DNA of 37,109 bases, taken from positions 1 to 37,109 of the IMG/VR virus record IMGVR_UViG_3300047353_000129; one strand, 5' to 3'. The translations under genes and the position numbers were made by a program. The notes below the pieces were generated by a model. The model was not told the origin of the DNA, ran no database searches, and worked only from the letters and a program-made list of their open reading frames with translations. Of this stretch, positions 1 to 37,109 are shown in pieces (the stretch's first letter is position 1; each line of letters begins with the position of its first letter). The stretch is from a virus.

Positions 1-461
1 TAACTATTGCGTATAATGGTGCATCAGGTGTTACTGAATTTTCAAATTTAACTGATGTAAATGATGCAAACTTTTTAACAGTTGATAGAATTTTTGAACA
101 TGCCGCAACTACGTTCACTGTAGACAACATTGGTGCTACATCTTATACATTTAACCCGCATTATGCAGGAAATAATCCATCAATCTATTTAATATCCGGA
201 CATACATATGCATTTAATTTATTAGGTGTAGGCGGTCATCCGTTTGAAATACAAGATGCATCTTTGAATGCACTTACAACAAACTTACTACATGTAGCTG
301 AAGACGGTACAGTAAGTGCTGACAGTGATGCACAGGGTCAAGACGACGGAACATTGTATTGGAGAATTCCAGAAAATACTAGTGGTAGTTTTGCATATCA
401 GTGTACACTACATTCTGCTATGGTTGGAAGCATTACTGTTAAAAGACTAAGCAGTCTTTAA
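1..461 (+). CDS. Virion structural protein, 3' part, with C-terminal cupredoxin-like domain
   Basis: Only the last 152 residues are visible; the frame is open from base 3 at the left edge, so the start lies outside the window. The last ~85 residues look like a plastocyanin-type cupredoxin: a GHPF motif (His79 of the visible part), then Y-x-C-x2-H-x2-M-x-G near the end (Cys134, His137, Met140). These are the four ligand types of a type-1 copper site. The upstream Asn/Thr-rich stretch with an EFSNLTDV motif looks like a phage fibre or baseplate appendage. Seen: the ligand pattern. Known: such domains bind copper or act as a binding beta-barrel. Inferred: an appended surface domain of a structural protein. 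Met is two residues after the second His, not four as in plastocyanin, so copper binding is uncertain. The stop codon lies in a hairpin shared with the convergent gene. Confidence 0.7.
   Translation, partial: TIAYNGASGVTEFSNLTDVNDANFLTVDRIFEHAATTFTVDNIGATSYTFNPHYAGNNPSIYLISGHTYAFNLLGVGGHPFEIQDASLNALTTNLLHVAEDGTVSADSDAQGQDDGTLYWRIPENTSGSFAYQCTLHSAMVGSITVKRLSSL
442..459. terminator. Bidirectional hairpin at convergent gene ends
   Basis: Perfect 7-bp stem AAAGACT / AGTCTTT with tetraloop AAGC. It covers the 3' ends of the plus-strand structural gene (stop at 461) and the minus-strand gene ending at 447. On the minus strand it is followed by TTTT; on the plus strand the T run is only TTT, so termination may be weak. 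Confidence 0.4.
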
Positions 462-719
462 ATCATTAACTATAGTAGTTAATCTCTTACGTATCTCAAT
501 TATTCGTATTCTATTTTCGTGTAATGAACGAGGATCAATATATCCGTTATTTGCAGGATCGTGACCTGCGTCTATTTGTGCTGCTTCAGATGCTAATTCT
601 TTTAATAACTTATTACATTCTTCTTTAAGTGCAGGATTTGATACTAAAGAAAGTTCTTGAGTAAAATATTTTAAGTCTTTTTGAAATTTTGGAAGTTCAC
701 TAAACTTTAGATTGTTCAT
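447..719 (-). CDS. Conserved hypothetical phage protein (90 aa)
   Basis: Not recognised by name. A Lys/Glu/Leu-rich, probably mostly helical small protein: an amphipathic N-terminal half, a Gly/Asn/Asp-rich turn (GHDPANNGYIDP) in the middle, then a second helix ending in NDLKTA. The ATG at 719 is chosen over an upstream TTG at 731 because GAGG lies about 7 nt before it. It overlaps the end of the upstream cupin gene by 20 nt, as expected for the last cistron of the gp14-gp15-Nudix-cupin operon. It overlaps the convergent structural gene by 15 nt. Confidence 0.65.
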   Translation of the reverse strand: MNNLKFSELPKFQKDLKYFTQELSLVSNPALKEECNKLLKELASEAAQIDAGHDPANNGYIDPRSLHENRIRIIEIRKRLTTIVNDLKTA

Positions 720-1083
720 TGTCTGCCTCAATATTACTTGCAGGTATTATGTGATAAACATCTTTAGGATCGTATTTGGTTGCTGTTTCTGCTATAGCAC
801 TTCCTGCATATAAACATTCTAAACTAACAGGCATTAATGGAGGAACATGAAACACTGAACCTTCATTTAAATCGTTTTCATATAGTTTACCTGTTTCAGT
901 ATCAATCCATCTAATTCTAAGTTGTCCGCTATTAACAAACCACGACTTAGTAGTATTCTTAGTAAAGCTCATGTTAGTTTTTGATCCTATGTGTTCAAAT
1001 ACTAATATTTTACTAGAATAATGTTCTGTATTAGCCCATAATACTTCATATCCATATTCAGTTTTAGTTACATTATCATTCAT
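700..1083 (-). CDS. Cupin-fold protein (127 aa), metal ligands apparently lost
   Basis: Small single-domain beta-barrel of the mannose-6-phosphate-isomerase-like cupin type. The core runs from about residue 35 to 95: a KSWFVNSGQLRI strand (where cupins have E-x-W-x-V-x-x-G) followed by LNEGSVFHVPPLMPVSLE (the G-x5-P-x-G/x-H second motif). The usual HxH of motif 1 and His of motif 2 are not evident, so this copy may bind sugar or protein without metal. A second cupin in the window (31585-31941) keeps the histidines. Fourth gene of the minus-strand late operon, 8 nt after the Nudix stop. Substrate unknown. Cupin fold is fairly sure, function is not. Confidence 0.65.
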   Translation of the reverse strand: MNDNVTKTEYGYEVLWANTEHYSSKILVFEHIGSKTNMSFTKNTTKSWFVNSGQLRIRWIDTETGKLYENDLNEGSVFHVPPLMPVSLECLYAGSAIAETATKYDPKDVYHIIPASNIEADNEQSKV

Positions 1084-1091
1084 TTTAATAC

Positions 1092-1529
1092 CTAATTAAT
1101 TAAATTGATTACTTCAAAAAGTGTTTCAAGTTTACGTATATTAACTTTACTTTCAAGTGTATTTTTTAATCCAAAATGTAAAGGTTTTGGCCACTTATTA
1201 AAACTGACCCACGCATAACCGTCGTGTTCTTTATTAAGTTGTGGAATAAATTCTTTGTCAATAACACACAAGTATGTATGAAACAAGAATTGTGTATCAT
1301 TGCTTACAAACGTTTCAAGTGGAATAGTTTTTTTAATGTTAGGAACATTACCTATTTCTTCTTTAATTTCTCGTTGTAAACCTTCCCACGGAGTTTCTTT
1401 ATCTTCAGTTGTGCCGCCAACTAATCCCCAAACATTATCTCGCTTGGTATTAGCCCTGCGAACAAACAGGAATCGTTTAGTTTCTAGTGTGTAAAAGATT
1501 GCACCACTACAGATAATTTTTTTGCTCAT
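1092..1529 (-). CDS. Nudix hydrolase (145 aa)
   Basis: A complete Nudix box G-x5-E-x7-R-E-I-x-E-E-x-G is present at about residues 39-60 (starting GTTEDKE and ending REIKEEIG), with the preceding strand ending in WGLVGG. Family members hydrolyse nucleoside diphosphates linked to another moiety; the Glu residues of the REIKEE core bind the catalytic Mg2+. The last hydrophobic position of the motif is Asn here. The start is the internal ATG at 1529; longer forms would run into the gp15 gene (stop at 1544), and MSKKIICSGAIFYTL is a typical Nudix N-terminus. Substrate unknown; dNTP clean-up, mRNA decapping or sugar-nucleotide turnover are options, the last suggested by the surface-sugar genes elsewhere. 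Confidence 0.85.
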   Translation of the reverse strand: MSKKIICSGAIFYTLETKRFLFVRRANTKRDNVWGLVGGTTEDKETPWEGLQREIKEEIGNVPNIKKTIPLETFVSNDTQFLFHTYLCVIDKEFIPQLNKEHDGYAWVSFNKWPKPLHFGLKNTLESKVNIRKLETLFEVINLIN

Positions 1530-1543
1530 ACAAATAATTATCT

Positions 1544-2986
1544 TTAAAGTGCTAGTCTCCAGGTGCCTCTTGGATACTCGCCGTCTACTGAAAGTAGCCA
1601 TTCTGAGTTATTCCAACGGTATTGTTTTGAAGTTGTAAGATTAGTAATGTATACTACGTCAGTTGCACTATCATTTGCAGAAGCATCAAATACTACATGC
1701 CATTTAGTACCATCCCATTCAATAATGTCATTTGCTTGTGCTACAAAGTCTGACCCGTCTTGATTTTTCCATGCGTCTGGCCCGTCAGTATTAATTGCAT
1801 TGCCAATTGGATTAAGTATTAAAACTCTAGGTGTAGTAGAGCCTAAGTTTAATGCTGATGTTCCTGTTGTTGCAGGATCAATAATATAATCTACATTACT
1901 TCTGTCGCCCATTGGGCCTGTTAATACTGTATTGTCTGGTAATGAATCTGCGTCCCAGTTAACACTAATTTGTGTTTCGTCTAATGGGTTTAGACTAAAT
2001 GTACCAACTATTGCATATTCAGTGTCTTGATAATCTAAGCGTCTTAAATGTATTTGAGAAATACCTGCTTCGTATGATCCTGGCATTGCTTCAAATAGTG
2101 TTCGCCAATCAACAGTGCCAACTTTACCTTTGTATATTAATTTAACACTATTACCTTCAACATATATCCCTTGATTTTCATATGTAACTGTTGTAACATT
2201 AGTATTATTACTAGTCTCATATATTTCATTTCCGTCTCGGTCAACACGCCCCACTACTATTGAGTCGTCCCATGCATCAAGTTGCGGAGTTGATAAATCA
2301 ACTTCTATAGTGCCTTTAGATTCGTCATGTATACTAGCAATAATATTTGTTATTACACCTAACTTTTTAACTTTAACTGGCGGACTAATATATATTGGTA
2401 CAGCAAAACTCATTGACGATACATCAATTTCACTTTCAGTTCCTACAGGAATAGTTCTATTACTAAAATTAATACTAGTAATACTTACTGTTGTTAAACT
2501 AGTCCAGTCAATATAATTGTCTGTAGTCTGTATTTCTAATGTAGGATTAAATAGAACTAATATTTGTTCCATCAACTGTAATTTTTGATCTGTGTTAGAA
2601 GTCCATAAGTCAACATTTAAGTTTAAAATATAAGGAGTAGGATGTAATCGTTCTACAGTATAATTTTTACCTTGAATACCTTCATATGTTTGTGTATCGT
2701 TATTGTACTTTTGTTCCCTAATATGTTGCTTACTAACATAACTTGAATCAGATATTCTTGATGAATCTGTTTCTAATCCTTGAATATATACACCCATTCT
2801 AGGTACACTTGGTAGTTTGTTCTCACTGTTATCACGCAAAATACTACCAACTTGTCTAGTAATGTCGCCATACATAACTGGTACTGTTACAAGTTTATTT
2901 TCGTTATCTTTGTAACTAAAGTTACTCATTAACCTAACCATTTGGGTTACGTATCTTCTAATTTGTCCGTCGTAAAAATGTTGCAT
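1544..2986 (-). CDS. gp15: gp15-like tail terminator / sheath stabiliser (480 aa)
   Basis: N-terminal ~200 residues match the gp15 pattern of marine T4-like phages: start MQHFYDGQIRRY, then VPVMYGDITRQV, TVERLHPTPYIL, and DLWTSNTDQKLQLMEQILVLF. T4 gp15 caps the tail tube and sheath and joins the tail to the head. T4 gp15 is about 270 aa; this protein has a long C-terminal extension. The extension holds two Trp-rich strand motifs (IIEWDGTKW and KQYRWNNSEW) like those in gp14 and in the gp18 insertion. It starts at the ATG at 2986, overlapping the gp14 stop by one base (TAATG), so the two are translationally coupled. Confidence 0.85.
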   Translation of the reverse strand: MQHFYDGQIRRYVTQMVRLMSNFSYKDNENKLVTVPVMYGDITRQVGSILRDNSENKLPSVPRMGVYIQGLETDSSRISDSSYVSKQHIREQKYNNDTQTYEGIQGKNYTVERLHPTPYILNLNVDLWTSNTDQKLQLMEQILVLFNPTLEIQTTDNYIDWTSLTTVSITSINFSNRTIPVGTESEIDVSSMSFAVPIYISPPVKVKKLGVITNIIASIHDESKGTIEVDLSTPQLDAWDDSIVVGRVDRDGNEIYETSNNTNVTTVTYENQGIYVEGNSVKLIYKGKVGTVDWRTLFEAMPGSYEAGISQIHLRRLDYQDTEYAIVGTFSLNPLDETQISVNWDADSLPDNTVLTGPMGDRSNVDYIIDPATTGTSALNLGSTTPRVLILNPIGNAINTDGPDAWKNQDGSDFVAQANDIIEWDGTKWHVVFDASANDSATDVVYITNLTTSKQYRWNNSEWLLSVDGEYPRGTWRLAL

Positions 2987-4125
2987 TAGATATCAGCCTC
3001 TGGTTTTTTAGGTCTTAGAGCTTTACTTAAACTACTGCGTTCTTGTACAGTTTCTCCAGCAATTTCGTTTGTATTTGTATTGTTAATAAATGTACCCTTT
3101 TGTGTAGTCTCTGTATTTGTGTTTGACAATGTCATTCTTACATCACCTTCAACTTTAATCCATCTTGTACCATCATATTGGAAAAGACGTTTTGGTAAAA
3201 AATCGGTTCTAAGGAAATAATCCCCGTCAACAGCATCAGTTGGAAATGATATGCCATGTCCAAATGTTGCTCCGTTTGGTGCATTCTCTTGACCTATTAG
3301 ATAACCTTGATAACCGGATCTAGACGGTTTTGCTTGTATCTCGCCGTCTGCATTGGTATTCTTAAGATCAACACTACCGTCTGCATTAGAATCTAAACTA
3401 TAATAATGTGCAACGTCAAAGCCTGACTTAGGAGCATCTGCTTCTGCTTGTGCTACTACAGCATCATTAATTTGCATTTCTTTTTCATATGTTGACAATA
3501 CATCTCTTAGTGTATCGCCACCTGGTGCATGTTCGTCTGCTGGTAGATCTAATATATCTTTGTATTCTTGTGAATCGTATATTTGCTTTAACTTTAATCT
3601 ATAAAGATGTGGATACCAAGTAGGTGAAAATCCTTCAGCGGCTCTGTTAATATCTTCAATAACATAGAAACGTTTAAGTGCTACAGTATAATCGTTAAGA
3701 GCATATTCATCTTTAAGGTGTGGTAATTCTATTACATCACCCGGCATTAACTTTCTGCCAATTGTTTCTACACTACTATTAATGTGTACTGTCATAAACA
3801 ATGTATCATTACTTAAGAATAGCCCAAATTGGCTTAAATCAAAGTCAATGTCTTGTACATTGTAAATACCTCTAATAGTATAGATATCGTCGTCATACTT
3901 GCGATCCCTATTTTCCATAAACAACATATCTTGTATGTTGGTTTCTTTAACAACATCGTAATGAGGTTGATCTGCTGTTGCATCCTCTTCTGATGTATTT
4001 TTAGGGCCGATATACTTATGAACAAATAAGTCAGTTCCTCCAACTGTAAACATTTCGAGGATCTGTTTATCTAAAAACTTGTAGTCTGCACCTTTTTCGG
4101 GTTTGTATAAACTTAATCTTGGCAT
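2986..4125 (-). CDS. gp14: gp14-like neck protein (379 aa)
   Basis: Matches the neck protein gp14 of marine T4-like phages: MPRLSLYKPEKGADY start, TADQPHYDVVKETNIQDML, and AEGFSPTWYPHLYRLKLKQI. In T4, gp13 and gp14 form the head-completion collar that receives the tail. The C-terminal third is an added segment with a strand motif GDYFLRTDF...LFQYDGTRW (Trp near residue 322). The ATG at 4125 is preferred over 4131 because the family begins with MPRL. It lies exactly 6 nt after the last A of a late-promoter motif on the minus strand, with no Shine-Dalgarno, so the message may be leaderless. In T4, genes 13-14-15 are co-directional; here gp13 is divergent. Confidence 0.88.
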   Translation of the reverse strand: MPRLSLYKPEKGADYKFLDKQILEMFTVGGTDLFVHKYIGPKNTSEEDATADQPHYDVVKETNIQDMLFMENRDRKYDDDIYTIRGIYNVQDIDFDLSQFGLFLSNDTLFMTVHINSSVETIGRKLMPGDVIELPHLKDEYALNDYTVALKRFYVIEDINRAAEGFSPTWYPHLYRLKLKQIYDSQEYKDILDLPADEHAPGGDTLRDVLSTYEKEMQINDAVVAQAEADAPKSGFDVAHYYSLDSNADGSVDLKNTNADGEIQAKPSRSGYQGYLIGQENAPNGATFGHGISFPTDAVDGDYFLRTDFLPKRLFQYDGTRWIKVEGDVRMTLSNTNTETTQKGTFINNTNTNEIAGETVQERSSLSKALRPKKPEADI

Positions 4126-4130
4126 AAACA

Positions 4131-4138
4131 TATTTATC
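4131..4138 (-). promoter_or_regulatory. Late promoter motif for gp14-gp15 operon
   Basis: Minus strand reads GATAAATA, close to the T4 late -10 element TATAAATA. The expected start of transcription 6 nt downstream coincides with the A of the gp14 ATG at 4125. Confidence 0.6.
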
Positions 4139-4155
4139 GTTATGTGCCGCCATAC

Positions 4156-4163
4156 GATAAATA
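4156..4163 (+). promoter_or_regulatory. Late promoter motif for gp13
   Basis: GATAAATA on the plus strand. With a start 6 nt downstream (about 4169), the mRNA would begin at GGAGA, which is itself the ribosome-binding site of gp13 (ATG at 4183). It forms an inverted repeat with the minus-strand motif at 4131-4138. Confidence 0.6.
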
Positions 4164-4182
4164 CTATTGGAGAAACAATTAT

Positions 4183-4941
4183 ATGACAGACTTAGCAACA
4201 CAAAAACAAGAAATTTTCGACTATGTTCACAGTATGTTAGGTGGTGGTATGGTCGATGTTGAACTTGACCCTGTTCATTATGAAACAGCGTTAACCAAAG
4301 CATTAACAACATATCGTCAAAGATCAGATAATGCTGTAGAAGAATCTTATATCTTCTTAGAATTAATACCTGATCAGAATGAATATACGTTAGCCAATGA
4401 GATTATGGAAGTAAGAAAATTATTCCGTAGAAGCATAGGTTCTCGTTCAGGTGGCGGTGACGGCGGAACATTGTTTGAACCGTTTAACATGGCATATACT
4501 AACACATACTTACTATCTAGTTCTAACATGGGCGGATTAGCAACTTATGATTTGTTTAGTCAATACCAAGAGTTAGTTGGTCGTATGTTTGGTTCTTTCA
4601 TTGAATTTAAATGGAACAGTACTACAAAGAAACTAACTATTCTCCAAAGACCAAGAGCAGACGAAGAAGTAATGATGTATTGTTACAACTATCGTCCAGA
4701 TTCAGAACTACTTAAAGACTATCTAGCAATCCAATGGATTAAAGATTATACACTTGCAAGTTGCAAATACATGCTCGGCGAAGCACGTAGTAAGTTTGCT
4801 ACTATAGCAGGTCCACAAGGTGGTTCAGCACTTAACGGTGAAACACTAAAAGCAGAAGCACAAGCCGAACTTGAAAAACTACAGAACGACGTATCATTAC
4901 AAGTCGGTGGTGGTGTCGGCTATGGTTTCACTATTGGCTAA
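4183..4941 (+). CDS. gp13: gp13-like neck protein (252 aa)
   Basis: Neck (head-completion) protein of the gp13 family: N-terminal helix MTDLATQKQEIFDYVHSMLGG, central LELIPDQNEYTL, and C-terminal DYLAIQWIKDYTLASCKYMLGEARSKF followed by a Gly-rich tail. With gp14 it forms the neck that closes the filled head and accepts the tail. The ATG at 4183 is preceded by TTGGAGA at proper distance; the upstream in-frame ATG at 4144 has no such site and lies within the promoter palindrome. A strong intrinsic terminator follows the stop by 15 nt, so gp13 appears monocistronic. Confidence 0.88.
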   Translation: MTDLATQKQEIFDYVHSMLGGGMVDVELDPVHYETALTKALTTYRQRSDNAVEESYIFLELIPDQNEYTLANEIMEVRKLFRRSIGSRSGGGDGGTLFEPFNMAYTNTYLLSSSNMGGLATYDLFSQYQELVGRMFGSFIEFKWNSTTKKLTILQRPRADEEVMMYCYNYRPDSELLKDYLAIQWIKDYTLASCKYMLGEARSKFATIAGPQGGSALNGETLKAEAQAELEKLQNDVSLQVGGGVGYGFTIG

Positions 4942-4955
4942 GCCGTCCCAAAAAG

Positions 4956-4973
4956 AAGCCTGCAGGCTTTTTT
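4956..4973 (+). terminator. Intrinsic terminator after gp13
   Basis: Perfect palindrome AAGCC-TGCA-GGCTT (5-bp stem, 4-nt loop) followed by TTTTTT, 15 nt after the gp13 stop codon. Confidence 0.8.
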
Positions 4974-4975
4974 AT

Positions 4976-5131
4976 ATGGTTAAAGGCCATCTTCCAAATG
5001 ACATGAAAACAATTTATGCCTGCTATGAAGGATACTTCAAACGGTTATGGAATAATAACGAAGGCTACACACACGAAGTAGGTTTTGAAGAGACCTATAA
5101 TCAATTTTTAAATAAAACTATTGACAAGTAG
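4976..5131 (+). CDS. Small hypothetical protein (51 aa)
   Basis: Short ORF beginning right after the gp13 terminator T-run: MVKGHLPNDMKTIYACYEGYF, then a basic/aromatic stretch and a Glu-rich C-terminus. No Shine-Dalgarno is seen before the ATG at 4976; a second in-frame ATG at 5003 is an alternative start giving 42 aa. The end overlaps the -35 box of the early promoter at 5121. Composition is protein-like (aromatics, alternating charge), but there is no family assignment. Confidence 0.45.
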   Translation: MVKGHLPNDMKTIYACYEGYFKRLWNNNEGYTHEVGFEETYNQFLNKTIDK

Positions 5132-5149
5132 CATAAAATACAGTATAAT
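5121..5149 (+). promoter_or_regulatory. Perfect sigma70-type (early) promoter
   Basis: TTGACA at 5121-5126, spacer of exactly 17 nt, TATAAT at 5144-5149: a full match to the bacterial housekeeping consensus. Transcription would start near 5156, about 20 nt before the kinase-like gene at 5177. This implies expression by unmodified host RNA polymerase in the middle of a late structural region. Confidence 0.85.
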
Positions 5150-5176
5150 TAATTTAATTAAAAAGGATTATACTTT

Positions 5177-5704
5177 ATGTTACCAAAACTCCTCGTAGTA
5201 GGGCACGGCCGACACGGCAAAGATACTGTTTGCGAAATGTTAGAAAAGTACAACTATTCATTTCAGTCATCATCAAAATTTTGTTCTGAACTTTTTATAT
5301 TCAATGATCTAAAAGACAAATACGGTTATGCCAATGAGGAAGAATGTTATGTAGATAGACATAACCATAGAGCAGAATGGTACGACATGATTCACGATTA
5401 TTGTAGTAAAGACCTAGCACGATTAGGTCGTAATCTATTTGCTGAAAATAGTATATACTGTGGACTAAGAAATAAACGTGAATTCTTTGCAATGCAAAAT
5501 GAAGAAATATTTGACTATGCTATTTGGGTAGACAGAGCAGATCATTTGCCTTTAGAAAGTTATAAGTCTATGAGCATTGAACAATGGATGTGTGATTATA
5601 CTATTGACAATAACGGTGACCTTGAGCGTTTAGAAAAAAATGTAGATGTACTGATTAAAACTATATTTAAAAATCGGGGATTAGATCACCTTGCTTCCAC
5701 TTAA
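5177..5704 (+). CDS. P-loop nucleotide kinase-like protein (dNMP kinase-like, 175 aa)
   Basis: N-terminal P-loop GHGRHGKDT at residues 9-17, preceded by strand KLLVV; the G-K-D-T ending is typical of deoxynucleoside monophosphate kinases such as T4 gp1 and of adenylate-kinase-fold proteins. The middle contains a region rich in charged and aromatic residues (probable lid/NMP-binding) and a DYAIWVDR strand. Such enzymes phosphorylate dNMPs to dNDPs for phage DNA synthesis. AAGGA precedes the ATG by about 10 nt. It is transcribed from the perfect sigma70-type promoter just upstream, fitting an early metabolic role. The 3' end overlaps the convergent HNH-type gene by 38 nt. P-loop kinase is sure; the substrate is not. 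Confidence 0.7.
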   Translation: MLPKLLVVGHGRHGKDTVCEMLEKYNYSFQSSSKFCSELFIFNDLKDKYGYANEEECYVDRHNHRAEWYDMIHDYCSKDLARLGRNLFAENSIYCGLRNKREFFAMQNEEIFDYAIWVDRADHLPLESYKSMSIEQWMCDYTIDNNGDLERLEKNVDVLIKTIFKNRGLDHLAST

Positions 5705-6056
5705 CTCCTTCTTTTTGTAGAGTTCGTTGACAATTAGCACAGATAGTTTTTAAGTTAGTAGGCCGGCAATTATTTAAATCTCCGTCTACATGAAACACAT
5801 TAAACTGTTCGTGATGTTTGCTCTGAAAGCCACATTTTTCGCATTTATCTTTTTTAACGTAACCCGACTGTCTCCATTTAGGAACTCCGATACTCTTTCC
5901 GCCTGTCCTTAAACATCGTTCACATCGTTTTCGATAATAGGTTTTATTACCTTTTTTGTAGTTAATAGCGGCAGGTCTTTGTCCGCAAACGCATAATGGT
6001 CTCATACTTGTATTTACCTCACCTTTTTGGTCCCTTTTTTGTGGTGTTTTCGCCAT
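5667..6056 (-). CDS. HNH-type zinc protein (possible endonuclease, 129 aa)
   Basis: Two pairs of zinc-type cysteines in the first half (C22-x-C24, C45-x2-C48) and an HNH-like core: C72-x2-C75, then FHVDGDLNNCR (His89, Asn95, Asn96), NLKT and C106-x2-C109. This is the beta-beta-alpha-metal arrangement of HNH nucleases. Two usual metal-ligand positions look changed: Phe precedes the catalytic-type His89, and Gln110 follows the last Cys where His is normal. It could be a free-standing homing-type endonuclease, or a nuclease-dead DNA-binding relative. It is antisense to its neighbours, starts just before the gp18 promoter, and overlaps the kinase gene tail to tail. Confidence 0.7.
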   Translation of the reverse strand: MAKTPQKRDQKGEVNTSMRPLCVCGQRPAAINYKKGNKTYYRKRCERCLRTGGKSIGVPKWRQSGYVKKDKCEKCGFQSKHHEQFNVFHVDGDLNNCRPTNLKTICANCQRTLQKEGVKWKQGDLIPDF

Positions 6057-6073
6057 TGTTTTTTTACTAAGAT

Positions 6074-6081
6074 GCTAAATA
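6074..6081 (+). promoter_or_regulatory. Late promoter motif for gp18
   Basis: GCTAAATA, followed by CTAG. Expected start near 6087, giving a 28-nt leader with AGGAG at 6104-6108 before the ATG at 6115. Confidence 0.5.
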
Positions 6082-6114
6082 CTAGTAACAACTTATACCT
6101 AATAGGAGAACAAA

Positions 6115-9100
6115 ATGGCATTAACATCACCAGGAGTACAGGTCAGCGTAATTGACGAGAGCTTTTACACACCAGCTGAACCAGGTACCGTACCAATGAT
6201 ATTCGTTGCTTCCGCCCAGGATAAACTGAATGGCGCAGGCACGGGGACAGCAGCAGGAACAACTAAGGCAAACGCAGGTAAGCCATACTTACTTACTTCG
6301 CAACGCGACCTTACTGAAACCTTTGGCGACCCAACTTTTATAACAGATTCTAATAACAATCCAGTACACGCAGGAGAACTTAACGAGTACGGATTACAAG
6401 CAGCTTATTCAATGCTTGGTGTTAGCAACAGAGCATATGTTGTTCGTGCAGACATCGACCTTAATGAATTAAAAGCATCAGCAACAGCACCAGCGGCTGC
6501 ACCAGCAGACGGAACAAGTTGGTTTGATACACAAACTTCAACTTTTGGTATATTTGAATGGAATTCAAATTCAGCTACTACAACAGGCGGACAAACTTTT
6601 AGTAATAAAGTTCCAACTGTTATCACTGATGTAACTAAACTAGTTGGCAATAGTGCAACTGGAAATCCAAAAACATCAGTTGGCCAAATTGGTGATTATG
6701 TAGTTGTTGCAACTACAACAGTAAATAAGTTGTTTTACAAAAATTCAAGCGGTGCATGGGTACAAGTTGGAAGTGCAGCTTGGAAAGGCAGTCACGCTAC
6801 AGTAAAAAGTTCTTCAGCTGTTGCTAGTGTTGCTTCAGGCGTAACAATGACAATTAACAGTGTTACTGTTACATCAAGCGGAACAGCGTTAACAGATGTA
6901 GTAAACGATATTAACGGTTTATCAATTGCAGGCGTTACAGCGGCAGTAGTAGATAGCCAATTAGAGCTTTATAATACAGGTGCTTCAACAGCAACTATTA
7001 TTATTGCAGAAGGAACAGGACTTGCAGACGATGTTAAGATTCCAGCAGGAACTTATGCAATTCCAGCATTAACAACTGCTCCACATACAAGCGTACCAGA
7101 GTATAAGTCAACTGATACAACTCCAAGACCATCAGGAAGTATTTGGTTTAAAACTACTGAACCTAATTTAGGTGCTCGTATTAGAGTTAAACAGTATGCT
7201 ACTGGAACTGGCACATGGACACAAGTTGGTGCTCCAATTTATGCTAATAACCAATCAGCATTATACGCACTAGACAAAAGCGGTGGCGGTGCTAACTTAG
7301 CAGCAGGTTCATTGTATGTACAAACTAACGTAGCTGAAGAATCAGTTAACTTAGCAACTTTTAAAATATTTGAAAGAGCAGCATCAGGTGCAACTGTTAT
7401 AACAAGTTCAGCTGTAGCAGCTCAACTTTCAGCACAGAGTTATGCTTTTGATATTCAAGAAACTTTAGCAAATAACGGTGCATTACAGTCAGCAAAAACT
7501 GTATCATTTACAGCAACAGGTGCTACAAGTGACGCAGATGTATTAGCAGGTGCTATTAACAGTGCAGGATTTACTAACATTGTTGCAACTGTTGACACTG
7601 CTAACAAAGTTTCAATTAAACACACATTAGGTGGAGACTTCCGTATTACTGATACAGGAGGTGCATTAGCACTTATTGGATATTCAGCTTATGTAGATGC
7701 AAATTCAGGAACACCTAATTTATATGCTGCTCCAGCAGGCGACACAGTAAATGATTTTGTTGCTTCAAACTGGAAAGTATTAGCATATACAGCAGGCGAA
7801 GATGCTCCAACAGCATTAACAGCAGATGGCACACTTTGGTACAATTCAATTGTAGACGAAGTTGACCTTATGATTCACAATGGTACTACTTGGGTAGGTT
7901 ACTTAGATTCAACAAGTCCGTTTTATGCGGCTACTGATGGTGACAAGACTGATCCAAATGGACCGCAAGTTTCAGCTTCTGAGCCAACATTACAGTCAGA
8001 CGGTACAGCACTTAAAAATGGAGACATTTGGGTCAGCACAGCAGACTTAGAAAACTATCCGTTAATTTACAAATATAACGGTTCTACATTAAAGTGGGTA
8101 TTACTAGATAAAGGCGATCAAACTACTGAAGACGGTGTACTATTTGGTGACGCTCGTTATAACACAGCAGGATCAAACAGTGCAGCAGCAGGTGAGATTA
8201 AAGACCTATTATCAAGCAACTTCTTAGACGCAGATGCTCCAGACCCAGCACTTTATCCAAAAGGAATGCTATTATGGAACACAAGACGTTCAGGATTTAA
8301 TGTTAAGAAATTTGTTAGAAACTATGTTGATACATCATTAGACAATGGACGTTTTGGTGATGAGTCAATGAGTTCTTACTACACACACCGTTGGGTAACT
8401 GAATCAGCTAACCAAGATGACGGTTCAGGTAGCTTTGGTGCTAAAGCACAACGTAAAGTTGTTGTACAAGCAATGCAAGCAATGGTTAACAGTAATGACG
8501 AAATTAGAGATGATGAGTCAAGAGTGTTTAACTTAATGGCAACTCCAGGATATCCAGAACTAATTGGAGAAATGATTTCACTAAACAATGATAGAGGCTT
8601 AACAGCATTTATTGTTGGTGATTCACCAGCTAAACTAAAATCCGACGCAACATCTTTAAACGAATGGGGTTCAAATGTTAACCTTGCTGTTGAAGATAAT
8701 GATGCAGGACTAGTAAGCAGAGATGAATACTTAGGTGTATTTTATCCATGGGGCTTCTCAAGCGATAACGCAGGTAACAACGTAGTTGTTCCACCAAGTC
8801 ATATGATGCTAAGAACACTTGCATTAAGTGACCAAGTTAGTTATCCTTGGTTTGCACCAGCAGGTACAAGACGTGGTGGTATTACTAACGCTTCAGCAAC
8901 AGGATACATTGATGCAGAAGGCGAATTTGTAAGTGTAGCGTTGAACGAAGGACAACGTGATACACTTTATAGTTTAAGTATTAACCCAATTACGTTTATT
9001 ACAGGTGCAGGTCTTGTTAACTTTGGTCAAAAGACTCGTGCAAGAGGTGCAAGTTCTTTAGATAGAATTAACGTTGCTAGACTTGTAATATTCTTACGTA

Positions 9101-9378
9101 GTCAACTTAACAAACTTGCTAAACCATATATCTTTGAGCCAAATGATAAGATCACACGTGATCAAGTCAAACAAGCAGCTGAAAGTTTATGTTTAGAGCT
9201 AGTTGGTTCAAGAGGACTTTATGACTTCTTAGTTGTATGTGACGAAAGTAACAATACACCTAGCAGAATTGACAGAAACGAGCTTTATTTAGATATAGCG
9301 ATTGAACCAGTTAAAGCAGTTGAGTTTATATACATTCCACTGAGATTGAAAAATACTGGTGAGATAGCAGGCTTGTAA
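6115..9378 (+). CDS. gp18: gp18-like contractile tail sheath protein with large insertion (1087 aa)
   Basis: The N-terminus (MALTSPGVQVSVIDESFYTP, then GLQAAYSMLGVSNRAYVVRADI to about residue 120) and the C-terminal ~370 residues (from LLWNTRRSGFNVKKF, near 719) are the conserved T4 sheath core, including the C-terminal handshake strand region. T4 gp18 is 659 aa. The extra length lies between residues ~120 and ~715: a Thr/Ala/Ser-rich, low-Cys region with repeated strand motifs of the form G-D/T-x-W-x-x-T ... Y-x-Y-N-G-x-x-W (Trp at about 136, 215, 344, 575/593 and 639/661). On the contracted sheath such insertions would face outward. It has its own late promoter and AGGAG site; gp19 follows after 35 nt. 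Confidence 0.93.
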   Translation: MALTSPGVQVSVIDESFYTPAEPGTVPMIFVASAQDKLNGAGTGTAAGTTKANAGKPYLLTSQRDLTETFGDPTFITDSNNNPVHAGELNEYGLQAAYSMLGVSNRAYVVRADIDLNELKASATAPAAAPADGTSWFDTQTSTFGIFEWNSNSATTTGGQTFSNKVPTVITDVTKLVGNSATGNPKTSVGQIGDYVVVATTTVNKLFYKNSSGAWVQVGSAAWKGSHATVKSSSAVASVASGVTMTINSVTVTSSGTALTDVVNDINGLSIAGVTAAVVDSQLELYNTGASTATIIIAEGTGLADDVKIPAGTYAIPALTTAPHTSVPEYKSTDTTPRPSGSIWFKTTEPNLGARIRVKQYATGTGTWTQVGAPIYANNQSALYALDKSGGGANLAAGSLYVQTNVAEESVNLATFKIFERAASGATVITSSAVAAQLSAQSYAFDIQETLANNGALQSAKTVSFTATGATSDADVLAGAINSAGFTNIVATVDTANKVSIKHTLGGDFRITDTGGALALIGYSAYVDANSGTPNLYAAPAGDTVNDFVASNWKVLAYTAGEDAPTALTADGTLWYNSIVDEVDLMIHNGTTWVGYLDSTSPFYAATDGDKTDPNGPQVSASEPTLQSDGTALKNGDIWVSTADLENYPLIYKYNGSTLKWVLLDKGDQTTEDGVLFGDARYNTAGSNSAAAGEIKDLLSSNFLDADAPDPALYPKGMLLWNTRRSGFNVKKFVRNYVDTSLDNGRFGDESMSSYYTHRWVTESANQDDGSGSFGAKAQRKVVVQAMQAMVNSNDEIRDDESRVFNLMATPGYPELIGEMISLNNDRGLTAFIVGDSPAKLKSDATSLNEWGSNVNLAVEDNDAGLVSRDEYLGVFYPWGFSSDNAGNNVVVPPSHMMLRTLALSDQVSYPWFAPAGTRRGGITNASATGYIDAEGEFVSVALNEGQRDTLYSLSINPITFITGAGLVNFGQKTRARGASSLDRINVARLVIFLRSQLNKLAKPYIFEPNDKITRDQVKQAAESLCLELVGSRGLYDFLVVCDESNNTPSRIDRNELYLDIAIEPVKAVEFIYIPLRLKNTGEIAGL

Positions 9379-9382
9379 AAAT

Positions 9383-9390
9383 GATAAATA
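9383..9390 (+). promoter_or_regulatory. Late promoter motif for gp19
   Basis: GATAAATA in the gp18-gp19 gap. Expected start at about 9396; the AGGAG at 9401-9405 then lies in an 18-nt leader. Confidence 0.6.
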
Positions 9391-9413
9391 ATATTATAAC
9401 AGGAGCAAATTAA

Positions 9414-10052
9414 ATGGCTATTTCATCACTATCAAAAATTACAGTTCCACTAGCAAGTGATAACAGTTCTTCCAACCAAGGACTGTTAATGCCAAAACTT
9501 CAATATCGCTTTAGAGTGAGCTTGGAGAACTTTGGTGTAAGTGCAGGGGAAGTTACAGAGTTAACAAAACAAGTTGTTGATGTTACTAGACCAAACGTTA
9601 GCTTCGAAACTATGACGATTGACGTTTACAACTCAAGAGTATACCTAGCAGGTAAACATACTTGGGAAGCTATTACATTGAACTTAAGAGACGATGCAAC
9701 AGGTGCTGTTCAAAAATTAGTCGGCGAACAACTACAGAAGCAATTCGACTTTATGGAGCAATCAAGTGCTGCAAGCGGAATTGATTATAAGTTCGTAACT
9801 AGGATCGAAGTACTAGACGGTGGTAACGGTAACTTTGAACCGACTGTGTTAGAAACTTTTGAAGTATACGGTTGTTATTTAGAAAGTGCAAACTATAACA
9901 CATTAGCATACAGTGCTAATGAGCCAGTTACAGTTTCACTAGCTATCAAATACGATAACGCTATACAGACTCAAGGCGCTAGCGGAGGCGGTGTTGGTAC
10001 TGCTATTGGCAGATCAGTTGCAGCTATTGCATCTACAACTGGCGTAAGCTAA
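9414..10052 (+). CDS. gp19: gp19-like tail tube protein (212 aa)
   Basis: Tube-fold beta-barrel protein of the gp19 family that polymerises into the inner tail tube inside the gp18 sheath. Seen: LLMPKLQYRFRVSLENFG, VVDVTRPNVSFETMTIDVYNSRVYL, KHTWEAITLNLRDD, and FEVYGCYLESANYNTLAYSANEPVTVSLAIKYDNA, all typical of the family. T4 gp19 is 163 aa; this one has a somewhat longer C-terminal Gly/Ser tail. Good Shine-Dalgarno (AGGAG), own late promoter, and a strong terminator 28 nt after the stop: a separately controlled high-expression gene. Confidence 0.92.
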   Translation: MAISSLSKITVPLASDNSSSNQGLLMPKLQYRFRVSLENFGVSAGEVTELTKQVVDVTRPNVSFETMTIDVYNSRVYLAGKHTWEAITLNLRDDATGAVQKLVGEQLQKQFDFMEQSSAASGIDYKFVTRIEVLDGGNGNFEPTVLETFEVYGCYLESANYNTLAYSANEPVTVSLAIKYDNAIQTQGASGGGVGTAIGRSVAAIASTTGVS

Positions 10053-10079
10053 GAGTAATTGTAATTAAAATCTTTGAAG

Positions 10080-10108
10080 AAGGGATCTTTTATAGGTCCC
10101 TTTTTTTT
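10080..10108 (+). terminator. Intrinsic terminator after gp19
   Basis: Stem AAGGGATC / GGTCCCTT (8 bp with G-T wobble) around a TTTTATA loop, followed by an unbroken T run to 10108. Confidence 0.85.
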
Positions 10109-10130
10109 ATCTACGCATATAATTCACTTG

Positions 10131-10138
10131 GATAAATA
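10131..10138 (+). promoter_or_regulatory. Late promoter motif, leaderless type
   Basis: GATAAATA whose last A is 6 nt before the A of the ATG at 10144; no Shine-Dalgarno between. Confidence 0.6.
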
Positions 10139-10143
10139 TTAGT

Positions 10144-11538
10144 ATGAGCAAGTTTGGCGGATTTCTAGATAATTTAGTAAGTGGGGCTTTAAACCCTAAA
10201 GGTGACATGGCGGACTACCGTCATGCTTCTCGACTATACACAGATGATAACTTTAGGTTAGCACCTAAAACTAAGTTTCTGTATCATGTTTCATTTAATT
10301 TAAATGAAGAAGTAATTAAAAAGGTTCGTCCTAACTTTGATAAAAAGCATGGCTTAGAAGTTAACATGCTAGTCAAAACAGCAGACTTACCAAAGTATAA
10401 TGTTACAACAGAAACTAAAAACAAATACAATCGTAAGAAAAATTTACAAGTTAGATTAGACTATGATCCTATTAACATTACATTTCACGATGACAATATG
10501 GGTCTTACAACATACCTTTGGGAATCGTATTATAGATATTATTTTGTAGACGGCAACTTAGGAAGTTTAGATGCTGCAGGTAAACCTAATCAAACATCAA
10601 CAGGGTTTATGCCACATAACACATATGAAGGCAAAGCACTAAATGCATTTAGATACGGATTTGATAATAATTCGTATGCACCGTTCTTTAATAGTATTCA
10701 AATAAGCCAAATGGCTAGACATCAATATGTAACATATACATTAGTTAATCCTATTATTAGTAGTTTCCAACATGATACAATGGATCAGTCCGCAGGTGGC
10801 GAAACTTCACAAAATACAATGCAAATATTATATGAATCAGTATTCTATAGTACAGGTGCTGTTGAAGAAGGTAATGCTCCTGTAGGATTTGGTACAGAAC
10901 ATTATGATACATCTCCAAGTCCAATTAGTATTGCAGGCGGCGGAGCTGCTAGTCTACTTGGCGCAGGCGGAGTATTAGCAGGTGGCGCAAGTGTGTTTAG
11001 TGATCTTAGTAGCGGTAATGTTGGATTAGGAACATTAATCAAAGCAACAAATACAATTAAAAATGCTAAAAAATTAACTAAAGAAGGTGTACGTAACGAA
11101 GGATACAGTGTATTAGGTAAATCATTAACAGCGGCAACTGGAGCAAATGTAAGCGGATTAGCAAATTCTAGTTTTCCAAAGAGTGGTGGAACAGGACAGA
11201 ATAACGCTACAGAAGCAATACCGTTAGTAACATCTAAAGAAAATAAACAGTTATCTAATGTAGAAATACAAAATGAATTAGAGGACACACCAATCTTAAA
11301 AGATGCTGTAGCAAAACAATTAGTTGCTACCGGAGTAGTAGCATCAACAGTAGCAGGGCTTTCAGTGGGTAATGCAGTTGGACTAAGTGTTTACGAAACA
11401 TTAACAGTTCAAGAGAAAAATGCAATCAAAGAAGAAGTTGACGAAAAAATTGCTGAGGGAGATCCTAAGGTTCTTTCTGTTAGTAATAAAATAGTATCTT
11501 CTTATAGAGAATCACAAGGAATAATATCTAATGTCTAG
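10144..11538 (+). CDS. Tail-tube-like / baseplate structural protein (464 aa)
   Basis: The first ~240 residues have a tube-protein look: FRLAPKTKFLYHVSFNL, VKTADLPKYNVTTETKNKYNRKKNLQ, DPINITFHDDN, YYRYYFVDG, then NPIISSFQHDTMDQS...MQILYESVFYST, a layout shared with gp19 and the baseplate tube initiator gp54. The C-terminal ~200 residues are Gly/Ala/Ser-rich, with hydrophobic stretches near 260-290 and 385-410. T4 gp54 (320 aa) and gp48 are the nearest functional ideas; family membership is an inference. It is not the portal gp20, whose motifs are absent. The ATG lies 6 nt after a late motif with no Shine-Dalgarno. The next gene overlaps its end by 8 nt. Confidence 0.65.
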   Translation: MSKFGGFLDNLVSGALNPKGDMADYRHASRLYTDDNFRLAPKTKFLYHVSFNLNEEVIKKVRPNFDKKHGLEVNMLVKTADLPKYNVTTETKNKYNRKKNLQVRLDYDPINITFHDDNMGLTTYLWESYYRYYFVDGNLGSLDAAGKPNQTSTGFMPHNTYEGKALNAFRYGFDNNSYAPFFNSIQISQMARHQYVTYTLVNPIISSFQHDTMDQSAGGETSQNTMQILYESVFYSTGAVEEGNAPVGFGTEHYDTSPSPISIAGGGAASLLGAGGVLAGGASVFSDLSSGNVGLGTLIKATNTIKNAKKLTKEGVRNEGYSVLGKSLTAATGANVSGLANSSFPKSGGTGQNNATEAIPLVTSKENKQLSNVEIQNELEDTPILKDAVAKQLVATGVVASTVAGLSVGNAVGLSVYETLTVQEKNAIKEEVDEKIAEGDPKVLSVSNKIVSSYRESQGIISNV

Positions 11539-11896
11539 TAACATACCAGTACAATCAAATGACTCTGCAGACGGAACTAAAAAGTTCTTTGACCAATATT
11601 TTACAGAAGCAATATCATATCCTAGCAATCAAGTCGATGCTGTTATTGGGTTTTTTGAAAATAAAGGTTTTGAAAAACTAGCGGCTAGAAGTACAGCAAC
11701 AGTTATATTACAACAAGCCAAAATTGATAATGTTAATGTATTTGAAATAATTGACACACTTAAAGGATTAACAAAAATTCAATTAAGCGAAATAGTTGCT
11801 GAAATATTAAACTATGACCGAAACAAAGTAAGTACACTTGGTTTCAGATCAACGTCAGTTTCGGAAAAGTTAGAACGAAGAAACATTGTAGAGTAA
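11531..11896 (+). CDS. Conserved phage protein, probably structural (121 aa)
   Basis: No named family recognised. Seen: acidic Ser/Asp-rich N-terminus, then KKFFDQYF, VDAVIGFFENKGFEKLAARSTA, ILQQAKIDNVNVFEIIDTLKG and LSEIVAEILNYDRNKVSTLGF, a mostly helical small protein. The text is of the kind conserved beside structural genes in marine T4-like phages. It overlaps the tube-like gene by 8 nt (start ATG within ...TCTAATGTCTAG) with AAGGAA upstream, so it is translationally coupled, and gp4 follows 4 nt later. A baseplate or tail assembly role is inferred from position only. Confidence 0.7.
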   Translation: MSSNIPVQSNDSADGTKKFFDQYFTEAISYPSNQVDAVIGFFENKGFEKLAARSTATVILQQAKIDNVNVFEIIDTLKGLTKIQLSEIVAEILNYDRNKVSTLGFRSTSVSEKLERRNIVE

Positions 11897-11900
11897 CATT

Positions 11901-12338
11901 ATGGGCCGTTTTGCACAAGGCAAGTTTACTCCAAAATATCCAGAGAAGTATGTAGGAAACAAAACTCCTACTTATAGAAGTAGTTGGGAATTTGCTTTTA
12001 TGAAATTCTGCGATGAGCATTCAAGTGTTGAAAAATGGGCTAGTGAAGCCATTAAAATTCCTTATAGAAATCCACTAACAGGTAAACACACAATATATGT
12101 TCCAGACTTTTTTATAGTGTATACTGGTAGAAAAGGTGGACAACAAGTTGAACTAATAGAAGTTAAACCCGAAAATCAAACTGTATTTGAAAAATTAGGT
12201 CGTAGTCGTCATAACCAAGCTGCTTGGATAGTTAATCAAGCAAAATGGGAAGCTGCTAGTAAGTGGTGTAAAGGTAAAGGTATACGTTTTAGAATAATCT
12301 CTGAAAAGGATATTTTCCACAGTGGCAAAAGACGATAA
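11901..12338 (+). CDS. gp4: gp4-like head completion nuclease (145 aa)
   Basis: Matches the T4 gp4 (50) head-completion family, a TnsA/PD-(D/E)XK-like fold: MGRFAQGKFTPKYPEKY start, YRSSWEFAFMKFCDEH (Glu30), IYVPDFFIVY (Asp69) and ELIEVKPENQ (Glu87-x-Lys89), followed by WIVNQAKWEAASKWCKGKGIRF. The Glu-Asp-ExK residues are the expected metal-dependent nuclease site. T4 gp4 is ~150 aa, so this is full length. It acts after packaging, before tail joining. No clear Shine-Dalgarno; the ATG is 4 nt after the preceding stop. Confidence 0.85.
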   Translation: MGRFAQGKFTPKYPEKYVGNKTPTYRSSWEFAFMKFCDEHSSVEKWASEAIKIPYRNPLTGKHTIYVPDFFIVYTGRKGGQQVELIEVKPENQTVFEKLGRSRHNQAAWIVNQAKWEAASKWCKGKGIRFRIISEKDIFHSGKRR

Positions 12339-12341
12339 ATA
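12334..12341 (+). promoter_or_regulatory. Late promoter motif for gp16
   Basis: GATAAATA at the end of gp4. Expected start near 12347, 21 nt before the ATG at 12368; GGAAAG lies in the leader. Confidence 0.5.
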
Positions 12342-12367
12342 ATAGTAGCATATAATGGAAAGATCCA

Positions 12368-12859
12368 ATGACTAAAAAATTAGAAGACTTATTAAATTTG
12401 CCAGATTCAAAAGAAATTATTGATGATGCAAAAAAGCAAAAGGCAAAGACAGCGGTTGTTGAACAACAAGAAACATTCCGTGATATAGCAGAGTTTGATA
12501 AAATTGCTAGTGCATTGCCTGCCGTAAAAGGCTTAGGTGAAAAAGCAGATACTGAATTAAATGATATTGCAGATCGTGCATTAACAGCATATGAGGACTT
12601 AATGGATCTTGGCATGAATGTTGAATCACGCTATAGTGGTCGTGTATTTGAAGTAGCAGGCGGAATGCTTAAGACAGGATTAGATGCTAAAGTAGCAAAA
12701 CTTAATAATAAGTTGAAAATGGTTGAATTACAACTTAAAAAAGAAAAACAAGATAAAGATACCTTAGATACAGGCGATGTAGTTAATGGTGAAGGCTTTG
12801 TTGTAACTGATAGGAACAGCCTACTAGAACGCCTAAAAGGCATTGATAAGGATAAATAA
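12368..12859 (+). CDS. gp16: gp16-like small terminase subunit (163 aa, putative)
   Basis: Size equals T4 gp16 (164 aa) and the layout agrees: a charged N-terminus (LEDLLNLPDSKEIIDDAKKQ), a central helical hairpin (ADRALTAYEDLMDLGMNVESRYSGRVFEVAGGMLKTGLDAKV), a long coiled-coil-like helix (KLNNKLKMVELQLKKEKQDK), and a C-terminal tail with SLLERLKGI. The small subunit recognises DNA and regulates the gp17 motor. The large subunit is four genes downstream, supporting the call. Sequence identity in this family is low, so the assignment rests on size, helices and position. Confidence 0.7.
   Translation: MTKKLEDLLNLPDSKEIIDDAKKQKAKTAVVEQQETFRDIAEFDKIASALPAVKGLGEKADTELNDIADRALTAYEDLMDLGMNVESRYSGRVFEVAGGMLKTGLDAKVAKLNNKLKMVELQLKKEKQDKDTLDTGDVVNGEGFVVTDRNSLLERLKGIDKDK
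12851..12858 (+). promoter_or_regulatory. Late promoter motif before the 12880 gene
   Basis: GATAAATA overlapping the gp16 stop. Expected start near 12864; AGGAA at 12870-12874 precedes the ATG at 12880. Confidence 0.5.
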
Positions 12860-12879
12860 TATATAAGATAGGAAATACT

Positions 12880-13443
12880 ATGATGAAATCTTTTACAGAA
12901 TTTTTAACAGAATCAAAAAAAACATATCCTTTTAAAATAGGAGTAGCAGGTACATTACCCGAAGGCTTTGTAGACTCTATGGAAACAGCATTAAAGAAAT
13001 ATGATGTTGTAAATATGTCAGCAGGCAAGAAAACTCCAATTCAAGAAAGACCATTAGATTTTCCGCAACTACAAAATACAGAAGTAACATATTTTGAAGT
13101 TGAATTAAACTATCCAACAACAGTACAAGTATTGCAAGAATACTTAGCAAAGTGTTGTGGCATAGACCAAGGTCATTTTATTGTTCGCAATCCAAACGAG
13201 CCACAAGAAGAATACCAGCAACCTAAACCAGAAGGCGAATATGAGCCAATCTTAACACAAGAAGATATGGGCGGCCCATCTGCTCAAAATGAAGTTGCAG
13301 GTAATAGAGTAATGGACTTACTTAAAGAACTTGAAGTTGCACGTAAAGAGCGTGACATGGATCCTACAGAGTCAGCACAAACTGGCGAAATAGTAAAAGA
13401 CGTAGAACAAAAAGAAAACGCTAAAAGCGTAATAGGGAGTTAA
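12880..13443 (+). CDS. Conserved T4-like phage protein with capsid-targeting-like N-terminus (187 aa)
   Basis: No function is known to me. The start MMKSFTEFLTES resembles the N-terminal capsid-targeting segment of T4 internal head proteins (M-K-x-x-x-E-F-x-x-E), and LTE fits the L-x-E cleavage rule of the gp21 prohead protease; that is an inference. The next ~115 residues form a compact domain (YPFKIGVAGTLPEGF, KKTPIQERPLDFPQL, TYFEVELNYPTTVQVLQEYLAKCC, GHFIVRNPNEPQEEYQQ) highly typical of marine T4-like phages. The tail is Glu/Asp/Lys-rich and probably disordered. Only 2 nt separate it from the next gene. Confidence 0.75.
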   Translation: MMKSFTEFLTESKKTYPFKIGVAGTLPEGFVDSMETALKKYDVVNMSAGKKTPIQERPLDFPQLQNTEVTYFEVELNYPTTVQVLQEYLAKCCGIDQGHFIVRNPNEPQEEYQQPKPEGEYEPILTQEDMGGPSAQNEVAGNRVMDLLKELEVARKERDMDPTESAQTGEIVKDVEQKENAKSVIGS

Positions 13444-13445
13444 AA

Positions 13446-14267
13446 ATGGATTTAAAAGATCTAATTCAAAAAATGGACAACATTGAATCAACCCAAGAGT
13501 TGAACGAATCAGTTGTAAATGAAATGGGATATCCGGAAAATCCAGGTGCCCCTGTAAGTATGAACATAAGTTTAAATGCAAGCGGCAAAGAACATGTTGC
13601 TGACTTGATCGACATGATGAAAAATGCAGGTATTGGTGAAGTTGAAGGTGATTCAGAAGCATCAGGACCAATGCGTGGCGACATGGAAAAATTTAGAAGT
13701 ATGATTGACGAACCACATGATGGAAAAGGTCATGAACACTTTGGTACAGATAAAGATATTGATGATCCAGAAGAGCCAGGTAAAGATGAAGTACCAGGCG
13801 ATGATGATTCAGAAGAAGGATTTCTAGGTACTGTTGCAGGTGGCGTAGCAGGCGGAATGCTTGGCGGACCATTAGGAGCATTGACAGGTGCAGCGGCAGG
13901 TGATTCGTTAACAGATGACGAAGCAACTGAAGGCTGGGACAATGAGCCAGATGAAGAATACAGAGATCACAAATACATGACTAAAGATTTATCCGGCGGC
14001 ATTAATAGAGAAAAGCCAAAAGGTGCAATCCGTGCAAAAGATCCAGCAATACATCAAACAGTTGAAACCACTAGTGTAAAAGAGCAGCTTTGGGCAGCAT
14101 TAAACGAAAAGATGGCAGCCGAAGGACGTGGACGTGGCAAAAAGAAAAAAGTAATGGCTAGCAGAGGCCGTGGCAAGACTGAAGATATTAAAGAAATGGA
14201 TTGTCCAGAATGTGGCAAACCAGGCAAAAAGAAATTAATGGCATGTGCATCATGCGGTTGTAAGTAA
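13446..14267 (+). CDS. Conserved phage protein with glycine-zipper and C-terminal zinc ribbon (273 aa)
   Basis: Four parts are visible: an N-terminal DLKDLIQKMDNIES helix and ASGKEHVADLIDMMKNAGI; an acidic linker; a glycine-zipper stretch (about residues 125-155, GTVAGGVAGGMLGGPLGAL) that could pack in a membrane or self-associate; and a conserved YMTKDLSGGINRE block near 178. The C-terminus carries GRGRGKKKK then a Cys cluster C253-x2-C256-x10-C267-x2-C270-x-C272, a zinc-ribbon-like end. Function unknown; position between the terminase genes suggests head assembly or packaging. GGAG precedes the start, and a strong terminator follows the stop. Confidence 0.75.
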   Translation: MDLKDLIQKMDNIESTQELNESVVNEMGYPENPGAPVSMNISLNASGKEHVADLIDMMKNAGIGEVEGDSEASGPMRGDMEKFRSMIDEPHDGKGHEHFGTDKDIDDPEEPGKDEVPGDDDSEEGFLGTVAGGVAGGMLGGPLGALTGAAAGDSLTDDEATEGWDNEPDEEYRDHKYMTKDLSGGINREKPKGAIRAKDPAIHQTVETTSVKEQLWAALNEKMAAEGRGRGKKKKVMASRGRGKTEDIKEMDCPECGKPGKKKLMACASCGCK

Positions 14268-14293
14268 CAACTTTATTAAATTTTAATAAATCC

Positions 14294-14321
14294 AAATAGG
14301 CTCTTAGGAGCCTATTTTTTT
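14294..14321 (+). terminator. Strong intrinsic terminator
   Basis: Perfect 10-bp stem AAATAGGCTC / GAGCCTATTT with loop TTAG, followed by T run; 27 nt after the stop at 14267. Confidence 0.9.
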
Positions 14322-14322
14322 C

Positions 14323-14330
14323 TGTAAATA
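14323..14330 (+). promoter_or_regulatory. Late promoter motif, leaderless type
   Basis: TGTAAATA directly after the terminator; its last A is 6 nt before the A of the ATG at 14336, with no Shine-Dalgarno. Confidence 0.5.
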
Positions 14331-14335
14331 CTTTT

Positions 14336-14674
14336 ATGACAGATTGGACCAAGTATTTTGAACACATAAAGCCTGTGTGCCCGTGGAGCGGAGCGGCATG
14401 GAAAAAGGGCGAAATAAAAGTAAGATACTGGAACGGTGAAATAGAAGAACTAGATAATAATCAAGCCATCATATATATTTGTAAAGGATATAATCGTAGG
14501 CGTCTTAAAAAACTTTGTAAAAAAGTTGATGTAAGCGAGAAGTATGAATGGTTATGGAGCGAACCTACACACGGTGATTATGCTTCTCCAGTTCCTATAC
14601 TAATACAACAAGACAAACGCAAACTGTTTGATTTAAGATTCGATACAGGCTACTATGACGATATAATTGGTTAA
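14336..14674 (+). CDS. Hypothetical protein (112 aa)
   Basis: Not recognised. Trp/Tyr-rich small basic protein: MTDWTKYFEHIKPVCPWSGAAW, a strand KGEIKVRYWNGE, a helix RRRLKKLCKKV, then YEWLWSEPTHGDY and PVPILIQQDKRKLFDLRFDTGY. Looks like a compact alpha/beta domain. It sits between a terminator and gp17 with its own late motif. No other ATG is near, so the start is well fixed although there is no Shine-Dalgarno. Its stop TAA is part of the next late motif. Confidence 0.7.
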   Translation: MTDWTKYFEHIKPVCPWSGAAWKKGEIKVRYWNGEIEELDNNQAIIYICKGYNRRRLKKLCKKVDVSEKYEWLWSEPTHGDYASPVPILIQQDKRKLFDLRFDTGYYDDIIG

Positions 14675-14677
14675 ATA
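14670..14677 (+). promoter_or_regulatory. Late promoter motif for gp17, leaderless type
   Basis: GTTAAATA overlapping the upstream stop codon; the last A is 6 nt before the gp17 ATG at 14683 and no Shine-Dalgarno is present. The overlap with TAA makes a chance match more likely here than at other sites. Confidence 0.45.
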
Positions 14678-14682
14678 CTACT

Positions 14683-16263
14683 ATGAGTAAGAGTTTAGAT
14701 GGTGTCCTCACCAAAAAAGCAAATCAAAAAGAAACGTTCAACGAAGAACAGATACAAGACCTGCAGGCATGCATGGACCCTGATGATGGGTATATGTACT
14801 TTGCACGTAAGTTTGCGTACATACAGCATCCTGTAAAAGGTAAACTTTTATTTGATCCTTACGAATATCAACTTCGCTTAATGGATTCATATCATAGTTA
14901 TAGATTTAATATTAATATGATGCCAAGACAAACAGGTAAGACTACTTGTGCGGCTATCTATCTTGCATGGTATGCAATGTTTGTACCTGATCAGACTATA
15001 CTAATTGCGGCACACAAATATACAGGTGCTCAAGAGATTATGGCACGTATACGTTACATATATGAAACGTGCGAAGATCACATACGTGCAGGTGTTACCT
15101 CATACAACAAAGGCTCAATTGAATTTGAAAACGGTAGTAGAATTGTAAGCCAAACAACTACTGGAAATACTGGACGTGGTATGTCCATATCATTACTATA
15201 CTGTGACGAGTTTGCATTTGTGCAACCTAATATTGCAGAAGAATTTTGGACTTCAATATCACCTACACTAGCAACAGGTGGTCGTGCTATTATTACAAGT
15301 ACACCAAATAGTGATGAAGATACATTTGCTACTATTTGGAAACAAGCAGAAGATAAATTTGATTCACACGGTAACGAACAAGATGTAGGCATAAACGGCT
15401 TTCATAGTTTTGTTGCAGAATGGCAAGAACATCCAGATAGAGACGAAGAATGGAAAGAAGCAGAAATTGGACGTATTGGCGAAGAAAAGTTTAGACGTGA
15501 ATACGGCTGTGAATTCTTAGTATTTGATGAAACACTTATTAACAGTATATACTTGGCAAACATGGAAGGTCAAAGTCCAATACTAAACATGGGTCAAACA
15601 CGATGGTACAGTAAGCCATCACCAGATTTTACATATGCAGTTGCACTTGATCCTAGTATGGGTACAGGTGGCGACAATGCAGCTATTGAAGTATATGAAC
15701 TACCAAGTTATAAACAAGTAGCAGAATGGCAACATAATCAAACAGCAATACCTGGGCAAATTAGAGTACTTGCTGATATTTGTAAGTACATAGAAACTGA
15801 AACAGGAAATACTAATGGCATTTACTGGTCTGTAGAAAATAATGGTATAGGTGAAGCTGCATTACTAGTTATTAACGACTTCGGGGAAGAAAACATACCG
15901 GGGTTATTTGTAAGTGAACCTATGCGTAAAGGTCATGTACGTAAGTTTAGAAAAGGATTTAACACTACACATGGTACAAAGATTACTGCATGTAGTAGGC
16001 TAAAAACTATGGTAGAAGGTGAAAAGATGTCTGTATCTAGTAAACCTCTTATATCAGAACTTAAAAATTATATTGCATCAGGGTCAAGTTATCAGGCAAA
16101 ACCCGGAGCATCAGATGACTTAATAAGTGCAACACTTTTAGCAATTAGAATGATGGCTGTACTAAAAGACTGGGATCCAAGAATATATAACACATTTAAC
16201 CAAGCAGAAGACCATGAAGATTACGAACCGCCAATGCCAATCTTCATTAGCTCAAACTATTAA
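14683..16263 (+). CDS. gp17: gp17-like terminase large subunit (526 aa)
   Basis: DNA-packaging motor with ATPase and nuclease domains. Seen: Walker A PRQTGKTT (81-88), Walker B LLYCDEFAF (Asp175-Glu176), the coupling-type STPNS (206-210), and a RNase H-like nuclease with Asp323 (VALDPSMGTGGD), Glu385 (WSVENNG) and Asp478/479 (GASDDLISA). T4 gp17 is 610 aa; this is a somewhat shorter full-length version. It pumps DNA into the prohead at the portal vertex, with gp16 as partner. The portal itself is not in this window. Late motif 6 nt upstream, no Shine-Dalgarno. Confidence 0.95.
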   Translation: MSKSLDGVLTKKANQKETFNEEQIQDLQACMDPDDGYMYFARKFAYIQHPVKGKLLFDPYEYQLRLMDSYHSYRFNINMMPRQTGKTTCAAIYLAWYAMFVPDQTILIAAHKYTGAQEIMARIRYIYETCEDHIRAGVTSYNKGSIEFENGSRIVSQTTTGNTGRGMSISLLYCDEFAFVQPNIAEEFWTSISPTLATGGRAIITSTPNSDEDTFATIWKQAEDKFDSHGNEQDVGINGFHSFVAEWQEHPDRDEEWKEAEIGRIGEEKFRREYGCEFLVFDETLINSIYLANMEGQSPILNMGQTRWYSKPSPDFTYAVALDPSMGTGGDNAAIEVYELPSYKQVAEWQHNQTAIPGQIRVLADICKYIETETGNTNGIYWSVENNGIGEAALLVINDFGEENIPGLFVSEPMRKGHVRKFRKGFNTTHGTKITACSRLKTMVEGEKMSVSSKPLISELKNYIASGSSYQAKPGASDDLISATLLAIRMMAVLKDWDPRIYNTFNQAEDHEDYEPPMPIFISSNY

Positions 16264-16269
16264 AGAGTT

Positions 16270-16277
16270 GATAAATA
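16270..16277 (+). promoter_or_regulatory. Late promoter motif, leaderless type
   Basis: GATAAATA; last A is 5 nt before the A of the ATG at 16282; no Shine-Dalgarno between. Confidence 0.55.
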
Positions 16278-16281
16278 CAAT

Positions 16282-18249
16282 ATGCAAACATTAAATATAG
16301 TAGCCAAAGAATTATTTAATAAAATAAGAGGACGCTTTCCAAGTGTTACTATTGGCGATGGTGAAGGTAATGTAACTACAACACCTGAACAGGCAAGATT
16401 TTATGACTTTGATTTTATATCTGAAGGCAGAGCTGTAGGAAAAGTATCCATTAGTTTAGAAGATAAAGCAGTATCAGTAGTATATAATCAAGGACTAGTT
16501 ACTAACGAAGATAGTATTACTAAAGAAAGTTGGTATAATTTTTTAAAGGAATTAAGGCAATTTGCAAAAAAGCGTATGCTGAACTTTGATACCAGAGATA
16601 TTAATAAATCAAACTTAAATAGAAGAGATTACAAATTTTTAGCAAATAACCGTATAGAGGAAAAAACAATGAGCGAAGGAAAACTTTACGGTACAAGTAG
16701 ATTAAGTTATCAAGACTTTGATGGCGCAAGGCTTGTATTACGTCATAGCCAGGCAGTTAACCAAGAAAGAGCTGCAGGTAGAACACAGAATGTTGAAAGC
16801 ATCTACATAGAAAGTGCTGAAGGAGAAAGATTCAAGTATCCATACAAGCATATCAATGGTGCTAGAGCAATGGCAAGACACGTTGCTGAAGGCGGTAATG
16901 CTTATGATGATTTTGGTAAACATATTGTAGGACTAAGTGAAGAACTATCTAAGTTAAAGAAATTTAAAAATTACATGGGTCGCTCAAATGTAATGGCTGA
17001 AAGTTTAGCTGGATATGTTGATGTTGTTAAAGAACGTTTATCAACAGTTAAAAAGACAATCGAAAGTTTACAAAAGAAAGCATACTATACAGAAGCATTT
17101 GAAAACTTTGAACAAACTGAAGTAACAGAAGTACCACAAGATGTTGCAGAAAATTGGATTGATGAATTAACTATCCGTCAGTTTAACGAAGAACTTAAAG
17201 ATGTATTCCCATACATTTATAGTTTAGTAAGTGAAAATACTCGTGCAAAAGAATTAGGTCCAACAGACTTAGAAGGCTATGTTGTATACGAAGGCAAAGT
17301 AAGAGACGAGTTACAAGATAACTTTGATGAGCTATGTGCAATGAAAGAAAAAGGCGCAAGTGATAAAGAATTAAAAGCCGCTGCTGATAAGATGGCATTT
17401 GGCGGACAAGCACTTGAAGCATGTTTATCAGGTGCAGATAATCCGTTTGGTAGTGACGATCATATGGAGCCAGACTTTGAATCACAATTAGAAAACGGCT
17501 TTGAAGAAATGATGGGTCAGTTTGGTGAAGCAGAAATGAAGTGGAAGCAAACTAGTATGTCACCAGAAGAAGCTGTAGCAAAGTACGGCAAAGAACACGT
17601 AAAAGTTAAAAAAGGCGGACTTAACAACGGTGACGATATGGTATCAGTACATGTTGCAGATGAAAGTTTTGACCCACAGTCAGAGCCAAGCAAGCAAGAT
17701 ATGATGGCAGACGAGTTTATGACAGCATATGAAAAAGGTGGTGAACCAGCACTAGCAACAGCAATGGGCATAAGCGATCAAGAACTTGATCAAGAAATTA
17801 CCGAGTACGGTATGGAACACGGCTTACATGCTGATGACGATAGAGATGATATTATCCAAGGTGTTATTGAACAAATGATCGATAATATGGACGAAGGTAA
17901 TGCATACGCACACGCTGTGAAGAAAGCAAAAGACAGTGGCAAGAAAAAGGGCGATGAAATTGATGGTCCAGATGGCGAAAAGATCAAGTTAGAAAAAGAA
18001 GAACAAAAGACACCATTAGGCGAGTTCATACTAAGTTACTTTGATAGAGAAACTGGACAGTTTCCAAAAGGCGAAACAGCAGTATTAACAATGGTAGAAA
18101 AAGATTACGGTGAAAACTACATTACACCTGCAAAACAATTTATTGAAGCAATTAATAATAAAGTAGCAGAAGTAATGGGCTACAAAGAACAAGAAGACGA
18201 AATACAATCACCTGAACTAAGCAGAATTAGAGACTTAGCAGGACTTTAG
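16282..18249 (+). CDS. Large conserved phage protein, probably virion-associated (655 aa)
   Basis: Function unknown. The N-terminal ~115 residues form an alpha/beta domain (MQTLNIVAKELFNKIRGRF, YDFDFISEGRAVGKVSISL, WYNFLKELRQFAKKRMLNFDTRDI). The next block begins with KLYGTSRLSYQDFDGARLVLRH and has SIYIESAEGERFKYPYKHINGARAMARHVAEGG, a pattern I associate with marine T4-like phages. The rest is Glu/Asp/Met-rich with long helices and probably disordered acidic segments. Rare Cys, no Walker or catalytic motif. Placed between gp17 and gp32 at the end of the late block. A weak AT-rich hairpin follows the stop. Confidence 0.8.
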   Translation: MQTLNIVAKELFNKIRGRFPSVTIGDGEGNVTTTPEQARFYDFDFISEGRAVGKVSISLEDKAVSVVYNQGLVTNEDSITKESWYNFLKELRQFAKKRMLNFDTRDINKSNLNRRDYKFLANNRIEEKTMSEGKLYGTSRLSYQDFDGARLVLRHSQAVNQERAAGRTQNVESIYIESAEGERFKYPYKHINGARAMARHVAEGGNAYDDFGKHIVGLSEELSKLKKFKNYMGRSNVMAESLAGYVDVVKERLSTVKKTIESLQKKAYYTEAFENFEQTEVTEVPQDVAENWIDELTIRQFNEELKDVFPYIYSLVSENTRAKELGPTDLEGYVVYEGKVRDELQDNFDELCAMKEKGASDKELKAAADKMAFGGQALEACLSGADNPFGSDDHMEPDFESQLENGFEEMMGQFGEAEMKWKQTSMSPEEAVAKYGKEHVKVKKGGLNNGDDMVSVHVADESFDPQSEPSKQDMMADEFMTAYEKGGEPALATAMGISDQELDQEITEYGMEHGLHADDDRDDIIQGVIEQMIDNMDEGNAYAHAVKKAKDSGKKKGDEIDGPDGEKIKLEKEEQKTPLGEFILSYFDRETGQFPKGETAVLTMVEKDYGENYITPAKQFIEAINNKVAEVMGYKEQEDEIQSPELSRIRDLAGL

Positions 18250-18257
18250 GCAAAGAA

Positions 18258-18279
18258 TTTGAATCGTAAAAGATTCAAA
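18258..18279 (+). terminator. AT-rich hairpin after the 655-aa gene (weak)
   Basis: Perfect 8-bp stem TTTGAATC / GATTCAAA with a 6-nt loop, 9 nt after the stop. There is no T run on this strand, so termination is doubtful; it might protect the mRNA 3' end. Confidence 0.35.
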
Positions 18280-18297
18280 ATAAAGTCAAAAAAATAC

Positions 18298-18326
18298 TTG
18301 ACTTTATAAATAAAAGAGTGTAACAT
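18298..18326 (+). promoter_or_regulatory. Overlapping late (TATAAATA) and possible sigma70 promoter for gp32
   Basis: TATAAATA at 18305-18312 is the only exact T4 late consensus noticed in front of a gene here. It is embedded between a TTGACT at 18298-18303 and, 17 nt later, TAACAT at 18321-18326 (4 of 6 matches to TATAAT). The late start would fall near 18318, at the base of the leader hairpin; the sigma70-type start would fall near 18333, inside it. Confidence 0.6.
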
Positions 18327-18345
18327 GTACTACATGTGTTACACT
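18317..18345 (+). promoter_or_regulatory. Structured leader hairpin of gp32 mRNA
   Basis: Outer 8-bp stem AGTGTAAC / GTTACACT (18317-18324 with 18338-18345), 2-nt bulge GT, inner 4-bp stem ATGT / ACAT and an ACT loop. It lies about 50 nt before the gp32 ATG; the spacer is A/T-rich with AGGAGG before the start. T4 gp32 binds a structured element at the 5' end of its own mRNA and represses translation; position and shape here suggest the same, but no pseudoknot is proven. Confidence 0.55.
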
Positions 18346-18393
18346 TTAACTAGGCACATAAAACCATATAAGGCATATAGGAGGCATTAAATT

Positions 18394-19380
18394 ATGGCAT
18401 CACTAGCAGAAATCAGAGCAAAACTGAAAGAACAAGAATCACGTTCAAGTGGTTCGCAAAGCGGCGGCGGCGACAACGCAATTTACCCATTTTGGAATAT
18501 CAAAGAAGGCGAGAGTGCAACTCTACGTTTCCTTCCTGATGGAGATGAGTCAAACACTTTCTTCTGGAAAGAGCGTTTGATGATTAAACTTCCATTCGCG
18601 GGTATTAAAGGTGAGACTGACTCACGTCCAGTACAGGTACAAGTACCATGTATGGAAATGTACGGTGAAAGCTGTCCAGTACTAACTGAGGTACGTCCTT
18701 GGTTTAAAGACGCAAGTTTAGAAGACATGGGTCGTAAGTATTGGAAGAAGCGTTCATACGTATTCCAAGGATTTGTAACAGACAATCCATTGGCAGACGA
18801 CAGTACGCCAGAAAACCCTATTAGACGTTTTATTATTGGACCACAGATTTTCCAAATTATTAAAGCGGCACTAATGGACCCTGATATGGAAGAATTACCA
18901 ACAGATTATACTGCTGGTGTAGACTTCCGTCTTAACAAAACATCTAAAGGTGGATACGCAGACTACAGCACAAGTAATTGGGCACGTAGAGATCGTCCAT
19001 TGACAGATGTTGAAATGAATGCCATTAACACTAATGGTCTGTTTAACTTTTCAGACTTCCTTCCTAAAAAGCCAGATGAAGTGGCTGTTAAGGTAATTAA
19101 AGAAATGTTTGAAGCATCAGTAGATGGTGAAGCATATGATCCTGATCGTTGGAGCAACTATTTCCGTCCAAGCGGAATGGCTGCACGTACAGGTGATCCT
19201 ACAAAGGCGGCTTCTCCAGAAGCAACAGCAACTAGTCAAAGTGCTCCGGCGCCTGCGGCTGCTCCAGTAGCAGAAGCAACTCCAGAGCCAGCACCAGCAA
19301 CAGCACCAGCGGCTGCAGCAGGTGGCGGTGACGCAAGTGATATACTTGCAATGATCCGTAATAGACAAAACAACGGCTAG
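18394..19380 (+). CDS. gp32: gp32-like single-stranded DNA-binding protein (328 aa)
   Basis: SSB of the T4 gp32 family; coats ssDNA in replication, recombination and repair. Seen: basic N-terminus (LAEIRAKLKEQESR) for cooperative contacts; an OB-fold core starting at YPFWNIKEGESATLRFLPDGD with FFWKERLMIKLPF and YVFQGFVTDNPL; a Pro/Ala/Glu-rich linker and the C-terminal DASDILAMIRNR tail for protein partners. T4 gp32 is 301 aa with a zinc site of one His and three Cys; only Cys86 and Cys94 are evident here, so zinc binding may be altered or lost. It starts the recombination cluster with uvsX and uvsY. AGGAGG lies upstream, and a structured leader suggests autoregulation. Confidence 0.92.
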   Translation: MASLAEIRAKLKEQESRSSGSQSGGGDNAIYPFWNIKEGESATLRFLPDGDESNTFFWKERLMIKLPFAGIKGETDSRPVQVQVPCMEMYGESCPVLTEVRPWFKDASLEDMGRKYWKKRSYVFQGFVTDNPLADDSTPENPIRRFIIGPQIFQIIKAALMDPDMEELPTDYTAGVDFRLNKTSKGGYADYSTSNWARRDRPLTDVEMNAINTNGLFNFSDFLPKKPDEVAVKVIKEMFEASVDGEAYDPDRWSNYFRPSGMAARTGDPTKAASPEATATSQSAPAPAAAPVAEATPEPAPATAPAAAAGGGDASDILAMIRNRQNNG

Positions 19381-19386
19381 CAAACA

Positions 19387-19458
19387 TGCTTCTATTAGCA
19401 AACTCGAGAACAGAGATTCACGGTTTACCTGTCAACGTTCCAAACGCTAATAGAAGCA
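19387..19458 (+). ncRNA. Structured leader element before uvsX (13-bp inverted repeat)
   Basis: Perfect 13-bp inverted repeat TGCTTCTATTAGC (19387-19399) and GCTAATAGAAGCA (19446-19458) closing a 46-nt loop. The loop holds further complementary pieces (GAAC/GTTC, AAAC/GTTT, CTC/GAG), so a branched RNA fold is possible. It begins 7 nt after the gp32 stop and ends about 12 nt before the AGGAG of uvsX. No T run follows, so it is not a simple terminator, and it lacks tRNA arms. Candidate cis-regulatory RNA or mRNA-processing site between gp32 and uvsX. Confidence 0.6.
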
Positions 19459-19479
19459 AACTTTAATATAGGAGATACA

Positions 19480-20559
19480 ATGGCTAAATCATTTGACGTA
19501 AGTAAATTTAGAAAAGACTTAACTAAGTCTATTCAAGGTATGAGTAGCGGCTTTAACGATCCAACAGATTGGGTAAGCACTGGCTCATATGCACTAAACT
19601 ATCTTATTAGTGGCGACTTTAATAAAGGTGTTCCGCTAGGTAAGGTAACAGTGTTTGCAGGAGAGTCTGGCGCAGGTAAAAGTTATTTTGCGGCAGGTAA
19701 TATTGTAAGACACGCACAAGAACAAGGCATTTATGTAGTTTTAATTGACTCAGAAAATGCACTTGACCAAGCATGGTTAGAAGCACTAGGTGTTGATTGT
19801 GATGAGTCGAAATTACTTAAATTAAGTATGAGTATGATCGACGATGTTGCAAAAACTATTTCAACATTTATGATAGACTACAAAGCAATGGATGAGGACG
19901 ATCGTCCTAAAGTATTGTTTGTAATTGACTCACTAGGTATGCTACTAACACCAACCGATGTTGATCAGTTTAACAAGGGTGACATGAAAGGTGATATGGG
20001 TCGTAAGCCTAAAGCACTAACAGCACTTGTTAGAAATACTGTTAACATGATCGGCGCACATAACGTAGGTTTAGTTTGTACTAATCACACTTATGCATCG
20101 CAGGATATGTTTGATCCAGATGATAAAATAAGTGGCGGACAGGGCTTTATATACGCTTCTAGTATTGTTGTAGCAATGAAGAAGTTAAAGCTCAAAGAAG
20201 ATGCAGATGGTAACAAGATCAGTCAAGTTATGGGTATCCGTGCTGGCTGTAAAGTAATGAAAACACGTTATGCAAAACCGTTCGAAGGCGTACAAGTTAA
20301 GATTCCATACGAAACAGGTATGAATCCTTATAGTGGCGTTGTTGAACTTTTTGAAGCAAAAGGTGTTATCGAAAAGCAAGGTAACAGATTAAAATATGTT
20401 ACTATGGATGGAGAAGAGATTCTCGAATATCGTAAAAATTGGAATGGCGATTTATTAGACAAAGTTATGTCTGATCACATCACTCAAGAAGCTTCTGTGG
20501 TAAATACCTCGAAAGAGGAAGATGTAGATCTACCAGAAGAAGTATTAACTGAGGAGTAA
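19480..20559 (+). CDS. uvsX: UvsX RecA-like recombinase (359 aa)
   Basis: Strand-exchange ATPase of the RecA/UvsX family. Seen: Walker A GESGAGKS (61-68), LIDSENALD (88-96) with the catalytic-type acidic residue region, Walker B KVLFVIDSLGML (Asp150), loop region DMKGDMGRKPKAL, and CTNHTYASQDMFDPDDKISGGQG. T4 UvsX is 391 aa; this is full length for marine relatives. It acts on gp32-coated ssDNA with UvsY as loader; all three genes are adjacent here. AGGAG upstream. The acidic C-terminal tail (SKEEDVDLPEEVLTEE) is typical. Preceded by a structured leader. Confidence 0.95.
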   Translation: MAKSFDVSKFRKDLTKSIQGMSSGFNDPTDWVSTGSYALNYLISGDFNKGVPLGKVTVFAGESGAGKSYFAAGNIVRHAQEQGIYVVLIDSENALDQAWLEALGVDCDESKLLKLSMSMIDDVAKTISTFMIDYKAMDEDDRPKVLFVIDSLGMLLTPTDVDQFNKGDMKGDMGRKPKALTALVRNTVNMIGAHNVGLVCTNHTYASQDMFDPDDKISGGQGFIYASSIVVAMKKLKLKEDADGNKISQVMGIRAGCKVMKTRYAKPFEGVQVKIPYETGMNPYSGVVELFEAKGVIEKQGNRLKYVTMDGEEILEYRKNWNGDLLDKVMSDHITQEASVVNTSKEEDVDLPEEVLTEE

Positions 20560-20561
20560 AT

Positions 20562-20807
20562 ATGAGCCACGGATTTGATGACGAAGCAGTAATTGCAGAA
20601 GTTTGGACAGTGTTCAAAGAGTACCTTGACAAGAAAAGTGTTGATCAAGCAGCAGAAAGGTTTGTTGATTTATTAGCAGACTATGGTGTTGGTGACGATA
20701 CTTTAGCTCAAGCAATGGGTACGGATTCTGAACTAGACACAGCAATTAACTACTATCTCGATATAGAAGAGTCAGACATCCTAGACGAAGAAGAAGACTG
20801 GGGTTAG
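20562..20807 (+). CDS. Small acidic protein between uvsX and uvsY (81 aa)
   Basis: Strongly acidic, helical protein: VWTVFKEYLDKKSVDQAAERFVDLLADYGVGDDTLAQAM then DTAINYYLDIEESDILDEEEDWG. Two nt after uvsX, with GAGGAG from the uvsX 3' end as Shine-Dalgarno, and 1 nt before uvsY. No catalytic motif. Function unknown to me; similar small acidic proteins accompany recombination genes in T4-like marine phages. Tight packing suggests a partner of UvsX/UvsY or gp32, or a DNA mimic, which is inference only. Confidence 0.75.
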   Translation: MSHGFDDEAVIAEVWTVFKEYLDKKSVDQAAERFVDLLADYGVGDDTLAQAMGTDSELDTAINYYLDIEESDILDEEEDWG

Positions 20808-20808
20808 T

Positions 20809-21264
20809 ATGGGTTGGTATAGCGAAGTATCAAGAGACATTAACAAGATTCCTGACGCTGTAGCGTTTTTTGAAAAAGAATTAAACGAGGCCAAAACTGA
20901 AGTTAAGTTATATGGCAACGTTGAAAAAGCAGCATCAGAAATGCCAGGTATTGTTGAACATCGTTTTAACCAACTTCAAGAAATTGAAGCCATACTAAAC
21001 TATCTTAATATTGAACTACGCAGATTGCGTAGTTCTTTTTTCAAAAAATATCTTGAAAATTATCAACGAGCTCTGTCTAGCCGTGACGTTGAAAAATACG
21101 TAGACGGTGAGGCAGACGTTGTTGACTACGAAAAAATTATTAATGAGTTTGCACTTATGCGTAACAAATGGTTAGGTTTACTTAAAGGACTTGATCAAAA
21201 ACAATGGCAGATTACTAATGTTGTTAAACTACGTGTAGCAGGCATGGAAGACGCAAGCCTTTAA
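20809..21264 (+). CDS. uvsY: UvsY recombination mediator (151 aa)
   Basis: UvsY loads UvsX on gp32-coated ssDNA as a multimeric ring. Seen: a long helical protein with EKAASEMPGIVEHRFNQLQEIEAIL, LRRLRSSFFKKYLENYQRALSSRDVEKYVDGEADVVD and a C-terminal LMRNKWLGLLKGLDQKQWQITNVVKLRVAGMED. Size is close to T4 UvsY (137 aa). It lies directly after uvsX and the acidic protein. A perfect terminator-like hairpin with a T6 run lies inside its coding sequence (21013-21041). The Shine-Dalgarno is weak; translation is probably coupled to the upstream gene (1-nt gap). Confidence 0.85.
   Translation: MGWYSEVSRDINKIPDAVAFFEKELNEAKTEVKLYGNVEKAASEMPGIVEHRFNQLQEIEAILNYLNIELRRLRSSFFKKYLENYQRALSSRDVEKYVDGEADVVDYEKIINEFALMRNKWLGLLKGLDQKQWQITNVVKLRVAGMEDASL
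21013..21041 (+). terminator. Terminator-like hairpin inside uvsY
   Basis: Perfect 9-bp stem GAACTACGC / GCGTAGTTC with a 5-nt AGATT loop followed at once by TTTTTT, all within the uvsY reading frame (codons for LRRLRSSFF). By its shape it is one of the best intrinsic terminators in the window. Confidence 0.6.
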
Positions 21265-21287
21265 TATTCTCTTACATAATCCTGGTT

Positions 21288-21295
21288 GGTAAATA
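21288..21295 (+). promoter_or_regulatory. Late promoter motif before FkbM-type methyltransferase
   Basis: GGTAAATA; expected start near 21301, with AGGAG at 21309-21313 in a 19-nt leader before the ATG at 21320. Confidence 0.45.
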
Positions 21296-21319
21296 TACAT
21301 AATACACTAGGAGATCTTA

Positions 21320-21973
21320 ATGTTCGACGAATTCCAAAATTGGACTGTTCTAAAAGGTGACAGAACCTTAAAAAGAGCAATCCGAGCTCAAGGAACCGAA
21401 AACGTACTACAATATCAAAAAGAACAACTTGATATAGCATTAAGTTTTTGTGAAAACATGCGTCACGGAATTGACATTGGTGCAAATTATGGACTTATGT
21501 CTTACAACATGTCGCCATATTTTGAACAAGTATCTTCTTTTGAAATAGTTCCTGAACTGAACAAATGTTTCAAACAAAATATGCAAAAGTTTGATATTCG
21601 AAATGTTAATATATATAATTGCGGTTTAGGTGATAAAGAAAAAGAAGTAGCAATAGACTTTGACCCTCTAAGCACATTTAGAACACATGTTGATAAAGAT
21701 ACAAAAGGTTCTATTAAAATAAAAACATTAGACAGTTACAATTTTGGAAATGTGGACTTTATTAAAATGGATGTTGAAGGATACGAGCCTTTAGTTGTTA
21801 AGGGCGGAATAAAAACAATTGAAAAATTTAAACCTGTTATACTATACGAACAAAAAGGCCACGCTGAAAGATTTGGTTATAGAAAAAATATTGTTATGGA
21901 ACTGCTTAGAGATCTCAAATATAGAAAACTAGCAAACGTAGGATCTAAAAATGCACTAATAGGTGTTATATAA
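21320..21973 (+). CDS. FkbM-family methyltransferase (217 aa)
   Basis: SAM-dependent methyltransferase with Rossmann motifs in order: IDIGANYG (51-58, SAM loop), SFEIVPE (73-79, acidic SAM-ribose contact) and FIKMDVEGYEPLVVKGG (147-163), the FkbM signature. Family members O-methylate sugars or small hydroxylated compounds and are common in surface-glycan clusters. First gene of the glycan island, with its own late motif and AGGAG. A second FkbM protein (22540-23160) lies two genes on. The acceptor is unknown; a hexose of an envelope or virion glycan is plausible from neighbours. Confidence 0.87.
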   Translation: MFDEFQNWTVLKGDRTLKRAIRAQGTENVLQYQKEQLDIALSFCENMRHGIDIGANYGLMSYNMSPYFEQVSSFEIVPELNKCFKQNMQKFDIRNVNIYNCGLGDKEKEVAIDFDPLSTFRTHVDKDTKGSIKIKTLDSYNFGNVDFIKMDVEGYEPLVVKGGIKTIEKFKPVILYEQKGHAERFGYRKNIVMELLRDLKYRKLANVGSKNALIGVI

Positions 21974-21988
21974 TGAAATGGAGATTGA

Positions 21989-22543
21989 ATGGCACATTCT
22001 AATGAATATGTTGAAGAACTAAAAATACTACACAATAAAAAAACTTTTGGAGTAACTAAAGGAATACCTTTAGTAGTTAATAAGTTAATTGAAGAAAAAA
22101 ATATAAAAAGTTTTCTAGACTTTGGTGCCGGTAAAGGCGGCACTAGCGAATACATTAGAAATCAATATCCTAATGTTCTTTTACATACATTTGATCCTGC
22201 AACATTTCCAAATCCTTTACCTGAAGAAGTTGAATTAACTTATAGTAGTGATGTGCTAGAGCATGTTGAAGAACATCTAATTGACGAAACATTACAAGAC
22301 CTATGTAAGCGTTCTACTAGATATCAATATCATTTAATAGCATGTCATCCTGCAAAGAAAACATTAAGCGACGGACGTAATGCACATCTAATTATTGAAA
22401 AACCTAAATGGTGGAAACGTAAGATACAAGCAATATCTGATTGGAAAATTATACACGAAGACATAATGGATCATGTTGCACAACCAAAAAAAGGTCCACC
22501 TATTAATGTTGTAAAATATATTGTAATAATGGAAAAGTTATGA
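21989..22543 (+). CDS. Class I SAM methyltransferase, copy A (184 aa)
   Basis: Motif I FLDFGAGKGGTSEYI (42-56), a DPATF acidic strand end, SSDVLEHVEEH (86-96, the methyltransferase-11/23 type DVLEH motif), then TLSDGRNAHLIIEKP-x-WW (125-142). The same order and the unusual SDGRNAHLIIE...WW block appear in the gene at 31941-32468, so the two are paralogs. GGAG precedes the ATG at 21989, and the gene overlaps the next by 4 nt (ATGA). Acceptor unknown; position between two FkbM methyltransferases points to glycan modification. Confidence 0.8.
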   Translation: MAHSNEYVEELKILHNKKTFGVTKGIPLVVNKLIEEKNIKSFLDFGAGKGGTSEYIRNQYPNVLLHTFDPATFPNPLPEEVELTYSSDVLEHVEEHLIDETLQDLCKRSTRYQYHLIACHPAKKTLSDGRNAHLIIEKPKWWKRKIQAISDWKIIHEDIMDHVAQPKKGPPINVVKYIVIMEKL

Positions 22544-23160
22544 AGCAAGTATTTGAATACTGGATGCCGTCAACTGACGACCATTTTGAAAGACTGATTA
22601 AGAAAAGAGTTCGTCGAGGTGGCCCTCCTGAATATCAAGATGATGTAAGAGAAGCAGCTTATCAACATGTTACTGACTTTAATGTGTGTTTAGATATTGG
22701 AGCAAACGTTGGTCTTTGGGCTAAACCCTTAACTAGAAAATTTAATAAAGTTATTGCATTTGAACCTTTAGAACAAGTATATTCTTGTTTAGAAAAAAAC
22801 ACAGAAGGATTAAATGTTGAAATACATAAGTGTGCATTAGGTAATAAAAATTCAACTATTGATATGAAGTATGACAGTCATAATACTGGTGCTAGTCATG
22901 TTATCGAAGGAGAAGGATCTATTAATGTTCGACGTCTAGACGATATTGATTTACCAAAGTTCGGGCTAGTTAAGATTGACTGTGAGCGTTATGAACTTGA
23001 AATACTTAAAGGTGCAATAGACACTTTATTAAAATATAAGCCAATTGTAGTTTGTGAGCAACACCCAGATACAAATTATTGTGCAGGTAAATTCTTAAAA
23101 GACCACGGTGCCATTGAGCTTACCAATGTAAGAAAGGATTACGTATTTGGTTGGGAATAA
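22540..23160 (+). CDS. FkbM-family methyltransferase, second copy (206 aa)
   Basis: FkbM layout: LDIGANVGLW (51-60), IAFEPLEQ (72-79), and LVKIDCERYELEILKGA (143-159). In the last motif Arg150 replaces the usual Gly of DVEGYE, and Cys replaces Val, so the active-site edge is unusual. The 4-nt overlap with the upstream methyltransferase implies coupled translation. It is diverged from the FkbM copy at 21320: shared motifs, little identity elsewhere. Probably methylates a different sugar position or acceptor; this is inference. Confidence 0.83.
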   Translation: MKQVFEYWMPSTDDHFERLIKKRVRRGGPPEYQDDVREAAYQHVTDFNVCLDIGANVGLWAKPLTRKFNKVIAFEPLEQVYSCLEKNTEGLNVEIHKCALGNKNSTIDMKYDSHNTGASHVIEGEGSINVRRLDDIDLPKFGLVKIDCERYELEILKGAIDTLLKYKPIVVCEQHPDTNYCAGKFLKDHGAIELTNVRKDYVFGWE

Positions 23161-23192
23161 CACCATAATATAGTTCCTGCCATTAAGTACGC

Positions 23193-23200
23193 ACTAAATA
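23193..23200 (+). promoter_or_regulatory. Late promoter motif, leaderless type
   Basis: ACTAAATA, last A 6 nt before the A of the ATG at 23206. The start is fixed by the conserved N-terminus, and no Shine-Dalgarno is present. Confidence 0.5.
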
Positions 23201-23205
23201 CTAGC

Positions 23206-23979
23206 ATGGAACGCATCGTATTAGTAACAGGCGGCTTTGATCCGCTTCACTCCGGACATATTGCTTATTTTAAAGAAGCAAAAAAATTAGGAACAAAACT
23301 AATTGTAGGAGTTAACTCAGACGAATGGTTAACTCGAAAGAAAGGCAGACCTTTTATGTCTTTCGAAGAACGCATTTCTATCATCAAAGAACTATCCATT
23401 GTTGATAAAGTAATTGGATTTAATGACAGCGACGATACTGCTTGTCATGCAATCTTCCACACGTTAAGTACACACGGTAGTGGAACTAAAGTAATCTTTG
23501 CTAACGGCGGAGATAGAACTAACGATAATATCCCAGAAATGAAAACATACGGCGACATGCCTTATGTAGATTTTGTATTTGGTGTCGGTGGCACTGACAA
23601 GCAAAATAGTAGTAGTTGGATATTAGACGAATGGAAACAACCTAAAACAGATAGGAATTGGGGGTACTATAGAGTGTTACATGAAAATGGAAAAGAAGTA
23701 AAAGTAAAAGAATTAACAGTTGATCCAGGACAAAAATTATCTATGCAACGGCATCAACACAGGAGTGAACATTGGTTTGTTAGTACAGGTACAGCAACCG
23801 TTTACACTTTAGATACATCAACTGATGTAGATTTATATGGAACATATAGAACACATGAGAGCTTACATATACCGCAAGGCATGTGGCATCAGTTAGCAAA
23901 TGAAACAACAGAACCGTTAACACTAGTTGAAATACAGTATGGTACTGAATGCGTGGAGGAAGACATTGAGCGAAGATAA
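23206..23979 (+). CDS. Cytidylyltransferase-cupin fusion (257 aa)
   Basis: Residues 1-~140: nucleotidyltransferase of the glycerol-3-phosphate cytidylyltransferase / HldE-C type, with GGFDPLHSGH (His15-x2-His18), GVNSDEW and ANGGDRTND. These join CTP or ATP to a sugar or polyol phosphate. Residues ~150-257: a cupin like the C-terminal isomerase domain of type II mannose-6-phosphate isomerases: NWGYYRVL, DPGQKLSMQRHQHRSEHWFV (His183, His185, Glu188), HIPQGMWHQLAN (His228) and LVEIQYGTECVEEDIER. So one protein may isomerise and activate a sugar. I do not know this domain pair as standard. Late motif 6 nt before ATG, no Shine-Dalgarno. It overlaps the next gene's start by 14 nt. Confidence 0.85.
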   Translation: MERIVLVTGGFDPLHSGHIAYFKEAKKLGTKLIVGVNSDEWLTRKKGRPFMSFEERISIIKELSIVDKVIGFNDSDDTACHAIFHTLSTHGSGTKVIFANGGDRTNDNIPEMKTYGDMPYVDFVFGVGGTDKQNSSSWILDEWKQPKTDRNWGYYRVLHENGKEVKVKELTVDPGQKLSMQRHQHRSEHWFVSTGTATVYTLDTSTDVDLYGTYRTHESLHIPQGMWHQLANETTEPLTLVEIQYGTECVEEDIERR

Positions 23980-25669
23980 AATAAAAAAACAAAAACCGTT
24001 AAAAGTTTATGTAGGCTGGGACTCTAGAGAGCCCATTGCTTTTGAGGTTTGTAAGGCAAGCATACTAAAACATGCAACAGTACCAGTTAAAATTGTGCCG
24101 TTAAAAAGACATAATCTTGTAAGAGATAATATGTATTGGCGAGAAGAAGATGCACTGGCTAGTACAGAATTTACATTTACTAGATTCTTAGTTCCAGACT
24201 TAATGGGTCACAGAGGCTGGGCATTGTTTATTGACTGTGACTTTTTATTCTTGACAGACATTAAAGAATTGTTTGATCAGGTTAATGATAATTATGCTGT
24301 TATGTGTGTTCATCACGACTATACTCCTAAAGAAGGAGAAAAGATGGACGGACAAAAACAACTTAACTATCCACGTAAAAACTGGTCAAGTGCTGTATTA
24401 TGGAATTGCGGTCATCCTGATAATAAAGTTGTTGACAAAGAGTTAGTTAACGATCCTACTATAGACGGCAAGTATATGCATAGATTTAGTTGGCTTACTG
24501 ATGACAAAATAGGAAAGATTAGTCACGAATGGAATTGGTTAGTTGGTTGGTATAAGCCTGTACGTGACGGACAACCAAAAGCATTACATTACACTGAAGG
24601 CGGTCCTTGGTTTGATCAATATCGTAATTGTCCATTTAGTAAAGAATGGTATGAAGCACAAGCGGCTATGTACGAAGATAGAGTTAAAGAACTTACTCAA
24701 GAAGTAAAAGACTTAAAAAATAGAACAGTTGAGATAGACGAATTAACATTGCCTAAAGAAACTAAAACATTACTAAATGCCTATTTACAAAATCTTATAG
24801 ACCCAACAGAAGCAATTTACAAATCAAAAGAAACAATTAAACATATAACGGAGAAAAGAATGGGAGTAAAAGTAGCGGCTATCGCACCCGGCGCAGACGA
24901 CTTTGATCTTGACAAGAAAGGATTAGAATATGATCCTTATTTGCAAGATTTCATTATAGGGTGTGGCGGTAACATTAGCGAGTTCAACTTGCAAGAAGGC
25001 ACTAAAAACACCTTAGTTATAAGGGGTCTAGGTGGTGGAAGTCAGAAAGCATTAAAGTATTGTATAGAAAATAAAGTGGATTATTATGCAATTGATACAG
25101 GTTATTTACAACCGGGATCACGTAAAGACTACCACAGAGTCACAAGAAATAATCTACAAAACTTAGGTCCTATTGTTGATCGAGATTTAGATCGACTTGG
25201 CAAACTTAATTGGAAATGGCGTAAGCCTAGAAAAAATAATAAGAAGATTTTAATTTGTCCGCCAAGCGAAAAGGTAATGAAGTTTTACGGAGAAAACTTA
25301 GACGAGTGGTTAAAGAATACTGTTGACACAATTAAAACTTTAACTAATGCACCAATTGAAATTAGAAAGAAACCAGACAGACGTATACGTGTTACTACAG
25401 ATACAATATGGGACGCACTTGATACAGCGTCATGCCTTGTAACGTATAACAGTATTGCAGCAACAGAAGCTGTACTACATAGCATACCTGCTATTGCACT
25501 AGCACCAAATGCAGCTTCAGTACTATGTAGTAATAACTTACGTGATGTTGTAAGACCAGAAGTACCTGAAAAAGAAGATGTTATAAGGTATGCGGCACAT
25601 TTATCATACTGTCAATTTACAGCACAAGAATTAAGAACAGGCACTGCCTGGAAGTTACTTAATTCATGA
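23966..25669 (+). CDS. Two-domain glycosyltransferase (567 aa)
   Basis: Start taken at TTG 23966, because GGAGGA ends 5 nt before it; the 39-nt longer form has no such site. Domain 1 (~1-240): GT-A fold like GT8-type transferases, LKVYVGWDSREPIAFEV, TRFLVPDL, and metal-binding D-x-D in FIDCDFLFL (Asp90, Asp92). A charged helical linker follows (~250-295). Domain 2 (~300-567) begins MGVKVAAIAPG and is related to the proteins at 25666 and 27472: LVIRGLGGGSQKAL, KKILICPPSEK, IEIRKKPDRRI, and VTYNSIAATEAVLHSIPAIAL, a GT-B-like pattern. A Shine-Dalgarno plus ATG at 24860 could also give domain 2 alone. ATGA overlap with the next gene. Confidence 0.78.
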   Translation: MSEDKIKKQKPLKVYVGWDSREPIAFEVCKASILKHATVPVKIVPLKRHNLVRDNMYWREEDALASTEFTFTRFLVPDLMGHRGWALFIDCDFLFLTDIKELFDQVNDNYAVMCVHHDYTPKEGEKMDGQKQLNYPRKNWSSAVLWNCGHPDNKVVDKELVNDPTIDGKYMHRFSWLTDDKIGKISHEWNWLVGWYKPVRDGQPKALHYTEGGPWFDQYRNCPFSKEWYEAQAAMYEDRVKELTQEVKDLKNRTVEIDELTLPKETKTLLNAYLQNLIDPTEAIYKSKETIKHITEKRMGVKVAAIAPGADDFDLDKKGLEYDPYLQDFIIGCGGNISEFNLQEGTKNTLVIRGLGGGSQKALKYCIENKVDYYAIDTGYLQPGSRKDYHRVTRNNLQNLGPIVDRDLDRLGKLNWKWRKPRKNNKKILICPPSEKVMKFYGENLDEWLKNTVDTIKTLTNAPIEIRKKPDRRIRVTTDTIWDALDTASCLVTYNSIAATEAVLHSIPAIALAPNAASVLCSNNLRDVVRPEVPEKEDVIRYAAHLSYCQFTAQELRTGTAWKLLNS

Positions 25670-26595
25670 AAGTTGTAAGTTATTTGAAAACTGTTCCTGC
25701 TGGAAACAGAAACCTGCAAAAACCTGAATTGTTAAGACAATTTGTTAACGGTGTTAATGCCGCTGGCGACATTGGTATTTTGCATGATCAAAATAACTTA
25801 ATAGATTGTGACGTTGGTATGATTCAAGGTTGGGTCTATGACAAAACTACTACTGAGCATTTGCGTCTACGTAAAACAATTATAAAAACACAAAAACTTA
25901 CTGGCAAACATTCTGCTACAGCAGATGCTAATTTATTTTTGTATCACGATAAAACAAACCCACATGGATATTTACGTTACAGTTTTAACGGCGTATTTCC
26001 TAGTACAGGAGAATATTGTGATAGCGAAATAGATCCTACACGGTGGACACAAATATCTCAAGATACAGGAATAAAATTAGAACCATATAAATTAACAGGC
26101 GGCCATATTGTATTAATGTTACAACGAAATGGCGGCTGGAGTATGGGCGGACTAAATGTAGAAACGTGGGCACTAAAGACTATTGCTAATATAAGACGTT
26201 ATACAGATAGACATATTATTATACGTTCACACCCTGGTGATCGATTTGCAAAGAATTATTTAAAAACTCTACATGCTAACTTAAAAGGTCAGCCGTCGAT
26301 ATCAATATCAAAGATTGGTACACCTTACGAACAAGATATGCTTAATGCATGGGCAGTAGTTAATCACAATAGTAGTGCAGCTGTTGGGCCTATTATAAAC
26401 GGCTATCATTGTTTCTTAACTGACCCAAGAAATAGTCAGTGTTCTGAAGTATCAAATACAGACTTTAAACATATTGAAAAGCCATTAGAATATGATAGGG
26501 AACGTTGGTTACAACGTATTAGTATGATGCATTGGAAATTTAGTGAATTAACAAACGGATCTTGTTGGCGTCATATGAGACAGTTTATCTCCTAG
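25666..26595 (+). CDS. GT-B-like glycosyltransferase, paralog 2 (309 aa)
   Basis: Shares with its neighbours the block IRRYTDRHIIIRSHPG (176-191) and VVNHNSSAAVGPIINGYHCF (231-250), then an IEKP-type motif and a Trp-rich C-terminus. The H-P plus S-S/A-A-x(6)-G pattern resembles capsule-type GT-B enzymes such as KpsC-like Kdo transferases and CDP-glycerol polymerases; this is a fold-level inference. The N-terminal half (MKVVSYLKTVPAGNRNLQKP) is distinct. Starts on the stop of the upstream gene (ATGA) and ends 11 nt inside the convergent glycosyltransferase. Confidence 0.72.
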   Translation: MKVVSYLKTVPAGNRNLQKPELLRQFVNGVNAAGDIGILHDQNNLIDCDVGMIQGWVYDKTTTEHLRLRKTIIKTQKLTGKHSATADANLFLYHDKTNPHGYLRYSFNGVFPSTGEYCDSEIDPTRWTQISQDTGIKLEPYKLTGGHIVLMLQRNGGWSMGGLNVETWALKTIANIRRYTDRHIIIRSHPGDRFAKNYLKTLHANLKGQPSISISKIGTPYEQDMLNAWAVVNHNSSAAVGPIINGYHCFLTDPRNSQCSEVSNTDFKHIEKPLEYDRERWLQRISMMHWKFSELTNGSCWRHMRQFIS

Positions 26596-27433
26596 TCCAA
26601 TAGGACTCAGTTCTATTAACCATAATATCTTTAGGTAAACTTTTTCCTGTATTTTTACGATCACCTTTCATGTGATCAATCCATTTACCAAGTATAGTAT
26701 TAATTAACGGATGTCCACCACCGCCTGTTTTTGCTTCTCGAAGATACATTTCTGCACTGTAATCAAATGCATTAGGAAAGTCTGATTTAAATCTATTTAG
26801 AATATTACCAAACACAAAACTGTCATGCCATTCTTCTAATAAAAATATACCTTCTTCTGCTTGTTCATATACACGTTCAAACTCTTTTAAGAACTCGTGA
26901 CACACAGGATGATTAAGATTCATTCCATAAAATCCGCACTCTGGCCATGTCTGTGATCCTTTGCCTCGACCAACATATGTGATCCATTGATTATCTGGTA
27001 AGCATTCTTTAAACTCATTGTATGACCAATTACTGTGTACAAACGTATCTGCATCCATCCACACACACCAGCCCTTAGAGCGTTCACAAGCGTCATACAC
27101 AGCATATGTCTTGTTAGCAAAGCGTATAGCGTCCCACTTAAATGCTTTATGGTGATCACGCGGTCTACGTGCTTTAATATCTTCTGGAGGTATGCCGTTT
27201 GCTTTAGGTACATCTTTCCAACGCTCTTTAAAAGCATTTAGTTTAGGTAATGCTTCTTCTGCATTGAGTATCGTAATCTGTTCTGGATTAGGATTTATAG
27301 GGTTACAGTCCTCAGCATATACCAGTAACTTAATTCTACTATCAACTTTTTCTGCAAAACTATCTAAAAATCTTTGTCCGTATAATGTTAGTCCTGGTTG
27401 GTGAAAAGTTGTAACCACAGTTATGTCAGTCAT
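26585..27433 (-). CDS. GT-A glycosyltransferase (282 aa)
   Basis: Begins ITVVTTFHQPGLTLYGQRFL, a nucleotide-sugar-binding first strand. The D-x-D motif is in WCVWMDADTFVH (Asp127, Asp129), followed by an acceptor-side region FYGMNLNHPVCHEFLKEF, EEWHDSFVFG and GGGGHPLIN. The type is that of small phage and bacterial GT-A enzymes. It is the only minus-strand gene in this half and shares the 27434-27471 spacer with the divergent gene at 27472; GAGGA precedes its ATG. Donor and acceptor unknown. Confidence 0.8.
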   Translation of the reverse strand: MTDITVVTTFHQPGLTLYGQRFLDSFAEKVDSRIKLLVYAEDCNPINPNPEQITILNAEEALPKLNAFKERWKDVPKANGIPPEDIKARRPRDHHKAFKWDAIRFANKTYAVYDACERSKGWCVWMDADTFVHSNWSYNEFKECLPDNQWITYVGRGKGSQTWPECGFYGMNLNHPVCHEFLKEFERVYEQAEEGIFLLEEWHDSFVFGNILNRFKSDFPNAFDYSAEMYLREAKTGGGGHPLINTILGKWIDHMKGDRKNTGKSLPKDIMVNRTESYWTRR

Positions 27434-27444
27434 TCGTTAATCCT

Positions 27445-27452
27445 CTTAAATA
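27445..27452 (+). promoter_or_regulatory. Late promoter motif (plus) before paralog 3
   Basis: CTTAAATA; expected start near 27458, with AAGG in a 14-nt leader before the ATG at 27472. Confidence 0.45.
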
Positions 27453-27462
27453 CTATATAAGG

Positions 27463-27470
27463 TATTTAAC
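27463..27470 (-). promoter_or_regulatory. Late promoter motif (minus) before GT-A gene
   Basis: Minus strand reads GTTAAATA; expected start near 27457, with GAGGA in a 24-nt leader before the ATG at 27433. It forms an 8-bp inverted repeat (TTAAATAC / GTATTTAA) with the plus motif. Confidence 0.45.
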
Positions 27471-27471
27471 A

Positions 27472-28347
27472 ATGATTTTTTGTCTCTACACTGATTATGG
27501 CGCACTAAATAGCAAGCCAATTTTTGAAGCATTTGCCAAAAGTGTGACCGACGCTGGCCATACAGTCATATATAATGAGCCCTATAGAGTTATGTCGCAT
27601 TATGAAAACTATGACGTTGCCGTTATATGGAGTGTTCTATGGAACGGACGAATGGCACAAAACAAGACGGTATGGGAACAGAATCGTTTATTAGATAGAC
27701 CGGTTATCGTATTAGAAGTAGGCGGCATAAAAAGAGGCACAACATGGAAGGTTGGATTAAATGGCATTAACAAAGATGCTTATTTTGGCAACGCTACTCG
27801 AGGTAGTAATCGTGCTGAACGCTTTGGCTTAGAACTTAAACCTTGGCGAACTGAAGGCGAATATATTCTTATTTGTGGGCAACACGACAAGAGTCTGCAA
27901 TGGGCAGGCATGCCTCCAATGAGCCAATGGGTTCAAAAGACTATTACAGAAATACAACAATATACAAATCGTCCTATAATATTTAGGCCTCATCCTAGAT
28001 GTCCATTGCCCCATATAGAACACGAATTTAAAAACGTATTAAGGCAAGACCCACGTAAACTTACAGGCACATATGACGACTTTGATATGAAGTTTGACAA
28101 CATATGGGCTACAGTAAGTTGGTCTAGTAATCCAGGCATACACAGTATTATAAACGGTGTACCTGCATTTGTAGGACCATCAAGTTTAGCATGGAATGTT
28201 GCTAATGCATCATTAGAAGATATTGAAAATCCACACATGGGTGCAAGACAAGAATGGCTTGAAGAGTATGCACACACTGAACATACTATAGATGAAATAG
28301 CACAAGGTATTCCGTTAAATCACTTATTAAACCAATTATCTTCTTGA
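27472..28347 (+). CDS. GT-B-like glycosyltransferase, paralog 3 (291 aa)
   Basis: Third copy of the shared domain: ITEIQQYTNRPIIFRPHPR (158-176) and WATVSWSSNPGIHSIINGVPAFVG (212-235), then LEDIENPHMGARQEWLEEYA. N-terminal half MIFCLYTDYGALNSKPIFEAF with VIWSVLWNGR looks like the first Rossmann lobe of a GT-B enzyme. The HP and S-N-P-G-x-x-x-I-x-x-G-x-P motifs resemble KpsC-type or CDP-glycerol-type transferases. Kdo transfer is an attractive guess because kdsA and kdsB are in the same genome, but it is unproven. Ends the island before the early-type promoter at 28344. Confidence 0.74.
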   Translation: MIFCLYTDYGALNSKPIFEAFAKSVTDAGHTVIYNEPYRVMSHYENYDVAVIWSVLWNGRMAQNKTVWEQNRLLDRPVIVLEVGGIKRGTTWKVGLNGINKDAYFGNATRGSNRAERFGLELKPWRTEGEYILICGQHDKSLQWAGMPPMSQWVQKTITEIQQYTNRPIIFRPHPRCPLPHIEHEFKNVLRQDPRKLTGTYDDFDMKFDNIWATVSWSSNPGIHSIINGVPAFVGPSSLAWNVANASLEDIENPHMGARQEWLEEYAHTEHTIDEIAQGIPLNHLLNQLSS

Positions 28348-28372
28348 CTTTACAAGCATTTTGTTATAAAAT
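28344..28372 (+). promoter_or_regulatory. Sigma70-type (early) promoter
   Basis: TTGACT at 28344-28349, 17-nt spacer, TAAAAT at 28367-28372 (5 of 6 matches in each box). Drives the cluster starting at 28396. The -35 box overlaps the stop of the upstream gene. Confidence 0.65.
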
Positions 28373-28395
28373 ATATGTATTAGTTGAGGAGAACT

Positions 28396-29607
28396 ATGCC
28401 CATGAAAACTTGCGAAGATTGCTTAGAGTTATTAATAGGACTACATACAGGTCCTAAGTTCGATGTTGAATCGCCAGATGTTAATTTTCTAGGTAGTATT
28501 GCTAGACAAACTTTTAGAGGTATTGGTTTTACAGATCGTCAATATGAAGCCGTTAAAGAAAAATTAACAGGAACATATCGATCACAATTTGTAGAACATA
28601 ATATAGATCTTAATGAGTGTATTAAAACATTAAGGGTTCCGTTAAGAAAGTTAGATCGAGCAAAATGGATCAAAGTAATTGACAACGGGCAGGATGAACC
28701 TTATATTGGTGTACGATTTGTTTTTAGTAAAAAATTAATTGCTAAAAAAGAAAATCTAAAAAACAAAGTTGTGCATCTTGGATACGATAAAATTGAAAAG
28801 GTACATTCGTTCCAACTAACTGAATCTGCTATCTATCAAATAATAGAAGAATTTAAAAATTCGCACTTTGATATTGAAGAGCAATTACTTAACCAACATA
28901 GGAAAATAACAGAAATAATGCAAAACAAGAATGACTATATTCCTGGTATATATAATTTTAATCTTAAGAACTTACATCAGAACGGTGTTAACTACGTTGT
29001 GTCAGCGTTAGGAGAACCAACGCCTAATAACTTATATAAGTTTTATGATAGAAGAGAATTACTAGGCCTATCTCACTTTGATCAAAATGACTTAGAACAA
29101 ACTTTAAAATCTTTACTGCCATTAACTAAACGATTAATTCAACGAGAACAAACACACGTCTTAGTTAAGCCATCTGAATTTACTATTCATAATTTAGTAG
29201 AAACTATACTAGAATTATTTCGCTTTCCATTAGTAATTGTTCTAAATGAAAAGTATGCAAGAGACGAGCTTTACGAATTTAATAGAGCATTTAACGGAAT
29301 CATACCAAGTGATAATATGTCTGTTATGTTTAGATTAGAAAATAAAGAACCTGATGCAGTAGAGTTTAATCGCTATATCAAAGAGAATAATTTAAACAAT
29401 CCGGTTGACAAAAATACCAAAATAGTGTATATTAGTAATAATAAAGTTCCAAAACCGTTATTGACATCTGACTGGGTGCCGATCACAGGCATTACAACTG
29501 AATCAAGGCAACCACCTAAGATAGAAACTTATTTAGGTGCTCTTGATTTAGTAATGCATTACGACAACGATGTAGTTTGGAGAGGAAGTACAGTAGAAAA
29601 AATATGA
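28396..29607 (+). CDS. Unrecognised phage protein upstream of uvsW (403 aa)
   Basis: No family recognised. Seen: CEDC near the N-terminus (Cys6, Cys9), YIGVRFVFSKKLI, SFQLTESAIYQIIEEF, GIYNFNLKNLHQNG, NNLYKFYDRREL, and a C-terminal part with FPLVIVLNEKYARDELYEFNRAF, TKIVYISNNKVPKPLLTSDW and ALDLVMHYDNDVVW. The alternation of strands and helices in the last 150 residues suggests a Rossmann-like or polymerase-accessory domain. Two ATGs (28396 and 28402) follow GAGGAG; 28396 is used. It shares an ATGA overlap with uvsW, so a role in replication or recombination is likely, but this is only context. Confidence 0.75.
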   Translation: MPMKTCEDCLELLIGLHTGPKFDVESPDVNFLGSIARQTFRGIGFTDRQYEAVKEKLTGTYRSQFVEHNIDLNECIKTLRVPLRKLDRAKWIKVIDNGQDEPYIGVRFVFSKKLIAKKENLKNKVVHLGYDKIEKVHSFQLTESAIYQIIEEFKNSHFDIEEQLLNQHRKITEIMQNKNDYIPGIYNFNLKNLHQNGVNYVVSALGEPTPNNLYKFYDRRELLGLSHFDQNDLEQTLKSLLPLTKRLIQREQTHVLVKPSEFTIHNLVETILELFRFPLVIVLNEKYARDELYEFNRAFNGIIPSDNMSVMFRLENKEPDAVEFNRYIKENNLNNPVDKNTKIVYISNNKVPKPLLTSDWVPITGITTESRQPPKIETYLGALDLVMHYDNDVVWRGSTVEKI

Positions 29608-31064
29608 GTTGTAGATTAATAATACAAGACGAAGTAAACATTAAACTAGAAGGTTTAGATGTAGATGTACGCCGTAAATTATCAAATGCATTGAAGTTTG
29701 AAGTACCATATGCAAGGTATATGCCGCAATATAAACTAGGTCGTTGGGACGGCAAGGTTGCATTTTTTGGTATAGGTGGTACAGGTTATGTTAATCATTT
29801 AGACACAGTAGTTTCAATATTACAAAAAGAAAATGTTGAAATAGTAGACATTGTAGATCAAAGACATCCTATTCAATTAAACTTCACCCCAGTAACAAAA
29901 GATTACTGGAAGGATCAAGGCATCCAATGGCCCGAAGGTCACCCTGCAGAAGGTGAAGACATTATTCTACGTGATTACCAAGTTGAAGCCATCAACAACT
30001 TCCTTGATAATCCGCAGAGCTTGCAACAGATTGCAACTGGTGCAGGTAAAACTATTACCACAGCAACATTAAGTCATATCAGTGAGCCTTACGGACGTAG
30101 TCTTGTAATTGTGCCAAATAAATCTCTTGTTGAACAAACGGAAGAGGATTATATAAACTGTGGACTCGACGTCGGTGTATACTTTGGTGATAGGAAACAA
30201 CTTGGCAAGACTCATACTATTTGTACTTGGCAGAGCTTAAACATCTTAGATAAGAAAACTAAAGATGGTTCTGCTGTGCTGAGTCTTGCTGAATTTTTAG
30301 AAGGTGTAAGCACAATTATTATTGACGAAGTACACCAAGCAAAAGCAGAAGTATTAAAAAAATTACTTACACAAAACTTACGTAATGCTCCAATACGTTG
30401 GGGACTTACTGGAACTATTCCAAAAGAAAAGTTTGAGTTTGAAAGTATACATGCAAGTATTGGACCAGTTATTGGACATATTACTGCAAAAGAATTACAA
30501 GACAAAGGCGTACTTGCTGAATGTCATGTTAATGTAGTACAGTTAATCGATGTTGTTGAACACAGAGATTATCAATCAGAATTAAAATATCTAGTAACAG
30601 ATAGTAATAGATTAGAATATATAGGCAAATTATTAAACACAGTTTCTCAGTCAGGCAATACTTTAATATTAGTAGATAGAATTAGTGCAGGACAACAGTT
30701 AGCAGAGCTTATTCCTGGTAGCACATTTGTTAGTGGCACAGTTAAGGTTAAAGACAGAAAAGAAACATACGACGAGATTAAGGAAGGTACTAACAAAGTT
30801 ATTATTGCTACATATGGTGTAGCGGCTGTTGGTCTTAACATTCCTAGAATTTTCAATCTTGTACTTATTGAACCCGGCAAAAGTTTTGTTAGGGTTATAC
30901 AAAGTATAGGTAGAGGCGTAAGAAAGGCAAAGGACAAGGACTTCGTACAAATATGGGATTTAACATCTACATGTAAGTATGCGAAGAGACATTTAACACA
31001 ACGAAAAAAATTCTATAAGGAAGCACAATATCCTTTCACTATAGAAAAAGTAGAATGGAACTAA
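29604..31064 (+). CDS. uvsW: UvsW-like DNA helicase (486 aa)
   Basis: Superfamily 2 helicase for recombination-dependent replication and R-loop/fork processing. The N-terminal ~110 residues match the UvsW-specific domain (YMPQYKLGRWDGKVAFF). Then LRDYQ, Walker A ATGAGKT (144-150), DEVH box (241-244), GLTGTIP, SGTVKVKDR, ATYGVAAVGLNIP and QSIGRGVRK (motif VI arginine fingers). T4 UvsW is ~500 aa. Start at ATG 29604, overlapping the upstream stop; longer in-frame starts lie inside the upstream gene. The next gene starts 3 nt after the stop. Confidence 0.93.
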   Translation: MSCRLIIQDEVNIKLEGLDVDVRRKLSNALKFEVPYARYMPQYKLGRWDGKVAFFGIGGTGYVNHLDTVVSILQKENVEIVDIVDQRHPIQLNFTPVTKDYWKDQGIQWPEGHPAEGEDIILRDYQVEAINNFLDNPQSLQQIATGAGKTITTATLSHISEPYGRSLVIVPNKSLVEQTEEDYINCGLDVGVYFGDRKQLGKTHTICTWQSLNILDKKTKDGSAVLSLAEFLEGVSTIIIDEVHQAKAEVLKKLLTQNLRNAPIRWGLTGTIPKEKFEFESIHASIGPVIGHITAKELQDKGVLAECHVNVVQLIDVVEHRDYQSELKYLVTDSNRLEYIGKLLNTVSQSGNTLILVDRISAGQQLAELIPGSTFVSGTVKVKDRKETYDEIKEGTNKVIIATYGVAAVGLNIPRIFNLVLIEPGKSFVRVIQSIGRGVRKAKDKDFVQIWDLTSTCKYAKRHLTQRKKFYKEAQYPFTIEKVEWN

Positions 31065-31067
31065 CAT

Positions 31068-31574
31068 ATGAGAATATTAACGCTAGAAAATAAATCGTTT
31101 GAACTAAACGATATGCCAGAACAGATTGAAGATGAAATACGATTTGCTGTATTAGATAACAGTGACCCAAAAGAAACAGATTTCTTTTTTGTACCAATGA
31201 TCTTTTTAGAATCATTTAGTGCGCCAGCAATGGTAATGGAAATTAATGGAAAAGAAATAATGATGCCAGTTGATTGGAGCATTGCAGTAGGTGATAGTGA
31301 AAGTGGATCTGACTTAGAAGTACTACCACTAACAAGTATTAATGATAGAGGATTTGAAGCATTCCTCTTTAATCCGTTAACAAGTTTTAAAGTTGACTTT
31401 GGCACTGTAAAGATTACTAACTTTTACTCAGATGTAAAATGGTATTTTCCAAAAGTAAAGAACGGACAGTTACTTTCAATACCTATTACAGAAGGCGACA
31501 ATCCTTTGTGTGCATTTTTTATTAAAGAGATAAGCAGACAAAGTGAAGTTATAGACTTTGGTCAGTTATTATAA
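31068..31574 (+). CDS. Conserved marine T4-like phage protein (168 aa)
   Basis: Function unknown, but the text is characteristic of marine T4-like phages: RFAVLDNSDPKETDFFFVPMIFLESFSAPAMV, MMPVDWSIAVGD, LEVLPLTSINDRGFEAFLFNPL and GDNPLCAFFIKEISRQSEVIDFGQL. A beta-rich single domain without catalytic signature, 3 nt after uvsW. In such phages it tends to sit beside uvsW, which suggests a replication or regulatory link. That is recalled and inferred, not shown here. Confidence 0.75.
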   Translation: MRILTLENKSFELNDMPEQIEDEIRFAVLDNSDPKETDFFFVPMIFLESFSAPAMVMEINGKEIMMPVDWSIAVGDSESGSDLEVLPLTSINDRGFEAFLFNPLTSFKVDFGTVKITNFYSDVKWYFPKVKNGQLLSIPITEGDNPLCAFFIKEISRQSEVIDFGQLL

Positions 31575-31584
31575 GGAGAAACAC

Positions 31585-31941
31585 ATGACTTTAAAAGCAG
31601 GAAAAATATGGGGTCAAACAGAACTGATTCACGCAAACGGTGTACTAGAGTTTCATCGTATTGAATATAAAGGCGGATTTAAATGTTCAGAACACGAACA
31701 CAAATTTAAATGGAACGGCTTCTTTGTTGAGTCAGGCAAGATGTTAGTACGTGTTTGGCAAGACGATCAAGAAGGATTAGTTGACGAAACTATTTTAAAT
31801 CCAGGAGACTTTATGCAAGTAAAGCCAGGCAAAGTACATCAGTTTGAAGGAATAGAAGATGGTGTAGCATTTGAACTATACTGGGCAGAGTTTAATCACG
31901 ATGATATTGTTAGACGTACAGTAGGAAGTCCAGTTAAGTAA
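31585..31941 (+). CDS. Cupin-fold protein with intact metal site (118 aa)
   Basis: Cupin motif 1: CSEHEHKFKWNGFFVESGKM (H-x-H, then E and G), motif 2: PGDFMQVKPGKVHQFEG (P-G-x2-H). These histidines and Glu normally hold a divalent metal. Related to mannose-6-phosphate isomerase-like or sugar-binding cupins. The ATG at 31585 has AAGGAGA before it. The stop overlaps the start of the methyltransferase at 31941 (TAATG), suggesting a coupled pair in sugar modification. Contrasts with the cupin at 700-1083, which lacks the histidines. Confidence 0.78.
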   Translation: MTLKAGKIWGQTELIHANGVLEFHRIEYKGGFKCSEHEHKFKWNGFFVESGKMLVRVWQDDQEGLVDETILNPGDFMQVKPGKVHQFEGIEDGVAFELYWAEFNHDDIVRRTVGSPVK

Positions 31942-32468
31942 TGTACAGTAAAAAGTACATAGAAGAGCTTCGTATAATACATGCTGACAAAACACGACTC
32001 AAAGGGTTTGGCGGCAAGATGAAAGACTTAGGTGAATTTCATACTTACATGGACAAATGGAATCCTTCTAGTGTACTCGACTATGGCTGTGGTAAAGGTA
32101 CTATACTTGGTAAATTAAAAGAACAGTATCCAGACACAGGCTTTGCAGGATATGATCCTGCTGTAGTTTATTATGCAAATGGTGCAACTGAAGTAGACTG
32201 TGTATTCAGCAACGATGTATTAGAACACATTGAGCCTGAATTTATTGGGCAAGTATTACATCATATAGATACACTTGCTAACAAGTACATATGGTTGCGT
32301 ATAGATACCCTACCAGCTCGTAAAAGATTATCAGACGGTCGCAACGCTCATTTAATAATTGAAGACCAAGACTGGTGGACTGAAATGATACAGCACAGCA
32401 TAGACGGAATTGTCGTTTATAATAATGTTAATAAAAAAGGTAAACTAGATGTCGCAATCGAAAAATAA
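31941..32468 (+). CDS. Class I SAM methyltransferase, copy B (175 aa)
   Basis: Paralog of the gene at 21989: VLDYGCGKGTILGKL (45-59), SNDVLEHIEPEF (90-101), and RLSDGRNAHLIIEDQDWW (129-146). The start overlaps the cupin stop by one base. The N-terminal MYSKKYIEELRIIHADKT also parallels the NEYVEELKILHNKKT of copy A. Sequence between motifs has diverged, so acceptors may differ. It is three genes upstream of kdsA-kdsB and close to metK, the SAM source. Confidence 0.82.
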   Translation: MYSKKYIEELRIIHADKTRLKGFGGKMKDLGEFHTYMDKWNPSSVLDYGCGKGTILGKLKEQYPDTGFAGYDPAVVYYANGATEVDCVFSNDVLEHIEPEFIGQVLHHIDTLANKYIWLRIDTLPARKRLSDGRNAHLIIEDQDWWTEMIQHSIDGIVVYNNVNKKGKLDVAIEK

Positions 32469-32730
32469 AATGGTACCAGGTGCCGCACTAATATACGAAC
32501 GCACCGACGGAGTTGTATATGCAAGATATAGAGACGCACCTCATAATAAATTACCACGTTGGATTATAGGTGGTGACCCAGCAGGGGTTGCTAGAGCACA
32601 AGGCGATTTATTAAGTTATGCTGAATGGCAAGAATTGTGCGAACTATCAGAAGTTTATCCAACTTTAAAAAAGTTATTAGATCAACTAGTAACAACATAC
32701 TATACTGTTAAAGAAACTCAACATAACTGA
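32449..32730 (+). CDS. Conserved small phage protein (93 aa)
   Basis: Not named. Begins MSQSKNKMVPGAALIYERTDGVVYARYRDAP then NKLPRWIIGGDP, a short beta-hairpin domain conserved in marine phages, and a helical C-terminus (YAEWQELCELSEVYPTLKKLLDQL). Overlaps the methyltransferase by 20 nt; the AUG region contains no strong Shine-Dalgarno, so coupling is likely. A later in-frame ATG (MVPGAAL) is a possible alternative start. Function unknown. Confidence 0.7.
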   Translation: MSQSKNKMVPGAALIYERTDGVVYARYRDAPHNKLPRWIIGGDPAGVARAQGDLLSYAEWQELCELSEVYPTLKKLLDQLVTTYYTVKETQHN

Positions 32731-32743
32731 GTAAGGGGTTAAT

Positions 32744-33838
32744 ATGAACAATTATATTTTTACAAGCGAAAGCGTAAGCAACGGACACCCAGATAAGGTA
32801 GCTGATCAAATTAGTGATGCACTTGTTGACGCTGGTCTAAAAGCAGGTGACGAAACTACTCGTGTTGCTGTAGAAACACTAGTAACTACTAACATGGTAA
32901 CGTTAGCCGGAGAAGTAAAGAACTTTAATGTAAGCAAAGACGAAGTAAAAGAAATTGTCCGAAACAAAGTTAAAGAAATTGGTTACGAACAAGATGGCTT
33001 TCATTGGGAGAACTTAAAAATTTATAATGAAATACATAATCAAAGTTCGGACATTGCATTAGGTACAGACGACTTTGGCGCAGGCGACCAAGGACTTATG
33101 TTTGGATATGCTTGCAACGATAATGAAGCATACATGCCTGCTCCAATATATTATGCACACAATATTTTAGAATCATTAAATACTGTTAGAAAAACTGTAG
33201 ACTTTTTAGGACCAGATGCAAAGTCACAAGTAAGTATAGAGTATCAAGGACACAAACCAAAACGTGTTGATCAAATTGTTATCAGCACACAACACGCCGA
33301 AGGCAAAAACGAGATAGCTTCGGCACTAGCACAACAGTCAGCAGTTGCTGTATTAGGAGACTTAATCGATGAAAAAACTACATGGCATCTTAACCCTACT
33401 GGAAATTTCGTTATTGGGGGTCCTGACGGTGATGCTGGTGTTACTGGGCGAAAAATTATTGTTGATACTTATGGGGGTTTTGCTCCTCATGGTGGCGGTG
33501 CGTTTAGTGGCAAAGACCCAACAAAAGTCGACAGAAGTGCAGCCTACATGGCCAGATGGCTCGCCAAAAATGTAGTAGCAGATGACATGGCAGATTGGTG
33601 TCAGATACAACTATCATATGCAATTGGTGTTAAAGAACCTACTAGCATCTATATTGATAGCAACGGACATAATCGAAGTATTGAAAAGTTTATTCGTAAC
33701 GAAATTGATCTAACACCTAAAGGAATAATTGATAGATTTGATCTGTTTAACTTCCATGAGTATAGTGCTAATTGCGTATACGGACATTTTGGAAATAAAG
33801 ATGTTCCTTGGGAACAAATAGGATGGGAGAAATCATGA
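32744..33838 (+). CDS. metK: S-adenosylmethionine synthetase (364 aa)
   Basis: Makes SAM from methionine and ATP. All signature regions are present: TSESVSNGHPDKVADQISDA (His15 region), GAGDQGLMFGYA (112-123, the flexible-loop hexapeptide region), LNPTGNFVIGGPDGDAGVTGRK (216-237) and GGFAPHGGGAFSGKDPTKVDRSAAY (244-268, P-loop-like). Bacterial MetK is ~385 aa, so it is nearly full length. AAGGGG precedes the ATG. Codons around 33395-33515 differ from the rest of the gene (many GGG and NNT). It shares an ATGA overlap with the next gene. At least four methyltransferases in this window could use its product. Confidence 0.95.
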   Translation: MNNYIFTSESVSNGHPDKVADQISDALVDAGLKAGDETTRVAVETLVTTNMVTLAGEVKNFNVSKDEVKEIVRNKVKEIGYEQDGFHWENLKIYNEIHNQSSDIALGTDDFGAGDQGLMFGYACNDNEAYMPAPIYYAHNILESLNTVRKTVDFLGPDAKSQVSIEYQGHKPKRVDQIVISTQHAEGKNEIASALAQQSAVAVLGDLIDEKTTWHLNPTGNFVIGGPDGDAGVTGRKIIVDTYGGFAPHGGGAFSGKDPTKVDRSAAYMARWLAKNVVADDMADWCQIQLSYAIGVKEPTSIYIDSNGHNRSIEKFIRNEIDLTPKGIIDRFDLFNFHEYSANCVYGHFGNKDVPWEQIGWEKS

Positions 33839-33993
33839 GTGACGAACAATGGGTAGATGACAGTTTAATGTTAACTAAGTTACACGACTTAGCAAGAGAA
33901 CAAAATAATAAAGAGCTACGAGAAATAGCCGATAGGTTTAGTGATCTAATAAACCGAGCTCAGGGTCGTAGACATTGGACTGGCAATGAATAA
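33835..33993 (+). CDS. Small hypothetical protein (52 aa)
   Basis: MSDEQWVDDSLMLTKLHDLAR, then a charged helix (NNKELREIADRFSDLINRAQGRRHW). Single amphipathic helix-turn-helix-like protein with no known family. Starts on the metK stop (ATGA), and its end overlaps the next small gene by 8 nt; the tight packing argues that it is real. Confidence 0.6.
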   Translation: MSDEQWVDDSLMLTKLHDLAREQNNKELREIADRFSDLINRAQGRRHWTGNE

Positions 33994-34117
33994 ATGTAGT
34001 ACGTGTGGTGAAAGGGTATTTGAAATAAAGTATCATACCCCAGATCATCAACATGTATTTTGTGATGCATATTGCTCACATGAATATTATAAACAAAGGA
34101 GAGACGATGAGACATAG
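33986..34117 (+). CDS. Tiny zinc-binding protein (43 aa)
   Basis: Reads MNKCSTCGERVFEIK, then HTPDHQHVFCDAYCSHEYYKQRRDDET. Two Cys pairs, C4-x2-C7 and C26-x3-C30, with nearby His residues (17, 21, 23, 32) make a treble-clef or FCS/MYM-like zinc site. It overlaps the preceding gene by 8 nt and the following one by 11 nt, filling what would otherwise be a 113-nt gap. Weak Shine-Dalgarno. The regular Cys spacing and the perfect packing support it. Could be a DNA- or protein-binding adaptor; no function known. Confidence 0.6.
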   Translation: MNKCSTCGERVFEIKYHTPDHQHVFCDAYCSHEYYKQRRDDET

Positions 34118-34331
34118 GATAGCAGGAGTAATTTTCCTAGCATTAGGAACATACTTCTTTATGCAGGATATGTTACCAGACTCAATGGGTGCAGGAGCTG
34201 CAATGACAACGCATCACGGAGTTCATAGCAATACATTACTAGGCTTAGGAGAAATGACATGGATGTGGTTTACAATGGCACTTGTACATTTCTTTATACG
34301 TGATTGTAATTGCAAGGAGTGTAACAAGTGA
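34107..34331 (+). CDS. Small two-TM membrane protein with His/Cys clusters (74 aa)
   Basis: AAGGAG is followed by ATG at 34107. Hydrophobic segments at about 5-20 (AGVIFLALGTYFFMQ) and 50-64 (MTWMWFTMALVHFFI) would cross the membrane. The linking loop has THHGVH and the tail has CNCKEC (Cys67, 69, 72): possible metal ligands on opposite or same sides. The positive N-terminus MRHR suggests the N-terminus and the C-terminus are both cytoplasmic. No known family. The GTG of kdsA overlaps its stop, so it is co-translated with the Kdo genes. An envelope role is inferred. Confidence 0.65.
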   Translation: MRHRIAGVIFLALGTYFFMQDMLPDSMGAGAAMTTHHGVHSNTLLGLGEMTWMWFTMALVHFFIRDCNCKECNK

Positions 34332-35101
34332 GAATTATAGCAGGACCATGTCAGCACGAGTCACTAGAGCAAAGTTTAAGAATTGCTGTAGAATGTAAAC
34401 GTGTATGCGATAAACTTGGTATTGAATATTATTTCAAAGCAAGTTATGACAAAGCAAATCGCACAAGTGCATCTGGTATACGTGGCCAAGGTTTGGCTGC
34501 CACAATGGAAGACTTTAGATTTTTAAAACAAGAGTTGAATGTCAAGATACTAACTGATGTACACAATCAAAATGAAATATTAAAAATTGGCGCATATTAT
34601 GATGACGCTGTTGATGTTATACAGATACCTGCATTCCTTTGCAGACAAACAGACTTAATAAAAGCTGCATGTAAAACAGGTAAAATAGTAAATATAAAAA
34701 AAGGTCAGTTCTTAGCACCTTGGGATATGAAAGGTGTACTAAGTAAAACTAAAGGTGCAAAAGAAGTTTGGATAACTGAACGAGGAACTAGTTTTGGATA
34801 TAATACTCTTGTCGTGGATTTCACTGGTCTACAGTATATGCTTGATAATTATGATGTGCCTATCGTGTTGGATGGCACTCACGCAGTACAGAAGCCGGGA
34901 GGACAGGGTGACTCTAGTGGCGGTAATCGTGATTATGTCCCTGGGCTCGTTCGTGCTGGGTCTGCTCTTGGGATCGACTCCTTCTTTATGGAAGTCCATG
35001 CTGACCCTGATGTAGCACCTAGTGACGGACCTAATATGTTACGACTAGAAGACTTTGAAGGAGTGGTACGTGACATCGTCAGCTATTCTTATACCAGCTA
35101 G
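34328..35101 (+). CDS. kdsA: KdsA, Kdo-8-phosphate synthase, metal-dependent class (257 aa)
   Basis: Condenses arabinose-5-phosphate with phosphoenolpyruvate to Kdo-8-phosphate. Family motifs: IAGPCQHES (4-12), FKASYDKANRTS (36-47), TDVH (76-79), IQIPAFLCRQTDL, NIKKGQFLAPWDM (122-134), DGTHAVQKPGGQG (182-194), FFMEVHADPDVAPSDGPNML. Cys8, His185, Glu222 and Asp233 are the four metal ligands of class II (Aquifex-type) enzymes; E. coli has Asn in place of the Cys. The start is GTG 34328 with AAGGAG upstream, overlapping the previous stop. Overlaps kdsB by 32 nt. Codon use in 34790-35020 is unlike the first half. Confidence 0.94.
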   Translation: MRIIAGPCQHESLEQSLRIAVECKRVCDKLGIEYYFKASYDKANRTSASGIRGQGLAATMEDFRFLKQELNVKILTDVHNQNEILKIGAYYDDAVDVIQIPAFLCRQTDLIKAACKTGKIVNIKKGQFLAPWDMKGVLSKTKGAKEVWITERGTSFGYNTLVVDFTGLQYMLDNYDVPIVLDGTHAVQKPGGQGDSSGGNRDYVPGLVRAGSALGIDSFFMEVHADPDVAPSDGPNMLRLEDFEGVVRDIVSYSYTS

Positions 35102-35759
35102 ATATAACAGCACACGTTACCCTGGAAAGCCATTGTGTATGTTAGATGGTGTTCCCATGATAAAACGTGTGTATGACGCTTGTATTGCGTCTAAGATACC
35201 AACATACGTGCTTACTGATGATATGCGTATTGCAGAAGTAATCCCTACTAGACATTCGTGGGTTGACGAAGTAGATGAATATGCTAACGGTACAGAACGA
35301 TGTGCAGGTGCTGTAAAACATTGTCCGTTGTTATCAGAGTACACTGAGTTTATTAATGTACAAGGTGACATGCCTGATGTTGACGTTGCTATGATACAAC
35401 AAGTAAGTTGGCATCTAAAACATCACTCTGTAACAACAGCGTTTACAGAGATGCCTAAAGAAAAACAAGATGACCCTAATACAGTTAAGATGGTACGTTC
35501 AGGAGATCGAGCTCTGTGGTTTGGCAGAGGCATGACTGGCTATGGCGATTGGCACTTAGGCATATACGGATATAGAAGAGATGCATTAGAAAAATATTCA
35601 ACACTTGAAGTAACACAAGAAGAAAATATTGAGCAACTAGAACAGTTGCGGTGGCTCAAAAACGGTTGGCAAATAGGTTGTTTGAGTGTACAATATAATG
35701 GAGTAGAAATAAACGCACCTGAGGATGTAGACTTATGGCACAAGATAAATTCCCAATAA
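35070..35759 (+). CDS. kdsB: KdsB-like CMP-Kdo synthetase (229 aa)
   Basis: Activates Kdo with CTP. The N-terminal IPARYNSTRYPGKPL (8-22) is the CTP-binding signature; then GVPMIKRVYDAC, ANGTERCAGA (as in SGTERCAE), INVQGDMPDVD (the NxQGDxP motif) and a C-terminal EINAPEDVDLW. E. coli KdsB is 248 aa. GTG at 35070 is taken as start since AAGGAG ends 6 nt before it, giving MTSSAILIPARY; an upstream TTG at 35055 has no such site. Sits inside the kdsA 3' end, so the two are translated together. A different CMP-sugar specificity is possible but, next to kdsA, Kdo is the natural substrate. Confidence 0.9.
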   Translation: MTSSAILIPARYNSTRYPGKPLCMLDGVPMIKRVYDACIASKIPTYVLTDDMRIAEVIPTRHSWVDEVDEYANGTERCAGAVKHCPLLSEYTEFINVQGDMPDVDVAMIQQVSWHLKHHSVTTAFTEMPKEKQDDPNTVKMVRSGDRALWFGRGMTGYGDWHLGIYGYRRDALEKYSTLEVTQEENIEQLEQLRWLKNGWQIGCLSVQYNGVEINAPEDVDLWHKINSQ

Positions 35760-36202
35760 AAGATGTATTAGCATCTATTGATCTAAACGGCAAAGGCGTT
35801 TGGAAAGAACTATCTCCCGAACAACAAAAGTCTGTAAGTTTTTGGTTGTTAAACAGATACGTTAGTGCTGTTAGAGGAAGCCGTGATAAACAAGAGATGG
35901 CTATATTCAAAGTTAACGAACACTACAACAAACATTTTAATACAATAGGTGTTGGTAAAGAAAAAGGACATCCACTACTAATGTGGCAACTATTGTGTAC
36001 TAGTGGTAACTGGGGCGACATACAATTTCACCCATACATTGGTTTCAAGAAGAAAGGTGGCAATAACAATCATGCAATCAAACTACTTGAACAAGTGTAC
36101 CCTAACATGAAGACAGACGAGGTTGAATTACTTGCTAGAATATCTACAACAAAAGAACTTAAACAACTCGCGGAAGAACATGACATTGCAACAAAACTCT
36201 AA
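35735..36202 (+). CDS. gp62: gp62-like clamp loader small subunit (155 aa, putative)
   Basis: Resembles the short gp62 proteins of marine T4-like phages: FPIKDVLASIDLNGKGVWKEL, QKSVSFWLLNRYVSAVRGS, NEHYNKHF, HPLLMWQLLCTSGN, IQFHPYIGFKKK, and a C-terminal DEVELLARISTTKELKQLAEEH. gp62 works with gp44 to load the sliding clamp. It is shorter than T4 gp62 (187 aa), and I see no gp44 in the window, so the call rests on recalled similarity. Overlaps kdsB by 25 nt; GAGGAT precedes the ATG. Confidence 0.6.
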   Translation: MAQDKFPIKDVLASIDLNGKGVWKELSPEQQKSVSFWLLNRYVSAVRGSRDKQEMAIFKVNEHYNKHFNTIGVGKEKGHPLLMWQLLCTSGNWGDIQFHPYIGFKKKGGNNNHAIKLLEQVYPNMKTDEVELLARISTTKELKQLAEEHDIATKL

Positions 36203-36881
36203 ACCTAAACCGTTTGTATGTGAGTACTGTGGCACAGGATATTCCCGTGAAAAAACATTACTGGTCCATATGTGTGAGCAGAAACGCAGACACTTACAAC
36301 AAAAAGAAAAACGTGTACAGTTAGGGTTTTATGCATTCAATCAGTTTTATAAATTAAGTGCAGGTGCAAGAAAAGATAAAACATATAAAGAGTTTTGTAA
36401 AAGTTCTTACTACAATGCATTTGTAAAGTTTGGAAGTTTTATTAATAATGTAAAGCCATTGTATCCTGAAAAGTATATTGACTATGTAGTAACTAGTGGA
36501 GTTAAACTTGACCACTGGTGTCGTGAAGACATGTATGAAAAATATGCAATTAACCTAATACGTAAAGAAGGTGTTGAAACAGCACTAGAACGTAGTGTAA
36601 TGACTATGATGGAATGGGCTGAAGAAAACAATAGTGTATGGAATCATTATTTTAACTATGTAAGTTTAAATAGAGCGGTGTGGCACATAAAGGACGGAAA
36701 GATAAGTCCTTGGCTAGTGCTAAACTGTAATAGCGGAAAAGAAATGCTAGGTAAGTTTAACGATGAACAATTAGGAATGATATATAGTATTACTGATCCC
36801 AAACATTGGGCTGTACGGTTTCAAAGACAGCCGTCAGATGTTGCTCTTGTAAAAGAAGTAGCAAAGGAGAGCAATTTATAA
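36180..36881 (+). CDS. Zinc-finger phage protein (233 aa)
   Basis: An N-terminal C2HC finger, FVCEYCGTGYSREKTLLVHMCEQ (C-x2-C-x12-H-x-C), is followed by a basic helix KRRHLQQKEKR. The rest is helical with conserved-looking blocks: GFYAFNQFYKL, YNAFVKFGSFINNVKPLYPEKYIDYVVTSGVKLDHW and SPWLVLNCNSGKEML. Typical of marine T4-like phages, function unknown; DNA binding in replication or transcription is plausible from the finger and the neighbours. ATG 36180 is used since it sits before the finger, with GGAAG upstream; it overlaps the gp62-like gene by 23 nt. Confidence 0.75.
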   Translation: MTLQQNSKPKPFVCEYCGTGYSREKTLLVHMCEQKRRHLQQKEKRVQLGFYAFNQFYKLSAGARKDKTYKEFCKSSYYNAFVKFGSFINNVKPLYPEKYIDYVVTSGVKLDHWCREDMYEKYAINLIRKEGVETALERSVMTMMEWAEENNSVWNHYFNYVSLNRAVWHIKDGKISPWLVLNCNSGKEMLGKFNDEQLGMIYSITDPKHWAVRFQRQPSDVALVKEVAKESNL

Positions 36882-37109
36882 TGCCAGATATTGATATAGA
36901 TTTTGCTGATAGAAGTATTATATTAGACAAGATACAACACCGTGTAGCAAAACTAGATAGCGGTAAGAAACATAACACTGGTGTGTATGCTACAGAAATA
37001 CCACACAATCCTGTAGATAATATATCTACAATCGAACACAAGACAGCAGAAGACAGAGGTTACTTTAAACTAGATTTTTTAAATGTGTCTATATACAAAG
37101 ATGTTAAAG
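36881..37109 (+). CDS. DnaE-like (DNA polymerase III alpha palm) protein, 5' part
   Basis: Cut by the right edge; 76 residues visible. Starts MPDIDIDFADR, equivalent to PDFDVDF of bacterial DNA polymerase III alpha, whose Asp residues bind catalytic metal. Then KKHNTGVY aligns with the KHAGGVVI motif, and RGYFKLDFLNVSIY with the GLVKFDFLGLRTL motif that carries the third Asp. In E. coli DnaE these motifs span about 160 residues; here the first and third are about 58 apart, so the domain is strongly condensed. It is translated from TAATG overlap with the zinc-finger gene. It may be an active mini-polymerase, a degraded remnant or a regulatory mimic. Confidence 0.7.
   Translation, partial: MPDIDIDFADRSIILDKIQHRVAKLDSGKKHNTGVYATEIPHNPVDNISTIEHKTAEDRGYFKLDFLNVSIYKDVK

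Follow-up and report, generated by a model that had tools for sequence, protein, structure and literature searches.

Late-promoter boxes at a fixed distance from the start codon point to leaderless late mRNAs in a clade of T4-type phages

Where does the mRNA of a late gene begin when its promoter box stands almost against the start codon? This question is raised by the window analysed here, which is a complete IMG/VR virus record (37,109 bp) and covers part of a T4-type late/structural region, with genes for gp14, gp13, sheath, tube, a second tube-like protein and head closure, together with gp17, a gp32-like SSB and UvsY. In an earlier note on this DNA, six genes were described in which a late motif ends just before the ATG and no Shine-Dalgarno (SD) sequence is present, and they were proposed to be transcribed into leaderless late mRNAs. 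The analysis reported below supports this proposal, and leaderless late mRNAs made from T4-type (gp55) late promoters are very probably the best explanation of the layout.

With k as the distance in nucleotides from TAAATA to an ATG heading an open frame of 70 codons or more, six ATGs of the window are at k=5, one is at k=4 and none at k=6-18, and a second group follows at k=19-33. Against a uniform expectation of 0.14 per spacing, six cases at k=5 correspond to a P of about 1e-8, and composition-matched hexamers, obtained by permuting the same six letters, give no comparable spacing peak; a chance origin of the k=5 peak was rejected on both grounds. TAAATA as such is even rarer in the window than in shuffled sequences (42 versus 67 expected), and it is the fixed spacing, as the earlier note held, and not the single matches, that constitutes the signal. 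The core TAAATA is present at all seven sites, preceded by two variable bases with a preference for GA, and the window boxes match the TATAAATA-like box of T4-type late promoters.

The six sites originally described were all found in place, five of them with a 5-nt spacer and the one at 16282 with 4 nt, although the list was incomplete. On the minus strand, the box at 4131..4136 stands 5 nt before ATG 4125 of a gp14-like gene (2986..4125; virion structural protein, phrog_11591) with a predicted leaderless mRNA; its longest ORF begins two codons earlier, at 4131, and relatives retain the Met at 4125. The overlooked seventh box (6011..6016, minus) lies 5 nt before ATG 6005, an in-frame Met within the ORF 5667-6056, from which a small cysteine-rich protein starting with MRPLC would be made (5667..6005, minus; no match in PHROG or Pfam); this gene is also predicted to be leaderless, its start being less certain. 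On the plus strand, and with the same prediction for each gene, boxes at 10133..10138, 14325..14330, 14672..14677 and 23195..23200 are followed after 5 nt by the second tube-like gene (10144..11538), a small gene with no assigned function (14336..14674; k=5 in 7/9 orthologues), the terminase large subunit gene gp17 (14683..16263) and a nucleotidyltransferase-like gene (23206..23979, phrog_7878), respectively. The TAA of the gp17 box doubles as the stop codon of 14336, whose own box is preceded, at a distance of 7 nt, by an intrinsic terminator hairpin (14294..14317, plus). Finally, the box at 16272..16277 (plus) lies 4 nt before a virion structural gene (16282..18249), predicted to be leaderless or to have a leader of 0-3 nt. 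The products encoded downstream of the near boxes, which include terminase, tube-like and head/virion proteins, are thus those of late/virion genes.

The contrast class of SD-led genes with the motif farther upstream is equally real, with the box 19-33 nt before the ATG in the window: it comprises gp13 (ATG 4183; box at 4158..4163, plus, k=19), which is divergent from gp14, as well as gp18, gp19, 12368, 12880, 21320, 27472 and 26585 (minus). Since a near box fills the position of an SD, the absence of the latter in the near class is partly built in; more can be learned from the division of the spacings into two classes, and from the conservation of this division, than from the lack of an SD.

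This conservation was followed through about 160 related IMG/VR contigs, in which SDs were scored by a simple 4-mer match that presumes a standard anti-SD and start codons, except for the annotated ones of phage HTVC008M, were predicted from sequence. As the contigs share kinship, the loci are non-independent trials, and the argument lies in several gene families, each of them consistent. In 80 gp17-bearing relatives (80-100% identity), ATGs lie at k=5 in 160 cases, at k=4 in 81 and at k=7 in 20, with few at k=6 and 8-16 and a broad class at 17-35. In a separate scan, gp14 orthologues have k=5 in 78/79 cases and an SD in 0/79, and TAAATA is invariant in 41 distinct upstream sequences, whereas gp13 is SD-led in 79/79 orthologues, its box lying at k=16-25; the two promoters, opposite in layout, occupy one short intergenic stretch. 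A spacing of k=4/5 is kept in 67/81 orthologues of gp17 (SD in 0/67), 61/76 of 16282 (SD in 1/61; a further 14 at k=7), 23/25 of 23206 (SD in 0/23), 46/47 of the tube-like 10144 and 27/28 of 6005. The claim that the near genes have no SD is hence borne out for gp14, gp17 and 23206, and nearly so for 16282, but it is weaker for 10144, where SD-like purines adjoin the box in 13/46 orthologues; the same occurs in 12/27 orthologues of 6005. The neighbouring SD-led late genes of the relatives have TAAATA 16-41 nt upstream; gp18 (32/32) and gp19 (46/46) are always SD-led, and most or all of them have a distant upstream box.

What start of transcription would these boxes specify? The T4 late promoter box spans -13 to -6 (PMC2988020), and k=5 therefore places the A of the ATG at +1, which fits the earlier argument that T4 late transcription starts about 6 nt past the box and that the AUG would be the 5' end. 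The base before the ATG is a pyrimidine (T/C) in 233/233 near-class genes versus 228/437 SD genes, as would be expected for an initiation site with a pyrimidine at -1 and a purine at +1. In SD-led families, in which these bases are free of any bias from an ATG, gp13, gp18, gp19 and 12368 tend to have a pyrimidine at +5 and a purine at +6 after the box, and in the 12880 family the step is displaced by one base, as in the k=4 class. For gp13 it is present in only 22/36 distinct promoters, and is therefore support and not proof. Judging from T4 and from this pattern, transcription of the near class would start at the A of the start codon or close to it, and the k=4 and k=7 variants imply some flexibility of the start site. 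Among the start codons at k=4/5 in the genomes of the clade there are 56 ATG, 2 GTG and no TTG.

Natural variants add to this picture. Fourteen gp17 copies have no TAAATA at k=4/5; seven of these have TAAGTA nearby (judged by eye, k=5 in six or all of them), and of the remaining seven, without an adjacent box, five score as SD-bearing in the 4-mer match. At several box-less gp17 loci (clusters 8, 13, 15, 16 and 17), another gene occupies the box-5nt-ATG position just upstream. In one relative (L045), AAGGAGAGTTCG is inserted between the box plus spacer and the ATG of the 10144 gene, giving an SD-led version of it. Terminator hairpins, in turn, frequently end a few nucleotides before a box, and the resulting terminator-box-ATG module recurs in relatives: a pattern scan of IMG/VR for a terminator tail followed by a box gave at least 72 distinct stretches, at least 49 of them at k=4/5, and among the stretches listed at least four are at k=7, at least one at k=6, at least 15 at 15-26 and at least three are without an ORF. 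Together with the spacing and the pyrimidine at -1, these modules and the SDs of most box-less gp17 copies support the leaderless interpretation.

Other explanations of the layout have to be weighed against these data. The boxes might be true late promoters brought tightly against the genes by genome compaction, with the proteins made chiefly from longer read-through transcripts, on which translation would start by coupling or independently of an SD. Several near-box genes do come after co-directional late genes, and 16282 follows the gp17 stop closely; gp14, however, is divergent from gp13 and has no other same-strand TAAATA within 1.5 kb upstream, many boxes come directly after a terminator, and compaction alone leaves unexplained an exact spacing of 4-5 nt with 6-15 empty, which makes this alternative unlikely. 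At 16282 itself, the start lies less than 20 nt from the gp17 stop, which leaves room for a contribution of coupling to translation, a counterpoint to the leaderless reading of that gene.

Far less probable is that TAAATA next to a start is an element of translation, such as an AU-rich enhancer or a UAA stop for reinitiation, instead of a promoter: the box sits at the usual position of an SD and in one case provides the stop of 14336, but the identical box is found 16-41 nt upstream of SD-led genes and matches the T4 late box. The UAA stop/reinitiation version was rejected at gp14, which is divergent and has no upstream co-directional gene to terminate. As for the start codons, the starts of phage genes are frequently misannotated and another Met precedes that of gp14 by two codons, and true starts farther downstream with ordinary leaders could be imagined. 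Against this, it is precisely at the assigned Met that conserved protein sequence begins in gp14, gp17 and 23206 (for the last of which the earlier note had already relied on the conserved N-terminus, rightly so according to the relatives), and the starts of HTVC008M come from an independent annotation, so that misassigned starts are the least credible alternative of all.

According to the favoured explanation, that of leaderless late mRNAs, TAAATA (often GATAAATA) would be the core element of late promoters of the T4 type, at which the host RNA polymerase acts with a phage gp55-family sigma. In the near class, the start codon would be at +1, 4-5 nt past the box and occasionally 7, and the 5' end of the mRNA would be the AUG itself or lie no more than about 3 nt away, ribosomes being predicted to take the 5'-terminal AUG without an SD. 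The second class would use the same type of promoter, with the box 16-41 nt upstream and a short leader that contains the SD. All the genomes examined for it, the relatives G001-G004, encode a gp55-family late sigma (phrog_234; E 1e-22 to 1e-25). These relatives (G001, 357 kb; G002, 201 kb; G003, 155 kb; G002-G004 partial) have 17, 9, 7 and 3 genes at k=5, respectively, against 0.3-0.75 expected per spacing; the peak that the earlier note put at 6 nt persists genome-wide in the first three, with k=6-15 nearly empty.

How widespread is this layout? By gp17, the window belongs to an uncultured clade whose closest cultured relatives, at 53% identity, are PA5oct-type jumbo phages, and in a TerL tree, read for its broad split only because the branches are long, it groups with PA5oct, Phosso and RaK2, apart from T4, the cyanophages and the SAR11 pelagiphage HTVC008M. 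The nearest proteins to the metK product of the window are alphaproteobacterial (50-57%), a weak hint of a possible alphaproteobacterial host. No significant k=5 excess was detected in T4, S-PM2, PA5oct or P-SSM2, and none is apparent in RaK2 or Phosso, so a general T4-like trait was rejected; the four k=5 matches of P-SSM2 are unlike late genes at conserved starts, and the PA5oct gene taken as gp14 does not align at its N-terminus and is of no help in fixing starts. HTVC008M, which the tree places on the side of the cyanophages, has k=5 at 12/198 RefSeq-annotated starts, many of them of virion genes; SD-like sites are seen in 2/13 genes at k=4/5 and in 113/185 of its other genes. At gp2, the k=5 spacing is shared with Mosig and Melnitz, although the proteins are only about 39% identical, and at gp3 it is shared with Mosig, the start of Melnitz gp3 not being at k=5; the peak stands out clearly in HTVC008M, while that of Mosig is modest (P 2e-4) and that of Melnitz weak (P 0.01). 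The layout thus occurs in two T4-like lineages that stand apart from each other, having arisen convergently or having been retained in both and lost elsewhere. A general trait of alphaproteobacterial phages was also rejected, as Cr30 and phiM12, two T4-like phages of that group, are without such sites; the three found in the Vibrio phage KVP40 are at background level.

A broader interpretation, in which several T4-like lineages share a late-phase strategy whereby ribosomes altered by infection (e.g., by a phage bS21) prefer AUG-initial mRNAs, is improbable for now, and it is equally doubtful that this would serve to express the virion gene set independently of SD-anti-SD pairing in competition with host mRNA. 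A phage-encoded IF3 was not found in six genomes; bS21 is present in G001 and HTVC008M, and it is not diagnostic, since the peak-less PA5oct also has it and it was not found in the partial G002-G004. If the leaderless reading is true, aquatic phages, SAR11 phages included, would have in the late box and its start codon a compact unit of expression, which would explain the missing ribosome-binding site and fix the start codons, and gp14/gp13 would be a natural leaderless/leadered pair with which to study the conditions that favour leaderless translation. The layout may also aid the prediction of late promoters in pelagimyophages, reported as unsuccessful in one study (PMC7029224).

Among known systems, the T4 late promoters, which are gp55/gp33/gp45-dependent (PMC2988020), share with those described here the TAAATA core and the expected distance to +1, and the relatives have a gp55-family sigma; unlike this clade, T4 has no excess of ATG at +1, and it has TA at -13/-12 where GA-like bases are favoured here. 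The marine T4-like cyanophages S-PM2 and Syn9, with late promoters of the form NATAAATA (PMC2984593), have the same late box as this clade, whereas S-PM2 gp2 carries an SD where the pelagiphage gp2 has k=5. The leaders of AR9 are of 26-491 nt (PMC5312081). T4 late promoters and leaderless mRNAs are each textbook subjects, and in the open-access literature searched no report was found joining leaderless mRNAs with T4-type late promoters. The lambda cI mRNA made from PRM is leaderless, with its AUG at the 5' end, but it belongs to one repressor gene, transcribed from a sigma-70 promoter, and here a virion gene set is concerned. Among phages with leaderless late mRNAs, the Thermus phage phiYS40 comes closest as a precedent, since a set of its middle/late genes has leaderless mRNAs and infection raises IF2 and lowers IF3 (PMC3594737), although its promoter context is unrelated, its host thermophilic and its promoters not of the T4 late type.

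The spacing between the TAAATA box, probably the core of a T4-type late promoter, and the start codon admits some variation. In the orthologue of the virion structural gene at 16282, the ATG lies 7 nt past the box (one extra codon) in 14 relatives, including the related IMG/VR loci L017, L030 and L038, a spacing for which a leader of 2-3 nt is predicted. Upstream of gp13, the neighbour divergent from gp14 that is led by a Shine-Dalgarno (SD) site (window 4158-4183; L191-L270), GGAG begins approximately 6 nt past the box, which would place the SD at the extreme 5' terminus of an mRNA whose leader is predicted to be about 11-15 nt long.

Just before gp17 there is a variable-gene site (window 14294-14683, and the equivalent position in L018, L033, L045, L049, L055 and L065), where the module formed by a terminator, the box, 5 nt and the ATG is constant, and the genes behind it, unrelated between loci, are swapped in. 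Two divergent pairs of G001, a 357-kb relative, carry the box 4-5 nt before the ATG in both members, 190499 (-)/190543 (+) and 194355 (-)/194395 (+), and both are predicted from sequence to be back-to-back leaderless genes.

Ahead of the kinase-like gene at 5177, the window also contains a perfect σ70 promoter match (TTGACA-17-TATAAT; 5121-5149), which probably serves as an early promoter within the late region. Internal to the UvsY-like gene (20809-21264) is a strong hairpin (21013-21035) that, with its T-run, resembles a terminator. Consecutive genes at 32744-35759 encode an S-adenosylmethionine synthetase, a DAHP/KDO8P-synthase-family enzyme and a KdsB-like cytidylyltransferase; the nearest matches of the window metK are alphaproteobacterial proteins.

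The box-5 nt-ATG layout is also present in the T4-like SAR11 phage HTVC008M (NC_020484), among other sites at 6280, 18943, 19456, 31132, 49760 and 75830 (+) and at 18916 and 16007 (-), frequently with the box in the form TAAATAG. At gp2, it is retained in the phages Mosig and Melnitz. HTVC008M belongs to a lineage distant from that of the window.
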